DNA from: Frateuria soli
Lineage (GTDB): Bacteria; Pseudomonadota; Gammaproteobacteria; Xanthomonadales; Rhodanobacteraceae
Reading direction: 5' to 3'
Assembly: GCF_021117385.1 (NCBI RefSeq)
Contig: NZ_CP088252.1
Coordinates: forward strand, 1,550,001-1,614,000
Length of the DNA stretch: 64,000 bases
In this document: positions 1 through 64,000 of the stretch, in pieces
How positions within the stretch are numbered: position 1 is the first letter of the stretch
How the letters are laid out: each line of letters begins with the position of its first letter
Made by a program: the position numbers and the translations under genes
Notes under the pieces: generated by a model
Databases searched by the model: none
Seen by the model: only the letters and a program-made list of their open reading frames with translations
Told to the model about the DNA's origin: nothing

Positions 1-60
1 GGCGTCTTCGACGCTGTCGGGAGATTCGGAAATGATTTCGATGACCTTGGCGACGCTCAT
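1..60 (-). CDS. Dodecin family flavin-binding protein (5' part)
   Basis: The first 20 codons lie in the window and read MSVAKVIEIISESPDSVEDA; the rest lies beyond the left edge. The opening MSV-KVIEI--SSP-S-EDA is the signature of dodecins, small beta-strand/helix proteins that form hollow dodecamers storing riboflavin or FMN. The usual Trp after Ser is Val here. The gene starts 88 bp from a perfect TTGAT-N4-ATCAA box, and a weak -10 (TAGGGT, minus strand, 115-120) lies between them, so it probably belongs to the island's FNR-type regulon. The family call rests on the N-terminus only. Confidence 0.75.
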   Translation of the reverse strand, partial: MSVAKVIEIISESPDSVEDA

Positions 61-141
61 GACGCATCCTCCGGCGGTTGGCAGATCCGGCGCAGTGCAC
101 GCCGGTCACGCCCCACCCTAGGCCGCCGGACGCGGACCGGC

Positions 142-155
142 TTGATCGTGATCAA
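142..155. promoter_or_regulatory. FNR-type box TTGATCGTGATCAA
   Basis: Perfect palindrome TTGAT-CGTG-ATCAA between the dodecin start (60) and the OsmC stop (175). On the minus strand TAGGGT follows after a 21-bp gap, the geometry of a class II activator site centred near -41.5. The likely target is dodecin. Confidence 0.75.
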
Positions 156-174
156 CTTGGCCGGCCGGAAGCCC

Positions 175-642
175 TCAGCGATCGGCGCGCAGGGGCAAGG
201 CCACGCCCGCCGGATCGAGCACGCGCACGTCGACCTCGACGCCCTGGCGCACGCTGCCGGTAACCACGCAGAAGTCCTCGAACTGCGCCAGCACGCGGTC
301 GAGGTGGTCGAGCGAGTCGGCAGCATCGGCGAGCTGCAGGTCGACCTCGATGCGCGGCACGCGCCAGCGCCCGCCCGCGTTGCGGGCGATGGTCGCGCGC
401 GCCTTCGCGGTCAACGGCGCCGGCGTGTTGCCGAACTTGCGCAGCGCGAACAGCAGGCTGGCCGCCAGGCAGTTGGCGACCGCCGTGGCCAGCAGGCGCG
501 ACGGGTTGGGGCCGTGGCCCTGTCCCAGCGGCGGCGGCTCGTCGGTCGCCAGCTCGCCTATCGCGGTGCCGTCGAAGCGCACGTTGAACTCGTAATCGCC
601 TACCTGGGTCAGGCTGATCTCGACCGTCTGTGCCTCGCTCAC
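175..642 (-). CDS. OsmC family peroxiredoxin-like protein
   Basis: This 155-residue protein is of OsmC/Ohr type: thiol peroxidases that reduce organic or fatty-acid hydroperoxides and may also act on sulfane sulfur. Both redox cysteines are present, Cys58 in AVANCLAASL and Cys125 in FEDFCVVTGSVRQG. The start is GTG at 642, overlapping the stop of the RND gene as GTGA, which implies translational coupling. It is the last gene of the sqr operon (sqr, DUF2892, DUF302, adaptor, RND pump, osmC), suggesting clean-up of reactive sulfur or peroxides. Substrate cannot be told from sequence. Confidence 0.85.
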   Translation of the reverse strand: MSEAQTVEISLTQVGDYEFNVRFDGTAIGELATDEPPPLGQGHGPNPSRLLATAVANCLAASLLFALRKFGNTPAPLTAKARATIARNAGGRWRVPRIEVDLQLADAADSLDHLDRVLAQFEDFCVVTGSVRQGVEVDVRVLDPAGVALPLRADR

Positions 643-3600
643 GTCACCTCTCCTTCGATCTGCGGCGCCCGGTGCGCCAGCCATGCGTAGTAAAGCAGCG
701 GGATCACCAGCAGGGTGAGCACCGTGGACACCAGGATGCCGAAGATCAGTGACACCGCCAGGCCCTGGAAGATCGGGTCGTCGATGATGAAGAAACCGCC
801 GACCATCGCGGCCACGCCGGTCAGCACGATCGGCTTGGCACGCACCGCCGCCGCTTCGACCACCGCCTCGCCCAGCGGCCGGCCGGCGGCCAGCGCGTGG
901 TTGATGAAGTCGATCAGCAGGATCGAGTTGCGCACGATGATGCCGGCCAGCGCGATCATGCCGATCATCGAGGTGGCGGTGTACTGCGCGCCGACCAGCG
1001 CATGGCCGGGCATCACGCCGATCACGGTCAGCGGGATCGGCGCCATGATGATCAGCGGCACCAGGTAGCTCCTGAACTGGCCGACCACCAGCAGGTAGAT
1101 CAGCAGCAGGCCGACCGAGTAGGCCAGGCCCATGTCGCGGAAGGTCTCGTAGGTGATCTGCCATTCGCCGTCCCACTTCACCGAGGGCGCGCTGGTGTCC
1201 GGTGGCTGCGCGATGAAGTGCTGGCCCAGCCGCGCACCGGCGACGTCGTGCTCGCGCAGGGTGCCGACCAGGCTGAACATGCCGTACAGCGGGCTGTCGG
1301 TGGCGCCGGCATCGTCGCCGGTAACGTAGGCGTAGGGCAGCAGGTCCTTGTGGTAGATCGCCTGCTCCCAGCTGGCCGGGCGCACGCTCACCACTTCGGA
1401 CAGCGGCACCAGCGCGCCGTTGCGGGCACGCACTTCCAGTGCCAGCAACTGCGCCAGCGAGGCCTGGTCGCCGGCCGGCAGGCGCAGGCGCACCGGCACG
1501 GCGTAACGCGCGTTGCCGTCCATCAGGTAGGTGGCGTCCTCGCCGGAAAGCGCGGTGCGCAAGGCCTGCGCGATGCCGGCCTGGTCCAGGCCCAGCCGTG
1601 CGGCACGCTCGCGGTCGACCACCATCACTTCGCGCGGCGCGGCGTCCTCGACGCTGGAATCGACATCGACCACGTCCGGGTTGGCCTTGAAGCGACGCTC
1701 CAGTGCCAGCGCGGTGCGCCGCACCGTGTCGTAGTCCGGTCCGTAGACCTCGGCCACGATGGGTGCGAGCACGGGCGGGCCGGGTGGCACTTCGACGATC
1801 TTCACCGAGGCACCGTGGCGCGCGCCGATCTTCGCCAGCTCGGGCCGGATCGCCAGCGCGATGGCATGGCTCTGGCGGTCGCGCAGCGCCTTGTCCACCA
1901 GGTTCACCTGCAGGTCGCCGACGTTGGCGCCGCCGCGCAGGTAGTACTGGCGCACTAGCCCGTTGAAGGTGATCGGGGCTGCGGTGCCGGCGTAGCCCTG
2001 CCAGTTGGCCACTTCCGGCAGCGTGGCCACGGCCTGGGCCAGCTCGCCGAGCACGCGGTTGGTGCGCTCCAGCGTGCTGCCCTCGGGCATGTCCACGACC
2101 ACCTGGAATTCGGACTTGTTGTCGAACGGCAGCATCTTGAGGACTACCGCCTTGACCACCACCAGCCCGACCGCCGCCAGCACCAGCACGCCCATCGCGG
2201 CGAACAGCAATCGCCGGCGACGGCGTGCCTTCTCGCCGGCGATGAACGGCGTCATCACCCGCCCGAACAGGCGGTGCAGGCGACTGTCGGCCGGCGCGTG
2301 GGCGCTTTCGCCGCCGTGCCCGTGGTGCCCCAGCAGCTTGAGCGCCAGCCACGGCGTGACGATCAGCGCCACCGCCAGCGACAGCAGCATGCCGGCCGAG
2401 GCGTTGATCGGGATCGGCCGCATGTACGGCCCCATCAGCCCCGACACGAACGCCATCGGCAGCAGCGCGGCGATCACCGTGAAGGTGGCCAGGATGGTCG
2501 GTCCGCCGACCTCGCTCACCGCCTCGGGGATCGCCTCGCGCAGGGTGCGTCCGCCCAGCGCCATGTGCCGGTGGATGTTCTCCACCACCACGATCGCATC
2601 GTCGACCAGGATGCCGATGGAGAAGATCAGCGCGAACAGCGACACGCGGTTGAGGGTGAAGCCCATCGCCCACGACGCGAACAGGGTAAGCATCAGCGTG
2701 ATGATGACCGCAGTGCCGACCACGATCGCCTCGCGCCAGCCCAGCGCGAACAGCACCAGCAGCACCACCGAACCGGTGGCGAAGATGAGCTTGTGGATCA
2801 GCTTGTTCGCCTTGTCGGTGGCGGTCTGGCCGTAGTCGCGGGTCACCGTCACGTGCACGCCGGCGGGGATGGTCACGTTGCGCAGCGCGCCCAGCCGCGC
2901 GGTGATGGCGCTGGTGATGTCGGCGGCATTGGCGCCGGGTTTCTTGGCCACCGCCAGGGTGACCGCCGGGGCATTGCCGGCCGGGCCGCCCTTGCTTGCC
3001 GGCGCGCCGAACCAGACGTAGCGGCTGGGCAGGTCGGCGCCGGCATGGATGCGCGCCACGTCGGACAGGAATACCGGCTGGCCGTGCTTGAGGCCGATCA
3101 CCAGGTTGGCCACGTCGCCGGCATTGGCCAGGAAGCTTCCCGCGGTCACCGGGATGGCGCGGTCGCCGGTCACCCGCTCGCCGGCCTGGGTGACCACGTT
3201 CGCCGCCTTGAGCGCCCCGGCGAGGTCGCCGACCGCCATGCCGTAGGCGGCCAGCCGCGCGGCGTCCAGCTCCACCACCACCGCGCGCGTCGGTGCGCCC
3301 AGCGTGTAGACATCGCGGGTGCCGGGCACGCGCTTCAGATCGGTCTCCAGCGTGTGCGCCACCTCGGCCAGGCGGGTGGGGTTCTGCGCCGGCGCGTCGC
3401 TCCACAAGGTCAGCGCCATCACCGGCACGTCGTCGATGCCCATCGGCCGGATCAACGGCGGCCCGACGCCCAGCCCGGGCGGCACGAAGTCCTGGTTCTG
3501 GAAGACCTGGTTGTACAGCCGCACGATCGCGGCCTGGCGGGGCACGCCGACTTCGAACTCGACCGTCAGCACCGCCATCCCCGGCTGGCTCACCGAATAG

Positions 3601-3863
3601 ACGTGCTTGACGCCCTCGATCTCGGAGAGCTTCTGCTCCAGCGGGAAGGCCACCAGGTTTTCCACGTCGCGCACGCCGGCGCCGGGGAACGGCACCATCA
3701 CGTTGGCCATGGTCACGTCGATCTGCGGCTCCTCCTCGCGCGGCGTGATCGCCGCCGCGGCCAGCCCGAGCAGCAGCGCGGCCAGCGCCAGGATCGGGGT
3801 GAGCGGGGAGGCCTGGAAGGCGCGCGCGATGCGGCCGGAGAAACCGAGCTTCGGCTCGCTCAC
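639..3863 (-). CDS. RND efflux transporter permease subunit
   Basis: This 1074-residue inner-membrane permease belongs to the AcrB/MexB/CzcA superfamily and exports its substrate with proton antiport. The N-terminal membrane anchor is followed by PREEEPQIDVTMANVMVPFPGA, the usual opening of the first porter domain, then two blocks of transmembrane segments split by periplasmic loops; the RND signature region GILVDDAIVVVENIHRH is visible about residue 410. The start is GTG at 3863, with the stop of the adaptor gene overlapping by 4 bases. No outer-membrane channel gene is adjacent, so it must borrow a TolC-like partner. Placement behind sqr and DUF302 suggests a link with sulfide or thiol stress. 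The substrate is unknown. Confidence 0.92.
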   Translation of the reverse strand: MSEPKLGFSGRIARAFQASPLTPILALAALLLGLAAAAITPREEEPQIDVTMANVMVPFPGAGVRDVENLVAFPLEQKLSEIEGVKHVYSVSQPGMAVLTVEFEVGVPRQAAIVRLYNQVFQNQDFVPPGLGVGPPLIRPMGIDDVPVMALTLWSDAPAQNPTRLAEVAHTLETDLKRVPGTRDVYTLGAPTRAVVVELDAARLAAYGMAVGDLAGALKAANVVTQAGERVTGDRAIPVTAGSFLANAGDVANLVIGLKHGQPVFLSDVARIHAGADLPSRYVWFGAPASKGGPAGNAPAVTLAVAKKPGANAADITSAITARLGALRNVTIPAGVHVTVTRDYGQTATDKANKLIHKLIFATGSVVLLVLFALGWREAIVVGTAVIITLMLTLFASWAMGFTLNRVSLFALIFSIGILVDDAIVVVENIHRHMALGGRTLREAIPEAVSEVGGPTILATFTVIAALLPMAFVSGLMGPYMRPIPINASAGMLLSLAVALIVTPWLALKLLGHHGHGGESAHAPADSRLHRLFGRVMTPFIAGEKARRRRRLLFAAMGVLVLAAVGLVVVKAVVLKMLPFDNKSEFQVVVDMPEGSTLERTNRVLGELAQAVATLPEVANWQGYAGTAAPITFNGLVRQYYLRGGANVGDLQVNLVDKALRDRQSHAIALAIRPELAKIGARHGASVKIVEVPPGPPVLAPIVAEVYGPDYDTVRRTALALERRFKANPDVVDVDSSVEDAAPREVMVVDRERAARLGLDQAGIAQALRTALSGEDATYLMDGNARYAVPVRLRLPAGDQASLAQLLALEVRARNGALVPLSEVVSVRPASWEQAIYHKDLLPYAYVTGDDAGATDSPLYGMFSLVGTLREHDVAGARLGQHFIAQPPDTSAPSVKWDGEWQITYETFRDMGLAYSVGLLLIYLLVVGQFRSYLVPLIIMAPIPLTVIGVMPGHALVGAQYTATSMIGMIALAGIIVRNSILLIDFINHALAAGRPLGEAVVEAAAVRAKPIVLTGVAAMVGGFFIIDDPIFQGLAVSLIFGILVSTVLTLLVIPLLYYAWLAHRAPQIEGEVT

Positions 3864-4936
3864 GGCGCCGCCTCGTTGCGGTGCGCGCCGATCCAGCGCG
3901 CCGCCGCGGCCGGATCGAGCGCGATGCGCTCGCCATCGTCCAGACCGGCCAACACCTCGACCGCGTCGCCGTAGCGCGCACCGGTGCGCACCTGGCGCAA
4001 CTGCGGCGCGCCCTGCCCCAGCACGTAGACACCCTGCAGCTCGCCCCGCTGCACCAGCGCCGAGGCCGGCACCAGCAGGCGACGCTCGCGCCCGACCGCG
4101 AAGGCGACCTTGACGGTCATGCCCGGGTACAGGCCGGTGTCGTCGCCGGGCAGCTCCAGCCGCACGCTGAAGGTGTGCGTATCCGGATCGGCATACGGGA
4201 AGACCGTCAGCCTCGTCGCGGGCACGCGGCGCGCGCCATCGTCCAGCAGCACTTCGGCCTGATTGAGCCGGCGGATCGCATCGACCGCGCTTTGCGGCAC
4301 CTGCACGGTGACGCGCAGGTCCTTCAGCGAGACGCCTGCCATCAAAGGCTGGCCCGGCTGCACCGACTCGCCGACCTGCACGAAGCGACGCGTGACGATG
4401 CCCGCGTACGGCGCGCGCACCACGGTGTAGTCCAGCTGCTGGCCGACCTCGCGCATCTGCGCCTGCGCGGCCTGCAGCGCGGCGCGGGCCGCGTCGCGTC
4501 GGGCGCGCTCCTGGTCCAGCTGCTGGCGCGCGACCAGGCCGCGCTCGGCGATCGCCGCAACGCGCTTGTACGACGCTTCCGCCTCGTCATAGGCCGCCTG
4601 CGCCGCCGCGATCTGTGCCTGCGCGCGGTTGCGTGCGGACTTCTGTTCGACGTCGGTGAAGCGCACGATCACCGCGCCCTCGGGCACGGTGTCGTTGACG
4701 TCGTACGGCAGCTCGACTACGCGCCCGGCGGTCTGCGCCGACACGGTGGCCTGGTTGATCGCCTCGACCACGCCGTCCCAGGCCTGTTCGCGCGGGGCCT
4801 CCTGCAGGTGCACGACGCGGCTGGCCAGGTCGGCCTGCACGGATGGCGCGCGCGGCGCCGGCGGCTCACCGCCGCGGCAGCCGGCCAGCAGCAGGAACGC
4901 CAGACCCAGCACCGGCCATGGTCGGTGCTTGCGCAT
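3860..4936 (-). CDS. RND efflux periplasmic adaptor lipoprotein (HlyD/MFP family)
   Basis: This 358-residue membrane-fusion protein bridges the RND permease to an outer-membrane channel. An N-terminal signal ends in the lipobox LLLAGC, so it should be lipid-anchored. It then shows the split biotinyl-lipoyl domain (SAQTAGRVVEL and VRAPYAGIVTRRFVQVGE), a long alpha-helical hairpin rich in Ala/Gln/Arg (about residues 110-170), and the beta-barrel domain. The start is ATG at 4936, sharing its A with the TGA of the DUF302 gene (TGATG). It is co-transcribed with the permease. Confidence 0.9.
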   Translation of the reverse strand: MRKHRPWPVLGLAFLLLAGCRGGEPPAPRAPSVQADLASRVVHLQEAPREQAWDGVVEAINQATVSAQTAGRVVELPYDVNDTVPEGAVIVRFTDVEQKSARNRAQAQIAAAQAAYDEAEASYKRVAAIAERGLVARQQLDQERARRDAARAALQAAQAQMREVGQQLDYTVVRAPYAGIVTRRFVQVGESVQPGQPLMAGVSLKDLRVTVQVPQSAVDAIRRLNQAEVLLDDGARRVPATRLTVFPYADPDTHTFSVRLELPGDDTGLYPGMTVKVAFAVGRERRLLVPASALVQRGELQGVYVLGQGAPQLRQVRTGARYGDAVEVLAGLDDGERIALDPAAAARWIGAHRNEAAP

Positions 4937-5319
4937 CAGCGGGCCTCGTCGATCATCCGGCGCATCTGCGCCTGGACCTCGCTGGCCACCGGCTGCAGCG
5001 CGGGATCGTCCGACAGCATGCCCAGCAGATGGTCCGGCTCGATCATGCCGATGCGGGTCTGCCCGTCTTCGGTATAGACCGAGATACGGCAGGGCAGCGC
5101 CATGTTCAGGCGCATGTCCGTTGCCATCACCGTCGCCGCCTGCCGCGGGTTGCAGACTTCGAACACCTTGCACTCGCGCTCGAACGGCACGCCCTTGCCG
5201 CGCAGCGTGGCGCCGATGTCATGCACGTGCAGCACGCCGAAGCCGTGGCGGCGCACGGCGGCATCCAGGTCCTCGGCGGCCCGGGCGAAGGACTTTGCGG
5301 TTTCGGTGATGTAGTACAC
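4936..5319 (-). CDS. DUF302 family protein
   Basis: This 127-residue protein begins with the DUF302 hallmark YYITETAKSFARAAEDL and continues with HDIGATLRGKGV and CKVFEVCNP; the N-P pair and the two cysteines are typical. DUF302 proteins often occur beside sulfur-oxidation and RND genes, but their biochemical role is not established. I chose GTG at 5319 because a GAGG ribosome-binding site lies just upstream and the domain starts there; a longer reading to 5493 only adds shadow sequence from the neighbouring gene. The stop overlaps the adaptor start. Confidence 0.85.
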   Translation of the reverse strand: MYYITETAKSFARAAEDLDAAVRRHGFGVLHVHDIGATLRGKGVPFERECKVFEVCNPRQAATVMATDMRLNMALPCRISVYTEDGQTRIGMIEPDHLLGMLSDDPALQPVASEVQAQMRRMIDEAR

Positions 5320-5354
5320 GGCGGTTGCCTCGATGGTCGGCAAGGGTGGCGGGG

Positions 5355-5561
5355 TCAACGGGGGAAGGCGCAGCCGGGCTTGAACCCGAGCCCCTTGAGG
5401 ATCATCGCCAGCGGGCAGAAGCCGGTGAACGAGGACTGCAGCAGGTTGGCGCCGACGAACACGGCCAGCCACAACCAGGCGGGCGACACCCACCAGCCCA
5501 GCCCGACGGACAGCAGCACCATGCTTCCGGCAAAGCCGAGTACGACGCGATCGATGTTCAT
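5355..5561 (-). CDS. DUF2892 (YgaP-like) small membrane protein
   Basis: The product has 68 residues with two hydrophobic segments (VVLGFAGSMVLLSVGLGWWV and WLWLAVFVGANLLQSS) followed by the conserved FTGFCPLAMILKGLGF tail. This matches the C-terminal membrane domain of the thiosulfate sulfurtransferase YgaP, here without a rhodanese domain. The ATG overlaps the sqr stop by 4 bases (ATGA), so it is translated with sqr. Stand-alone copies are common next to sulfide-oxidation genes; the cysteines suggest handling of sulfane sulfur at the membrane, which is inference. Confidence 0.85.
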   Translation of the reverse strand: MNIDRVVLGFAGSMVLLSVGLGWWVSPAWLWLAVFVGANLLQSSFTGFCPLAMILKGLGFKPGCAFPR

Positions 5562-6859
5562 GGAAGGTCTCCCTGGGATGGTTTGACGGGCGGCTTGAGC
5601 CGTTCGATGCCGAGCAGCTTGAGCACGTATTTCTCGTAGACCGGCTCGGTGTTGCCGGTGCGGATCTTGTGCAGGTAGTACTTCTCGAAGGCGAGCTTGG
5701 CCAGGTGTACCCACTTGCCCTCCCTCGCCCAGGTGACGTTGCGCGGCGGGATCTGCGGCAGCGCCACGAAGGCCGCGCCGGTATCGCCCATGTCGGCCAG
5801 GCACACCGCGTTCCAGGTCGCGCGCGCGTCGGCCTGGCGGCCGGCGATCTCGTCGCGCAGGTTGTGCGCGATGGCGGTCACCATCGACTCGATCATGAAG
5901 CCGGTCTTGGGTGCGCCGGTGGGCACGGGGGTGGCCTCCACCGGCGGAATTGCCACGCACACGCCGGCCGCGAAGATGTTGCGGAAGCGCGGGTTGCGCT
6001 GGTGCTCGTCGATCAGGATGAAGCCGCGCGGGTTGGTCAGCCCCTCGATGCCGCGCACCGCGTCCACGCCGGTGAAGGCCGGCAGCAGCATCGCGTAGGC
6101 GAACGGCAATTCGCTCTCGCCCGCTGGCGCGCCCCTGGCGTCGACCTCCTGCAACCGCAGCTTGCCGGCCTCGGCGCCGAGTACCTTGGCACTGGTGATC
6201 CACTTGATCTCGCGCTGGCGAAGCTCCCGCTCCAGCAGGCCCTTCGAATCGCCGACGCCGCCCAGGCCCATGTGGCCGATGTACGGCTCGGGCGTGACAT
6301 AGGTGATCGGCACCCGATCGCGCAGCTTGCGCTTGCGCAGGTCGGAGTCCAGCAACAGCGCGAACTCGTAGGCCGGTCCGAAGCAGCTGGCGCCCGCCGC
6401 CGCGCCGACCACCACCGGACCCGGCGCGGCCAGGAACGCCTGGTAGGCCTCCCAGGCGCGCTGCGCGTGTTCCGCGGTGCAGATCGACTGCGTGTGCCCA
6501 TCCGGGCCCAGCCCGGGTACCTCGTCGAACGCCAGCCGAGGACCGGTGGCGATCACCAGGTAGTCGTAGTCGAGCATCCGGCCGTCGCGCAGTTGCACCC
6601 GGCTCTCGGCCGCCAGCACGTTCCCGGCCGGCACCTCGACGAAGCGGATGTCGTGGTTCGCCATCGGCTCGGCGATGGCGAACCCGATGTCCTCGCGCTT
6701 GCGCGAGCCCAGCGCCAGCCAGGGGTTGGAAGGGGTGAAGTTGAAGCGCGGCCCGTCGCCGACCAGCGTGACGGTGTGCTCCTTGCCGAGCGCGGCGCGG
6801 ATCTCGTAGGCCGCCGCGGTGCCGCCCAGCCCGGCGCCCAGAACGATGATGTTGGCCAT
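5558..6859 (-). CDS. sqr: Sulfide:quinone oxidoreductase
   Basis: This 433-residue FAD enzyme oxidises sulfide to sulfane sulfur and passes electrons to the quinone pool at the inner membrane. It has an N-terminal dinucleotide fold (IIVLGAGLGGTAAAYEI). Three cysteines sit where type I SQR (Acidithiobacillus) has its catalytic ones: Cys127 in QSICTAEHA, Cys159 in GASCFGPAYEF and Cys353 in WNAVCLADMGD. The GVCVAIPPVE and PKTGFMIESM segments are also characteristic. It heads a six-gene operon that also encodes DUF2892, DUF302, an RND pump and OsmC. Upstream lie an FNR-type box and a nested AT-rich palindrome shared with a divergent persulfide-sensor-like ArsR gene, so both oxygen status and sulfide may control it. 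Confidence 0.93.
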   Translation of the reverse strand: MANIIVLGAGLGGTAAAYEIRAALGKEHTVTLVGDGPRFNFTPSNPWLALGSRKREDIGFAIAEPMANHDIRFVEVPAGNVLAAESRVQLRDGRMLDYDYLVIATGPRLAFDEVPGLGPDGHTQSICTAEHAQRAWEAYQAFLAAPGPVVVGAAAGASCFGPAYEFALLLDSDLRKRKLRDRVPITYVTPEPYIGHMGLGGVGDSKGLLERELRQREIKWITSAKVLGAEAGKLRLQEVDARGAPAGESELPFAYAMLLPAFTGVDAVRGIEGLTNPRGFILIDEHQRNPRFRNIFAAGVCVAIPPVEATPVPTGAPKTGFMIESMVTAIAHNLRDEIAGRQADARATWNAVCLADMGDTGAAFVALPQIPPRNVTWAREGKWVHLAKLAFEKYYLHKIRTGNTEPVYEKYVLKLLGIERLKPPVKPSQGDLP

Positions 6860-6915
6860 GGTGATCGCTCCCGGTGGATACGTCGGCAGGGTCGCCGTCG
6901 CCGGGACGGCGGCGT

Positions 6916-6929
6916 TTGACCGGCATCAA
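6916..6929. promoter_or_regulatory. FNR-type box TTGACCGGCATCAA
   Basis: TTGAC-CGGC-ATCAA is centred 63 bp before the sqr start (6859) and lies just inside the ArsR-type operator at 6939-6974. The likely target is the sqr operon. I see no convincing -10 at the 21-bp spacing found at other boxes. Confidence 0.7.
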
Positions 6930-6938
6930 ACGCGGATA

Positions 6939-6974
6939 ATATTAGCTTCATCTAATGTAAGCACAAGCTAATAT
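6939..6974. promoter_or_regulatory. Nested AT-rich palindromic operator for the divergent ArsR/BigR-like regulator
   Basis: The sqr/arsR divergent gap contains ATATTAGCTT (6939-6948) and its exact complement AAGCTAATAT (6965-6974). Inside is a second perfect palindrome, ATTAG-N6-CTAAT (6941-6956). The AT-rich block stands out against GC-rich surroundings and lies immediately before the regulator's start (6999), as expected for ArsR/BigR autoregulated operators. Confidence 0.75.
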
Positions 6975-6998
6975 ACAGACCTGCTAAAGTCAACCGCC

Positions 6999-7376
6999 AT
7001 GCCGACCACCCCGTCCATCGACCTTTCCGCCATGCACGCCCGCGCCGACGAGGCCGCGCGCCTGCTCAAGGCATTGGGGAATCCACAGCGCCTGCGGGTG
7101 CTGTGCCTGCTGGTGGGCGGCGAGTTGACGGTGGGACAGATCCACAAGGCGCTGCCGGACCTCAGCCAGTCCGCGCTTTCGCAGCACCTGGCGCGGCTGC
7201 GCGAGGAAGGCCTGGTGGGCACGCGGCGCGAGGCGCAATCGATCCATTACGCGCTCGAGCCGGGCCCCGCGCAGGCGGTGATCGAAACGCTGCACGGCGC
7301 CTATTGTTCGCCCCCGACCGCTCGCCGTGGCCGTCGAAGCAGGCCGCCGCGGCAGGATCGCGACGGCGGCGATTGA
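6999..7376 (+). CDS. ArsR-family repressor, BigR/SqrR-like persulfide sensor
   Basis: This 125-residue winged-helix protein contains the ArsR core LLKALGNPQRLRVLCLLVGG and the recognition helix SQSALSQHLARLREEGL. Cys36 and Cys103 are separated by almost the same distance as the two cysteines of BigR/SqrR, which form a tetrasulfide bridge with persulfides and release DNA. It is transcribed divergently from sqr across a palindromic operator, as expected for a sulfide-responsive switch. The C-terminal tail is Arg-rich and probably disordered. Arsenic or metal sensing is less likely because no CxC motif is seen. The sensor assignment is inference from cysteine spacing and context. Confidence 0.8.
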   Translation: MPTTPSIDLSAMHARADEAARLLKALGNPQRLRVLCLLVGGELTVGQIHKALPDLSQSALSQHLARLREEGLVGTRREAQSIHYALEPGPAQAVIETLHGAYCSPPTARRGRRSRPPRQDRDGGD

Positions 7377-7386
7377 TCCCGGTCAA
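7373..7386. promoter_or_regulatory. FNR-type box TTGATCCCGGTCAA
   Basis: TTGAT-CCCG-GTCAA overlaps the stop codon of the arsR-type gene and is centred 63 bp before the universal stress gene at 7443. A CATGCT hexamer follows 19 bp after the box. Confidence 0.65.
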
Positions 7387-7442
7387 ACGCGCGCGGCGCG
7401 GCGCGCGCATGCTTGGTGCAACCGCCCCGCGGGAAGCGTGCC

Positions 7443-8234
7443 ATGACCGAACTGATCGTTACCGTCGCCGAACCCGAACGCGAGGCGCCCTTGCTGGACT
7501 ATGCGTTTTCGCTGGCCCGCCAGTGGCACGCCTGGGTCACCGGGCTGTGCGTGATCCCCATCGATGCGGTGGTGATGGCGCTGCCCGATGGCGCCGGCAT
7601 CCTGGCGGCGGAACAGCGCGATGCGCTGGCCGACGAGGCGTGGTGGCAGCAGCGCTGCAAGGCGGCCGCCGTCGGTGGGAGCTGGGAGGTGGTCTGCGGC
7701 GTGTACCGCAAGGTGGTGGCCGAGCGCGCCAGCCTGGCTGACCTGGTCATCGGGCGGCTGCCCGGCTGGCCGGTCAGCCTGCAGGACGCCTCGCGCCGGC
7801 TGGCCGAATCGCTGGTGCACGGTGGCTGTCCGATCATCCTGGTACCGGACGACTGGGTCGCGCGGCCGGCGATCGGCCACGTGCTGCTTGCCTGGAACGG
7901 CAGCGCGCCGGCGGCCCGTGCCGCGCGCGCCGCACTGCCGCTGTTGCGCATGGCCGACCGGGTGACCGTCCTCGACGGCACGCACCGCCCCGGGGCCAGG
8001 ATCGCCGCTCCGCTGCGCGAGTGGCTGGCCCGGCAGGGCGTGCCATGCGAGTGGCGGCCGTTCGAGGCCCGCGGCGACGTGGGCGAAGCCATTCATCACG
8101 AAGCCGCCGGCCTCGGCGTCGACCTGCTGGTGCAAGGCGCCTGGGGCCGCCGTCGCGCCAGCGAGCGACTGCTCGGCGGCGCCACCCGTCATTCATTGCG
8201 GCACAGCCGCCTGCCGCTGCTGCTCGCGCCCTGA
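7443..8234 (+). CDS. Universal stress protein, tandem-domain type
   Basis: This 263-residue UspA-family protein has two repeats. The N-terminal half is degenerate. The second domain begins near HVLLAWNGSAPAARAARAAL and ends with the nucleotide-binding loop GAWGRRRASERLLGGAT, close to the G-x2-G-x9-G-(S/T) consensus. Such proteins typically bind ATP or AMP and support survival under starvation or anoxia. An FNR-type box lies upstream, and the GGGAAG ribosome-binding site supports the ATG at 7443. It appears to be transcribed alone, convergent with the PRPP synthetase-like gene. Confidence 0.88.
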   Translation: MTELIVTVAEPEREAPLLDYAFSLARQWHAWVTGLCVIPIDAVVMALPDGAGILAAEQRDALADEAWWQQRCKAAAVGGSWEVVCGVYRKVVAERASLADLVIGRLPGWPVSLQDASRRLAESLVHGGCPIILVPDDWVARPAIGHVLLAWNGSAPAARAARAALPLLRMADRVTVLDGTHRPGARIAAPLREWLARQGVPCEWRPFEARGDVGEAIHHEAAGLGVDLLVQGAWGRRRASERLLGGATRHSLRHSRLPLLLAP

Positions 8235-8267
8235 GGTCGCCGCGCTCCGCCGGGCGACGCCGGGCGG

Positions 8268-9161
8268 TCAGCCGGCCTTCGCGCTGGTCGCCACCATGGC
8301 CTGGGCGACGCGGGCGCTGACGTCGATCGCCGCCAGCTCACCCGGCACGGTGTTGCTTGCGACCAGCCGGGCGATGCCGGCGCCGTGCAGTCCTTCCAGC
8401 GAGCGGCGGCCGAGCAGGCCGTGCACCACGACGGCCACCGGCGCCGGCTGCGGCAGTTGTTCGCGCAGGCCCCGGGCGGTATCGATCAGCGTGTGCCCGG
8501 AGGCGGCGATGTCGTCCAGCAGCACCGGCGTGTGCCCGCGCCACCGCGCCAGCGACGGCAGCCGCACGCTGACGTCACGGTCGCCGCGCCGCTGCTTGTG
8601 CGCTACCACGCACGGCGCACCCAGCGCATCGGCGACCGCCTGCACCCACTGTGCGCTCTCTCCGTCCGGACCGACCAGCAGCGGCGCGCGCACGTTCGCG
8701 CGGATCCATGCCGCCAGCTCCGGCGCGGCGTGGACGACCGTGGTGCGGCAGGCGAATACCTCGGCCAGGTCGTGGATGCGGTGCAGGTGCGGGTCGACCG
8801 TCACCACCCAGTCGAACGCGTTGCCGAGCAAGCCGCCGATGACCCGCGCGGAGACCGCCTCGCCCGGATGGAAGCGCACGTCCTGGCGCATGTAGGCCAG
8901 GTACGGCGCGACCAGCCCCACCTGCGTCGCGCCCAGTTCGCGCGCGGTGGCCGCGGCGGCCAGCAGCGGGAACAGCTTGGCGTCGGGGCGCGGCAGCGAA
9001 CACACCAGCGCGACGGCGCCACGCGGCGGCGTGGCCAGTCGCAGCAGCGCTTCGCCGTCGGGGAAGCGGTGCAATTCCAGCTGGCCGCGCTGCCAGCCGG
9101 CGTGCCGGCACAGCGCGCGGGCGAAGGCGGCGTTGCCCGGCAACGCGTACAGAAGGCTCAT
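8268..9161 (-). CDS. Ribose-phosphate pyrophosphokinase-like protein (PRPP synthetase family)
   Basis: This 297-residue protein has the type I phosphoribosyltransferase fold of PRPP synthetases. It shows ELHRFPDGE near the N-terminus, the YMRQDVRFHPGEAVS flexible loop, VDPHLHR for metal binding, and PVLLDDIAASGHT, which is the PRPP/ribose-phosphate loop. It is shorter than canonical Prs and is the paralogue usually found next to thymidine-phosphorylase-like genes. Its start overlaps the stop of that gene by 4 bases. With AMP available the enzyme could run in either direction (R5P + ATP = PRPP + AMP); the direction used here is unknown. Confidence 0.85.
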   Translation of the reverse strand: MSLLYALPGNAAFARALCRHAGWQRGQLELHRFPDGEALLRLATPPRGAVALVCSLPRPDAKLFPLLAAAATARELGATQVGLVAPYLAYMRQDVRFHPGEAVSARVIGGLLGNAFDWVVTVDPHLHRIHDLAEVFACRTTVVHAAPELAAWIRANVRAPLLVGPDGESAQWVQAVADALGAPCVVAHKQRRGDRDVSVRLPSLARWRGHTPVLLDDIAASGHTLIDTARGLREQLPQPAPVAVVVHGLLGRRSLEGLHGAGIARLVASNTVPGELAAIDVSARVAQAMVATSAKAG

Positions 9162-10693
9162 GGGCCGGTTCCGAGGCGGACGATGTCCGGATGGCGAGAG
9201 ACGTATTCCATGGCGTAACCAAGTTCGCCCGGGCTCTGCGCATGCAGGGTGAAGAGCGGCTGGCCGGCGACCACCGGATCGCCCACGCGCACGTCGACCA
9301 TCAGCCCCGCCAGCGGTGAGAGAGGCGCGCCCGCGAGCTTGGCCGCCTGCGCCAGCCGGCGGTTGTCGATCGACTCGACCCGGCCAGCGCCGGCCGCCTT
9401 CACCGGATGGCGATGGGGCGCGACGCCAGGCGTGCGAAGGCCGCCCTGTGCCTCGCAGATAGCCTGGAACTGGCGCCACGCGCGGCCGGAATCCAGGCAT
9501 TCGCGCGCCGCCGCGCGCGCGTCCGTGCCCGCGCCCTGCCCGCCTGCCTCGATCACCGCCGCGGCGAGCGCGAGGGCGCGCTCGCGCAGGTCCTGCGGTT
9601 GCGTCGGCCGGTTCTCGAGCACCGCCAGCACGTCGTGTGCCTCCAGCGCGGGCCCGACGCCGCGGCCGACCGGTTGCAGCCCGTCGGTACGCAGCACCGT
9701 CAGCCCGAGGCCGAAACGCCCGGCCACCGAGCGCAGCATCCGTTCCAGCGTCCGCGCGCGGCGCGCATCGCGTACCTTGGCGGTCGGGCCGACCGGCATG
9801 TCGATCACCACGTGGCTCGAGCCGGCGGCGATCTTCTTGGACAGGATCGAGGCGACCAGTTGTCCGTGGCTGTCGACGTCCAGCGCGCGCTCGATGCGGA
9901 TCAGCGTGTCGTCCACCGGCGCCAGGTTGATCGCCCCGCCCCACACGATGCAGCCGCCGGTGCGTTCGACGGTGCGGCGCATGCGCGCAAGATCCAGGTC
10001 CACCGGCGCGAGCATCGCCATGGTGTCGGCGGTGCCCGCCGGCGAGGTGATCGCGCGCGAGGACGTCTTGGGCATGGTCAGCCCCAGCGCGGTGCAGATG
10101 GCCACCACGATCGGCGTGGTGCGGTTACCCGGCAGCCCGCCGACGCAGTGCTTGTCCACGATGACCGCCCCCGGCCAGTGCAGCCGGGCGCCGCTGTCGA
10201 CCATCGCGCCGGTCAGCGCGACCACTTCCTCCAGCGACAGGTGATCGTTGCTGCAGGCGGCGATGAAGGCGGCCATCTCCACGTTCGAGTAACGCTGCGC
10301 GGCGATGTCCGCGACGACCGCGCGCAGCTCGGTCTCGGTCAGGGTGCGCCCGTACAGCTTGGCGCGCATGCTGGAAAGCGACTCCACGCTCGGCGGGTGG
10401 GCCAGGGTGGCGAACTCGCCCGCCGCCGGCTGCAGCCGCAGCCAGGCCGATTCGGACAGGCCCACCTCGTCCGGTGCCAGCACGTCGCCATGCACGATCG
10501 CCAGCGTCGCCATCAACTGGCGGCTGCCGATGCTCACCTGCAGGCGCGAGTGGGGCCCGAAGCCTTCGCCATGGCAGGCGGGCGACCCCAGCGGAAGGTA
10601 GACCACGTGCTCGCCCCCGGTATCGATGCCGATGCGGCGCGGGCGCAGCCGTTCGCCCGGGAACGGCAGCTCGGGCAGGAAGGCGACGGGCAC
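9158..10693 (-). CDS. Thymidine phosphorylase family protein (possible AMP/nucleotide phosphorylase)
   Basis: This 511-residue protein follows the long-form layout of archaeal AMP phosphorylases, with an extra N-terminal domain of about 90 residues before the DeoA-like core. Core motifs include MRAKLYGRTLTETE, YSNVEMAAFIAA, VDKHCVGGLPGNRTTPI and SSRAITSPAGTADTMAML, followed by a C-terminal domain. Such enzymes cleave nucleosides or NMPs with phosphate, giving the base and ribose-1-phosphate or ribose-1,5-bisphosphate. The start is GTG at 10693, with an AGGAG site overlapping the stop of the CBS gene. It lies in a CBS / phosphorylase / PRPP-synthetase operon, which points to ribose-phosphate salvage. 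Whether it uses NMP or nucleoside is undecided. Confidence 0.85.
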   Translation of the reverse strand: MPVAFLPELPFPGERLRPRRIGIDTGGEHVVYLPLGSPACHGEGFGPHSRLQVSIGSRQLMATLAIVHGDVLAPDEVGLSESAWLRLQPAAGEFATLAHPPSVESLSSMRAKLYGRTLTETELRAVVADIAAQRYSNVEMAAFIAACSNDHLSLEEVVALTGAMVDSGARLHWPGAVIVDKHCVGGLPGNRTTPIVVAICTALGLTMPKTSSRAITSPAGTADTMAMLAPVDLDLARMRRTVERTGGCIVWGGAINLAPVDDTLIRIERALDVDSHGQLVASILSKKIAAGSSHVVIDMPVGPTAKVRDARRARTLERMLRSVAGRFGLGLTVLRTDGLQPVGRGVGPALEAHDVLAVLENRPTQPQDLRERALALAAAVIEAGGQGAGTDARAAARECLDSGRAWRQFQAICEAQGGLRTPGVAPHRHPVKAAGAGRVESIDNRRLAQAAKLAGAPLSPLAGLMVDVRVGDPVVAGQPLFTLHAQSPGELGYAMEYVSRHPDIVRLGTGP

Positions 10694-10702
10694 GTGTGGC
10701 TC

Positions 10703-11149
10703 CTAGCTGTAGGCGCGATCGAGCATCGGCTGGACGTTGAGTGTCTGGTTGACCCGGTCGGCCAGCTCGGTCAGCGCCACCAGTACGTCGTCGGTGCTGA
10801 CGATGCCCACCAGCGTGCCGGTCGCATCGATCAATGGAAGACGGCGCACGCCGCGCTGATGCATGGTGTCGACGACCTCGTCGATCGCCGCTTCCGGCCG
10901 GCAGCTCAGCAGCGGCGCGGACATCACGCATTCGAGCGTCGTCGTGGCCGGGTCGAAATGCGCGGCGACGCAGCGGATGACCAGGTCGCGATCGGTCACG
11001 ATGCCGACCGGCTCCGGATGGTCGTCCTGCTCGCGGATCACCACCAGGCAGCCCGCCTGGTGCCTGCGCATGATGCCAGCGGCCTCGATCACCGTCACCG
11101 AGGCGCCTGCCTGGATGACCCGGCGGGTACCGATGTCGATGGCGCGCAT
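10703..11149 (-). CDS. CBS-pair domain protein
   Basis: The 148 residues consist essentially of two CBS motifs: VIEAAGIMRRHQAGCLVV followed by GIVTDRDLVIRCV, then VVDTMHQRGVRRLPLID followed by GIVSTDDVLVALTEL. Stand-alone CBS pairs bind adenosine nucleotides and act as energy-status sensors; the mycobacterial homologue Hrp1 belongs to the DosR dormancy regulon. A strong AAGGAGA site precedes the ATG. It is the first gene of an operon with the phosphorylase (9-bp gap) and the PRPP synthetase-like gene, and a perfect FNR-type box lies 68 bp upstream. Confidence 0.9.
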   Translation of the reverse strand: MRAIDIGTRRVIQAGASVTVIEAAGIMRRHQAGCLVVIREQDDHPEPVGIVTDRDLVIRCVAAHFDPATTTLECVMSAPLLSCRPEAAIDEVVDTMHQRGVRRLPLIDATGTLVGIVSTDDVLVALTELADRVNQTLNVQPMLDRAYS

Positions 11150-11210
11150 GGCATCTCCTTGGTCGGGCCGCTGCGGATGGCGCAGCATGAGGTTTCGTAC
11201 ACGCGGCCGA

Positions 11211-11224
11211 TTGATCAGGATCAA
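11211..11224. promoter_or_regulatory. FNR-type box TTGATCAGGATCAA
   Basis: Perfect TTGAT-CAGG-ATCAA, one of two boxes in the divergent gap. It is centred 68 bp before the CBS gene (minus strand); on that strand CATGCT follows at a 21-bp gap (11184-11189). Confidence 0.78.
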
Positions 11225-11243
11225 CTGCGCCGCCGCGGGCTTG

Positions 11244-11257
11244 TTGACCGGCATCAA
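11244..11257. promoter_or_regulatory. FNR-type box TTGACCGGCATCAA
   Basis: Second box of the pair, centred 33 bp (about three helical turns) from the first and 70 bp before the plus-strand gene at 11321. TAGGCT (11279-11284) follows exactly 21 bp downstream as a -10-like element. Confidence 0.78.
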
Positions 11258-11320
11258 CTGGCCGTCGCGGCGTGCCGCTAGGCTCGAGCGTGCATGCCCA
11301 CCGCTCTGCCGGAGAGAGCC

Positions 11321-11743
11321 ATGAACAAGACCTGGGTGCTGGTGGCCGACAGCGAGAAGGCGCGCCTGTTCGAGTTCGAACGCCTTCACGACCCGTGGGA
11401 CGAGACGGCCTGTTTCGTCAACGCCGACGCCCCGCAGGGGCCAGCCTCCGAACGGCCGCCGCGGGTGCAGGAAAGCGTCGGCGGCGCGCGACATGCGATC
11501 GAGGCGCGTACCGATCCGAAGGACAAGGCCGCCGCGCGTTTCGCCGCCGCGCTGGCCACCGCCCTGCGCACCGCGCACGACCAGCAGCGTTTCCAGTCCC
11601 TGGTCGTTGCCGCGGCGCCGCGCTTTCTGGGCGCCCTGCACCGCGAGATGGACAAGTCGCTGCAGCAGTGCGTGAGCCGCGAGATCCGCCGCAACCTGAC
11701 CACCCTGGACAGCGCCGGCGTGCGCGACTACCTGCTCGACTGA
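11321..11743 (+). CDS. Host attachment / baeRF-family protein
   Basis: The product has 140 residues beginning MNKTWVLVADSEKARLFEF and matches the family annotated as protein required for attachment to host cells, a member of the bacterial archaeo-eukaryotic release factor (baeRF) superfamily. The middle is low in complexity (Ala/Arg-rich), and the C-terminal REIRRNLTTLDSAGVRDYLLD is well conserved. The exact role is unknown; links to ribosome rescue or dormancy have been proposed for relatives. A GAGAGAG site precedes ATG 11321. It is divergent from the CBS operon and has its own FNR-type box. Confidence 0.8.
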   Translation: MNKTWVLVADSEKARLFEFERLHDPWDETACFVNADAPQGPASERPPRVQESVGGARHAIEARTDPKDKAAARFAAALATALRTAHDQQRFQSLVVAAAPRFLGALHREMDKSLQQCVSREIRRNLTTLDSAGVRDYLLD

Positions 11744-11834
11744 GCCGCCCTCTTTCCTTCGCGCAAGGGCGCAGGTGAGAGAACACGGAGCCGGCGTCGA
11801 CACGGTGCACCCTTTGCACGGCCGGGAAGATGGC

Positions 11835-11927
11835 GGTCGCGCACAGGTGCGCTCCTGCGCGGGCCGGTCTCGCGCCCCCGGGTGGTATGGAGCCGTGACG
11901 TGTGCAGGAGCGCACCTGTGCGCGACC
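11835..11927. repeat. REP-like long inverted repeat
   Basis: Two perfectly complementary 24-base arms, 11835-11858 and 11904-11927, both built on the core GCGCACAGGTGCGCTCCTGC, are separated by 45 bp. A partial third half follows near 11941. The gap 11744-12004 has no gene. Similar sequences occur at 50785 and 60518 in this window, consistent with REP/BIME elements of Lysobacterales. Confidence 0.75.
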
Positions 11928-12004
11928 GGGATGCATGGGCGTCGCGCACAGGCCTGCCTGGCCGGCCGAAGCCTGGGCCTTGCCCGCGCGTGACCCGGCC
12001 CGGT

Positions 12005-12796
12005 TCAGTGCGCCAGCAGGATCGGCCGGTCGATGTGGCTGAGCAGCGTCTGCGTCATCTGGCTGCGACCGAAGGCGCGGGTCCAGTGATGGCCGTAAGC
12101 GCCCATCACCAGCAGGTCCGCGCCCATCCGGTTGGCGACGTCGGCGATGGATACCTCCGGCTGCCGGATCGGGTCGTACGGCTCCCATTGCGCCTTGATG
12201 CCGTGGCGGCTCATCCACGCGCGCAACGGCAACGGCGAAGGGGTGATGCCCGGCAGGCTGGCCTGCTCGCCGTCGAGCACGCAGATAGTCGAGGCCTTGG
12301 CCAGCCACGGCAGTGCCGCGCGGGCGGCGGTCGCCGCTTCGGCCGATCCGTTCCACGCCACCAGCACGCGCGCGCCCGCGACGCCCCGCCAGGTTGACGG
12401 CACCAGCAGCAGCGGGCCGGCGGCCTGCACCAGCATCCGGTCCGGCTCGGCCGACACCGCGTCACGGGCGCCGCCGGCGACGGAGACCTCCAGGCAGACC
12501 AGGTCGGCCAGCCGCGAGCGCTTGGCGATCGCCGCGGGCACGTCGCCGCGCAGCACTTCCCATTCGCCCTCCACGCCGCCGTGCGCGCACTGCCCCAGCC
12601 ACCACTCGCGGCGGGCGCGTGCGCTCTGTTCCTCCGCCTCCAGCAGCGTCGTCTCGAAGGACATCGCCACCGGCGGCTGCAGCGGCAACACCTGGAAGCC
12701 GCAGGCGAAGGCGTCCACGCGGCTGGCCAGCGCCAGCGCGGTTTCAAGGAAGGCCGCCCCTGCTTGGGGTCCGGCGTCGACGAGCATTTCCAGCAT
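12005..12796 (-). CDS. Universal stress protein, tandem-domain type
   Basis: This 263-residue UspA-family protein has an N-terminal half that is only weakly Usp-like. The C-terminal domain starts at [21 protein letters not shown] and ends DLLVMGAYGHHWTRAFGRSQ. The nucleotide-binding loop is altered: the second glycine pair follows after seven rather than nine residues, so ATP binding is uncertain. A GAGG site lies before the ATG. It is monocistronic, with an FNR-type box centred 60 bp upstream. Confidence 0.86.
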   Translation of the reverse strand: MLEMLVDAGPQAGAAFLETALALASRVDAFACGFQVLPLQPPVAMSFETTLLEAEEQSARARREWWLGQCAHGGVEGEWEVLRGDVPAAIAKRSRLADLVCLEVSVAGGARDAVSAEPDRMLVQAAGPLLLVPSTWRGVAGARVLVAWNGSAEAATAARAALPWLAKASTICVLDGEQASLPGITPSPLPLRAWMSRHGIKAQWEPYDPIRQPEVSIADVANRMGADLLVMGAYGHHWTRAFGRSQMTQTLLSHIDRPILLAH

Positions 12797-12849
12797 GGCG
12801 ATGACCTCGGCAGGGGCCTCCAGCCTGGCCTCGCACCGGCACGGGCCAG

Positions 12850-12863
12850 TTGACGAGGATCAA
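12850..12863. promoter_or_regulatory. FNR-type box TTGACGAGGATCAA
   Basis: TTGAC-GAGG-ATCAA is centred 60 bp before the universal stress gene on the minus strand (12796). A CAGGCT hexamer follows at 22 bp. Confidence 0.72.
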
Positions 12864-12919
12864 CTCCCCGGGGCCGGGCTTTTTGACGCACCCTTAACCG
12901 CCTTCGCGCAGTTCTTGGA

Positions 12920-12936
12920 CCATATTTGGTATATGG
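12920..12936. promoter_or_regulatory. AT-rich inverted repeat CCATAT-N5-ATATGG
   Basis: CCATAT TTGGT ATATGG is a perfect palindrome in an otherwise GC-rich gap, 77 bp before the response-regulator start. It may be an operator or contain the promoter -10 (TATATG/TATGGA). No family is assigned. Confidence 0.4.
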
Positions 12937-13012
12937 ATGGCTGTTCCGCATGGACGGGGGGCGACCTCGCCCGGCCCTGGCGGATTCCACCACCCTCACA
13001 CATGGGGGTTTC

Positions 13013-13762
13013 GTGTCAGCGAAGGACCCGGACAAACCAGGCGTCTTTCTCCGGCAGGCCCACCTGCTGGTCGTGGACGACGACGTCGAAGTCTCGGCGT
13101 TGCTCAAGCGCTATCTCTCCGCCCAGAGCTTCCAGGTGAGCACGGTCGGCAACGGCCAGGACATGCTCACGCGGCTGGCAGCCGAAGCGATCGACCTGGT
13201 GCTGCTCGATCTGGGCCTGCCCGGCGAGGACGGCCTGGAGCTGACCCGGCACCTGCACGAGCACTGGCGCGGGCCGGTGATCATCGTTACCGGCCGCGGT
13301 GATTCGGTGGACCGCATCGTCGGCCTGGAGGTGGGCGCCGACGACTACGTGACCAAGCCGTTCGACCTGCGCGAACTGCTGGCGCGCATCCGCAGCGTCC
13401 TGCGCCGCACGTCCGAGCGCCCGCGCCAGGCGATGACGCGACCGGCCGTCTATCGCTTCGCCGGTTACCGCCTGGAACTGGACAGCCGCACGCTGGTGGC
13501 GCCCTCGGGCGATTGCGTGCCGCTAACCAGCGGCGAGTTCGGACTGCTGCGCGTGCTGGTCACCCACGCCAACCGGGTGCTCTCGCGCGACGAACTGATG
13601 AATCACCTGTACGGACGCGATTCGGGCCCGTACGACCGCGCGGTGGACGTGCAGATCGGCCGGCTGCGGCGCAAGATCGAGCCGGACCCCGCGGCCCCCG
13701 TGCTGATCAAGTCGGTGCGCGGGGCGGGCTACATCTTCAGCGACACCGTCCGCCAGGAATGA
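13013..13762 (+). CDS. OmpR-family DNA-binding response regulator
   Basis: The product has 249 residues. The N-terminal receiver domain has the acidic pair in VVDDDVEVS, the phosphoacceptor Asp66 in DLVLLDLGLPGEDG, and Lys in YVTKPFDLRELLARI. The C-terminal winged helix ends YDRAVDVQIGRLRRKIE...GAGYIFS. I prefer GTG at 13013, just before the receiver domain with a purine-rich site upstream; an upstream start at 12926 would overlap the palindrome. The kinase gene follows after 4 bases, so they form one two-component unit. Targets are unknown, but the position inside the stress island suggests redox or energy control. Confidence 0.88.
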   Translation: MSAKDPDKPGVFLRQAHLLVVDDDVEVSALLKRYLSAQSFQVSTVGNGQDMLTRLAAEAIDLVLLDLGLPGEDGLELTRHLHEHWRGPVIIVTGRGDSVDRIVGLEVGADDYVTKPFDLRELLARIRSVLRRTSERPRQAMTRPAVYRFAGYRLELDSRTLVAPSGDCVPLTSGEFGLLRVLVTHANRVLSRDELMNHLYGRDSGPYDRAVDVQIGRLRRKIEPDPAAPVLIKSVRGAGYIFSDTVRQE

Positions 13763-13766
13763 CCCC

Positions 13767-15797
13767 ATGCCCGCGCCGCGCGTCGACGACGAAGATTTGT
13801 TCCGCAAGCTTTTCGAAACGGCACCCGACGCGATGATCGTGGTGGATCGGGCCGGGAGCATCGTGCTCGCCAACCCGCAGGCCGACCGGCTCTTTGGCTA
13901 CGCGCCCGGCGAGCTGGTGGGCATGTGCGTGGAAAGCCTCCTGCCAGAGTGCGCCCGCGCCACCCACACCGCCCATCGCGCGGACTACAACGCCAGCCCG
14001 CGGGTCCGTCCGATGGGCGCGGGCCATGAGCTGACAGGTGTGCGCCGCGACGGCAGGGTCTTTCCGCTGGAGATCGCGCTGAGCCCGGTGGGCAACGGGC
14101 TGTACGCCGCTTCCGTCCGCGACATCTCCGAATCCCAGCGGGCACGCCAGGCGCTCCGTCGCGCCGAGCGCGACGGCGACCTCGCGGAACTGGGCCGGCA
14201 GGTGCTCGAATCGAGCCAGGACGGCTCGTTGCGGGCGGCCGTTTCCGAGCTGGTCGTCAAGGCGCTGGACGTCGATGGCGTGGCGGTGGCGGTGGGCCTG
14301 CCCGGAGGCAACGCGCTGCCGATCCGCTCGGCCAACGGGATCGACGCAGACATGCTCGATGCCCTGGGCGATGCGTTCACGCGCGACCGCATGGCCGACT
14401 ATCTGACCCGGCGCCAGTCGCCGGGCGCCTGGCTGCTGGCGAACGAACCGGCAGGGGCCTTGCCCGCGCTGCGCGAGGCGCTGGCCGCGCACGGTTTCGC
14501 CGACGCGGCGATCGTGCCGTTGCTGGACCGCCACGAGGCGACCGGCGCCCTGCTCGCGCTCGTCCGCGAGCCCTGTGACTGGGACGTCGACCGGCTGGGT
14601 TTCCTTCAGCTGGCGGCCAACATGCTCGCCTCGGCCGTCCTGCGCGGGCGCAGCCAGGAGCAACTGGCGCATGCCCAGCGACTGGATGCGCTGGGCCAGC
14701 TCACCGGCGGCATCGCGCACGACTTCAACAACCTGCTGACCGTGGTCTCGGGCAACCTGCAGATCCTCGATGCCGAGTACGGCGACGTGGCCGACGCCCG
14801 CGAGCTGATCGACGGCGCCTCGCGCGCCGTGGACCGCTGCGTCAACCTGACCCGCAAGCTGCTGGGCTTCTCGCGCCGCCGCACGTTGACGCCGCGCGGC
14901 GTGCGCCCGCAGCAGGTCTTCGACGACCTCGGCCAGATGCTGGCGCGTACCCTGGGTTCGCGCATCGATCTGCGGCTGGACTGCCCGGCCGGCACGCCGC
15001 CGGTCTACGCCGACCCGGGCGAACTGGAAGCGGCACTGGTCAACCTCGCCATCAACGCACGCGACGCCATGCCCGGCGGCGGCACGCTGCACATGAGCGC
15101 CCGCGCGCGCACGATCGCGGCCGGCGAGGCCGGCGGCCTGCAGCCGGGCGAGTACGTGGTGTTCCTGGTCGAGGACACCGGCACCGGCATGACGCAGGAT
15201 GTGCTCGACCACGCGCTCGAACCCTTCTTCACCACCAAGGACGCCGGCAAGGGCAGCGGCCTGGGCCTCAGCATGGTCTACGGTTTCGTCAGGCAATCGG
15301 GCGGGCGCGTGGCGATCGGCAGCCAGCCCGGGCGCGGCACGCGCGTGGAGATCCTGCTGCCGACGGCACCACCGGAGGACGAGCTCGGCGAGGCGCGCAC
15401 GCCCGGCAGCATCAGCCCGGGGCACGCGCGGGTGCTGGTGGTCGAGGACGAACCGGGCGTGCGCAAGGTGGTCGTGCGTTTCCTGCATGCGCTGGGATAC
15501 GACACGCTGGAGGCGGGCGATGGCGCGCGCGCGATGGCGCTGTTGCGCATGGACCGCGGCATCCAGCTGCTGTTCTCGGATGTCTCGCTGGGCAGCGGCA
15601 CCAACGGCTTCGAACTGGTGCGCGAGGCCCGGCGCCTGCGTCCCGGGCTGCCGGCCCTGCTGACGTCCGGCTATGAGCGCACGACCGATGGCGCCGAAGA
15701 GGCGCTGGAAAGCGGCGTGGAACTGTTGCGCAAACCCTACCGGCGCGAGCAGCTTGGCGAGGCGCTGGCAAAGGCGCTGGAGGGTCGGCAGGGCTGA
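13767..15797 (+). CDS. Soluble PAS hybrid histidine kinase with C-terminal receiver
   Basis: The 676 residues carry no membrane segment, so this is a cytosolic sensor. In order they show a PAS domain (about 10-125, with LFGYAPGELVGM and VRRDGRVFPLEIALSPVG), a middle segment of GAF-like size (about 140-290), a dimerisation/phosphoacceptor helix with His318 in GQLTGGIAHDFNNLL, an ATPase domain (GTGMTQDVLDHALEPFFTTK, GSGLGLSMVYGFVRQSGG), and a receiver domain with Asp605 in LLFSDVSLGSG. This resembles FixL/DosS-type cytosolic sensors, but the ligand cannot be read from sequence. The gene follows its response regulator by 4 bases. Confidence 0.88.
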   Translation: MPAPRVDDEDLFRKLFETAPDAMIVVDRAGSIVLANPQADRLFGYAPGELVGMCVESLLPECARATHTAHRADYNASPRVRPMGAGHELTGVRRDGRVFPLEIALSPVGNGLYAASVRDISESQRARQALRRAERDGDLAELGRQVLESSQDGSLRAAVSELVVKALDVDGVAVAVGLPGGNALPIRSANGIDADMLDALGDAFTRDRMADYLTRRQSPGAWLLANEPAGALPALREALAAHGFADAAIVPLLDRHEATGALLALVREPCDWDVDRLGFLQLAANMLASAVLRGRSQEQLAHAQRLDALGQLTGGIAHDFNNLLTVVSGNLQILDAEYGDVADARELIDGASRAVDRCVNLTRKLLGFSRRRTLTPRGVRPQQVFDDLGQMLARTLGSRIDLRLDCPAGTPPVYADPGELEAALVNLAINARDAMPGGGTLHMSARARTIAAGEAGGLQPGEYVVFLVEDTGTGMTQDVLDHALEPFFTTKDAGKGSGLGLSMVYGFVRQSGGRVAIGSQPGRGTRVEILLPTAPPEDELGEARTPGSISPGHARVLVVEDEPGVRKVVVRFLHALGYDTLEAGDGARAMALLRMDRGIQLLFSDVSLGSGTNGFELVREARRLRPGLPALLTSGYERTTDGAEEALESGVELLRKPYRREQLGEALAKALEGRQG

Positions 15798-15805
15798 GCG
15801 CCGGA

Positions 15806-16528
15806 TCAGTGGACGATCGCGCCCTGCCCGGCCATGCGGCGCAGCCCGTCGGTGTCGAGCAGGCGGATCTCGCGTCGCTGCACCTCGATGCAGTGCAGGC
15901 GGTCGAGCCGGGACAGCGCGCGGGTCACGGTCTCGTGCTTGATCCCGAGGAAGCTGGCGATGTCGGCGCGGCCCATGCACAGCAGGAAGTGGCGCGGGCT
16001 GAAGCCCAGCCGCAGGTGCCGCTCGGCCATGTCCAGCAGGAACGCAGCCACGCGCTGTTCGGCGGTGAGCGTGCCCAGCGCCAGCATCCACGCGCGGTCG
16101 TTGCGGATCTCCTCGGCCAGCGCGCCGGTCAACCGGCTCTGCAGTTCCGGCAGTTGCAGGCAGGCATGCAGCACCGGCGGATACGGCAGTTCCCAGATCT
16201 CGCTGTCGTCCAGCGCCACCACGTCGCAGGCGTACTGCGAAAGGCCGATCGACTCCACGCCGACGAGGTCGCCGCGCATGCGGAAGCTGGTCACCCGCTC
16301 GCGACCGTCCTCGGACAACTCGCAGGTCTTCAGGAAGCCGGCGTGCACCAGGTAGATGGCGTGGAACGGCTGGCCGGCGCGGTAGGCGTGCTGGCCCGGC
16401 GCGAGCTTGCGGCGCACGACCTGGACGTGATGGGAGAGCTGCTCGATGTCGATCGGGCCCGCCGAGGCCAGCGCTTGTTGCACCGGAGCGGAAACGGGAG
16501 TGGTGGCGTAGCTGGCGAGAGCGTTCAT
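15806..16528 (-). CDS. Crp/Fnr family regulator without N-terminal Fe-S cysteines
   Basis: The product has 240 residues. The cyclic-nucleotide-type barrel (AGQPFHAIYLVHAGFLKT, FRMRGDLVGVESIG) and the dimer helix are followed by an HTH with ADIASFLGIKHETVTRALSRL. Recognition-helix Glu199, Thr202 and Arg203 match FNR's Glu209, Ser212 and Arg213, predicting binding to TTGA-N6-TCAA. FNR's N-terminal cysteine cluster is absent (the first 60 residues have no Cys), so it is closer to DNR/FixK-type proteins and needs another signal. A GAGG site precedes ATG 16528. It is the obvious candidate to bind the many TTGAY-N4-RTCAA boxes nearby. It lies downstream of the USP/ADH pair and convergent with the kinase. 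Confidence 0.9.
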   Translation of the reverse strand: MNALASYATTPVSAPVQQALASAGPIDIEQLSHHVQVVRRKLAPGQHAYRAGQPFHAIYLVHAGFLKTCELSEDGRERVTSFRMRGDLVGVESIGLSQYACDVVALDDSEIWELPYPPVLHACLQLPELQSRLTGALAEEIRNDRAWMLALGTLTAEQRVAAFLLDMAERHLRLGFSPRHFLLCMGRADIASFLGIKHETVTRALSRLDRLHCIEVQRREIRLLDTDGLRRMAGQGAIVH

Positions 16529-16635
16529 GGCGGCCTCGGGGACTGGCGAGGGTTCCACGTTAGCCGGCCACCACCACCGGGCGACGACAGCCACGCAACC
16601 CTGTGTAACGGTCGGTAACAGTCCCCCAGCGACGG

Positions 16636-17619
16636 TTACGGGACCAGCACGGCAGCGCCGCTGAGCCTGCCCTGGCGCAGATCTTCCAGCGCCTCGTTCG
16701 CCGCCTCCAGCCGGTAGCGCCGCGTGGTGGCCCGCACGCCCGCGGCGGCGGCCTCGGCGAAGAAGGCATGCGCATCGGCACGGGTCAGGTTGGCCACCGA
16801 GACCAGCTCGCGTTCCTCCCACAGCAGCCGGTAGGGAAACGCCGGTATGTCGGACATGTGGATGCCGCCGCAGACCACCCGGCCGCCCTTGCGCACCGCC
16901 TGCAGGGCCAGCGGCACCAGTTCGCCGACGGGCGCGAAGATGATCGCCGCATCGAGCGGCTCCGGCGCGGTTGCACCGGCATCGCCCGCCCATGCCGCGC
17001 CCTGCGCGCGGGCGAAGGCCTGTGCTTCCAGGTCGCCCGGCCGGGTAAACGCATGCACCCGCCTTCCCTGGTGGCGCGCCACCTGGGTCAGCAGGTGCGC
17101 CGCGGCGCCGAAGCCGTAGATGCCCAGCGCGCGCGCCTGGCCGGTCCGGCAGAGCGCGCGCCAGCCGATCAGGCCCGCGCACAGCAACGGTGCGGTCGCG
17201 ACCGGATCGGCCTCCCCGGGCAGCGGAAGGCAGAAATCGGCGCGCGCCACCAGATGGCTCGCGAAACCGCCGGGGCGCGTGTAGCCGGTGAAGCCGGGCG
17301 CGTCGCAGAGGTTCTCGCGCCCGCCGAGGCAGTACTCGCACGCGCCGCAGGTCGAGCCCAGCCACGGCACGCCCACCCGCTGGTCCGGCCCGAGCCGGTG
17401 CACGCCTGCTCCCAGCGCCTCGACCCGGCCGACCACCTCGTGACCGGGCACGACCGGCAGCGCCACGTCCGGCAGTTCGCCATCGACCACGTGCAGGTCG
17501 GTGCGGCATACGCCGCAGGCTTCCACGCGCAGCCGGATCTCGCCCGGCCCCGGCTCGGGATCGGCGGCCTGCCGCAGCACCAGCGGCTGTCCGGTCGCCT
17601 CCAGCACCATGGCGCGCAT
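16636..17619 (-). CDS. Zinc-dependent alcohol dehydrogenase (MDR family)
   Basis: This 327-residue NAD(P)-dependent alcohol dehydrogenase contains the catalytic-zinc ligands in ACGVCRTDLHVVDGELP and PGHEVVGRVE. Structural-zinc cysteines lie in STCGACEYCLGGRENLC, and a nucleotide-binding stretch is seen at LGIYGFGAAAHLLTQVA. It resembles the AdhA-like subfamily (TIGR02822 type) that often sits beside universal stress genes. The start is ATG at 17619, 11 bp after the USP stop, so the two are one transcript. It may reoxidise NADH by reducing aldehydes under low oxygen; the substrate is not predictable. Confidence 0.88.
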   Translation of the reverse strand: MRAMVLEATGQPLVLRQAADPEPGPGEIRLRVEACGVCRTDLHVVDGELPDVALPVVPGHEVVGRVEALGAGVHRLGPDQRVGVPWLGSTCGACEYCLGGRENLCDAPGFTGYTRPGGFASHLVARADFCLPLPGEADPVATAPLLCAGLIGWRALCRTGQARALGIYGFGAAAHLLTQVARHQGRRVHAFTRPGDLEAQAFARAQGAAWAGDAGATAPEPLDAAIIFAPVGELVPLALQAVRKGGRVVCGGIHMSDIPAFPYRLLWEERELVSVANLTRADAHAFFAEAAAAGVRATTRRYRLEAANEALEDLRQGRLSGAAVLVP

Positions 17620-17630
17620 GGGGCCGACGC

Positions 17631-18458
17631 TCAATGGCGGAACAGCACCGGCAGCCGCGCATGCCACAGCACGTGCCGCGTGGCCCCTCCCAGCGCCCAC
17701 TCGCTGAAGCGGCTGCGGCCGTAGGCCCCCATCACCAGCAGGTCGGCATGGAATCGCTCGGCCTGTTCCAGCAGCGCTTCGCCGGCATCGTGCTCGTTGG
17801 TGAGCAGGTCCTGCGAGCGGGCGCGGATGCCGTGGCGCTGGAGATAGGCGTCGATGTCGAACGGCGGCTTCCAGGTTACCTCCGGAAAGACCTCCTTGGG
17901 TGCGCCGCGCAACAACAGCACCTCGTTCGCCTGTTGAAGCAGCGGCAAGGCCGAGTGCACCGCGCGGATCGCCTCGGGCGCGCCGTTCCAGGCAACGGCC
18001 ACGCGCGACAACGCCACTGTCCGCACCGGCTGCGGTGGCACCACGATGCACGGCAGCCCCAGCGCCAGAATCAAAGCGGCCAGGTCGGACGGCGACGCCC
18101 AGGTGCGCAGCGGGTCGCGTTCCAGCACCAGCAGATCGTGCCAGCAGGCGATCTGCGCCAGCGCATCGGCCAGGTTGCCTTGCCCGACCACCCAGGCGGC
18201 GTGCCCGACTCCCATGCCCGTGGCCCAGTCGACGAACGGCCGCTCGGCGGCCAGCGCGGCCGCTTCCAGCACGCGCGCCGATTCCAGCACCGCCTCGATC
18301 AGCTGGGGCGTGCTGAAACTCGGAGTGGCATAGAGCGGCGAGGGGTAGATGTACGCCCCGGTGACCGCTCCCTGCATCAGCACCGCCAGCTGCGCGCCGT
18401 ACTGCGTGCCGCGGGACCAGTTTTCGTAGTTGAGCGAATTGACCAGGATGTCGTACAT
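17631..18458 (-). CDS. Universal stress protein, tandem-domain type
   Basis: This 275-residue protein starts MYDILVNSLNYENWSRGTQYG. The N-terminal half includes WHDLLVLERDP. The second domain runs from RVAVAWNGAPEAIRAVHSAL to GAYGRSRFSEWALGGAT, a near-perfect G-x2-G-x9-G loop. It is the first gene of a probable operon with the zinc alcohol dehydrogenase and possibly the Crp/Fnr gene. Upstream is a one-mismatch FNR-type box (18536) with TAGTGT 21 bp downstream of it. Confidence 0.88.
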   Translation of the reverse strand: MYDILVNSLNYENWSRGTQYGAQLAVLMQGAVTGAYIYPSPLYATPSFSTPQLIEAVLESARVLEAAALAAERPFVDWATGMGVGHAAWVVGQGNLADALAQIACWHDLLVLERDPLRTWASPSDLAALILALGLPCIVVPPQPVRTVALSRVAVAWNGAPEAIRAVHSALPLLQQANEVLLLRGAPKEVFPEVTWKPPFDIDAYLQRHGIRARSQDLLTNEHDAGEALLEQAERFHADLLVMGAYGRSRFSEWALGGATRHVLWHARLPVLFRH

Positions 18459-18535
18459 GGGCAGGGCTCCGTGCATGCGGCCGCGCCGATGGCGGCCGCG
18501 TTGCCGGGACACTAGGCCAGCGGCCGCGGCACGAA

Positions 18536-18549
18536 GTGATGCAGGTCAA
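18536..18549. promoter_or_regulatory. Imperfect FNR-type box GTGATGCAGGTCAA
   Basis: One mismatch to TTGAY-N4-RTCAA. Centred 84 bp before the minus-strand USP at 18458. On the minus strand TAGTGT (18509-18514) follows after exactly 21 bp, the spacing shared with stronger boxes. Confidence 0.55.
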
Positions 18550-18576
18550 CTGCACCGGCCGGCCGCGTCATCGGTG

Positions 18577-18590
18577 CTGACCTAGGTCAA
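18577..18590. promoter_or_regulatory. Imperfect FNR-type box CTGACCTAGGTCAA
   Basis: One mismatch to the consensus. Centred 74 bp before the plus-strand USP at 18658; CACGCT (18612-18617) follows after 21 bp. It forms a divergent pair with the box at 18536. Confidence 0.55.
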
Positions 18591-18657
18591 ATCCGCCTCC
18601 AGTCGTTGGGCCACGCTTCCACTCGCGGGCTTCGTCCGCGATCGCGAGGATTCGACC

Positions 18658-19461
18658 GTGCGCGACATCGTGGTCCACAGTGCTGACTACCGCACCTGGC
18701 TCGGCGTCGTGCGCTACGCGGCGCAGCTGGCCGCGTCGCTGCCGGTATCGCTGACCGGGCTTTTCGTGGCGCCGCGCAGCGGACCGGTGCCGGGGCCGCC
18801 GAAACTGGCCGCGGAAATGGCCGCCTACGCGCAGGACGAACTGCACAACGCGATGCTCGCCGGGCGCGACTTCACGGCATGGGCGAACCAGCTGGGCGTC
18901 ACCGAGGCTTTCTGGCAGGTCGCCATCGGGCAGCCCCACGACGCCCTGGCGATGATCGGCGACTGGCACGACCTGGTGGTGCTGCAGGGCAACGCATCAC
19001 GGGGATTCCCGGGCGAGCGGCTGGTCTGCGAAACGGTGCTCTCGGGCGCCGCCTGCATCGCGGTGCCGGAAGCGAACAACGCGCCCGGCCGGGTGGTGCA
19101 CGCGATGGTGGCCTGGAATGGATCGGCCGCATCCAGCCGCGCCCTGCACGCGGCGCTGCCGCTGCTCAAGCGCGCCAAGGTCGTCTCCCTGCTGCAACAG
19201 AACGCCGGGCACGGCGGCTGCGGCGAGCCGGATGCACTTGCCCACCTGCGCGCGCACGGCGTGCCGGTGGCCGCCGTGGAAACCGTGACCGGCGCGGATG
19301 AGAGCGCGAGCGGACAGGTACTCGCCTACGCCAGCGACACGCGGGCGGACCTGATCGTCATGGGCGCCAGCGGACACGGCCGTCCGGGCGAACGCGCCTT
19401 CGGCCCCACGACCCGCGCCGTGCTGGCGCAAAGCCGCCTGCCGGTGTTCCTCAAGCACTGA
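18658..19461 (+). CDS. Universal stress protein, tandem-domain type
   Basis: This 267-residue protein starts at GTG 18658 after a CGAGGA site. The N-terminal half (HSADYRTWLGVVRYAAQLAASL) matches the first domain of its divergent neighbour at 18458, suggesting a duplication. The C-terminal domain has HAMVAWNGSAASSRALHAAL and the loop GASGHGRPGERAFGPTT, a good G-x2-G-x9-G fit. An imperfect FNR-type box lies upstream. The following 100 bp hold no gene. Confidence 0.87.
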   Translation: MRDIVVHSADYRTWLGVVRYAAQLAASLPVSLTGLFVAPRSGPVPGPPKLAAEMAAYAQDELHNAMLAGRDFTAWANQLGVTEAFWQVAIGQPHDALAMIGDWHDLVVLQGNASRGFPGERLVCETVLSGAACIAVPEANNAPGRVVHAMVAWNGSAASSRALHAALPLLKRAKVVSLLQQNAGHGGCGEPDALAHLRAHGVPVAAVETVTGADESASGQVLAYASDTRADLIVMGASGHGRPGERAFGPTTRAVLAQSRLPVFLKH

Positions 19462-19561
19462 GGAGACGGCAGGCACACGCCTGCGCGCGAACACACGGCG
19501 CCGATGCGCCATGGCGGTCGCGCGCAGTCACGCACCTGCCGGGCATCCGGCGTACATGCCC

Positions 19562-20212
19562 TCAGACGATACGCACCCGGTTCTCCACCGCGCGGACGCC
19601 GGGCGCCGACCAGGCCGCGCGCTCGACCGCCTGGCGTTCTTCCCAGTCGTCCACCTGGCCCTCGATGGCCACGGTTCCGTTCTCGCGGACGTCGACCTTG
19701 ATCCGCTTGGCCTCCACCTCGGCGTGCCGCTTCAGCGCATCGACGATGCTCTTGCGCACGTCGCCCGGCTGCACGCGGGGCGTGACCAGGATGTCGTTGG
19801 ACACGCCCGTCACGCCGGACAGCTTGCGCATGTCCGCCTCGGCGGCCTCTCGCTGGTAGTTCCACGGCACTTCACCGGTCAGGGTCACCCAGCCGTCGGA
19901 CACTCTGACGTGGATCCGTTCCGACGGGGCCAGCACGTCCCAGGCCAGGATGTTCAGTGCGCGCCGGGCGATGTCGTCGTCGCTGAGTTTCCGGTCGCCG
20001 GGCAGTTCGACCTGGAGTTTCTGCGCGATCGCCTTGACCCCGTGCACGCGCCAGGCCGCGCGCTCGGCGGCGAGCTTCTCGGCGTAGCTGGCCACGTGCC
20101 CGGTCAGCGTCACCACGCCGTCCTTGGCCATCACGGCAATGTTGGTCGCATCCAGGCTCGGCTCGTAGTCGAGTTCTTCCAGTACGTCGTATCTCAGGCT
20201 CACGTCGTTCAT
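19562..20212 (-). CDS. Triple BON-domain protein
   Basis: The 216 residues form three BON (OsmY-like) repeats, each with the GVVTLTGHV / GWVTLTGEVPW / GTVAIEGQVDDW strand: about residues 7-70, 78-145 and 150-216. No signal peptide is evident, so a cytoplasmic or unconventional location is likely; secreted OsmY would carry one. BON domains bind phospholipid or peptidoglycan surfaces and are induced by osmotic and stationary stress. A CGAGG site precedes the ATG. It lies 52 bp behind the nitroreductase, probably in the same transcript. Confidence 0.88.
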   Translation of the reverse strand: MNDVSLRYDVLEELDYEPSLDATNIAVMAKDGVVTLTGHVASYAEKLAAERAAWRVHGVKAIAQKLQVELPGDRKLSDDDIARRALNILAWDVLAPSERIHVRVSDGWVTLTGEVPWNYQREAAEADMRKLSGVTGVSNDILVTPRVQPGDVRKSIVDALKRHAEVEAKRIKVDVRENGTVAIEGQVDDWEERQAVERAAWSAPGVRAVENRVRIV

Positions 20213-20264
20213 GGCACACCTCGTGGATTCGGGGAGTCGAATGTGGTCGGATTTCCGGCCTGGC

Positions 20265-20852
20265 TCAGGCCGCGAAGCCGACGGTCTGCGCCAGCAGCAC
20301 GCGCTGGCGCGCGCCCAGGCCCAGGGTCCTGGCCAGCCCGCGGCGGTCCACCAGCCCGCGCACGACGGTGGCCAGGCCCTCGGCGGCGCAGAACATGTAG
20401 ACGTTCTGCGCGATCGCGCCGGCATCGGCGCCGCAGTAGAAGCGCCGTTCCAGCGGCTCGGTCACTTCCATGCGCGACAGGTCCGCCACGTAGACCAGCT
20501 CCAGCGCGGCGGTGCCGACGAAATCCTGCAGGCCGGTGGACGCGCGCACGTCGCTGGCGAGTACGGGTTGCAGGCAATGCCCTTCCGGTTCGTAGCGCCA
20601 CGCGCCATCGGCTGCCGCGAGGTAGATGTCGATCTCGTGCCAGTTGCGCGCCGACGGCGCGGTGCGCCCGCCGGTGGCGGGCCGGTTGATGCCGCAGGCC
20701 GCCCACAGCAGGTCGGAAAGCAACTGTGGCGGGAGGACGTGATCGGTGTACAGGCGCGTGCTGTGCCGGCGCGCGAGCGCGTTCAGCAGCGGCATGCCGC
20801 CGCTTGTGCGGTGATCGGGAAGCGACACCCGGGTTTTGCTTTCGATATCCAC
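20265..20852 (-). CDS. Nitroreductase family protein (SagB/ThcOx-like)
   Basis: This 195-residue FMN-dependent nitroreductase-fold protein shows RRHSTRLYTDHVLPPQLLSDLLWAACG (FMN contacts and dimer helix), TAPSARNWHEIDIYL, and a C-terminal CGADAGAIAQNVYMFCAAEGL helix. I chose GTG at 20852 because GAGG sits just upstream; an ATG at 20927 would add 25 residues of atypical Arg-rich sequence. Nitroreductases of this kind recur in DosR/ANR-type dormancy sets. The physiological substrate is unknown. Confidence 0.82.
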   Translation of the reverse strand: MDIESKTRVSLPDHRTSGGMPLLNALARRHSTRLYTDHVLPPQLLSDLLWAACGINRPATGGRTAPSARNWHEIDIYLAAADGAWRYEPEGHCLQPVLASDVRASTGLQDFVGTAALELVYVADLSRMEVTEPLERRFYCGADAGAIAQNVYMFCAAEGLATVVRGLVDRRGLARTLGLGARQRVLLAQTVGFAA

Positions 20853-20966
20853 GGCGATACCTCGGAAAGGAAATGCGCGCCTGCCGGCGTGGCGGAGGCG
20901 CGCGAACCACGGGCGCATCTGGGGCATGCGTGGCCAGTGGGCCCGTGCAGCCCACGCGAGGCGGCG

Positions 20967-21590
20967 TCAGGTGCCATCGCTCGCGGCGGTGGCCCGCTGC
21001 TCCTCGTCGTGGCCGGAAAGATCCACCACCAGCGTCACGCGGCGGTTTTCCATCCCTTCGTCGCGGGTCTTCCCCGGCGCACCCTGGCGATCGCGCGCTT
21101 CGCCGTAGCTGACGGCGCGCACCTTGTCGGCGGTCAGGCCACCGCTGCTGACCAGGTAGTCACGCACCGCCTCGGCGCGCTTCTGGCCAAGGCGCTGGTT
21201 GTAGCCGTGGCTTCCCGCCGGATCGGCGAACCCTTCCACCGTGACCAGTGCATAGGGGTGATAGTGCTGGATCACCTTGGCGAAGTCGTCCAGCGCGGGC
21301 TTGTCCTGGTCCTGCAGCGTGGCGTCGTCGAACGCGAAATGCGACATGGTGTCGACCTGGATGCGACCGGCCACCTGGCGGATGGACGCGTCGTACCGGG
21401 CGAACTTCTGCTGCATGTCCTGTTCCATCTGGTTGGTGCGGTTCTCCTGGTTCTGCAGCCGCAATTCGATCTGGCCGATCCTGGAGTCGTAGTCGGCCTG
21501 CTTGACGTAGCCTTTGTCGGCGCAGCCGGCCGCGGCAAGCACGACCAGGCCCACCGGCAGCCACGCCCATTTGTGCGATGCGTGTTTCAT
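20967..21590 (-). CDS. OmpA-family outer-membrane lipoprotein
   Basis: This 207-residue protein starts with a signal peptide ending in the lipobox LAAAGC. A coiled-coil-like stretch (about 30-75, rich in Gln/Arg/Asp) follows, then the OmpA C-terminal peptidoglycan-binding domain: VTVEGFADPAGSHGYNQRLGQKRAEAV, VRAVSYGEARD, ENRRVTLVV. It should tether the outer membrane to peptidoglycan. A GAGGA site precedes ATG 21590. An FNR-type box lies 127 bp upstream, leaving an unusually long leader. The nitroreductase and BON genes follow on the same strand. Confidence 0.88.
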   Translation of the reverse strand: MKHASHKWAWLPVGLVVLAAAGCADKGYVKQADYDSRIGQIELRLQNQENRTNQMEQDMQQKFARYDASIRQVAGRIQVDTMSHFAFDDATLQDQDKPALDDFAKVIQHYHPYALVTVEGFADPAGSHGYNQRLGQKRAEAVRDYLVSSGGLTADKVRAVSYGEARDRQGAPGKTRDEGMENRRVTLVVDLSGHDEEQRATAASDGT

Positions 21591-21709
21591 GGCAATCCTC
21601 CGGGCGGCATCCGCCCTGGCGCGTCCGCACCGCGAAACCGGAGCACGGCTTCGCGGCACGGGACGTTGGCCCCCTGTGCCGCACCGTAGTCGCCGGCCCC
21701 GGCGGTCGT

Positions 21710-21723
21710 TTGACGTGCATCAA
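21710..21723. promoter_or_regulatory. FNR-type box TTGACGTGCATCAA
   Basis: TTGAC-GTGC-ATCAA is centred 127 bp before the OmpA lipoprotein start on the minus strand; TACGGT (21683-21688) follows after 21 bp. The rest of this gap (21591-22007) holds no ORF I can support. Confidence 0.7.
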
Positions 21724-22007
21724 ATGCGCCGCGGATGGGCCGCACGACCGGCACGCCCAGCCGCCGCCGTCCGGCGCAGCGCGAGGCAGGCGTGGACGCC
21801 CACCAGCAGTACCCCGGCGTCGGCCTGCGCGCGCCCGATCGAAAGGCCGCCGTGGCGCGTGCCGGCGCTCGCGGCGGGTTGCCCGTCTGGAGTGTTTCCC
21901 CGTTGCCGCGGACCAGGCCGGGGCAGTCGCCGGCGCGGTTCTCTTACGCCGCACGATGCGGCCGCCAAGACCGGTCCCGGCCCGGCTACCGCGTCGTCGG
22001 TCCGGCA

Positions 22008-22898
22008 TCAGTGCTGCAGGAAGACCGGGATCTGCGCATGTTCCAGGATGTAGCGCGTGGCGCCGCCGATGACCCGCTCGCGCAGGCGCGAGTGGGCGAA
22101 GGCGCCCATCACGATGAGGTCGGCGCCAACCTGCTCGGCCTTTTTCAGCAGGGCGGCCCCGGCGGTCCGCGCCGGGATCCCCACGCACATCGGGTCGGCC
22201 TCGATGCCATGGCGCGCCATGTACACAAACGGCTGGAAGTGCGGCAGGTAGCACGTGCCCTCGGGTCCGTGCACCCGCCCGCCGTCGAGCAGCACCACGC
22301 GCCGGGCTCCGGCAAGGAAAGGCAAGGCCGCGTGAATGGCGCGGGTGGCTTCGGTACTGCCGTCCCACGCCACCAGCACGCGCTGGAACTGGTCCCCGCG
22401 GTCCCAGGCCGGCGGCAGGACCAGGCTGGGCAGGCGGCAGGCGAGCAGCGCTTCGCCGAGCAGTTCGCCCAGCGCCTCGCCATCGACCAGGTCGCGTTCC
22501 AGCACGGCCAGGCTGTGCCACGCACCCAGTTCGCGCAGGACGCGCGCCAGCCCGGTATGCGCGACCACCCATGAGGCGTGCGGCACGCCCAGGGACTTGG
22601 CAAAGGCCCGGAACGCACTGCCCTCCTCGAAGTCCCGCACCGGCGTATCGAGCAACAGCCCGGCCACGGAAGGCTCGCTCTCCGGGCCGCGCAGCACGCG
22701 CAGCGACTCGTCCACGTAGCAGCCGGTCAGCAGGCTCTGCCAGCGCGCGGCGAGCGCGGCTCCCACCTGCACGGCCGGGTTCCACTCGGACGTGCAGGTG
22801 GCGATCGCGACGATGTCGGATGGCCGGCCGGCCACTGGCGGAGCTGGCTGGAGGCCCCCCTCGGGTGCCCGGTTCGGGGCATCGGCTACCACGCTCAT
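22008..22898 (-). CDS. Universal stress protein, tandem-domain type
   Basis: This 296-residue protein is the longest Usp in the window, with an N-terminal tail of about 25 residues. The second domain runs from RVLVAWDGSTEATRAIHAAL to GAFAHSRLRERVIGGAT; the second loop glycine is Ala, so nucleotide binding may be weakened. It lies 10 bp behind the Pat-like acetyltransferase with a GAGGAG site, so the two are one operon driven by the FNR-type box at 23547. Confidence 0.87.
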   Translation of the reverse strand: MSVVADAPNRAPEGGLQPAPPVAGRPSDIVAIATCTSEWNPAVQVGAALAARWQSLLTGCYVDESLRVLRGPESEPSVAGLLLDTPVRDFEEGSAFRAFAKSLGVPHASWVVAHTGLARVLRELGAWHSLAVLERDLVDGEALGELLGEALLACRLPSLVLPPAWDRGDQFQRVLVAWDGSTEATRAIHAALPFLAGARRVVLLDGGRVHGPEGTCYLPHFQPFVYMARHGIEADPMCVGIPARTAGAALLKKAEQVGADLIVMGAFAHSRLRERVIGGATRYILEHAQIPVFLQH

Positions 22899-22908
22899 GG
22901 CGCGCTCC

Positions 22909-23481
22909 TCACAAGGCCAGCGTATGGACGACCTGGGTCGGGTCGCCCGGATCGAGCGAACGCTTGAAGCCCAGATAGGCCGCGAGCTCCTGCATGGCGT
23001 AGTTGTCGGACGAATCGACCGAATACATCTGCTTGAACCCGTGCTGGCGGGCCACGTCGATGAGGTGGCGCATGAGCACCACGGCCAGCCCGCGATGGCG
23101 CCAGTGCTCGGACACGGTGACCGCGCATTCGCAGCGTGTCTGGTCGCCATTGGCGCTGTAGCGGCTGACGCCGACCTCGCGCAGCTGGCCGTCCTCGTGC
23201 GCCAGGGCGACGAAGGCCATGCGCTTGTCGTAGTCGACGTCCATGAGCTGGTCGATCAGTTCCGGGGTGGCCTCGCGGAAGCTGCACATGAAGCGCAGGC
23301 GCTTGGCGTCCGGCGACATGGCCCGCACGAAGTCCTCTTCGCGCTCGCGGTCTTCCGGACGCAGCGGGCGGATCAGCACTACGGTGCCGTCGCGCAGGTG
23401 GTCGATCCAGTGGGTCCCCTCCAGCAACACGGGAGGGCTGGCCTGGGCGGAAGACGTGACCCCGGTAGGTAGTGTGGCCAT
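22909..23481 (-). CDS. GNAT acetyltransferase resembling the Pat/YfiQ catalytic domain
   Basis: This 190-residue GNAT protein contains VVLIRPLRPEDREREEDFV, FREATPELIDQLMDVDYDKRMAFVAL and the acetyl-CoA loop region EHWRHRGLAVVLMRHLI. This is most like the C-terminal domain of protein lysine acetyltransferase Pat, here without the large acyl-CoA-synthetase-like part. ATG 23481 is preferred over 23520 because the FNR-type box at 23547-23560 would leave no room for a promoter before the longer start. It is followed by a universal stress gene, a plausible acetylation substrate. Confidence 0.8.
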   Translation of the reverse strand: MATLPTGVTSSAQASPPVLLEGTHWIDHLRDGTVVLIRPLRPEDREREEDFVRAMSPDAKRLRFMCSFREATPELIDQLMDVDYDKRMAFVALAHEDGQLREVGVSRYSANGDQTRCECAVTVSEHWRHRGLAVVLMRHLIDVARQHGFKQMYSVDSSDNYAMQELAAYLGFKRSLDPGDPTQVVHTLAL

Positions 23482-23546
23482 GGGCGAACCTCGTCGCGTG
23501 TGAAGCCCCTGTGGCTTCATTGGCGCATGGTGGTGCGCACGCCGGA

Positions 23547-23560
23547 TTGATCCTCATCAA
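23547..23560. promoter_or_regulatory. FNR-type box TTGATCCTCATCAA
   Basis: Perfect TTGAT-CCTC-ATCAA, centred 72 bp before the acetyltransferase start (23481, minus strand). It overlaps the last codon and stop of the upstream P-type ATPase gene, so the site sits partly in coding sequence. Confidence 0.72.
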
Positions 23561-26109
23561 CTCCTTGCGTGGTCGCGCGGCCCCGGCCGTGCCTGCCGGC
23601 CGACCGGTCCGCCACGGCGCAGGCCGCCGACCAGCACGGGCAGCACGGCAAGCCAGACGACCAGCGCCAGCACCATCCCCGTCGCCACGGCCGCGGCAGC
23701 CGGGCCAGGCAGCGCCAGCGCGAGCAGCCCCCGCACGGCCGGCACGCCCAGCACCACGGCCAGCATGCCGCCCAGGCCGGCCAGCATGACGAGCAGCCAG
23801 CGGTTGCCCCGCCCGGGAATAACCGCGCCGCGCCGCTGGCGGCGCACCATCACGAGCAGCAGCAGGCAGGCCACCAGGCCGACGAACATCACCGCCCGCA
23901 CCTGCGCGGCGTCCCGCCCCTGCCAAAGCAGGAATCCGCAGGCACCCAGCAGGATCAGGGCCAGGCCACCGCCCTGGGCCAGCGCATAGGCCAGCTTCGC
24001 GGGCGCGAACGGTGTTTCCGCCGGCGGTCGTGGTGGGCGGCGCATGACGTCCGGCGCCTCCGGCTCGGCCTCGAACACCAGCGAGCAGGCCGGATCGATG
24101 ACCAGCTCCAGCAGCACGATGTGCACCGGCAGCAACAGCATCGGCCAGTGCAGCAGCGCCGGCATCAGCGCGAGCAGGATCACCGGCGCGTGCACCGCGA
24201 AGACGAAGGCGACCGCGTTGACGATGTTGTCGTAGATGCGCCGGCCCTGGCGGATCGCCCGCACGATGCTGGCGAAGCTGTCGTCGAGCAGTACCAGCGC
24301 CGCCGCCTCGCGCGCCACGTCGGTGCCGCGCTCGCCCATCGCGATGCCGATGTCCGCGGCCTTCAGTGCCGGCGCGTCGTTGACGCCGTCGCCGGTCATC
24401 GCCACCACCTCGCCCGCCTGTTGCAGCAGGCGCACCAGGCGCAGCTTCTGTTCCGGCCGCAGCCGCGCGCACACGTCGACCTGGCGCAGCTGCGCGCGCA
24501 GCGCCCCGTCGTCCAGGGCGTCGATGCGGTCGCCGGTGAGCACCTCGCCGGCGCGCGCCATGCCGATCTGGCCGGCGATCGCGCGCGCCGTCACCGGATG
24601 GTCCCCGGTCAGCATCAACACGCGCACGCCCGCCTGCCGGCAATCGGCCACGGCCGCGGGCACGCCCTCGCGCGGCGGGTCGCCGAAACCCACGAAACCC
24701 AGCAGGCGGTAATGGAAGTCCCGCTGGCTCGACGGCCAGTCCGCGCCGCTCCACCGCGCGCGGGCCACGCCCAGCACGCGCAAGCCGCGCGAGGCCATCG
24801 CCTCGACCTGCGCCAGCGCGATGGAAGCGGCGACCGGTTCCAGCCGGCACAGCGCAACGATCGCCTCGGGCGCGCCCTTGGCCGCCAGCAGGTAATCGCC
24901 GGACGGGTCCGGAAACGCGCGCGTCATCGCCAGTACGTCGGGCGAGAGCGGGTACTCGCACTCGGATGCCGGTTCCACCGCCATGTCGAGGGCGTCGGCG
25001 TGGCGCGCGGCATAGTCGCGGATGGCCTGCTCCATCGGATCGAACGGCGCCGGCGGCGTCGCCAGCAGCAGGCAGCGCGTCAGCTCGGCGCATCCGGGCG
25101 GAAGCGCTTGCGCCTCGCCGTCGTGCACCTGTCCGGCATCGGCACGGGCCAGCGCCATCAGGCGCATGCGGTTCTGCGTCAGCGTGCCGGTCTTGTCCAC
25201 CGCAAGCACCGTCACCGCGCCCAGCGCCTCCACCGCGGCCATGCGCCGCGTGAGTACCTGGTGGCGGGCCATGCGCCAGGCTCCCATGGCGAGGAACACG
25301 GTGAGGATCACCGGGATCTCCTCGGGCAGGATCGCCATGCTCAATGCAATGCCCGAGAGGATGCTGTCGAGCAGTCCGGCGCCGTCCCACAACCAGCGCA
25401 GCAGGGTGTAGCCCGTGGCCAGTGCCACCGCCGCCACCGCCAGCATGCGCACCAGCCGCGAGGAGGCACGCTGCATGCCCGAAGGCGTTTCGCGGGTGGA
25501 GGCCAGCGCCAGGCCGATCCGGCCCACCGCGGTGGCGGTGCCGGTGGCCACGACTTCGGCCAGGGCCCGACCCTTGGTGACGACCGTGCTCGCGTGCACG
25601 AGCGCATGCTCGCCCTCCGGCAACCGCGTGACCGCCACCGCCTCGCCGGTCAGCAACGACTCGTCGACCTCGAGCAGCCCTTCGCGCAACATCGCGTCGG
25701 CGGCGATGCGGTCGCCTTCGCCCAGCACCAGCAGGTCGCCGCGCACGACCTCTGCGGCGGGTATGCGCTGGTGGGTGCCGTCGCGAACCACCAGCGCGCG
25801 CGGCGCCGACAGGTCGCGCAGGGCTTCCAGCGCCCGTTGCGTCTTGCGTTCCTGTGCAAGCGTGATGCCGATCACCAGCACCACCGAGGCCAGCAGGAAC
25901 GTGGCCTCGGCGCGGTCGCCGAGCGCGAGGTAGAGCCCGCCGGCCACCAGCAGCAGCAGGAACATCGGCTCGACCAGTACCTTGAGCGCGATGCGCAGCA
26001 ACGGCTGGTGCCTGCCGCCAGGCAAGGCGTTCAGTCCATCCGCCTCGAGCCGGCGGCGGGCCTCGGCGCTGTCCAGTCCGCCCGGCCCGACCTGCGGCGG
26101 CGTCGACAC
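23557..26109 (-). CDS. P-type cation-transporting ATPase
   Basis: This 850-residue HAD-type cation pump has an N-terminal cation-ATPase domain, the actuator motif LLTGEAVAV, membrane motif AILPEEIPVILTVFLAMG, phosphorylation Asp in VDKTGTLTQNRM (about residue 305), KGAPEAIVALC in the nucleotide domain, hinge MTGDGVNDAPALKAADIGIAMG, and about six C-terminal membrane helices. Closest relatives are type II Ca2+/Mn2+/Mg2+-like pumps; the ion is not certain, and PEEIP replaces the usual PEGLP. I chose GTG 26109, 5 bp after the USP stop. It is the third gene of the SDR / USP / ATPase operon. A P-type ATPase (CtpF) also belongs to the DosR regulon. Confidence 0.88.
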   Translation of the reverse strand: MSTPPQVGPGGLDSAEARRRLEADGLNALPGGRHQPLLRIALKVLVEPMFLLLLVAGGLYLALGDRAEATFLLASVVLVIGITLAQERKTQRALEALRDLSAPRALVVRDGTHQRIPAAEVVRGDLLVLGEGDRIAADAMLREGLLEVDESLLTGEAVAVTRLPEGEHALVHASTVVTKGRALAEVVATGTATAVGRIGLALASTRETPSGMQRASSRLVRMLAVAAVALATGYTLLRWLWDGAGLLDSILSGIALSMAILPEEIPVILTVFLAMGAWRMARHQVLTRRMAAVEALGAVTVLAVDKTGTLTQNRMRLMALARADAGQVHDGEAQALPPGCAELTRCLLLATPPAPFDPMEQAIRDYAARHADALDMAVEPASECEYPLSPDVLAMTRAFPDPSGDYLLAAKGAPEAIVALCRLEPVAASIALAQVEAMASRGLRVLGVARARWSGADWPSSQRDFHYRLLGFVGFGDPPREGVPAAVADCRQAGVRVLMLTGDHPVTARAIAGQIGMARAGEVLTGDRIDALDDGALRAQLRQVDVCARLRPEQKLRLVRLLQQAGEVVAMTGDGVNDAPALKAADIGIAMGERGTDVAREAAALVLLDDSFASIVRAIRQGRRIYDNIVNAVAFVFAVHAPVILLALMPALLHWPMLLLPVHIVLLELVIDPACSLVFEAEPEAPDVMRRPPRPPAETPFAPAKLAYALAQGGGLALILLGACGFLLWQGRDAAQVRAVMFVGLVACLLLLVMVRRQRRGAVIPGRGNRWLLVMLAGLGGMLAVVLGVPAVRGLLALALPGPAAAAVATGMVLALVVWLAVLPVLVGGLRRGGPVGRQARPGPRDHARS

Positions 26110-26114
26110 GACAC

Positions 26115-26552
26115 TCAACGGCAGACCATCACCGGAAGCGGGCTGCGCACCAGTACCTTCTGCGCCTCGCTGCCCAGCAACAGCTTGGTGAAGCCGCGCC
26201 AGCCGTGCGAGCCCATCACGATCAAATCGCACCCGCGCTTCTGCGCGACGTCGAGGATCGCGTCGCAGGGGTGCTTGTGGAACACATAGTCGCTCTCGCA
26301 CGGAACACCGGCCCGCTGCGCCTTCTCGCGCACCTCGCCCAGGTAGCGCTCGGCCCAGCGCACCGATTCCTCGGTATAGCTGCTCTCGCTTTCGGGAATG
26401 ACCTGCGTCATGTAGGAAAGCGCCTGGAACGGAAGGATCACGTGCAACGCGTACACGCTCGCGTTGAGCGCCTTGGCCAGCTCGAGCCCCTGGTCCACCG
26501 CACGGGTGGATACCTCGGAACCGTCGGTCGGCAACAGGATGTGCTTGAACAT
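26115..26552 (-). CDS. Universal stress protein, single domain
   Basis: This 145-residue canonical UspA is the only single-domain member here. It shows KHILLPTDGSEVSTRAVDQGLELA at the N-terminus and DLIVMGSHGWRGFTKLLLGSEAQKVL at the C-terminus, an intact G-x2-G-x9-G-S ATP-binding loop. It is preceded by AAGGAGAG and lies 11 bp behind the SDR gene and 5 bp before the P-type ATPase, so the three form one operon. Confidence 0.93.
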   Translation of the reverse strand: MFKHILLPTDGSEVSTRAVDQGLELAKALNASVYALHVILPFQALSYMTQVIPESESSYTEESVRWAERYLGEVREKAQRAGVPCESDYVFHKHPCDAILDVAQKRGCDLIVMGSHGWRGFTKLLLGSEAQKVLVRSPLPVMVCR

Positions 26553-26563
26553 GCGCCTCTCCT

Positions 26564-27334
26564 TCAGCGGCAGGTGTAGCCGCCGTCTATGACCAGTTCG
26601 CTGCCGGTGACGAACTTGGCTTCGTCGCTGGCCAGGTAGACCACGCCCCAGGCGATGTCGTCGGGCTCGCCCATGTGGCCCAGCGGATGCAGCGCGTCGG
26701 TCTTGCGGCGCTGCTCGTCGAGGTCGCCGCCGTGGCCGGACAGGAACCCGTGCACCATCGGCGTCCAGATGAAGCCCGGGTGCACCGAATTGACCCGGAT
26801 GCCCTCGCGCGCGTACAGCAGCGCATCGGTCTTGCTCATCAGCCGCACGGCGCCCTTGGAGGCGTGGTATGGCGGCACGTCGGCCGCGCCGATGAGGCCG
26901 TAGATCGAGGACAGGTTGACGATGCTGCCGCCGCCGGCGCGGCGCATGTGCGCGATCGCATGCTTGGTGCAGAAGAACACGCCCTTGACGTTGACCGCCT
27001 GGACGAGGTCCCACTCTTCCTCGGTCAATTCGTCCGTGGGCTTGTCCGCCCCGGCGATGCCGGCATTGTTGACCAGGACGTCCAGCCGTCCGAACAGGCT
27101 CGCGACCTCGTCGAAGACCTTGGCCACCTCGGCCTCGCGGGTGACGTCGGCGTGGAAATAGCGGGCCTGCCTGCCCAGCCCGACCAGGTCGCCGGCCAGC
27201 TCGCGGCCGGCGTCGTCCGCGCGGTCGAGGATCGCCACGCGGGCGCCCTCCTCCGCCATGCGTCGCGCACAGGCGGCGCCTATGCCGACGGCGCCGCCGG
27301 TCACGATGACGGCCTTGTCCTGGAGCCTGTTCAT
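26564..27334 (-). CDS. Short-chain dehydrogenase/reductase
   Basis: This 256-residue classical SDR has the cofactor motif VTGGAVGIGAA, NNAG at LVNNAGIAG, catalytic Ser in IVNLSSIYGL, the YHASK active-site Tyr/Lys, and HPGFIWTPM. Asp in AILDRAD after strand two suggests NAD(H). It resembles glucose/3-oxoacyl-type dehydrogenases; the substrate is not predictable. ATG 27334 is chosen; an in-frame GTG nine bases upstream is possible. It heads an operon with the single-domain USP and the P-type ATPase, under an FNR-type box 66 bp upstream. Confidence 0.87.
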   Translation of the reverse strand: MNRLQDKAVIVTGGAVGIGAACARRMAEEGARVAILDRADDAGRELAGDLVGLGRQARYFHADVTREAEVAKVFDEVASLFGRLDVLVNNAGIAGADKPTDELTEEEWDLVQAVNVKGVFFCTKHAIAHMRRAGGGSIVNLSSIYGLIGAADVPPYHASKGAVRLMSKTDALLYAREGIRVNSVHPGFIWTPMVHGFLSGHGGDLDEQRRKTDALHPLGHMGEPDDIAWGVVYLASDEAKFVTGSELVIDGGYTCR

Positions 27335-27393
27335 GGGTACCACCCCGCGCTGACCGATTGCTGGCCAGCCTAGGCCGCCGTCGCGGCCGGGAC

Positions 27394-27407
27394 TTGACTC
27401 TGGTCAA
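27394..27407. promoter_or_regulatory. FNR-type box TTGACTCTGGTCAA
   Basis: TTGAC-TCTG-GTCAA is centred 66 bp before the SDR start (minus strand). TAGGCT on that strand (27367-27372) follows after exactly 21 bp. Confidence 0.76.
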
Positions 27408-27463
27408 CGTGGAGACTGTTTTCCCCGAAGCCCCCGGGCGGGCCGGCCGCGGCCCGCGCGCGG

Positions 27464-27477
27464 TTGATCCTGATCAA
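27464..27477. promoter_or_regulatory. FNR-type box TTGATCCTGATCAA
   Basis: Perfect TTGAT-CCTG-ATCAA, centred 59 bp before the plus-strand USP at 27530, the first gene of the phosphoketolase/acetate kinase operon. The -10 is weak; GAGCAT lies 22 bp downstream. Confidence 0.76.
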
Positions 27478-27529
27478 GCCCCCGCGTACGCCGGCGGCCG
27501 AGCATGAAGGCCGGCCGGAGGGAACGCCC

Positions 27530-28333
27530 ATGTACGAGATGATCATCGACGTCGACCAGATGCGCGAGGACCTCCCCGCCATCCAGCTGGGCCTTGCCGT
27601 CGCGCGGCAGCAGCAGGCCTTCGTGGCGGGCGTGCACATCATCCAGCAGATTCCCTCGGTGACCGCCATCCCCGACGCGCTGGCGATCCTGGAGGCCGAG
27701 GAGGAATCGGCACGCCGGCGCGCGCCGTGGTGGCAGGAGCTGTGTCGCCGCTCCAACGTGGAAGGCGGCTGGGAGGTCTTCCGCGGACCCTACGTCCCCG
27801 TGCTGGCACACCGTTCGCGGATGGCCGACCTGCTCGTATGCAGCGCCCCGGCCGGCAACCAGGATTTTCCCGTGGGGTGGGACAACGTCACGCGCACCCT
27901 GTTCGCCGGCGGCGTGCCGGTGCTGCTGGCGCCGGTCGCCTACGAGGTGCGCGGCGCACCCGCGCGCGTGCTGGTGGCGTGGAACGGCTCGGGCGAATCC
28001 ACCGAGGCCATCCGTGCCGCGCTGCCGCTGCTGCGCAAGGCATCCGAAGTGCACCTGCTCGACGGCTGGCGCCAGACCCTGCCCGGCTTCGGGCCGCCCG
28101 CGCTTGCCGTGGGCGATTGGCTGGCGCGACAGGGCGTCGTCGTGCGGCAGCGGCGTGCATTCGACCCGGCCGAGGACGCCGGCGTGCACCTGCTGCGCGA
28201 GGCCGAGGCGATGCAGGCGGACCTGCTGGTGATGGGCGCGTGGGGACGCTCGCGCCTCACCGAACTGGTGCTCGGCGGTACCACTCATTACGTGCTTGCA
28301 CACACGCACCTGCCGTTGCTGCTGGCGCATTGA
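27530..28333 (+). CDS. Universal stress protein, tandem-domain type
   Basis: This 267-residue protein follows a strong GGAGGGAA site. The N-terminal half includes a segment rich in Glu/Arg ([19 protein letters not shown]) also seen in the USPs at 7443 and 12796. The C-terminal domain has [20 protein letters not shown] and the loop [17 protein letters not shown]. It is the first gene of the operon with phosphoketolase (40-bp gap) and acetate kinase, under a perfect FNR-type box. Confidence 0.88.
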
Positions 28334-28373
28334 AACGCCCGGGCCTTCACCTCATCCACGCGGAGCCGGCTAC

Positions 28374-30791
28374 ATGTTCACCGACGACCCAGCACGAGCC
28401 CCGGAGCCTGCCATGCCGATGCCGCTGTCGGACGAACTGCTGGGGCGGATGGATGCCTACTGGCGCGCGTCCAACTACCTCACCGTCGGCCAGATCTACC
28501 TGCAGGACAACCCGCTGCTGGAAGTGCCGCTGGAGCGCCGCCACATCAAGCCGCGGCTGCTCGGGCACTGGGGCACCACCAGTGGGCTGAACTTCCTGTA
28601 CGTGCACCTGAACCGGCTGATCAAGGCACACGACCTGGACATGGTCTACGTGATCGGCCCGGGGCACGGGGGCCCCGGGCTGGTCGCGCAGTCGTACCTG
28701 GAGGGCACCTACACCGAGTTCTATCCGGACATCGAGCGCGACAGCAACGGCATGCGCCGGCTGTTCCGCCAGTTCTCCTGGCCCTACGGCGTACCCAGCC
28801 ACGTCGCGCCGGAGACGCCCGGCTCGATCCATGAGGGCGGCGAGCTCGGCTACTCGCTGGCGCATGCCTTCGGCGCGGCGTTCGACAATCCCGACCTCGT
28901 CGTCGCCTGCATCGTGGGCGACGGCGAGGCGGAGACCGGCGCGCTGGCGACGAGCTGGCACTCGAACAAGTTCCTCGATCCGGCACGCGACGGCGCGGTG
29001 CTGCCGATCCTGCACCTCAACGGGTACAAGATCGCCAACCCGACGCTGCTCGCGCGCATCACGCCGGAGGAGCTGGAGTCTCTGTTCCGCGGCTACGGCT
29101 ACGAGCCGTTGCTGGTCGAGGGCGACGATCCGGCCACCGTGCACCAGCAACTGGCCGCCGCGCTGGACCGCGCGCTCGCGCGCATCGGCGAGATCCAGCG
29201 TACCGCCCGCGCCAGCATGGACCGCCCGCCGGAGCGGCCGCGCTGGCCGATGATCGTGTTCCGCACGCCCAAGGGCTGGACCGGTCCGAAGGTGGTCGAC
29301 GGCCTGCCGGTGGAAGGCACCTGGCGCGCCCACCAGGTGCCGCTGAAGGATTTCGACAAGCCCGGGCACGTCAAGCTGCTCGAGGACTGGCTGTTGAGCT
29401 ACCGCCCGCGCGAGCTGTTCGACGCCGAGGGCCGCCTGAAGCCTGAGCTGGCCGAACTCGCGCCGACCGGGCGCCGCCGCATGGGCGCCAACCCGCACGC
29501 CAACGGCGGCATGCTGCTGCAGCCGCTCACCCTGCCCCGCTTCCGCGATCACGCGGTGGACGTGCCCTCGCCCGGCGCGGTGGAAATGGAATCCACGCGC
29601 GCACTCGGCAAGTACCTGCGCGAGGTGATGCGGCTGAACGCCTCGGCACGCAACTTCCGCCTGTTCGGCCCGGACGAGACCGCCTCCAACCGGCTGCAGG
29701 ACGTGTTCGAGGCGACATCCAAGACCTGGATGGCGGCGATCGAGCCGGTGGACGTGAACCTGGCGCCGGAAGGGCGCGTGATGGAGGTGCTGAGCGAGCA
29801 CCTGTGCCAGGGCTGGCTGGAGGGCTACCTGCTGACCGGCCGGCACGGGTTGTTCTCGTGCTACGAGGCGTTCATCCACATCATCGACTCGATGTTCAAC
29901 CAGCACGCCAAGTGGCTCAAGACCACGCGCCACATTCCCTGGCGCGTGCCGATCGCCTCGCTCAACTACCTGCTCAGCTCGCACGTGTGGCGGCAGGACC
30001 ACAACGGCTTCTCGCACCAGGACCCGGGCTTCCTCGACCACGTCGCCAACAAGAAGGCTGACGTGGTGCGCATCTACCTGCCGCCGGATGCCAACTGCCT
30101 GCTGTCGATCGCCGACCACTGCCTGCGCAGCCGCAATTACGTCAACGTGATCGTGGCCGGCAAGCAGCCGGCTCCGCAGTGGCTGGACATCGACGCGGCC
30201 GCCCGCCACTGCAGCGTCGGCGCCGGCACCTGGGAATGGGCCGGCAACGCCGGCGACGCCGAACCGGACGTGGTGATGGCCTGCGCCGGCGACGTGCCGA
30301 CGCTGGAAACACTCGCCGCGGTCACCCTGTTGCGCGACTACGCGCCGGACCTGCGCGTGCGCGTGGTCAACGTGGTCGACCTGATGGTGCTGCAGCCACC
30401 CGGCGAGCATCCGCACGCGCTGAGCGACCACGACTTCGATGCGCTGTTCACCCGCGACCGGCCGGTGATCTTCGCCTTCCACGGCTACCCCGGGCTGATC
30501 CACCGCCTCGCCTATCGCCGCCACAATCACGACAACCTGCACGTGCGCGGCTACAAGGAGGAAGGCACCACCACCACGCCGTTCGACATGACGGTGATGA
30601 ACAACCTGGACCGCTACCAGCTCGCGCTGGACGCGATCCTGCGCGTGCCGCGGCTGGCGCACCTCGCCTCGGACGCGACCGACCGCTACTGGACGACCAT
30701 GGAGCGCCACCGCCTGTACATCAGCGAGCACGGCGAGGACCTGCCGGAGGTGGCGCAGTGGCGATGGACGCCCGGGACGCGACCGGCGTGA
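28374..30791 (+). CDS. Phosphoketolase (xylulose-5-phosphate/fructose-6-phosphate)
   Basis: This 805-residue thiamine-diphosphate enzyme cleaves xylulose-5-phosphate, and often fructose-6-phosphate, with phosphate to acetyl phosphate plus glyceraldehyde-3-phosphate or erythrose-4-phosphate. Diagnostic motifs are [37 protein letters not shown], the ThDP site [20 protein letters not shown], the SYEAF-like segment [21 protein letters not shown], and [20 protein letters not shown]. The length fits the family. ATG 28374 is chosen (GGAG upstream); ATG 28413 is a close alternative. Acetate kinase follows directly, so the pair makes ATP from sugar phosphates without respiration. Confidence 0.95.
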
Positions 30792-32047
30792 ACCCGGGCG
30801 GCATCCATGTGCTGGCGGTCAACTGCGGCTCGTCCTCGCTGAAGTTCGGCGTGTTCAGGGCGCGTGGGTGCGAGATGCACCCGCGCGTCACCGGCGAGGC
30901 GCAGGCGATCGGCAGTTCGGCCGGCCTGCTGCGCGTGCGCGACGGCCACGGCGGCGTCACGCTGCACGAGGAGACCGTCGCGATCGCCGACAGCGTGCAG
31001 GCCTTCGGCCGCATCGCGCGGCTGCTTGCGGGCATGGACGTGCCGGCCCCCGACGCGATCGGCCACCGCATCGTGCACGGTGGCCCACGCCTGCGTGCGC
31101 ATGCGCGCATCGACGCGGCGGTCATGGCGCAGCTGGAGGCGGCCAGCATCTTCGCGCCGCTGCACGTGCCGGCGGCGCTGTCGGTGGTCCGCGCCGCGCA
31201 GGCGCGCTACCCGTCGCTGCCGCAGGTGGCCTGCCTGGATACCGCGTTCCATGCCGCGCTGCCCGAGGAGGCGCGCACCCTGCCCATCGATCGCGCGCTG
31301 CTGGCCGAGGGCGTTCAGCGCTACGGTTTTCACGGGCTGTCGTGCGCCTCGATCCTGGCGCAATGGCCGGAGGCGCCGCCACGGCTGGTGATCGCGCACC
31401 TGGGCAGCGGCGCCAGCGTCACCGCGGTACGCGAGGGTCGCTCCGTCGACACCAGCATGGGCATGACGCCCAACGGCGGCGTGGTGATGGCCACCCGCAG
31501 CGGCGACCTGGACCCGGGCGTGCTGACCTGGCTGATCCGCGAGAAGGGCATGGATGCGCGCGCACTCGAACGGCTGGTCGATCACCGCTCCGGGCTGCTC
31601 GGCATCTCGGGCATCAGCGGCGACCTGCGCCGGCTGCGGCAGGTGGAACGCAGGGAACCGGCCGCGAAGCTGGCGATCGGCATGTTCGTGCTCTCGGTGC
31701 GCAAGCAGATCGCCGCCATGACGGCGGTGCTGCACGGCATCGACGCGCTGGTGTTCACCGGCGGCATCGGCGAACACGACGCGCAGGTGCGTGCCGACAT
31801 CTGCGAAGGACTGGGCTGGGCGGGCATCCGCCTGGACGCGTCACGCAATCGCGGCGGCGCGCTGCGCATCGGCACGCGCGACGCCGCCTGCGAGGTGCGC
31901 GTCATGCCCTCGGAGGAAGAGCGCCAGATCTGCCGGCACGTGCACGCGCTGCTGGCCGGCACGGGCGATCAGCGCGAGGACAGCGCCTCGCCGCCATCGC
32001 AGTCGCCCAGCAGCTTGGACGCTCGCAACCAGGCCGGATCGGGATAG
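30764..32047 (+). CDS. ackA: Acetate kinase
   Basis: The product has about 427 residues and converts acetyl phosphate plus ADP to acetate and ATP. Family motifs are visible: [15 protein letters not shown] near the start, [61 protein letters not shown] and [13 protein letters not shown]. The start is uncertain: ATG 30764, or GTG 30758 (better spacing from GGAGG) or GTG 30788 (overlapping the phosphoketolase stop). The last 25 residues are a Ser/Pro/Gln-rich tail encoded over the 3' end of the convergent L,D-transpeptidase gene, an overlap of 79 bp. Confidence 0.93.
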
Positions 32048-32661
32048 TAGGCGAACACCACCGAGCGATCAGCGATCGCATCGATCAGCTTGTGCGCCAC
32101 GCCCGCGCGCACCGCGGGACAACCCCAGCTCCGGCCGAGCCGGCCCTGGCTCTGCGCAAACGTCTCGCTGACGTATTTCGCCCCGTGGATGACGATCGCG
32201 CGCTCCTCGGCGCGGTCGTTGAAGCGTCCGTCGATGCCCTTCAGTCGCAGCGAATAGCCGTTGTGCCCGTTGTAGGTGCCGTCGGTGACGAACGTCCCGA
32301 TGCTCGACATCAGGCTGCCCGGCCGATTGGAGAAATGCGTCGCCATGTTGTCGCCACTGTTGCGCCCATGCGCCACCCGCTCGTGGAACAACAGGCGCGG
32401 TTGCTGCCCGAGCCGGAACACCCACAACCGCGGCGTGGTCGAGGGCAGCGAATAGTCGATCACGCTCAGCGTGTTCGCCGGCATGCTTCGCTGCACGCAG
32501 GCCAGCGCTCGGGAAGCCAGCGCCAGCACTTTCGGATTGGCCTTCGGCGCGGCCTGGCTCAAGGCCCGGGCCAGGTGATCGGAAGCGGAGGGGGACGCGC
32601 CGGCGCCCAGCGGGGCGAGGCACAACGCAGCGGCGGCGAAACGACGGAGGAAAGCAGGCAT
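31969..32661 (-). CDS. Murein L,D-transpeptidase catalytic-domain protein (YkuD_2-like)
   Basis: This 230-residue exported protein starts with a signal peptide (RRFAAAALCLAPLGAGASPS). The catalytic region shows IVIHGAKYVSETFAQSQG and SWGCPAVR with the nucleophilic Cys, matching the YkuD_2 family that forms 3-3 crosslinks or anchors lipoproteins in peptidoglycan. It lies 53 bp behind a second L,D-transpeptidase gene, likely co-transcribed. Its 3' end overlaps that of ackA on the opposite strand. ATG 32661 is chosen; a TTG 18 bases upstream is possible. Confidence 0.85.
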   Translation of the reverse strand: MPAFLRRFAAAALCLAPLGAGASPSASDHLARALSQAAPKANPKVLALASRALACVQRSMPANTLSVIDYSLPSTTPRLWVFRLGQQPRLLFHERVAHGRNSGDNMATHFSNRPGSLMSSIGTFVTDGTYNGHNGYSLRLKGIDGRFNDRAEERAIVIHGAKYVSETFAQSQGRLGRSWGCPAVRAGVAHKLIDAIADRSVVFAYYPDPAWLRASKLLGDCDGGEALSSR

Positions 32662-32714
32662 GGACAGTACGGCAGCCAAAATCCTAGCTTGCCGTGCTGG
32701 GCCTTAATAAATCG

Positions 32715-33710
32715 CTAGGGGTGCTCGGGTGCCGCCTCGGGAGCCGCCTCCCGCGCCTCCAGCAGCGTGCCGTAGGGCACCGGCTGGCCGCCGCGCGCCG
32801 GCAGGTCGGTGACCAGCACCGTGGTGCCGACCGCGATGCGCGCGCGCAACCGGGCACCGAACGCATCGGGCACCTTGAGCTCGCCGGCCAGAGCGCGCGG
32901 CGCGGGCGCCGGCCCCTCGCCGAGCACGCGGTAGGCCGACCACAGTCCGCCGTCCCGTTCCACCGGCTCGGCGGCTTCGGCACGCCGGACATACAGCAGC
33001 ATGCCGCCGACGGTGAAGTCTTCCGGCACGCTCAGCGGCGTGCTCGCGATCAGCTTGCCCGACTGGAGCACGTAGAGCGCCCGGTCGTGCGTGCTCGCCA
33101 CAACGCTCACCGGTCCGCCATCGTCCGGCGGCCACGACGTGTCCGTTCCGCCGGGCTGCAAGGGCTCGGCGCCGCCCAGTCCCAAGGGAGCGATCGCGGC
33201 GGGATGATTGATCTCCGGCGGCGCCACGCGCTGGTCGGCCACCACGACCACGGTGCCGCGCGGGCTCACTTCGAACAGGCGCTCGGCAAAGGTCTCGGGC
33301 AGGCGGATGCAGCCGTGCGAGGCCGGATGGCCCGGCAGCGTGCCGGCATGGAGCGCGAGCCCGTCCCAGGTCAGGCGCTGCATGAATGGCATGGGCGCGT
33401 TGTCGTACAGGTTGGAATAGTGCACGCGCTCCTTCTGCAGGATCGTGTACACCCCGGTCGGCGTCTCGTACCCGCGCCGGCCCGTGCTGATGCGGCTGGC
33501 GCCGATCGCCACGCCGTTGCGGTAGACGTAGATGCGTTGCTCGTCCAGGCTGACCAGCATCACCACCGGCCCGACGGGAGCCAGCTCGGGCCGCCAGAAC
33601 GGCTTGTCCGTGGCCCACCCGGACACCGGCCATGCCAGCAGGGCAAGCACGCTCCAGAGCAGCAGCACGCTAGGGCGAAGGCGCGCAGGGCGCCATCCGG
33701 ACGCGGCCAT
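32715..33710 (-). CDS. L,D-transpeptidase, ErfK/YbiS/YkuD family
   Basis: This 331-residue periplasmic enzyme is preceded by an uncleaved anchor or signal (PSVLLLWSVLALLAWPVSGWA). The YkuD domain contains STGRRGYETPTGVYTILQKE, HAGTLPGHPASHGCIRLP with the catalytic Cys, and FEVSPRGTVVVV. The C-terminal 150 residues form a Pro/Gly linker and a less conserved domain. The ATG at 33755 would lie upstream of the transcription start predicted from the FNR-type box at 33782, so ATG 33710 is preferred. L,D-transpeptidases remodel murein in stationary or dormant cells. Confidence 0.85.
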   Translation of the reverse strand: MAASGWRPARLRPSVLLLWSVLALLAWPVSGWATDKPFWRPELAPVGPVVMLVSLDEQRIYVYRNGVAIGASRISTGRRGYETPTGVYTILQKERVHYSNLYDNAPMPFMQRLTWDGLALHAGTLPGHPASHGCIRLPETFAERLFEVSPRGTVVVVADQRVAPPEINHPAAIAPLGLGGAEPLQPGGTDTSWPPDDGGPVSVVASTHDRALYVLQSGKLIASTPLSVPEDFTVGGMLLYVRRAEAAEPVERDGGLWSAYRVLGEGPAPAPRALAGELKVPDAFGARLRARIAVGTTVLVTDLPARGGQPVPYGTLLEAREAAPEAAPEHP

Positions 33711-33781
33711 TCCAACGATGTGTTCCACGGACGATCTCGCATTGGGCGAAGCCATGCTGGTGTATGCCAGATCGCGTCTGC

Positions 33782-33795
33782 TTGACCAGAATCAA
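33782..33795. promoter_or_regulatory. FNR-type box TTGACCAGAATCAA
   Basis: TTGAC-CAGA-ATCAA lies between the TRIC-family stop (33812) and the L,D-transpeptidase gene on the same strand, 78 bp from ATG 33710. The position fits activation of the two transpeptidase genes. Confidence 0.7.
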
Positions 33796-33811
33796 CCGGT
33801 TGCCGGCCCGC

Positions 33812-34462
33812 TCAGCCGCGCCGGTCCGCATCCGGTGGCTTGGCCACCGGCAGCCGCCAGCCATAGCGGATGGCCATGAAGCGCAGGCCGAAGCACAGGC
33901 CCGCGCCGGCGAGCGTGGTCGCCGTGGGCGGCAGGTGCAGCATGTCGCCCAGCACCACCACGCCGGCACCGGCCAGCGCGGCCACCGCGTAGAGCTCGGC
34001 GCGCAACACCGTGGGGATGTCCGACACCAGCACATCGCGCAGCATGCCGCCGCCGATCCCGGTGAGCATGCCCAGCAACGCGGCCATGCCGGGTGCCAGG
34101 CCGTAGGCGAGTGCCTTCTGCGCGCCGGCCACGGCGAACAGGGCCAGGCCGGCCGCGTCGGACAACTGCATCGGATTGCGCATCCGCTCGATGGCCGGGT
34201 AGCGGTAGAAAGTCAGCAGGCCGGCCAGCAGGGATACGCCGAGGTAACGCCAGTCCTCGATGGCCGCCGGCGGCGTGGCGCCGATCAGCAGGTCGCGGGT
34301 GATGCCGCCGGCGCAGCTCGCGGCGAACGAGAGCACCAGCACGCCGAACAGGTCCAGCCCGCGCCGCACGGCGACCAGCGCGCCGCTCAGCGCGAACACG
34401 AAGGTGCCGAAAAGGTCGAGAAACAACAGCAGGGTGTGGAGGGCCCGCGTCGTGTCGATCAT
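33812..34462 (-). CDS. TRIC-family cation channel / UPF0126 membrane protein
   Basis: This 216-residue protein has about seven transmembrane helices arranged as two repeats of the YadS/UPF0126 (glycine transporter-like/TRIC) family. It shows LDLFGTFVFALSGALVAVRRGLD with the conserved AVRRGLD, SCAGGITRDLLIG, and the second repeat GLALFAVAGAQKALAYGLAP and GIGGGMLRDVLVSDIPTVLR. The doubled GG-RD-L motif is diagnostic. It likely forms a trimeric cation channel; the bacterial role is not settled. ATG 34462 is the start; upstream in-frame sequence is not protein-like. Confidence 0.88.
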   Translation of the reverse strand: MIDTTRALHTLLLFLDLFGTFVFALSGALVAVRRGLDLFGVLVLSFAASCAGGITRDLLIGATPPAAIEDWRYLGVSLLAGLLTFYRYPAIERMRNPMQLSDAAGLALFAVAGAQKALAYGLAPGMAALLGMLTGIGGGMLRDVLVSDIPTVLRAELYAVAALAGAGVVVLGDMLHLPPTATTLAGAGLCFGLRFMAIRYGWRLPVAKPPDADRRG

Positions 34463-34564
34463 CTGCCTGGCCTGGGTTCGCTTCGGTTTGGGTCGCGCCA
34501 GCTTAAAGCAGGCGGCGTGGATCGGGCTCCGTCTCCCGGCCGGTGAGGGGAAGGGGTAGCCGGC

Positions 34565-34821
34565 ATGACGCCGCAGCTGGTTCGAGCGGGTCGCAGCTGG
34601 TTCGAGCTGGACGCGACCGGTTACGTGGGACCCGCCGGCCGACCCGGCGCGGAGCCTTGGCAGCGGCCTGTCGGACGCCACGCCCGGCCTGCGCCTGCGC
34701 TACGAGATCCGGCGCGAGGTGGCGCCCTGGCCTCTGGCGACGTCGCTTCGGCGGTACGGCGGATCACGGCGGAGAGCTGTTCGAATGGCAGTGGGTGGCA
34801 GGCGTGCGCATCCGGCTTTGA
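34565..34821 (+). pseudogene. Remnant of copper resistance protein B (copB 3' part)
   Basis: Pieces of a CopB-type outer-membrane protein are readable in different frames: WFELDATGYVGPAGR (from 34598), then SGLSDATPGLRLRYEIRREVAPW in a second frame, and finally FEWQWVAGVRIRL followed by a stop at 34819-34821 in a third. Between the first two, the segment that in CopB holds about 40 residues of barrel strands is missing. A 16-base direct repeat (CGCAGCTGGTTCGAGC at 34572 and 34592) lies at the broken 5' end. No intact reading frame exists, so this is a decayed gene; the rest of 34463-34935 shows nothing else. Confidence 0.6.
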
Positions 34822-34935
34822 GCGCGCGTGCGGTCGCTGTGCCATCGGCTTCCGCACCGGGACCTGTCGGCTTCGCCATCGGGACTCTCGGACAGCCATG
34901 CACGGCGCGGCGACCCGCTCGCGGCGGCAAACGGT

Positions 34936-35394
34936 TCACCTTTGCTTGCCGTCCAGGTCAGCGATCAACCCCTTCATTTCGCCGATCTCGCGCCGCTGCG
35001 AAGCGATGATTCCGTCGGCCAGCTTGCGCACCCGGGGGTCGGAAATATGGGCGCGCTCGCTGGTCAGGATGGCGATGGAGTGGTGGGGGATCATCGCCCG
35101 CATGTAGGCCACGTCGCCCACCGTGGCCTGGCTGCGCGCCAGATACCACGCACCGAAGAACACCACGAGCGCGCCGGCGATGATGCCGGCGTTTGCGCCG
35201 CGCCGCGGGTACATGCGCCACATGAAGCCGAGCATGATGACCGCCATCGCAGCGCCCATGACCAGCGCCATGTAGGCGCGCGTCTGGCTCCAATAGACAT
35301 GTGACCATTGTTCGGCGGTGAAGTACATGAGGCCATACATCACGACGGTGGACACGATCACCATGGCCGCGAACGACGCGTAACTGCCCTTCAT
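34936..35394 (-). CDS. DUF305 domain membrane protein
   Basis: This 152-residue protein has three hydrophobic helices (AMVIVSTVVMYGLMYF, ALVMGAAMAVIMLGFMW, AGIIAGALVVFFGAWYLA) followed by a DUF305-type tail with MRAMIPHHSIAILTSERA and RVRKLADGIIASQRREIGEM. The His-His pair suggests metal binding; relatives sit near copper genes, which fits the adjacent copB remnant. A GGAGAG site precedes ATG 35394; readings further upstream are not protein-like. Confidence 0.85.
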   Translation of the reverse strand: MKGSYASFAAMVIVSTVVMYGLMYFTAEQWSHVYWSQTRAYMALVMGAAMAVIMLGFMWRMYPRRGANAGIIAGALVVFFGAWYLARSQATVGDVAYMRAMIPHHSIAILTSERAHISDPRVRKLADGIIASQRREIGEMKGLIADLDGKQR

Positions 35395-35763
35395 CGCACT
35401 CTCCATTTCGCTGCGAATGGAGGACCAACATACGGTCCGAGCGCGTCGTCGACGCGTGAGCCCCGCCCGCGGGTCGATCGCAAGCACGACCTCTCCCGCC
35501 ACCGCACGCCCGAATGCTCCGCACAAGCGCATCGTCCTGCCGTTGCGCGTTATCACTGCCGGCCACCGCGTCCCGACGGCGGTGCGGCCCGATCACCCTG
35601 CCTGCGCCAATGCAGGCTTCGGGCCGGGAACGCGACCGCGTGCCAGGGCTGAACGGAGTCCCGCCGGCAGCCCTCGTTAAAGCATCGGCAGCATCCCTTT
35701 CGCATCGCCTAGACAGCGGCGCACGGAAACTACATCCAGTTGTTTTGGAACGTGTTTCGCCCA
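35395..35763. other. Gap without a recognisable gene
   Basis: The 369 bp between the DUF305 gene (minus) and the small ORF (plus) must hold both promoters. I see no FNR-type box, RNA gene or family-like ORF here. Confidence 0.5.
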
Positions 35764-36042
35764 ATGAACATGAACGTCCGCAGCCCTTCCACCATCCGTC
35801 GCCATCCCGGTTTCATCCGCGACCACGACTGGACCATCAATGGCCCGGCGATCGGCCCCGAGCAGACTCCGCGCTGGCCCAGCGACGGCGATGCGCCGCA
35901 GGACCGTCGCCACGGCGACATCGAATGGCCGACCGAGGACCGCCGCATGCCGCGCGTGCCTGTTCCGACCCCGGAACCCGAGGAGGAGGACGACTTCCCC
36001 TGGATCTCTCCCACGCAACCGGCGACCTGCTGGCTGATCTGA
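35764..36042 (+). CDS. Small hypothetical protein, charged and proline-rich
   Basis: The ORF has 92 codons starting MNMNVRSPSTIRRHPGFIRD. It is hydrophilic, with many Arg/Asp/Glu/Pro residues, a Glu-Asp cluster (EPEEEDDFPW) near the end and a Cys-Trp C-terminus. No domain is recognised. Codon third positions are mostly G/C like its neighbours, and a strong hairpin terminator follows 28 bp after the stop, both arguing it is real. No clear ribosome-binding site is seen, and a second ATG six bases later is possible. Confidence 0.45.
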   Translation: MNMNVRSPSTIRRHPGFIRDHDWTINGPAIGPEQTPRWPSDGDAPQDRRHGDIEWPTEDRRMPRVPVPTPEPEEEDDFPWISPTQPATCWLI

Positions 36043-36070
36043 CCCGCCGGACTACGCACGCATCGGATAC

Positions 36071-36092
36071 GGGCGCGACTTCGGTCGCGCCC
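36071..36092. terminator. Hairpin terminator with TTCG loop
   Basis: GGGCGCGAC TTCG GTCGCGCCC is a perfect 9-bp stem with a stable TTCG loop followed by TTCGCTT. It lies between the small ORF (plus, ends 36042) and treY (minus, ends 36145), so it can serve both directions. Confidence 0.75.
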
Positions 36093-36144
36093 TTCGCTTG
36101 CGTGCGATTGCGGCCGCCGGCCGCAAGTCGGGCCAGGCGGTCGC

Positions 36145-38823
36145 TCAGGCCCCCATCCGCTCCAGCACGGCCACCGGCAGGGGCTGCAGCCACTCGGCGG
36201 GATCGAGGCTCCCGTCCACCGTGGCAACGCCCTCGCCCAGCACGTTGCGATAGCGGCCCGGCAACAGGTCGTGCACGCGCAGCCCCGGCGGCAGCAGCGC
36301 GGCCGAGGATCCGGCCAGCCAGGCGGGCGTGGCGGCGCCGAGCAGCCTGCCTGCCGTGTGGCGCAGCGCGAGCACCACGACGGCATGACCCTCGAGCTTG
36401 CGCTCGAAGACGATCAGCTCGTTGCCGGCCCCATCGTCCGCCGCCTTGCACGGCAGGGCGCGATAGCTCCCCTGGGCGAACAGGCTGCCGTGGCGCTGGC
36501 GCAATTGCAGCAGCTCGTGGATCACGCGCTGTTTGACACGGCCATCGCGCCAGTCCCGCAGCAACCGTTCCCACGAGGCCCCGGCATCCAGCGCGCGCCG
36601 GCGCGCGTCGAAGTCGACCGGCCGCCGGTTGTCGGGGTCGACCAGGCTGAAATCCCAGAACTCCGTGCCCTGGTAGGTATCCGGCAGGCCGGGCGTGGTC
36701 AGCCGCAGCGTCGTCTGCAACAGGCTGTTGGCGGCACCGGCGGCGCCGATGCGCTGCACGAAGGCGTGCAGTTCGGCGGCAAATCCGTTGGCCGGTGCCA
36801 GCAGCGCGGCGAGGAAGCGCTCGCAGCCATCCTCGTAGGGTTCGTTGGGACGGGTCCAGCGCGAGCGGCGCTTGGCCTCGCGCAGCGCCTTGCGTTGCCA
36901 CCCGGCGACCCGTTCGCGGAAGTCGTCCAGCCCCCGGGCCTCTTCCGGCGCCAGCGTGAGCGGCCAGGCACCGACCAGCGTCTGGTAAAGCATGTACTCG
37001 TCCGCCGGAGAGGGCGCCGTCGCGCCACCGACCAGCGCGCGCAGCCCCGCGTTGCGCCCGCGCCAGCGCTCCACCGCGGCGGCCCAGTGCGGGACCACGG
37101 CCGCGTGCGAGAGCACCGCCAGGCGGGCACGCGCATCCTCGCCCCGCTTGTGGTCGTGGGTCGCGGTGGCCAGCAGGTTGTGCGGGTAGTCGCGCGCGCG
37201 CTCGGCGCACAGTGCATGGAAGCTGGGGATGTCCAGCGCCAGATGGCCCGGGTCGGCGCCGACCTCGTTGCGCGAGAGCAGGCGCCCGTAGCGATAGCAG
37301 GCGGTGTCCTCCACCGCCTTGGCGGCCATCGGCGAGGTGGCCTGCTGGAAGATGCGCATGGCCCGCTCGCGGGCCCGGCGCACGCGCCCCGGCGGCAACC
37401 CGCGCGGCGCCTGGCCGCCGAGCCAGGCGGCGACCTCGGCGAGCAGCTCGCGGTCCTCGATGCGCACGCTGTGGCGGGCGCGGGCATAGGCTTGCTGGAA
37501 GACCGCCTCGTCGACCGCGTCGCGCCCGAGGCCACCGGCGTAGGTGCGGTACACCGGAAAGTGCACCAGCAACTCCACCAGCACGCGACGGATCGCCGGC
37601 AGGCTCACGTCGCGCGTGGAGACATCGGCGCGGGCGGCATCGAACAGCGCGCGTGCGGTGCGGTCCAGTTCCGCCTCGAAGCTGTCGACCAGAATCTGCA
37701 GCCGCGCGGCGCGTGCCACCGCGGCGAAATCGGCGCGCTCGCCGCTGACCGATTGCCACAGCGCGGTCAGCATGTTTTCTCCCGCGCCGTCATGCAGCAA
37801 GGCACCGACCTGATCCATGAACTCGTACCCGGTGGTGCCGTCCGTGCGCCAGTCCGGCCGCAGCCGCTCGCCCTCGGCAAGGATCTTCTCCACCACGAGA
37901 TAGGCCGTTCCGCGCGGTGCACCCGCGGGACGCAGGCGCTGCAGGCGGCGCAGCCGGTGGCGCAGCTGGCGACAGTAGCGGTGCGGATCGGCCAGGCCGT
38001 CGACGTGGTCCACGCGCAATCCGTCGATCAGTCCCTCGGCGTAGAGCCTGAACACCAGTGCATGGCAGTCCTCGAACACGCGCGTACGGTCCATGCGCAG
38101 GCCGACCAGCTCGTTGATGTCGAAGAAGCGCCTGTAATCGATCGTGTCGTTGGCCAGCTTCCACAGCGCCAGGCGGTAGTGTTGCCGCTCCAGCAGGGCA
38201 TGCAGCGCGTGGAAGCCGGCATCGCGACTGCCGTCGTGCGCGGCGAGCACCGACGACTGCCCTTCCCCATGCGGCGCTTCGATGGTCCCGGGCGCGAGCG
38301 GCAGGGGGTTGTCGTGCACGCGCAAGATGTACTCCCCGCCCTCCCGGTCCAGCCGTACATCGCCATCGCGCAGCGCCTGCGCGTAGGGCTTGCCCAGGAT
38401 GGGCAGCAGCACGTGGCCGTGCACCAGCGGGTCGGGGCTGCGCCAGTCGATGTCGAAATAGCCGGCGTAGTGGCTGGCGCGCCCGTGGCGCAGCACATCG
38501 GTCCACCACGCGTTGCCGGGGCCGGCGAACATGTGGTTGGGCACGATGTCGAGGATCAGCCCCATGCCGTGTGCACGCAGCTTGCGCACCAGCCGCTGCA
38601 AGGCGGGTTCGCCGCCCAGCTCGGGGTTGATCCGGTGGTAGTCGATGACGTCGTAGCCGTGCGTCGAGCCGGGACGTGCGGTGAACAGCGGCGAGGCGTA
38701 GAGATGACTCATGCCCAGCCTGGCGTAGTAGTCGACCTGGGCGGCAGCGTCGTCCAGGGTGAAGCCGGCATGGAACTGCAGGCGCGCGAGGGCACGCGGC
38801 GGACTGGGCACGGGGGGACTCAC
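36145..38823 (-). CDS. treY: Malto-oligosyltrehalose synthase
   Basis: This 892-residue GH13 enzyme rearranges the reducing-end alpha-1,4 bond of malto-oligosaccharides to alpha-1,1, giving maltooligosyltrehalose, the substrate of TreZ. Family motifs are visible: YARLGMSHLYASPLFTARPGSTHGYDVIDY, LILDIVPNHM, catalytic Asp in GLRVDHVDGLADP, Glu in LVVEKILAEGE, and the C-terminal TTPGLPDTYQGTEFWDFSLVDPDNRRPVD. The start is GTG 38823 with AAGGA upstream. It is the last gene of the glucan/trehalose cluster, behind malQ with a 178-bp gap, followed by a terminator. Confidence 0.95.
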   Translation of the reverse strand: MSPPVPSPPRALARLQFHAGFTLDDAAAQVDYYARLGMSHLYASPLFTARPGSTHGYDVIDYHRINPELGGEPALQRLVRKLRAHGMGLILDIVPNHMFAGPGNAWWTDVLRHGRASHYAGYFDIDWRSPDPLVHGHVLLPILGKPYAQALRDGDVRLDREGGEYILRVHDNPLPLAPGTIEAPHGEGQSSVLAAHDGSRDAGFHALHALLERQHYRLALWKLANDTIDYRRFFDINELVGLRMDRTRVFEDCHALVFRLYAEGLIDGLRVDHVDGLADPHRYCRQLRHRLRRLQRLRPAGAPRGTAYLVVEKILAEGERLRPDWRTDGTTGYEFMDQVGALLHDGAGENMLTALWQSVSGERADFAAVARAARLQILVDSFEAELDRTARALFDAARADVSTRDVSLPAIRRVLVELLVHFPVYRTYAGGLGRDAVDEAVFQQAYARARHSVRIEDRELLAEVAAWLGGQAPRGLPPGRVRRARERAMRIFQQATSPMAAKAVEDTACYRYGRLLSRNEVGADPGHLALDIPSFHALCAERARDYPHNLLATATHDHKRGEDARARLAVLSHAAVVPHWAAAVERWRGRNAGLRALVGGATAPSPADEYMLYQTLVGAWPLTLAPEEARGLDDFRERVAGWQRKALREAKRRSRWTRPNEPYEDGCERFLAALLAPANGFAAELHAFVQRIGAAGAANSLLQTTLRLTTPGLPDTYQGTEFWDFSLVDPDNRRPVDFDARRRALDAGASWERLLRDWRDGRVKQRVIHELLQLRQRHGSLFAQGSYRALPCKAADDGAGNELIVFERKLEGHAVVVLALRHTAGRLLGAATPAWLAGSSAALLPPGLRVHDLLPGRYRNVLGEGVATVDGSLDPAEWLQPLPVAVLERMGA

Positions 38824-39001
38824 GGCAGGATCCTTCGACGCCGCCTCGCCACGTTCAGGGCGAGCGACCGTTCACGCCCGCTCGTCGTCCGGGAGCGGGC
38901 CCGGGCGGGCGGCCGCAGTGGCGGGAAACCTTCCCGGGGAATCCGTCCCCTCGCCCCCGGCGACGCCGCGGGAGCGGAGGCCTGGGCGCGAGGCTGCCCG
39001 T

Positions 39002-41098
39002 TCACGATGTGCCGCGCGCGGCGGCGACCGCCCCGCAGCAGGCGCGCGCCGCCGGACCGTCGAACAGCAGCGCGGCGGTTTCCGGCAGCCGCCGGCGCCA
39101 GTTGGGGTGGAGCGCATCGGTGGGTCCGGGCAGGTTCGGTTGCTCCGGCAGCGCCATCAGGTCCTCGGCCGGTATCACCACCAGCGGTGCCGGCGCCCGC
39201 GCCACGTGGCCGGCCGCCGCGATCGCCACGGGCACCACGTCCTCCGGCGAAGGAGGCCGGTCTTCGTCTGGTGAACCGCCCGCGTCCCAGGCCGCGCCCG
39301 AAGCACACAGTGCGCGCCAGAGCCGGGTCCGGTCGAGCGCGCGTTCGGCGACCTCGTCCACGCCGGGCTCGGCCAGGCCCGCGCGTGCGCGCCACTGGAT
39401 ATCGCGCCCGCTCCACCAACCGGCCACGGTCGGCACGTCATGGGTCGAGGTGGTGGCCATCGCTTCCGCCGACCAATGCCCGGGCGCGATGTAGCCGCGG
39501 TCCGCCGCGCGCTCGAACCACAGCACGCGGATGCCCAGCACGCCGGCCTCGCCGATGCGCTGGCGGAAGTCGGCCGGCACCGTGCCGAGGTCCTCGCCGA
39601 TGACCACCGCGCGGTTGCGATGCGACTCGATCGCCAGCAGCCGCAGCATGTCCTCGAAGGGGTAGCGCACGTAGGCGCCCCCCGTGGCGCCGTGGCCGTG
39701 CGGCACCAACCACAGGCGCTTGAGGCCCAGCACATGGTCGATGCGCACGCCACCGGCATGCGCCAGCGCGGCGCGCAGCATGGCGAGGTAGCCGGCGTAG
39801 CCGCTGCGCTTCAGGCCCGAAGGCGAGAAGGTGGTCAGGCCCCAGTCCTGGCCGTGTCGGTTGAGCAGGTCCGGCGGCGCGCCCACCGACAGGCCGTGCA
39901 GCAGCTCGCCCTGGTGACTCCAGGCCTGGCTGCCACCGGGATCGGTGCCGACCGCGAGGTCCGAGATCAGCCCGATGGCCATGCCCGAGGCGCGCGCTGC
40001 ATGCTGCGCATCTTCCAGTCCGCGCATGGCCAGCCACTGCAGGAAGGCATGGAAGGCCACCTCGCGGCTGTGCTCGCGGGCAAAGGTGGTTACCGCGAGG
40101 CCGGTCGGGTCGTGATACTCGGCCGGCCAGGCCTGCCAGCCGCCCGGGATGTCGTGTGCGCGGAAGTGCACCTGCAGCGCCTCGAAGCGTGCATGGCGTT
40201 CGAGCGCCTCGCCCCGCTCGCGGCGGAAGGCGCGGAGCGCAAGGGTGAGCTTGGAATCGGCCGTGGACCATTCGAAGAGCGTGCGCAGGAGCGTCATGCG
40301 CGCGCGTGCCGCGCGCGGCCAGTCGATCAGATCGAGCCACTCCAGTTCGGCCATCTCCTGGCGAAGGTTGTGCGCGTCGGTCACCGTGCGCAGCGCGGAG
40401 GCCCCGCCCACGCGGCCGGGGTCGACGTAGAGCGGGTTGAGGAACAGCCGGCTGGAGGGCGCGTACGGGCTGTATCGCTCCGGCGCCGCGGCGAACAGCG
40501 CATGCACCGGGCTGATCGCCAGCGCGTCGGCGCCGCGGGCGGCCGCGGCGCGCGCGCACTGTTCCAGCGCCGTGAAGTCGCCGATGCCGCCGTCGCCCGG
40601 TCGACGCAGGCTGGCCAACTGCACGGCCACGCCCCAGGGGCGGCGATGGGCGCCGGCGACGTCGCCCACGCCGAACGCGCGCGTCGGGGCGACGGCGAGC
40701 GTGCATTCGTCATCGCCCAGCAGCAGACGGTAGTAACCCGGTATCGACGGTGCACGCAGTTCGCGCCCGTCCGCCGGCACGATGCCCTCGCCGACCGGAC
40801 TGCCCTGCTCGTCCTCGATGCGGTAACGGCGTTGCGTGCCAGCGCGTGGCAGCGCGAAGGACTGGCCGGCATCGGCCACCCGCAGGCGCGGCAGCCGCGT
40901 GTCTTCGCGCTCGCGGCGCAACCGGTCGAGGCTGGCGTCGATGTCGTCTTCGTTCGCGCACGGCAGGCCGAGCGCATCGAGCACGGCGCGCAGGGTGGGC
41001 GGCGCGACCTTCTGCGGCCGGTCGTTGGCGTCGCGCCAGTGCACGTCCACCCCGGCCAGGTCGGCAAGCTCGGCGAGGCGAGCGTCCAGTTCGCTCAC
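39002..41098 (-). CDS. malQ: 4-alpha-glucanotransferase
   Basis: This 698-residue GH77 amylomaltase disproportionates malto-oligosaccharides. The N-terminal extension (about 150 residues) matches bacterial MalQ. The catalytic core contains WGVAVQLASLRRPGDGGIGD, YSPYAPSSRLFLNPLYVD, the nucleophile Asp in GVRIDHVLGLKRLWLVP (about 453), acid/base Glu in VVIGEDLGTVP (about 502) and Asp in TSTHDVPT (about 553), at positions like E. coli MalQ. The start is GTG 41098 with GAGG six bases upstream. It sits between treZ and treY and can reshape the short chains they leave. Confidence 0.94.
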   Translation of the reverse strand: MSELDARLAELADLAGVDVHWRDANDRPQKVAPPTLRAVLDALGLPCANEDDIDASLDRLRREREDTRLPRLRVADAGQSFALPRAGTQRRYRIEDEQGSPVGEGIVPADGRELRAPSIPGYYRLLLGDDECTLAVAPTRAFGVGDVAGAHRRPWGVAVQLASLRRPGDGGIGDFTALEQCARAAAARGADALAISPVHALFAAAPERYSPYAPSSRLFLNPLYVDPGRVGGASALRTVTDAHNLRQEMAELEWLDLIDWPRAARARMTLLRTLFEWSTADSKLTLALRAFRRERGEALERHARFEALQVHFRAHDIPGGWQAWPAEYHDPTGLAVTTFAREHSREVAFHAFLQWLAMRGLEDAQHAARASGMAIGLISDLAVGTDPGGSQAWSHQGELLHGLSVGAPPDLLNRHGQDWGLTTFSPSGLKRSGYAGYLAMLRAALAHAGGVRIDHVLGLKRLWLVPHGHGATGGAYVRYPFEDMLRLLAIESHRNRAVVIGEDLGTVPADFRQRIGEAGVLGIRVLWFERAADRGYIAPGHWSAEAMATTSTHDVPTVAGWWSGRDIQWRARAGLAEPGVDEVAERALDRTRLWRALCASGAAWDAGGSPDEDRPPSPEDVVPVAIAAAGHVARAPAPLVVIPAEDLMALPEQPNLPGPTDALHPNWRRRLPETAALLFDGPAARACCGAVAAARGTS

Positions 41099-41216
41099 GA
41101 TCGACCTCGCCGGGGAACGCCCCTGGGCGGGCGGGCTGGACAATGGGCTCCCTGCCGCCCGGAAGGGCCGCGCGCAAGATGCGCTCCTGCAGGGACGCGG
41201 GGGACAACGGTGAAGC

Positions 41217-42986
41217 TCATGCCGAAGGTTCCAGGAAAACCAGGGTGCAGGCGGGCGCGAGGCGGCCTTCGGCCAGGGCGGCGATCGCCGACGCCTCGCC
41301 GTGCAACCATCGCGCATCGGGTGTTGGCTTGGCGTCGACGGCAGACGCACGTTCGCCGAGGTTGCAGTAGACATGCAGGCGCAGGTCGCCCAGTTGCCAG
41401 TGCGCGTGCAGCGCGCGGTCGCCGATGGGCCGGGCGCCCAGCGATCGCGCCTTCCCCAGGCGTCGCACCAGGTGCTGCCGCCGCTGCGCCAGCAGCAGGC
41501 GGACCAGGGTGAGCCGCGCGAGGCCTTCCGCGCTGCCCGCTTCGGCCGGGTCCAGCGCGGATCGCTCGAAGGTGGCCGGTGCATTCGGATCGGGTACGTC
41601 GCCCTTGCCGTGGCTCTCGAAGTCGGCGAACTCCTTGCGTCGCCCCTCGCGCACGGCGGTGCGCAGTTCCTCGGTCTGGTGATCGGTGAAGTACAGGAAT
41701 GGCCGTCGGCTGCCCCACTCCTCGCCCATGAACAGCATCGGCACCGAAGGGGTAAGCAGCAGCAGCGCGAGCGCCGCTTCGATGAGCTTCGGTTCGACCA
41801 GCACGTCCAGCCGTTCGCCCAGCGCGCGGTTGCCGACCTGGTCGTGGTTCTGCAGGAAATCGACGAAACACAGCGGGTGCAGGTGCCCGCTCGGTTCGCC
41901 GCGGGGCCGGCCGCGCATCGGCTCGCCCTGCCAGGCGAAGCCTTCGCCCAGGCAGCGCGCCAGCTTGTCGATCGGGCCGTCGGCGTAGGCGCCGTAGTAG
42001 CCCGCCCGCTCGCCGGTGAGCAGCACGTGTATCGCGTTGTGGAAGTCGTCGTTCCATTGCGCGTCGAAGCGGCCCGGCCCCAGCAGTTGCGCCTGGTTGG
42101 CTTCGTTCTCCAGCACCAGGTGCAGGTGACGCTCGCCGGCCACCGCATGCACGCGTGCGGCAAGCGAGAGCAGCCAGGACGGATTGTGCAGGGCGTGCAC
42201 CGCGTCCAGCCGCAGGCCGTCGAAGCGATACTCCTGGAGCCAGTACAGAGCGTTGTGCACGAAGAAGTCGCCCACCGGCGGCAACGCCACATCGATCGCC
42301 GTACCCCAGGGGGTCGACGGGCTTCCGGTATGGAAGAACGGCGAGGCGTATGCGCCCAGGTCATTCCCGTCCGGACCGAAATGGTTGTAGACCACGTCCA
42401 GGATCATCGACAGCCCCAACCCGTGCGCCGCGTCGACCAGCGCCTTGAGCTCGTCGGGTGTGCCGTAGGCGGCGGCCGGGGCGAACGGAAGCACGCCGTC
42501 GTAGCCCCAGTTGCGCTGGCCCGGGAACTGGGCGATGGGCATCAGCTCGATCGCGGTGACGCCCAGCGCGTGCAGGCGCGGCAGCATCGCATGCACGCCG
42601 GAGAAGCCGCCGCAGGCGCCCACGTGCAGTTCGTAGACCACCGCCTCGTGCCACGGCCGTCCGCGCCAGCCGGCGTGCTGCCAGGCGTACGCGCCCGGAT
42701 CGACTACCACGCTGGCGCCGTGTACGTCGCCCGCTTCCTGCAGTCGCGAGGCCGGGTCGGCCACGCGTCGGCCGCCACCGACCTGGAAGCGGTAGCGGGT
42801 GCCGGCCGGTGCCTCGCGGATGCACTCGTGCCAGCCGTCGTCCAGTGCGCGCATCGGCTGCGATCCGCCCGGTTCCAGTTCCAGCCGTACCTGTGCCGCA
42901 TCGGGCGCCCACAGCCGGAAGCGCGTTCGTCGATCGCCCTGCAGTTCGGCGCCGTAAGGCATGGCGTGGCGAAAGCGCCCGCTCAT
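41217..42986 (-). CDS. treZ: Malto-oligosyltrehalose trehalohydrolase
   Basis: This 589-residue GH13 enzyme releases trehalose from maltooligosyltrehalose. It has an N-terminal beta-sandwich (FRLWAPDAAQVRLELEPGG), then PGQRNWGYDGVLPFAPAAAYGTP, DVVYNHFGPDGNDL, catalytic Asp in [13 protein letters not shown] (about 260), Glu in LVLENEANQ (about 293), and HDQVGNRALGERL. The ATG overlaps the glgX stop as ATGA, so they are coupled. It works with TreY to make trehalose from alpha-glucan. Confidence 0.94.
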   Translation of the reverse strand: MSGRFRHAMPYGAELQGDRRTRFRLWAPDAAQVRLELEPGGSQPMRALDDGWHECIREAPAGTRYRFQVGGGRRVADPASRLQEAGDVHGASVVVDPGAYAWQHAGWRGRPWHEAVVYELHVGACGGFSGVHAMLPRLHALGVTAIELMPIAQFPGQRNWGYDGVLPFAPAAAYGTPDELKALVDAAHGLGLSMILDVVYNHFGPDGNDLGAYASPFFHTGSPSTPWGTAIDVALPPVGDFFVHNALYWLQEYRFDGLRLDAVHALHNPSWLLSLAARVHAVAGERHLHLVLENEANQAQLLGPGRFDAQWNDDFHNAIHVLLTGERAGYYGAYADGPIDKLARCLGEGFAWQGEPMRGRPRGEPSGHLHPLCFVDFLQNHDQVGNRALGERLDVLVEPKLIEAALALLLLTPSVPMLFMGEEWGSRRPFLYFTDHQTEELRTAVREGRRKEFADFESHGKGDVPDPNAPATFERSALDPAEAGSAEGLARLTLVRLLLAQRRQHLVRRLGKARSLGARPIGDRALHAHWQLGDLRLHVYCNLGERASAVDAKPTPDARWLHGEASAIAALAEGRLAPACTLVFLEPSA

Positions 42987-45094
42987 GCACCGTCCTGCCG
43001 CGGCGCGGCGGAAAGCAGCATGACGCTCAGGCCCTTGAGTTCGAGCGAAGGCTCTTCGACGTTGCGTTCGGGCGCATCGGGGTTGCCTGTATCGATGTGC
43101 AGGCGCCAGGGCAGCGGCGGCTCGGGCAGCACGAAGGCGTGTGGTTCGCCGGTGCCGTTGATCAACAACAGCGTCACGTCGATGTGGCGCCGGCCCTTGG
43201 GGCACGCACGGCGCAGCATCAGCAGACGACCCTGCGCGTCGTTCCAGTCGCTCTGCTTCATCACGCTGCCGCGTTCGTTGTACCAGGACACCGGCGCCAG
43301 CCCCGGCAACAGGTCGGGGCCGCCGTGCATGAAGCTGTCCGCGCGCAGGGTCGGATGCTGCTCGCGCAGGCGTATCAGGCGGGCGACGAACTCGATGAGC
43401 GCGTGGCTGCCATCGGACTGCGCCAGCTTCCAGTCGAGCCAGGAGATCTCGTTGTCCTGGCAATAGGCGTTGTTGTTGCCACCCTGGCTGCGGCCGAACT
43501 CGTCGCCGCCCAGCAGCATCGGCGTGCCGTGCGAGAACAGCAGCGTGGCGAGCATGGCGCGCTTGGCGCGGCCGCGTGCGTCCAGAATCGCGGCGTCCTC
43601 GGTCGGCCCCTCGGCGCCGTGGTTGTTGCTCTCGTTGTCGTTGGCGCCGTCGCGGTTGTCCTCGCCGTTGGCTTCGTTGTGCTTGTGCTCGTAGCTGACC
43701 AGGTCCTCGAGGGTGAAACCGTCGTGCGCGGTGACGAAGTTGACCGAGGCCCACGGGCGGCGGTGCTGGTGGTCGAACAGTTCGGACGAGCCCTGCAGGC
43801 GGCCGGCCAGCGCGCCGCGCAGGCCGGCGTCGCCCTTCCAGAAACGACGCACGTCATCGCGGAACTGGCCGTTCCATTCGCCGAAGCCGGGCGGATGGTT
43901 GCCCAGCTGGTAGCCGCCGGGGCCGACGTCCCACGGTTCGGAGATCAGCTTGACCCCATTGAGTACCGGGTCCTGGCGCATGGCGTCGAACATGCCGCCG
44001 TTGGGATCGAAGCCGGTCGCCTCGCGGCCCAGGGTGACACCCAGGTCGAAGCGGAAACCGTCGACGTGGAAGTTCTGCACCCAGTAGCGCAGCGAATCCA
44101 TCACCAGCTGCAGCACGCGCGGGTGCGCGGTGTTGACCGTGTTGCCGGTACCGGTGTCGTTGATGCAGTGGCGCGGGTTGTCCGGCAGCAGCCGGTAGTA
44201 GCTGGCATTGTCCAGGCCGCGGAAGGAAAGCGTGGGACCGAGTTCGCTTCCCTCCCCGGTGTGGTTGTAGACCACGTCCAGGATCACCTCGATGCCGGCC
44301 GCGTGCAGCGCCTGCACCGCGGCACGGATCTCGTTGAGCGCGCCCTCGGCCAGGTACGAGGGCTCCGGCGCGAAGAACGCCAGCGTGTTGTAGCCCCAGT
44401 AGTTGCGCAGCTTCATCTCGGCCAGCCGGCGGTCCTGCACGAAGGCGTGGACCGGCAGCAGCTCGATCGCCGTGATGCCCAGGTGGACCAGGTGATCGAT
44501 GACGTAGGGGTCGGCCAGCGCCAGGAAAGTGCCGCGCTCGTGCGGGCGGATGCGCTTGAGCGTGCGCGTCAGCCCCTTGACGTGCGCCTCGTAGACGATG
44601 GTCTGCGACCAGGGCGTGCGCGGGCGCTGCGTGCGGCCTTCCCAGTGCATCGGCTCGTCGACCACCACCGCCTTGGGCATCGCCGCGGCGCTGTCGCGCC
44701 GATCGAAGGAAAGGTCCGCGCGCGGCGAGGACACCCGGTAGCCGTGCAGCACGTCGGACCAGCGCAGTTGCCCGGCGAGCTGGCGCGCGTACGGGTCGAG
44801 CAGCAGCTTGTTCGGGTTGAAGCGGTGGCCCTGCTCCGGTTCGTAGGGACCGTAGGCACGGTAGCCGTAGAGCTGGCCGCCACGCAGGCGCGGCAGGTAG
44901 CCGTGCCAGATTTCGTCGGTGCACTCGGGCAACGTGTAGCGGGCGATCTCGCGGCGGCCGGAGGGATCGAACAGGCACAGTTCGATGCGCTCGGCGTGCG
45001 CGGAGAACACGGCGAAGTTGGTGCCGATGCCGTCGCAGGTGGCGCCCAGCGGGTAAGGCGCGCCTGGCTGCATGCGTTCGGGGAGCGTGGGCAT
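42983..45094 (-). CDS. glgX: Glycogen debranching enzyme GlgX
   Basis: This 703-residue GH13 isoamylase-type enzyme cleaves alpha-1,6 side chains of limit glycogen. It shows the CBM48-like N-terminus (YPLGATCDGIGTNFAVFSAHAERIELCLFD), RNYWGYNTLAFFAPEPSY, DVVYNHTGEGSELGPTLSFRG, catalytic Asp in VDGFRFDLGVTLGRE, Glu in LISEPWDVGPGGYQ, and NFVTAHDGFTLEDLVSY. ATG 45094 is chosen because AAAGGAGC lies eight bases upstream; ATG 45100 would be too close. The 187-bp gap to glgB contains GC-rich imperfect inverted repeats. Confidence 0.95.
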   Translation of the reverse strand: MPTLPERMQPGAPYPLGATCDGIGTNFAVFSAHAERIELCLFDPSGRREIARYTLPECTDEIWHGYLPRLRGGQLYGYRAYGPYEPEQGHRFNPNKLLLDPYARQLAGQLRWSDVLHGYRVSSPRADLSFDRRDSAAAMPKAVVVDEPMHWEGRTQRPRTPWSQTIVYEAHVKGLTRTLKRIRPHERGTFLALADPYVIDHLVHLGITAIELLPVHAFVQDRRLAEMKLRNYWGYNTLAFFAPEPSYLAEGALNEIRAAVQALHAAGIEVILDVVYNHTGEGSELGPTLSFRGLDNASYYRLLPDNPRHCINDTGTGNTVNTAHPRVLQLVMDSLRYWVQNFHVDGFRFDLGVTLGREATGFDPNGGMFDAMRQDPVLNGVKLISEPWDVGPGGYQLGNHPPGFGEWNGQFRDDVRRFWKGDAGLRGALAGRLQGSSELFDHQHRRPWASVNFVTAHDGFTLEDLVSYEHKHNEANGEDNRDGANDNESNNHGAEGPTEDAAILDARGRAKRAMLATLLFSHGTPMLLGGDEFGRSQGGNNNAYCQDNEISWLDWKLAQSDGSHALIEFVARLIRLREQHPTLRADSFMHGGPDLLPGLAPVSWYNERGSVMKQSDWNDAQGRLLMLRRACPKGRRHIDVTLLLINGTGEPHAFVLPEPPLPWRLHIDTGNPDAPERNVEEPSLELKGLSVMLLSAAPRQDGA

Positions 45095-45281
45095 CAGCAT
45101 CGCTCCTTTGCTTGGGTATCGGCGTGCCGGGCCGAGGCAGGGCTGCCGCCATCCCACTTCCGGGCGCCTTCGCCCGCAGACGGGGGAAGGATGGTCTGCC
45201 GCGAGGCCTGTTCGCGAGCCATCCCCCGCTTGGCAGGGGAAGGTGCCGACAGGCGGATGGGGGTCGCCGGGGCGAGATGCT

Positions 45282-47456
45282 TCATACCGGCTCCGCCAGG
45301 TAGATTACGGTTGCGAGCGGCGGCAACGTCAACGCCAGCGACCACGGCTGGCCGTGGATCGGCGCCGGCTCGGCGTGTGCCTCGCCCTGCCCCACGCCGG
45401 AGCCGCCATAGCCCGCGTCGTCGGAGTTGATCGCCAACTGCCAGCGCCCCTCTCGCGGCACGCCGATGCGGTAGTCGTGCAGCGGCGCGGGCGTGAGGTT
45501 GCTCACCACCAGCGCGGGACGCGCGCCTTCCGCGAAGCGCAGCCAGGCGAACACGCTGTTCGACGCGTCGTCGCCAATCGCCCAGCGGAAGCCGCGCGGG
45601 TCGCCGTCCCAGGCGTGCAGGGCCGGCTCTCGCGCAAGCAGATGGTTGAGATCGCGCAACAGTTGCTGCACGCCGCGGTGGCGCGGATCGTCCAGCAGGT
45701 GCCATGGCAGTTGCGCGTCGTGGTTCCACTCGGTCGGCTGCGCCAGCTCGCCGCCGGCGAACAGCAGCTTCTTGCCCGGGTGTGCCCACATGAAGCCGTA
45801 GTAGGCGCGGAGGTTGGCGAAGCGTTGCCAATCGTCGCCGGGCATGCGGCCGAGCAGCGAGCGCTTGCCGTGCACCACCTCGTCATGCGACAGCGGCAGC
45901 ACGTATTGCTCCGAGTAGGCGTACACCATCGAGAAGGTCATCTCGTGGTGGTGCCAACGCCGGTGAATCGGGTCGCGCGACATGTACTCGAGCGTGTCGT
46001 GCATCCAGCCCATGTTCCATTTGTAGTCGAAACCCAGGCCGCCCTCGGTCGGCGGGCGGGTGACGCCGGGCCAGGCGGTCGATTCCTCGGCGATGGTGAG
46101 CACGCCGGGGTGGTGCTGGTGCACCACGGTGTTGAAGCGTTTCAGGAAGGCGATCGATTCGAGGTTCTCGCGCCCGCCGTGGATGTTGGGCACCCACTCG
46201 CCGTGCTTGCGGCTGTAGTCGCGGTAGAGCATCGAGGCGACCGCGTCCACGCGCAGGCCGTCGACGTGGAAGCGCTCCAGCCACGCCAGCGCGCTGCCGA
46301 TCAGGAACCCCGAGACCTCGCTGCGGCCCAGGTTGTAGATCAGCGTGTTCCAGTCCTGGTGGAAGCCTTCGCGCGGGTCGGCGTGTTCGTACAGCGCGGT
46401 ACCGTCGAAATGTGCCAGGCCGTGCGTGTCGGCGGGGAAATGCGCGGGCACCCAGTCGACGATCACGCCCAGGCCCGCCTCGTGGCAGCGGTCGACGAAG
46501 CGGGCAAAGGCCTCCGGCGGACCGTAGCGCGCGGTCGGCGCGTACTGGCCCAAAGGCTGGTAGCCCCAGGAGCCGCCGAACGGGTGCTCGGCGACCGGCA
46601 GCAGTTCGACGTGGGTGAAGCCCATGCCGACCAGGTACGGAATCAGGCGCTCGGCCAGCGTGTCCCAGCCCGGTGACCGGCCGTGTTCGTCGCGCCACCA
46701 GGAACCGGCGTGCAGTTCGTAGATGGACAGCGGCGCGTCGAGCCGCTGGCGCGTGGCGCGCTCGGCCATCCACGCGTGGTCGCTCCAGCGCAAGGGTTCG
46801 ACGTCGGCGACGACCGATGCGGTGGACGGCGGCGCCTCGGTGACCAGCGCCACCGGATCGGCACGCTGCTGTACCGAGAAATCGGCGCCGAGGATCTCGT
46901 ATTTGTATCGCGCACCGGTTCCCAGGCCCGGCACGAACAGCTCCCACACGCCATGCGGCAGGCGCAGGCGCATCGGGTGGCGGCGGCCGTCCCAGTGGTT
47001 GAAGTCGCCGACCACGCTGACCCGCCGTGCATTGGGCGCCCACACCGCGAAGCGCACACCGCGCACACCCTCACGTTCATCCGGATGCGCGCCGAGCTGG
47101 CGCCAGAGTTCCGGATGCTGGCCCTGCGCGAGCAGGTCCAGGTCGTGCTCGGCGAGCAGCGATCCGAAGGCGTAGGGATCGTCCAGTTCCTGCATCGCCG
47201 TCGGCCAGTGCACGCGCAGGCGATAGTCGCCCTCGCCCGGCACCACGCCCGCGAACAGGCCGTCGGCCAGCGGCGCCAGCGAGGCGAGCACCTGGCCCTG
47301 CGGATCGATCGCCTCGACGCCGTGCGCGCCTGGCTGCAGCGTGCGCACCACGCGCTGCCCGTCGACCCGGTGCGGACCGAGCACGGCGAAAGGATCGCCA
47401 TGGCCTGCCTGCAGCAGGGCGTCCACCGCTCCGGGGTCGAGCGCGCCTGCGTTCAC
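45282..47456 (-). CDS. glgB: 1,4-alpha-glucan branching enzyme
   Basis: This 724-residue GH13 branching enzyme has the full two-CBM48 layout of E. coli GlgB: residues 1-110 ([11 protein letters not shown]), then [25 protein letters not shown], the core with [22 protein letters not shown], catalytic Asp404 in [12 protein letters not shown], Glu457 in [12 protein letters not shown], and [15 protein letters not shown]. The GTG start overlaps the stop of the treS-maltokinase gene, so they are coupled. It introduces alpha-1,6 branches into the glucan made by GlgE. Confidence 0.96.
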
Positions 47457-50400
47457 GTCGGGACTCCGCCGATGGCGGCCTCGTCGGTCAGCCGCAACAG
47501 CCCCTGCAGCGGCACGCCCAGCCAACCCGGCCGGTTGGCGGCTTCGTAGGCGATCTCGTAGGCGGCCTTGTCCAGCAGGAACAGCTCGAGCATCGGCGCC
47601 AGTGCCTCGGCGCGGATCCAGCGCACCGGCGCCCGGTCGAGCACGGCGACGTAGGCAGCCAGAAACACTTCCGAGGCGCGCAGCCGGAAGCGTTCCAGGT
47701 ACGGCGCGTAGAGCGGATCCTCGATCGGTGCCATGCCATCTTCCCCCCGCTGCGCGACGGCGGCCACGTAGTCGAGCGAGCGCAGGAAGCCGGCCACGTC
47801 GCGCAACGGCGTGGTCTTGATCCTCCGGTCCGCCAGCGGGCGAGCCGGCTCGCCCTCGAAGTCGATCAGCCAGGCGTCGCCCTGCACCACCAGCACCTGG
47901 CCCAGGTGGAAGTCGCCATGCACGCGCGTGCGCAGCGCATCCTCGCCGCGTGCAGCCAGGGCATCGATGCGCTGGCAAAGCGCATCCCGCCGCGCGAACA
48001 GCCGGTCGCGCTGCGTGCGCAGCGCACCATCCTCGGAGACGAGACTCTCGAGCGCTTCCAGTGCGCGCCCGAGCTGCGCGCGGGCGTCGTTTGCCCATTC
48101 GCCCACGTCGGCCTTGCCCGCGGTCTCGGGCCGGAAGGCGTCGTCGTCGCTGGGCTGCGCGAGCACCGCGTGCAACTCGCCCAAACGCGTACCCACGGCG
48201 GCGGCGAAGCTGTCGTAGTCGGCCAGGATCTCCGCGCGGGCGGCATCGTCCGCGGCATGGCTGAATTCGTCCCAGGTGCGATGCAGGTAGTCGAGCGTCC
48301 AGCGCCAGGCATCGCCCTGGTTGCGCACGAAACCCTGCAGCACGGCCAGCGCGGAGGGAACGCCATCGGCGCCCACGTGCAGCACCTCGCCCAGCAGCGG
48401 CGGGGTGTTGGCGTAGCCCACGCGGGTCAGGTGACGGCCCATCTCCAGTTCGGGATTGATGCCGTGCGAGATGTGCCGGTAGAGCTTGAGCATGCCGTGC
48501 TCGTGCACGATCACCGAGCTGTTGGACTGCTCGGCCGACAGCCAGCGGTTCTCGGTGTCGGGTGGGAACTCGAGCGCGTCGAAGGCGCCTGTCGCGGTGA
48601 ACCGGATGGATCCGCCCCGCTTCAGTGGCAGCTCCAGTCGCTGGCGCAGGCCGCGCAGCAGGCCGGAGACGAAGGCATCGAGCACGAAGCCGTCGGTGAG
48701 GTAGCCCACGCGGCGGCCACGGCGCACCCGCGCCAGTGCCAGTTGCTGGGCGCGCGCGGGCGGGTTCTCGTCTTCCCAGATGATGCCCAGCGGGAGGCAG
48801 TAGCGTTCGATGCCCTGGTCGTTGAGCGTGGTGATGATCTCGGTGATGATCAGGTCCTCGCCACGGTCCGGCCACGGCTGGCCGTACATGACGTTGATGG
48901 AGGCGATGCCGCGGTCCTTGGCGCCGAACCAGCGGCGTCGGCCGAGGTAGGTCGGCAGCACGTCGCGTTCGAGTGCGCCGCGGTGGTGCGCCATGACCGG
49001 CCCATCCACCAGCGGGCCGCGCAGCACCAGCGTCTCGAAGTCCGGCATCGGCTCCGCCGGTACCTGGTGCCAGGCCGGCATCTGCGCGTTGGCGCAGAGC
49101 TGGAAGGCGTAGAAGCCGAATGGCGGCAGGGTCAGCAGGTACGGCAGGCGCCCGATCGGCGGAAACGAGGTACCGCCGAGGATCTCCACCGGCACGCGGC
49201 CTTCGAAGGCGCCCAGGTCCAGTTCGACCGCCTGCAGCGTGCGCGACATGTTGGCCACGCACAGCACCTGCTCGTCCTCGTACTCGCGCAGGTAGGCCAG
49301 GATCTTGCGGTTGCCCGGGTAGAGGAAGCGGATGCCGCCGCGGCCGAACGCCTTGTAGCGCTTGCGCACGGCCAGCACGCGGCGGGTCCAGTTGAGCAGC
49401 GAATGCGGATCGCGCGCCTGTGCCTCGACGTTGACCGCCTGGTAGCCATACAGCGGGTCCATGATCGGCGGCAGCACCAGCTTGGCCGGGTCGGCCCTGG
49501 AGAAGCCGCCGTTGCGGTCCATCGACCATTGCATCGGCGTGCGCACGCCATCGCGGTCGCCCAGGTGGATGTTGTCGCCCATGCCCAGCTCGTCGCCGTA
49601 GTAGAGCACCGGCGTGCCCGGCATGGTGATCAGCAGCGAGTTCATCAGCTCGATGCGCCGGCGGTCGCGTTCGAGCAGGGGCGAAAGACGGCGGCGGATG
49701 CCCAGGTTGATGCGCGCGCGGCGGTCGGCCGCGTAGGTCTCCCACAGGTAGTCGCGCTCGGCGTCGGTGACCATTTCCAGCGTCAGCTCGTCGTGGTTGC
49801 GCAGGAAGATCGCCCACTGGCAGTTGTCGGGAATCGCCGGGGTCTGGCGCATGATGTCGGTGATCGGGAAGCGGTCCTCGCGTGCGATCGCCATGTACAT
49901 GCGCGGCATCAGCGGGAAGTGGAACGCCATGTGGCATTCGTCGCCGTTGCCGAAGTAGTCCTGGGTGTCCTCGGGCCACTGGTTGGCCTCGGCCAGCAGC
50001 ATGCGGTCGGGGTAGTGCTCGTCGATCTCCTTGCGGATCAGCTTGAGGATGTCGTGCGTCTCGCGCAGGTTCTCGTTGTTGGTGCCCTCGCGTTCGATGA
50101 GGTAGGGCACCGCGTCCAGGCGCAAGCCGTCCACGCCGATGTCCAGCCAGAAGCGCATCACGCCCAGCACGGCCTTGATCACCGCTGGATTGTCGAAGTT
50201 GAGGTCGGGCTGGTGCGAGAAGAAGCGGTGCCAGAAGTACTGGCCGGCGACCGGGTCCCAGGTCCAGTTCGACTTTTCGGTGTCCAGGAAGATGATGCGC
50301 GTGCCCGCATAGGCCTGGTCGGTGTCCGACCACACGTAGAAGTTGCGCGCGGCCGAGCCGGGCCGGGCCAGGCGTGCGCGCTGGAACCAGGGGTGCTGGT

Positions 50401-50755
50401 CGGAGGTGTGGTTGATCACCAGTTCGGTGATCACGCGCAGGCCGCGCGCGTGCGCCGCGGCGATGAAGCGCCGGGCGTCGCCGAGCTTGCCGTAGTCCGG
50501 ATGCACGTCCTTGTAGCCGGAGATGTCGTAGCCGTCGTCGCGCCGCGGGCTCGGGTAGAACGGCAGCAGCCAGAGCGTGTTGACGCCCAGCTCGGCGATG
50601 TAGTCGAGCTTGTCGATCAGCCCCTGGAAGTCGCCCACGCCGTCGTCGTTGGAGTCGAAGAACGACTTGACGTGCACCTGGTAGATGATCGCGTCCTTGT
50701 ACCAGAGCGGATCGCTGGTGAAGCTGCGCCTGACAGTCCTGGGCTGCGTGTTCAT
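47453..50755 (-). CDS. treS: Trehalose synthase / maltokinase fusion
   Basis: The product is a bifunctional protein of 1100 residues. Residues 1-550 are TreS (GH13): [35 protein letters not shown], catalytic Asp214 in [11 protein letters not shown], Glu256 in [11 protein letters not shown], and [10 protein letters not shown]. It interconverts trehalose and maltose. Residues about 600-1100 are a maltokinase: [26 protein letters not shown], the kinase loops [13 protein letters not shown] and [35 protein letters not shown]. It phosphorylates maltose to maltose-1-phosphate for GlgE. A GGAGGGACGG site precedes ATG 50755. Confidence 0.95.
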
Positions 50756-50784
50756 GCCGTCCCTCCTGCCGCGAAGCCTTTGTA

Positions 50785-50853
50785 GGAGCCCACTTGGGGG
50801 CGATGCTCTGCTTTGATGCGCCAAGGCAGGAGCATCGCCCACAAGTGGGCTCC
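50785..50853. repeat. REP-like long inverted repeat
   Basis: Two 24-base arms, 50785-50808 and 50830-50853, with one mismatch and the core GGAGCCCACTTGTGGGCGATG, lie in the 127-bp gap between glgE and treS. The core is almost the same as at 60518-60589. The hairpin could modulate or terminate transcription between the two genes. Confidence 0.75.
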
Positions 50854-50882
50854 CACGAGGAAAGGCGACGTGCGGGGCATGT

Positions 50883-53800
50883 TCATGCCTCCACCCGCCA
50901 GATCGCATAGGGCATGCCCTGCCCCAGCCACACGTGCTGCCGCCCGCCGCGCCAGGTCAGCGTGAGGTCGTGCAGCAGGTCCTCGACGGTGAGCGGCGTG
51001 TCCTCGCCCACGTCCCAGTCGGCCAGCGGCAGGTGCAGGTCGGCCGAATGGGCGTGGTGCGGATCGAGGTTGATCGCCACCAGTACCCGGTCGCGCCCGC
51101 CCGGCGCCGTCTTCTCGAAGAACAGTACCTGGTCGTTGTCGGCGCGCAGGAAGCGCACGCCGAGATGGCTCTGCAGCGCCGGCTGTTCGCGGCGGATGGC
51201 GTTGAGCTGGGTGATCTCGGCGACGATGTTGCCCGGGGCATTCCAGTCGCGCGGCTTGATCTCGTACTTCTCCGAGTCGAGGTATTCCTCCTTGCCCGGG
51301 ATCGGCACCGACTCGCACAGCTCGAAGCCCGAATACATGCCCCACAGGCCCGACAGCGTGGCCGCCAGCGCCGCGCGGATCAGGAACCCCGTGCGGCCGG
51401 AGCGCTGCAGGAAGTACGGGTTGATGTCCGGCGTGTTGACGAAGAAGTTGGGACGGAAGAAGTCGCGCGGCGCGCCGTGCGCCAGTTCGGTCAGGTAGTC
51501 GACGAACTCCTGCCTGGTGTGGCGCCAGGTGAAGTAGGTGTAGGACTGGCTGAAGCCGAGCTTGGCCAGCCGGTACATCGGCTTGGGCCGGGTGAAGGCC
51601 TCGGACAGGAACAGCGCGTCGGGGTACTCGCTGCGCACGCGCGCGATCATCCACTCCCAGAACGGGAACGGCTTGGTATGCGGGTTGTCCACGCGGAAGA
51701 TGCGCACGCCCTCACCCGCCCAGTACAGCACCACGTCGCACAACGCCTGCCACAACGACGGCACGGCGTCGTCCTGGTAGAAGTCGACGTTGACGATGTC
51801 CTGGTACTTCTTCGGCGGGTTCTCCGCGTAGCGCAGGCTGCCGTCCGGCCGCCAGTCGAACCATTCGGGATGCTCCGTGAGCCAGGGATGGTCGGGCGAG
51901 CACTGGATGGCGAAGTCGAGCGCCAGTTCCAGCCCGTGCTCCTGCGCGGCGTCGCGCAGCGCGCGGAAGTCCTCGATCGTGCCCAGTTCGGGATGGAGGT
52001 CCGTATGCCCGCCCTCGGCCGAACCGATCGCGTAGGGGCTGCCCGGATCGTGCTCGCCGGGCGTCAGGCTGTTGTTGCGGCCCTTGCGGAAGGCGCGGCC
52101 GATCGGATGGATCGGCGGGAAGTACAGCACGTCGAAACCCATCGCCTGGATCGCCGGCAGCCGCCCGATCACGTCGCGGAAGGTGCCATGGCGGCCCGGG
52201 TCATCGGTGATCGAGCGCGGGAACAGTTCGTACCAGCTGGCGAACTGCGCGGCGCGGCGATCGACTTCGAGGCGAAGCGGCGGGTGTTCGACGGCGAATG
52301 CGCGCAGATCGGCCTCGGTCAGCGTGCGGGCGGTGTCCTCGGCGGTCAGCAGCCGGTAGCGCGCCTCGTCGTCGTCGGCCCTGGCCAGGGCCGAGGCCAG
52401 CGCACGCAGGGGCTTGCGCCTTGCCGGCGTGGTGCCGGCCGCGGTCTGTTCGACCAGATGCTGGCCTTCGCGCATCTCCAGCGCGATCGGCACGCCAGCG
52501 CCGTGCTTGGCGACGATCTCGTGACGGTAGCTCGCGTACGCATCGCGCCAGGCCTGCACGGTGTACTCGTGGCGACCCACCCGGGCAGGCGTGAAGTGGC
52601 CGCGGTAGCGATCGTTGCCGAGCGCTTCCATCCGTTGCTCGTGCCAGTGCCTCTCGTCCAGCGCCCGCCAGCGCAGCACCACCGCCAGCCGGTCGTGGCC
52701 ATCCATGAACACGTCCGCCTCGACCGTCACCACGTCGCCGACCACGCGCTTGACCGCGAAGCGGCCCTCGTCCACGCAGGGAGTGACCGCCTCGATGGCG
52801 ATGCGCGGCGCCTGCGTGGCGGCGGCCAGCGCCTGCTTGCGGGTGGCCGCAGAGGTGCGCGTGGCGACCGGCGGCGTGCGCGTACCTTCGAACACGCGTG
52901 CCTCGCCCGGGCCGAGGGTGAGCGGTTCCGTGGCCGGCCCGCCGTCCGGGGCGGTCCAGTCCCCGTAGATGCTGGCCGCGCCGCCGGCTACCGCGCCCAG
53001 CGCGACCGGGGTTTCCACGTCCAGCCGCGCATTGAAGAGGGACAGCCACGCGCGCTCGCCCTGCCGGCGCAGCACGCCGACCCATGCGTCGTCGATATGG
53101 ATGGCCGACGGCGTGCGCGCCTGCGGGCCGAGCCCGCGCAGCCAGTCGTTGATGGCGCGGATCTCGGCGGCGATGTCCAGTGCCTGGTGCTCGTCGCGCT
53201 CGAAGCCCGCGGGCATCAGCCAGCCGGCGGCACAGGTGGCGGCGAACCATGCGGCGCGACGGCGGTGGCGCCCGGCATGATCGCGTTCGCCGAAGACCAG
53301 GTCGGCGGACGGGTCGCCGAAGGGCGCCGCGGCGCAGGCCAGCGGTGGCGCCACCGCGGCCACGCGGCGCAGCTCGCGGCCGAACCAGCCAGCGCGGAAA
53401 TCCCACCACTCGGCCGAGCAGAAGGCGTAGTCGAAAGCAGCCTCCTTCAGGGCGGCCAGTTCCTCGGGTGCCAATCCCTGGGTCCAGCCCAGGAACAGCG
53501 CTTGCGGGGCCTTGCCGCGCAGGCCATCCACCAGGTGCGCCCACCATGCCGCGGGGGCGGCGTCCAGCGACCGCAGGCGCAGCCCCGCGGCCCCCGCCTG
53601 CAATGCCTCGCGCAGCCGCTCGCACCACCAGGCCAGCGCCTCCGGCGCCACGGCATCGTCGTGGAAACGCCAGTGCACGCCGGCCTCCACCGCCGGACGG
53701 CGCGGATCGGGCAAGGCGGAGGCATCGGGCAAGGCGCGGAACCAGTCGGGATGTCCGGCGCGCAGGGGCAGATCGGCCGGCAAGGGGCGCGCCACGTCCA

Positions 53801-54014
53801 CGTCCAGCAGCAAACCCAGACCGTGGTCGCCGCACAAGCGGGCCATGGTGCCGATTGCCGCCACCCCCTCATCGAGCAGCCCGGAAGGTGCAAGTACGTG
53901 GCTGAAGCCGAGCTCCGCTGCGTGCGCCAGCCATGGCGTGCGTGCGCCGCCGCCGGCATCGAGCGCGGCCGGCAAGCTGAGGATGCGGGGCGGCGCGGCC
54001 GCATGTGCCGGCAT
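50883..54014 (-). CDS. glgE: Alpha-1,4-glucan:maltose-1-phosphate maltosyltransferase with N-terminal extension
   Basis: The product has 1043 residues, against about 660 for mycobacterial or streptomycete GlgE. The C-terminal two thirds are typical GlgE: an N domain (VTPCVDEGRFAVKRVVGDVV), YELFPRS, FPPIHPIGRAFRKGRNNSL, DFAIQCSPDHPWL, nucleophile Asp776 in RIFRVDNPHTKPF, Glu805 in LFLSEAFTRP, and GMYSGFELCE. The first 350-400 residues resemble a degenerate alpha-amylase barrel (LAHAAELGFSHVLAPSG, LLLDVDVARPLP) without obvious catalytic acids. It extends alpha-1,4 glucan by two glucose units from maltose-1-phosphate. ATG 54014 follows CTGGAG; it appears to be the first gene of the cluster. Confidence 0.94.
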   Translation of the reverse strand: MPAHAAAPPRILSLPAALDAGGGARTPWLAHAAELGFSHVLAPSGLLDEGVAAIGTMARLCGDHGLGLLLDVDVARPLPADLPLRAGHPDWFRALPDASALPDPRRPAVEAGVHWRFHDDAVAPEALAWWCERLREALQAGAAGLRLRSLDAAPAAWWAHLVDGLRGKAPQALFLGWTQGLAPEELAALKEAAFDYAFCSAEWWDFRAGWFGRELRRVAAVAPPLACAAAPFGDPSADLVFGERDHAGRHRRRAAWFAATCAAGWLMPAGFERDEHQALDIAAEIRAINDWLRGLGPQARTPSAIHIDDAWVGVLRRQGERAWLSLFNARLDVETPVALGAVAGGAASIYGDWTAPDGGPATEPLTLGPGEARVFEGTRTPPVATRTSAATRKQALAAATQAPRIAIEAVTPCVDEGRFAVKRVVGDVVTVEADVFMDGHDRLAVVLRWRALDERHWHEQRMEALGNDRYRGHFTPARVGRHEYTVQAWRDAYASYRHEIVAKHGAGVPIALEMREGQHLVEQTAAGTTPARRKPLRALASALARADDDEARYRLLTAEDTARTLTEADLRAFAVEHPPLRLEVDRRAAQFASWYELFPRSITDDPGRHGTFRDVIGRLPAIQAMGFDVLYFPPIHPIGRAFRKGRNNSLTPGEHDPGSPYAIGSAEGGHTDLHPELGTIEDFRALRDAAQEHGLELALDFAIQCSPDHPWLTEHPEWFDWRPDGSLRYAENPPKKYQDIVNVDFYQDDAVPSLWQALCDVVLYWAGEGVRIFRVDNPHTKPFPFWEWMIARVRSEYPDALFLSEAFTRPKPMYRLAKLGFSQSYTYFTWRHTRQEFVDYLTELAHGAPRDFFRPNFFVNTPDINPYFLQRSGRTGFLIRAALAATLSGLWGMYSGFELCESVPIPGKEEYLDSEKYEIKPRDWNAPGNIVAEITQLNAIRREQPALQSHLGVRFLRADNDQVLFFEKTAPGGRDRVLVAINLDPHHAHSADLHLPLADWDVGEDTPLTVEDLLHDLTLTWRGGRQHVWLGQGMPYAIWRVEA

Positions 54015-54118
54015 AGTGTCTCCAGGGTTGGGGGATGGGCTTGCCGCGGCGGTCGCCGGGCGCTGGCGTCGGGCGCTGGGTTGGGCAGGCACGTCCACTG
54101 TCCCCTGAAACCGGCCCA

Positions 54119-54334
54119 TCAATCGCCGCGTTGGCGGCTGGCGCCGCGCGGCCTGTCCGCATGAGTGGCCTGCGGCCGGTTGGTGTACTGGCGTACCGCC
54201 TGGGTGCTGGTGCCGACCACGGCGATCGCCTCGCGCAGGTCGTGTTCGGAGATTCGCAGTTGCTTGGACCAGTACCGCATCGCGAACGGATCTCTGTCGT
54301 TGATCGTGTTCAGGGTCCGGTCCGACTGGCTCAT
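54119..54334 (-). CDS. DUF3606 small protein
   Basis: The 71 residues include NDRDPFAMRYWSKQLRISEHDLREAIAVVG, which matches the short helical DUF3606 family (about 60 residues, RYW-K-L-VSE--L--A---VG). The C-terminal tail is Arg-rich. The function of the family is unknown. ATG 54334 is the only sensible start. It is divergent from the sirtuin gene across a 203-bp gap. Confidence 0.75.
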   Translation of the reverse strand: MSQSDRTLNTINDRDPFAMRYWSKQLRISEHDLREAIAVVGTSTQAVRQYTNRPQATHADRPRGASRQRGD

Positions 54335-54537
54335 GATTCACCCATGACCGCGTGGCACTGCGGCAGCACAGTCATCTTGGTGGGCGCGCATTGAAGGCGC
54401 CGTCACGTAAAGATGAAACAGTCGTAAACGGTTCCTGCACGAGCGCGACGGGGGCGCATCCATCGTGCTCGCGACATGTGGCGCGTGGCGGCACCAGGGG
54501 GCGTTTCCGCGGGGGCATGTGGCGTCATACTCGGACC

Positions 54538-55347
54538 ATGCAGCCTGCCCCGCTCGCCCGTTTCATCGACACCCATCCCCGCCTGTTCGTGCTGACCGGC
54601 GCCGGTTGCAGCACGGACTCGGGGATTCCCGACTATCGCGACACCGACGGGGCATGGAAACGCACGCCGCCAATTACCTACCAGGCGTTCATGGGCCAGG
54701 AGGGCACGCGCCGGCGCTACTGGGCACGGAGCCTGGTCGGCTGGCGCCACTTCGGCGCGGCCCAGCCCAACGACACCCACCACGCGTTGCACCGGCTGGA
54801 AGCGCAGGGACGGCTCGAGCTGCTGGTCACGCAGAACGTGGACGGCCTGCACCAGCGCGCCGGCCAGCGCCGGGTGGTCGACCTGCATGGAAGGCTGGAC
54901 CAGGTGCGCTGCATGGGCTGCGCCTGGCGCCAGTCGCGCGGGGTCTTCCAGCAGGAGCTCGATCGCCTGAACCCGGGCTGGGCCGAACTCCAGGCCACGG
55001 AGGCGCCCGATGGCGACGCCGACCTGGAAGCGACCTACTTCGACGACTTCCTGGTGCCACCCTGCCCGGCCTGTGGCGGGGTACTCAAGCCCGACGTGGT
55101 GTTCTTCGGCGAGAACGTGCCACGGGAACGCGTGGCGCAGGGGATGCAGTCGCTGGAGGCAGCCGACGCGGTGCTGGTGGTCGGCTCCTCGCTGATGGTG
55201 TTTTCAGGCTACCGCTTCGTGCACGCCGCGGCGCGCACGGGCAAACCGGTGGCCGCGGTGAACCTCGGGAAGACGCGTGCCGACCCGTTGCTGTGCCTGA
55301 AAGTGGAGCAGCCTTGCGCGGAGGCATTGGCGTTTCTGCTGGACTGA
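54538..55347 (+). CDS. NAD-dependent protein deacetylase, SIR2 family
   Basis: This 269-residue sirtuin removes acyl groups from lysine using NAD. It contains the NAD site LTGAGCSTDSGIPDYRD, TQNVDGLHQRAG, the catalytic His in VDLHGRLDQV, zinc cysteines in VRCMGCAWRQ and PPCPACGGVLKPDVVFFGE, and VVGSSLMVFSGYRF. ATG 54538 is taken; ATG 54517 is possible. It could reverse acetylation by the Pat-like GNAT enzyme at 22909-23481, though the genes are far apart. Confidence 0.9.
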   Translation: MQPAPLARFIDTHPRLFVLTGAGCSTDSGIPDYRDTDGAWKRTPPITYQAFMGQEGTRRRYWARSLVGWRHFGAAQPNDTHHALHRLEAQGRLELLVTQNVDGLHQRAGQRRVVDLHGRLDQVRCMGCAWRQSRGVFQQELDRLNPGWAELQATEAPDGDADLEATYFDDFLVPPCPACGGVLKPDVVFFGENVPRERVAQGMQSLEAADAVLVVGSSLMVFSGYRFVHAAARTGKPVAAVNLGKTRADPLLCLKVEQPCAEALAFLLD

Positions 55348-55432
55348 CCTTGCAGGCGCCGCCGATGGCGTTGCTCCACCCTTCCGGCGCGGCCACGACG
55401 GACCGGCGCCCACCCGCAATGGCGTCGTCGCT

Positions 55433-56417
<985 letters not shown>

Positions 56418-56418
<1 letters not shown>

Positions 56419-57217
56419 TGGCTGGCCGGACTGGACCGGGAGCGCCCCGATTGCGCATCTTTGTCACCGGGAGCACCGATGGCCTCGGTCGCGCGGCGGC
56501 CCGTACGCTGCTCGGACAGGGCCATCAGGTCGTCCTGCATGCGCGGTCGAATGCACGCGCTTCGGCTCTTGCGGACCTCGCGCCCCGGGCCGCCGGCGTC
56601 GCGATCGGGGACCTTGGCAGCCGTGCGGAGACCTGCCGGGTCGCCGAGCAGATCAACGCGATCGGGCGCATGGACGCGGTGGTCCACAACGCAGGCATCT
56701 ACGCCCGGCCGTGCCGGGAGACGACGCCCGACGGCCACGCCGGCACGTTGGCGGTGAACACGCTGGCCCATTCATGCTGACGGCACTGATGGAACGACCT
56801 GGCCGGTTGATCTACCTCAGCAGCGGCCTCCATCGCCAGGGCGAAGGACCGCTGGACGACATCGACTGGACCACGCGCCGCTGGGATCCCTCCCGCGCCT
56901 ACGCCGAGAGCAAGCTGTACGTCGTGGCGCTGGCCTTCTTCCTGGCGCGCCGATGGCCTGGCGTCATCAGCAGCGCGGTCGATCCGGGCTGGGTGCGCAC
57001 CCGCATGGGCGGCCCCGGCGCTCCGGTGGACATCGACACGGGACAGCGCACGCAGAGCTGGCTCGCCGCCAGCATGGACCCCGAAGCGCAGGTCAGCGGC
57101 CGCTACTGGCACCACATGAAGCCCCAGCAGCCGGCCGCCCAGGCGATGGACCCCGCCTTCCAGGAGACGCTGATGACACGCCTCGCGGAACTGACCGGCG
57201 TCGTGCTGCCTGCTTGA
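56418..57217 (+). pseudogene. Short-chain dehydrogenase broken by a frameshift
   Basis: The 5' part (from ATG 56418) reads IFVTGSTDGLGRAAARTLL, AVVHNAGIYARP and GTLAVNTLA, then hits a stop at 56778-56780. The SDR sequence resumes in the next frame: FMLTALMERPGRLIYLSSG, RAYAESKLYVVALAFFLARRW, SSAVDPGWVRTRMGGPGAP, ending at 57217. Restoring one base in the CCC run near 56768-56770 gives NTLAPFMLTALM, as expected for the family. All catalytic parts (Gly-rich site, NAG, Ser, YxxxK) are otherwise present, so the shift is recent or a sequencing error. Confidence 0.75.
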
Positions 57218-57235
57218 CCCGGAGATCCCTCCGGG

Positions 57236-58816
<1,581 letters not shown>

Positions 58817-58849
58817 GGCTCGGCCTTTGGCTCCCTCGCCCCCGGCGCA

Positions 58850-58951
58850 GCCGGGGGAGAGGGCTGGGGAGAGGGGGAGGCTTTTGTTGGGCGACCGGGA
58901 GAAGGAAAGCCAAGCGAAGGGCCTCCCCCTCTCCCAACCCTCGCCCCCGGC
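58850..58951. repeat. GC-rich inverted repeat between guaA and guaB
   Basis: Arms 58850-58881 and 58921-58951 are complementary with few mismatches, built on CCTCCCCCTCTCCC and CCCTCGCCCCCGGC. This resembles a dispersed intergenic repeat of Lysobacterales and differs from the three REP-like repeats elsewhere in the window. It may form a transcription-attenuating hairpin between the gua genes. Confidence 0.65.
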
Positions 58952-58981
58952 CGCGCCGGCGGAGAGGGCTTTACAGCCACC

Positions 58982-60466
<1,485 letters not shown>

Positions 60467-60517
60467 TTATACGCGTGCTGGCGTGGTGGTCGCCAGATCC
60501 ACACCCGGCAAAGACCG

Positions 60518-60589
60518 GCAGGAGCCCACTCGTGGGCGATGCTTTGCCTGCGATCCGCCAAAGAGCATCGCCCACGAGTGGGCTCCTGC
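60518..60589. repeat. REP-like long inverted repeat
   Basis: Perfect 26-base arms, 60518-60543 and 60564-60589, sharing the core GGAGCCCACTCGTGGGCGATG, lie in the 178-bp gap between guaB and folD. The arms are nearly the same as those at 50785-50853. Confidence 0.78.
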
Positions 60590-60617
60590 AAGAGCCGACC
60601 ATCCAGCCCCATCGTGA

Positions 60618-61469
60618 TCAGGTGCGGGCTTCGGCGGCCTCGAGGGTATTTTCGATCAGGGTCGCGACCGTCATCGGACCCACGCCGCCCGGTACCGGCG
60701 TGATCCAGCTTGCGCGCTCGGCCGCCGGGGCGAACTCCACATCGCCCACCAGCCGCCCATCGTCGAGCCGGTTGATGCCCACGTCGATCACCACCGCACC
60801 CGGCTTGATCCATTCGCCCTTGACCAGCCCCGGCTTGCCGACCGCGACGATGACAATGTCGGCCTGGCGCACGAACGACTCCAGGTCGCGCGTAAATCGA
60901 TGGCAGCAGGTGGTGGTGCAGCCCGCGATCAGCAGTTCCAGCGCGAGCGGTCGCCCGACGTGGTTGGATACGCCCACGACCACGGCGTGCTGCCCGCGTA
61001 CCGGGCGGTCGGTGTGCCCGAGCAGGGTCATCACGCCCTTGGGGGTGCAGGGGCGCAGGCCGAAGCGGCGCAAGGCCAGCCGGCCCACGTTCACGGCCTG
61101 GAAGCCATCCACGTCCTTGTCGGCATCGATGCGGTCGACCAGCGCGTCCTCGTCGATGTGCGGCGGCAGCGGCGACTGCACCAGGATACCGTGCACGGCC
61201 GGGTCGGCATTGAGCTTGTCGATCAGCGCGAACAGCTCGGCCTGCGTGGTGCTGGCCGGCAGGTCGTAGTCGAAGGAGCGGAAGCCGACCTGGTGGCAGG
61301 CCTTGCGCTTGTTGCGCACGTAGACCGAGGAAGCCGCATCGTCGCCCACCAGCACCACCGCCAGGCCCGGTTCGGGCAGGCCCTGCGCCTTGCGCTCAGC
61401 CACGCGCCGCCCGATGCGATCGAGCAGTTCCTGGGCGATGCGCTTGCCGTCGAGGATGCGTGCGGTCAT
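60618..61469 (-). CDS. folD: Methylenetetrahydrofolate dehydrogenase / cyclohydrolase
   Basis: This 283-residue bifunctional folate enzyme interconverts 5,10-methylene-, methenyl- and 10-formyl-THF. It shows [13 protein letters not shown] (with the catalytic Lys), [42 protein letters not shown], the NADP site [16 protein letters not shown] and [17 protein letters not shown]. The usual Ser-x-x-VG loop reads [14 protein letters not shown] 61469 is the start. Confidence 0.96.
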
Positions 61470-61605
61470 GGGTCTGCCTGTTCTGCAAAGGCGCCTATTA
61501 TCCCGCAAACACCCCGGGCCATCGTAGGGTGGCCGCCCCGACCCGGGCCTGCTTCCACACTCCCGGATGGGCGGAAGCCCACTCCATCGCGACGAACGGA
61601 CCGAC

Positions 61606-62169
61606 ATGCCCCTGCCCGCCGACCTGGAACTTGCCGAAGGCCCACTGCTGTTGCGTCCATGGCGCCCGGAAGACGCTCCCGCGTTGCACGTGGCGGTACA
61701 GGAGTCGCTGGAAACGGTCGGTCGCTGGCTGCCCTGGTGCCATGCCGGCTACGGCCTGCAGGAAGCGCGCGACTGGATCGCCCATTGCCGCGAGGGCTGG
61801 ACCGCGGAGGAGCATTTCGCCTTCGGCATGTTCGAAAGCGACAGTGGCGCCCTGCTTGGCAGCGTGGGCCTGAACCAGCGCAACCGCATGCACCGCAGCG
61901 CCGCGCTGGGCTATTGGGTGCGCCAGTCGCGGCAGGGCGAGGGGCTGGCATGGCGGGCGACCCAACTGGCCGCGCGCTTCGGATTCGCCGTGCTGTCGCT
62001 GGCGCGCGTGGAAATCGTCGTGCTGCCGGACAACCACGCGAGCCGGCGGACCGCCGAGCGGGCGGGAGCCCGGTTCGAGGCGATCGCGCGGCACCGGTTG
62101 TGGCTGCCCGAGGGTGCCCGGGATGCGGCGGTGTATGCGCTTGTGCCGGGAGACCTGGAACAGGGTTAG
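61606..62169 (+). CDS. GNAT acetyltransferase, RimJ/RimL-like
   Basis: This 187-residue GNAT protein starts [19 protein letters not shown]. It shows typical RimJ/RimL features: [41 protein letters not shown], the acetyl-CoA loop [19 protein letters not shown], and [20 protein letters not shown]. These enzymes acetylate N-termini of ribosomal proteins or small molecules. ATG 61606 is chosen; an in-frame ATG at 61567 exists. Confidence 0.85.
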
Positions 62170-62221
62170 ACGCGGCCGCGGCCGTCGATGCGCGACGGAA
62201 CAGAATCCGCCCGCGACGGGA

Positions 62222-63622
62222 TTACTTCTTGCGCTTCTTCATCTCGCGGATCATCCGCTGGCGCTTGCGCTGCTGGCCTTCGGTGAGGACGTTCTTGCGG
62301 CCGGCGAACGGGTTGTCGCCATCCCGGAAGTCGATCCGGATCGGCGTGCCTTCCAGCCGGTAGCGCTTGCGGAAGAAGTTCTCGAGGTAGCGGCGGTAGG
62401 CCGGCGCGATGTGCTTGGTGCGGCTGCCGTGGATGACGATGGTCGGCGGGTTGGAGCCGCCCGGATGCGCGAAGCGCAACTTGGGTGCGTGGCCGCGCAC
62501 CAGCGGCGGCTGGTAGGCCTCGTAGGCCTTTTCCAGCGTACGGGTGAGGTCGGACGAACCCAACTCGTGGGTCGCCGAGGCGTGCGCACGCACGATCGCA
62601 CGCATCAGTTCGCGCAGGCCCGAGCCGTGCAGCGCCGAGATGAAGACCGTCTTGGCCCAGTCGACGAACACCAGCTTGCGCTCGAGCGTCCGCTGGCACT
62701 GCTCGCGCTGGTAAGCGTCCATGCCGTCCCACTTGTTGACGGCGATCACCAGTGCGCGGCCCTCTTCGACCGCGTGGCCGATCAGGGTGAGGTCCTGGTC
62801 CGCCAGGTTCTCGCGAGCGTCGATCATCAGCACGACGACCTGGCTCGCGGCCATCGACTGCAGCGTCTTGATGACGCTGAACTTCTCAACGGCTTCTTCC
62901 ACGCGCGCCCTGCGGCGCACGCCAGCGGTGTCGATCAACGTGTAGCGCTTGCCGTCGCGCTCCAGCGGCACGCGGATGGGATCACGCGTGGTGCCGGCGA
63001 CGTCGGAGACGATCAGCCGGTTCTCGCCGAGCAGGCGGTTGATCAGGGTGGACTTGCCGGCGTTCGGGCGGCCGACGATGGCGACGCGGATGCTGTCGTC
63101 CTCGACGAGCGCTTCCGATTCGTCTTCGTCCGGCGGGAGCAACGGCAGCGCAGCGGCGATCAAGTCGTCCGTGCCGCGGTTGTGCGCTGCCGACAGTGGC
63201 AGCATCGCGGCGATGCCGAAACGGGCGAACTCGCCGAGGGCGTCCTGCTCCTCCAGACCGTCAGTCTTGTTGACCGCCAGCAGGATCGGCTTTCCGCTGC
63301 GGCGCAGCTCGCCCAGGATGCCCTGGTCCTGCGGCAGCAGGCCGTCGCGGGCATCGACCACGAATACCAGCACCTGCGCCTCGTCGATCGCCAGGCGCAC
63401 CTGCTGCGCGGTCAGCGCATCGAGGCCCTCCTCGACGCCGGACAGGCCGCCGGTGTCGACCACCACGAACGGGCGCGGCCCCAGGTGGCACACGCCGTAA
63501 TGGCGATCGCGGGTGACGCCCGGCATGTCGGCCACCAGGGCATCGCGGCTGCGCGTCAGTGCATTGAAGAGGGTCGATTTACCGACATTGGGACGACCGA
63601 CCAGGGCGACGACGGGCAGCAT
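62222..63622 (-). CDS. der: Ribosome-assembly GTPase Der (EngA)
   Basis: This 466-residue protein has two tandem GTPase domains: GRPNVGKSTLFNALT (residue ~8) with DTGGLSG and NKTD, and GRPNAGKSTLINRLLGEN (~195) with DTAGVRRRARV and NKWDGMD, plus the C-terminal KH-like domain (RRYLENFFRKRYRLEGTPIRIDF) and a Lys/Arg-rich tail. It is essential for 50S assembly. bamB lies 25 bp upstream on the same strand, the usual gammaproteobacterial order. Confidence 0.97.
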   Translation of the reverse strand: MLPVVALVGRPNVGKSTLFNALTRSRDALVADMPGVTRDRHYGVCHLGPRPFVVVDTGGLSGVEEGLDALTAQQVRLAIDEAQVLVFVVDARDGLLPQDQGILGELRRSGKPILLAVNKTDGLEEQDALGEFARFGIAAMLPLSAAHNRGTDDLIAAALPLLPPDEDESEALVEDDSIRVAIVGRPNAGKSTLINRLLGENRLIVSDVAGTTRDPIRVPLERDGKRYTLIDTAGVRRRARVEEAVEKFSVIKTLQSMAASQVVVLMIDARENLADQDLTLIGHAVEEGRALVIAVNKWDGMDAYQREQCQRTLERKLVFVDWAKTVFISALHGSGLRELMRAIVRAHASATHELGSSDLTRTLEKAYEAYQPPLVRGHAPKLRFAHPGGSNPPTIVIHGSRTKHIAPAYRRYLENFFRKRYRLEGTPIRIDFRDGDNPFAGRKNVLTEGQQRKRQRMIREMKKRKK

Positions 63623-63647
63623 GATTCAGCATCTTCCTTGCGGGCGA

Positions 63648-64000
63648 TCAGCGCGCGCCGCCGAGGCGGTAGGCGCCGATGCGGCCTTCCACGTCCTCGA
63701 CGTACACGACGTCACCCACCACCAGCGGCTGGGCACGGATGGCATGCCTGGACAGACGCTCGCGCGCGGCCAGCGCACCGTCGCCGGTCTGCAGCCAGTG
63801 CACGTAGCCTTCGATGTCGCCGACCACCACGTAGTCGCCCTGCACCGCCGGCCCGGTCAGCCAGCGGTACTTGAGCTTGTCGTTCTTCCACATCTCGGCG
63901 CCCGAGCTCTTGTCGAACGCCCACACCTGCGACTCGTCGTCCACGGCATAGAGCGCATTGCCCTTGGTGGCGAGCGACGTGTAGGTGGAGAACGGATGTG
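63648..64000 (-). CDS. bamB: Outer-membrane assembly factor BamB (3' part)
   Basis: About 117 C-terminal codons lie in the window; the gene continues past the right edge. The repeats read LYAVDDESQVWAFDKSSGAEMW, YVVVGDIEGYVHWLQTGDG and DVVYVEDVEGRIGAYRL, the YV-D--G-V-A-D--TG--W blades of the BamB beta-propeller. It is part of the Bam complex that inserts outer-membrane proteins. Position next to der supports the call. Confidence 0.92.
   Translation of the reverse strand, partial: HPFSTYTSLATKGNALYAVDDESQVWAFDKSSGAEMWKNDKLKYRWLTGPAVQGDYVVVGDIEGYVHWLQTGDGALAARERLSRHAIRAQPLVVGDVVYVEDVEGRIGAYRLGGAR

Follow-up and report, generated by a model that had tools for sequence, protein, structure and literature searches.

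Which protein reads the dense set of FNR-type boxes on the Frateuria soli chromosome, and to what signal does it answer? In the window, the whole stretch of 64,000 nucleotides analysed here, eleven exact matches to TTGAY-N4-RTCAA had been annotated, and all eleven are present at the coordinates given. They are far above chance: dinucleotide shuffles predict 0.02 per window and 0 of 100 shuffles reached 11. Two boxes annotated with one mismatch, at 18536 and 18577, were likewise confirmed. With one mismatch allowed the window holds 15 sites where 1.21 are expected; the two not yet named (59850 and 62736) lie in its second half. Exact sites are absent throughout 34-64 kb, as had been claimed for the gaps there. 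The boxes were said to sit in gaps, and none of the eleven is wholly inside a called gene, though the end of the P-type ATPase ORF overlaps the one at 23547-23560 by four bases. The statement that nearly all stand 60-90 bp before a start codon holds for seven (59-88 bp, measured from box centre to nearest start codon) and fails for the other four, at 120-129 bp. An Rfam scan at gathering thresholds and a tRNA scan of the window gave no matches.

Box 1 (142..155; all boxes are given on the + strand) is centred 88 bp before the start of a dodecin-like gene, named by reading, which runs on the - strand from 60 to -143, off the window start. Box 2 (6916..6929) stands 63 bp before an SQR-like gene (5558-6859, -; Pfam), the first of a tight same-strand run reaching 175, and box 3 (7373..7386) stands 63 bp before the universal stress protein (USP) gene USP_A (7443-8234, +; Pfam). 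Box 4 (11211..11224) is found 68 bp before a CBS / thymidine-phosphorylase-family / PRPP-synthase run (11149 to 8268, -; family models), box 5 (11244..11257) 70 bp before a Host_attach-family gene (11321-11743, +; Pfam), and box 6 (12850..12863) 60 bp before USP_B (12005-12796, -; gene call) and ~156 bp before a response regulator start at 13013. The one-mismatch boxes, 18536..18549 and 18577..18590 (both +), lie 84 bp before USP_C (17631-18458, -), first gene of a run of USP_C, ADH and the regulator FNRL described below, and 74 bp before USP_D (18658-19461, +; gene call). Box 7 (21710..21723) is 126 bp before an OmpA-domain gene (20967-21590, -; Pfam), with nitroreductase and BON genes next, down to 19562; box 8 (23547..23560) is 123 bp before a GNAT gene (22909-23430), followed by USP_E (22008-22898; both -, Pfam). 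Box 9 (27394..27407) lies 162 bp before an SDR gene (26564-27238), which is followed by USP_F and the P-type ATPase (to 23557; all -, Pfam), and 129 bp before USP_G, whereas box 10 (27464..27477) is 59 bp from USP_G (27530-28333) and its neighbours phosphoketolase (28413-30791) and acetate kinase (30764-32047; all +, Pfam). Box 11 (33782..33795), the right edge of the exact-box cluster, is 120 bp before a YkuD L,D-transpeptidase gene (32715-33668, -; Pfam).

The reading of these boxes as one island-wide regulon is supported, but the island is not confined to the window: the cluster extends from 48 kb upstream of it, a box-bearing part that had been missed, to window position 33795. Of 37 exact sites genome-wide, 21 fall within C1:1502081-1583795 (82 kb; binomial P 5e-25). 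One of these 21 (1535527) and one site elsewhere (1485035) are inside called genes. The reversed pattern matches three times in the whole genome; because genomes without an FNR-type match in our survey also exceed this control, it is too lenient for whole-genome totals, which we used within genera only.

The first-pass annotation named the gene at 15806..16528 (-) as the regulator of the island. Its product, a cysteine-less FNR-type, FixK-like protein that we call FNRL, has the Crp/Fnr domains PF13545 and PF00027 (Pfam) and an FNR-type recognition helix, HETV[TS]R (HETVTRALSRL in the window), and K-H-E-T-V-[ST]-R is kept in 20/20 aligned FNRL sequences. The CX2CX5C cluster is absent from the window protein and 19 aligned orthologues, and in the window protein Trp occupies the position of FNR's central cysteine. 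Without the Fe-S cysteines FNRL should therefore not sense oxygen as FNR does, and their absence rules out the window protein as an FNR-type oxygen sensor. The earlier assignment survives in part: FNRL probably reads the TTGAY-N4-RTCAA boxes, but it is no oxygen-sensing FNR. Against the NCBIfam Fnr model NF008365 it scores 137.9 bits, below the cut-off of 228, which the genome's own cysteine FNR also misses (195.8 bits). It is 37% identical to FNR versus 28-30% to proteins in the FixKf position, and in a tree of terminal regulators, with long branches and poorly resolved deep forks, four rhizobial rows cluster and the FNRL rows are not among them.

That canonical cysteine FNR is encoded elsewhere (C1:2697572-2698330). 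In an ordinary FNR/ANR regulon this [4Fe-4S] protein would read the island boxes and FNRL would be minor or accessory. The two share the helix (ETVSR in the cysteine FNR), boxes near the cysteine FNR precede hemN-like (2699789) and MBL-fold-like (2695519) genes, and another precedes a cytochrome-c-peroxidase-like gene (1789243; all three named by reading). We nonetheless consider this account unlikely. Eight relatives encode FNRL and carry boxes, and in seven of these genomes boxes lie within 10 kb of it; the searches found no cysteine FNR in any of the eight. They were retained from 12 genomes with FNRL as sole match in the FNR-type survey; G014, G166 and G209 were left out for second FNR-like hits (L182-L184), whose helix the patterns used did not match, and G171 for a second hit with an ETLSR helix. 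In G073, G094, G146, G148 and G184 only FNRL and a protein that we take to be Clp-like exceed the PF13545 cut-off; G012, G091 and G177 have further proteins over it that are not FNR-like by eye. In G012 there is no box within 10 kb of FNRL and eight in the adjoining 20 kb, the nearest at ~15 kb; G091 has one box beside FNRL, at a contig end. Several relatives with boxes thus yielded no FNR-type protein but FNRL, which supports FNRL as the reader. Box number, moreover, tracks FNRL within genera: across 197 family genomes, those with FNRL have the higher counts (FNRL scored as present at best E <= 8e-57, a gap picked by eye; genus-stratified permutation 0/5000). Two FNRL-less genomes in the genus of the source have 2 and 6 boxes versus 22-37 in four with FNRL; the 2-box genome is 86% complete, and the 6-box genome keeps an FNR-type match at 6.9e-36. 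With FNRL as the main reader, the cysteine FNR may act on these boxes as well, as a second input.

What would control FNRL itself? Its promoter contains a K-box-like triple direct repeat, GTTAC-N5-GTTAC-N5-GTTGC, at 16595..16619 (-), which the first-pass annotation had overlooked. Within it, GTTACC-GACC-GTTACA is one base off, in the first half-site, the rhizobial FxkR K-box GTTACA-N4-GTTACA published as lying before fixK (PMC7888657, PMC4999443). The two-repeat form GTTAC-N5-GTTAC is found upstream of FNRL in 65/69 relatives, compared with 0/69 for N4 spacing, 3/69 for N6 and 0/69 for a control word. Its single occurrence in this genome carries no significance by itself, the reversed control likewise matching once, and the triple form with up to two mismatches has 2 sites against 2 for the control. 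A GTTAC-type motif upstream of the response regulator gene was considered and rejected, as only 3/65 relatives have it.

Convergent with FNRL lies a kinase/regulator pair (13013-15797), a likely control of FNRL that had also gone unremarked. The OmpR-type, FxkR-like response regulator (13013..13762, +) has Response_reg and Trans_reg_C domains; we revised its start to the in-frame GTG at 13013, and Pfam was run on the shorter form, 13073-13762. Compared with three rhizobial regulators, which gene order and not annotation assigns to the FxkR position, its identity is 44-52%, with 52% to that of S. medicae (53% in a reciprocal search) and 49% to that of R. ruizarguesonis. The window regulator is in turn the best match of the S. 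medicae regulator in this genome, but protein similarity alone is weak here because the genome's OmpR is close behind (51% versus 53%). The hFixL-like hybrid histidine kinase (13767..15797, +) has PAS, GAF, HisKA, HATPase and REC domains by Pfam. Its PAS domain matches FixL 1dp6 at 3.1e-19, second to the multi-sensor kinase 10jx at 1.3e-19; it is 42-44% identical to three rhizobial kinases over the kinase core and REC, and scores 135 bits against the NCBIfam FixL model NF041777 (cut-off 850). The haem-histidine column of FixL is kept (63/63 letters, 64 loci), whereas the distal Arg220 column has Y (31), Q (21), M, F or other residues, never the R that the three rhizobial homologues keep. The window kinase is thus no more than a candidate for haem/O2 sensing, with one haem-pocket residue differing. 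Overall, this regulator and kinase resemble FxkR and hFixL.

Our reading, which we would put at about three chances in four, is that an hFixL-FxkR-FixK-like relay controls a persistence island of anaerobox-type activator sites as one regulon. The kinase would phosphorylate the regulator, which would then bind the three GTTAC-type repeats and switch on the adjacent FNRL gene; FNRL would bind TTGAY-N4-RTCAA ~41 bp before transcription starts and activate ~20 promoters over ~82 kb. Proposed targets are USPs, phosphoketolase/acetate kinase, CBS and nucleotide phosphorylase, nitroreductase, P-type ATPase and GNAT genes, sulfide:quinone reductase-like, Hsp20-like and FtsH-like genes and, via one-mismatch boxes, nirK- and qNor-like genes. 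Sequence and comparison support the boxes, the promoter geometry, the conserved K-box-like site and the conservation of the three-gene module; phosphotransfer, the binding itself, operon structure and the direction of regulation we infer. The signal would be low oxygen. Gene content makes a low-oxygen or NO response plausible, and the energy and stress-survival genes along these ~80 kb probably serve low-oxygen periods.

Alternatively, FNRL could itself be the sensor, binding haem or NO directly in the manner of DNR, with the two-component system only setting its level. Genes read as nirK and qNor, with one-mismatch boxes at 62 and 60 bp, are present in the island, as is an NnrS-like gene (also named by reading), and Cys101 is nearly invariant among aligned FNRL orthologues. 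Yet the PDB sequence match of FNRL is FNR (5cvr, 1.6e-36), far above DNR (2e-7), and retention of the K-box-like site in nearly all relatives is as expected if FNRL transcription is the control point. Direct sensing thus seems to us quite improbable.

The relay reading can be set beside the wider family. Among 78 homologous loci, we set aside six betaproteobacterial ones (33-35% identity) as paralogues and made the counts on the other 72, from Rhodanobacteraceae and Lysobacteraceae (1.32 Mb; FNRL at least 44% identical). These contain 282 boxes versus one control match. At least one box is present in 62/72, three of the ten boxless loci being longer than 20 kb, and kinase and regulator lie within 5 kb of FNRL in 62/72. 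Of 554 homologues of island genes, 229 have a box no more than 300 bp upstream and 1 has a box in its first 300 bp. This count covers homologues (E 1e-8) of called island genes that align from somewhere in their first 40 residues and have 300 bp or more of the locus on their upstream side. A separate set of 20 loci, from 20 of the 64 FNRL genomes, overlaps the 78 and is not independent of them. In 176 box-to-gene segments, a profile with no separate control, A/T-rich positions recur +28.5 to +34.5 from the box centre; we take them for a -10-like element, which would place the box near -41. In the window yAnnnT, a word picked after an earlier look at the data, stands at that offset in 10/14 box-gene pairs versus 5/686 at other offsets. 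Could the boxes simply reflect the composition or repeats of a GC-rich region? The sites above the reversed control in genomes without an FNR-type match might speak for such an artefact, but the idea is already contradicted by the shuffle expectation, the promoter placement and the fixed -10 spacing.

The box, the recognition helix and the class-II box placement are like those of the FNR/ANR regulon; unlike its regulators, FNRL is without Fe-S cysteines and apparently switched on by transcription. In the DosR/DevR system of Mycobacterium tuberculosis, USPs, an alpha-crystallin-type protein and associated genes likewise answer to a single regulator linked to hypoxia; that regulator and its motif are unrelated to FNR-type ones. 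The DosR/DevR dormancy regulon is compared in PMC6127331 with the lxa (low-oxygen-activated) locus of Burkholderia cenocepacia, ~50 genes including six USPs, induced by low oxygen and tied to anoxic persistence, for which the Anr/FixK-type regulator BCAM0049 is proposed (PMC6127331, PMC9104464, PMC9733578, PMC3759415). The Frateuria island is likened to lxa by the kinds of genes in published descriptions, and the accounts compared do not describe a K-box relay for lxa.

The hFixL-FxkR-FixKf relay of the nitrogen-fixing rhizobia Rhizobium etli and R. leguminosarum is described as a hybrid PAS kinase with an OmpR-type regulator (PMC7888657, PMC4999443, PMC7769827), and it shares GTTAC-N5-GTTAC before a cysteine-less FNR-type activator and TTGAT-N4-ATCAA-type targets; in three plasmid records a candidate relay sits among USP, BON, ADH, acetate kinase or phosphoketolase genes. 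The Frateuria version differs in its gammaproteobacterial chromosome, a GAF after one PAS, the absent distal haem Arg, a third GTTRC repeat, a terminal regulator not grouped with FixKf, and kinase and regulator in one run convergent with the activator. Among the matches listed in our literature searches there was no published relay of this kind in Lysobacterales, PMC8510549 mentioning Xanthomonadales, in the text seen, as a genome bin only, and among those listed we recognised no expression study of the island genes.

Tentatively, and at somewhat less than even odds, we suggest that relay and effectors form a transferable low-oxygen persistence package common to alpha-, beta- and gammaproteobacteria, plasmid-borne in the alpha and beta records here and chromosomal in Lysobacterales. 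In Lysobacterales it would have turned into a master switch acting through a single promoter, its two-component system having one main FNR-type target, its activator recruited from the FNR side and its sensor pocket rebuilt (mostly Tyr/Gln for FixL Arg220). If so, the anoxic-survival circuit is the older one and the rhizobial symbiotic relay is among its specialised uses. The K-box pattern, regulator, kinase and cysteine-less FNR are conserved across Rhodanobacteraceae and Lysobacteraceae, with USP/phosphoketolase/acetate-kinase islands, giving a concrete model for how environmental bacteria switch persistence islands. It predicts that one promoter controls the whole island set, and it corrects the assumption that FNR boxes imply a [4Fe-4S] oxygen sensor. 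Two Variovorax megaplasmid islands (L241 and L245), in whose stretches no exact GTTAC-N5-GTTAC was found, have the same order, with response regulator and histidine kinase convergent with a cysteine-less FNR-type gene; they carry USP, BON and ADH genes and 4 and 5 boxes respectively, and L245 also a phosphoketolase.

Our comparisons indicate, on sequence evidence, that the exact TTGAY-N4-RTCAA boxes of this region form a real regulon, as the first-pass annotation had proposed, but they do not support a reading in which the regulator at 15806-16528 (- strand) senses oxygen as FNR does: this protein, here FNRL, lacks the Fe-S cysteines. We replace that reading with a model in which a two-component relay, comprising an OmpR-type, FxkR-like response regulator (13013-13762, +) and a hybrid PAS-GAF histidine kinase resembling hFixL (13767-15797, +), would act on one promoter, that of the cysteine-less FNRL, which in turn would control the surrounding gene island. 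The system appears to be a new variant of the rhizobial hFixL-FxkR-FixK kind, driving an island like lxa, the low-oxygen-activated locus of Burkholderia cenocepacia. We do not claim membership of FNRL in the FixK family proper.

All eleven boxes reported earlier were recovered at their places in the window, where shuffles predict 0.02. The genome, one contig of 3.49 Mb (C1, with the window at C1:1550001-1614000), holds 37 sites, compared with 3 matches to the reversed pattern. The island, C1:1502081-1583795, accounts for 21 of the 37 (binomial 5e-25). Called genes make up 86% of the 184 kb of gene-called chromosome, yet 21 of its 23 exact sites do not fall entirely inside one. Box centres in the window lie 59-129 bp ahead of the nearest start; the statement that nearly all lie 60-90 bp before a start is thus too narrow, holding for seven of eleven (59-88 bp). 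The neighbourhoods of the regulator in 20 relatives contain 84 boxes and no control matches, and a second, larger set that overlaps the first (78 loci, 72 kept at at least 44% identity; 1.32 Mb) has 282 boxes versus 1 control match, with at least one box in 62 of the 72 loci. Among 554 homologues of island genes, a box lies within 300 bp upstream in 229 and within the first 300 bp inside in 1. Upstream boxes accompany 58 of 115 universal stress protein (USP) genes, 28 of 35 GNAT, 11 of 13 CBS, 32 of 71 FNRL and 22 of 67 response regulator genes, and none of 63 kinase genes. The box word TTGATCCGTGTCAA is repeated unchanged across several contigs in each of two genomes (G119 and G141), possibly as part of a repeated element.

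The sequence downstream of the boxes has a regular geometry. Measured from the box centre, positions +29.5, +30.5 and +33.5 are A or T in 57-64% of 176 distinct segments, compared with 17-35% over +9.5 to +27.5; this is consistent with a -10 hexamer and would place the box near -41, the class-II activator position. At the -10-like offset, yAnnnT occurs in 10 of 14 window box-gene pairs (two of the ten with one-mismatch boxes) versus 5 of 686 at other offsets in the same segments. This spaced element is evidence, separate from the box itself, that the boxes are activator sites.

The PDB matches of FNRL are headed by FNR (5cvr, 1.6e-36), then FixK2 (1.6e-16) and DNR (2e-7). FNRL has no N-terminal cysteines and carries Trp in place of the central one; the N-terminal cluster is also absent in 19 of 19 aligned orthologues, and all 20 sequences share the K-H-E-T-V-[ST]-R recognition helix. 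The same genome also encodes a cysteine FNR (C1:2697572-2698330). To separate the two, we took 12 family genomes in which FNRL was the only match; a search with the cysteine FNR in the 12, and with PF13545 in eight, left eight genomes in which no cysteine FNR was found. Boxes lie within 10 kb of FNRL in seven of these; in the other (G012), FNRL is about 15 kb from its closest box. Among 197 genomes, those with FNRL (n=64) have a median of 21 boxes and those without (n=133) a median of 14, a difference reached in 0 of 5000 genus-stratified permutations. This shows that the boxes are linked with FNRL, their candidate reader, and with its island.

When the sequence upstream of FNRL was searched for paired words, 40 of 43 deduplicated promoters proved to share the direct repeat TTAC-N6-TTAC. 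Of 69 FNRL promoters, 65 contain exact GTTAC-N5-GTTAC and 55 a third GTTRC; spacings of N4 and N6 occur in 0 and 3, and the control word in 0. Upstream of the regulator gene itself, the repeat is found in 3 of 65. In this genome the two-repeat form occurs once, at window 16605-16619 (extended repeat, 16595-16619), but its uniqueness carries little weight because the reversed control word also occurs once; the case for the repeat rests on conservation among relatives. The K-box of FxkR is described as GTTACA-N4-GTTACA ahead of fixK (PMC7888657, PMC4999443). At 62 of 72 loci the kinase and regulator genes are neighbours of FNRL, and five of the other ten loci are on stretches shorter than 11 kb. 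A second GTTAC triple repeat is found at about 13.2-13.8 kb in loci L089, L130, L133, L137 and L139; in L133, L137 and L139 (Tahibacter and a Lysobacteraceae MAG) it sits upstream of the response regulator, which suggests autoregulation there. The F. soli genome encodes another OmpR-like regulator, 47% identical to that of the window and followed by a sensor-kinase-like ORF (C1:3082717-3083433), and cross-talk between the two regulators is possible.

The kinase has the order PAS-GAF-kinase-receiver, and FixL is the best match of its PAS among named sensors, just behind an unnamed multi-sensor kinase. The proximal haem histidine column is kept (63 of 63 letters), whereas the distal Arg, conserved in three rhizobial kinases, is not conserved in the window kinase and its relatives; oxygen is therefore a likely rather than a proven signal.

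Plasmids that we retrieved from Rhizobium, Sinorhizobium, Agrobacterium and Variovorax also carry regulator-kinase-activator groups, in neighbourhoods with USP, BON, ADH and acetate-kinase or phosphoketolase genes. The plasmid records annotate these genes only as response regulator, PAS kinase, and Crp/Fnr or helix-turn-helix; from gene order and K-box we infer that they are FxkR, hFixL and FixKf, and sequence comparison shows the regulator and kinase of the window to be related to these counterparts. In the R. ruizarguesonis and S. medicae records, GTTAC-N5-GTTAC stands in the gap between the regulator and the FNR-type gene, and in that of R. lentis it is ahead of an FNR-type gene; the fetched Agrobacterium record and two Variovorax records have no exact copy. 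In Cupriavidus necator (NZ_CP068436.1 538669-580117), an island of similar USP/BON/Hsp20/phosphorylase content has five boxes but, next to the phosphorylase gene, an FNR of the cysteine type, so the effector set occurs with more than one sensor type.

Pfam and NCBIfam bear out seven USPs, phosphoketolase, acetate kinase and a cation P-type ATPase, together with CBS, PRPP synthase, nitroreductase, BON, OmpA, GNAT, SDR, YkuD transpeptidase and a thymidine-phosphorylase-family protein (the AMP phosphorylase model falls below its cut-off). The proposed sulfide oxidation gene matches only a general pyridine-nucleotide-disulphide domain and, below cut-off, an SQR model, and we therefore label it SQR-like. 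Dodecin is named from its translation alone, as are qNor, NirK, NnrS, Hsp20, FtsH, PolX and glycogen phosphorylase upstream of the window; one-mismatch boxes precede the qNor-like and NirK-like genes by 60 and 62 bp. In one possible physiology, phosphoketolase and acetate kinase would turn nucleotide ribose and sugar phosphates into acetyl phosphate and ATP without respiration. After the island, 36145-54014 has no exact boxes and, guessing from translations and gene order, is a trehalose/glycogen block (TreY-, MalQ-, GlgB-, TreS- and GlgE-like). The thymidine-phosphorylase-family, PRPP-synthase and CBS genes form a single run (8268-11149). The first two are paired on Acidovorax and Phenylobacterium plasmids and near each other on a Ciceribacter plasmid, and the Acidovorax and Ciceribacter records also carry acetate-kinase- or phosphoketolase-like genes.
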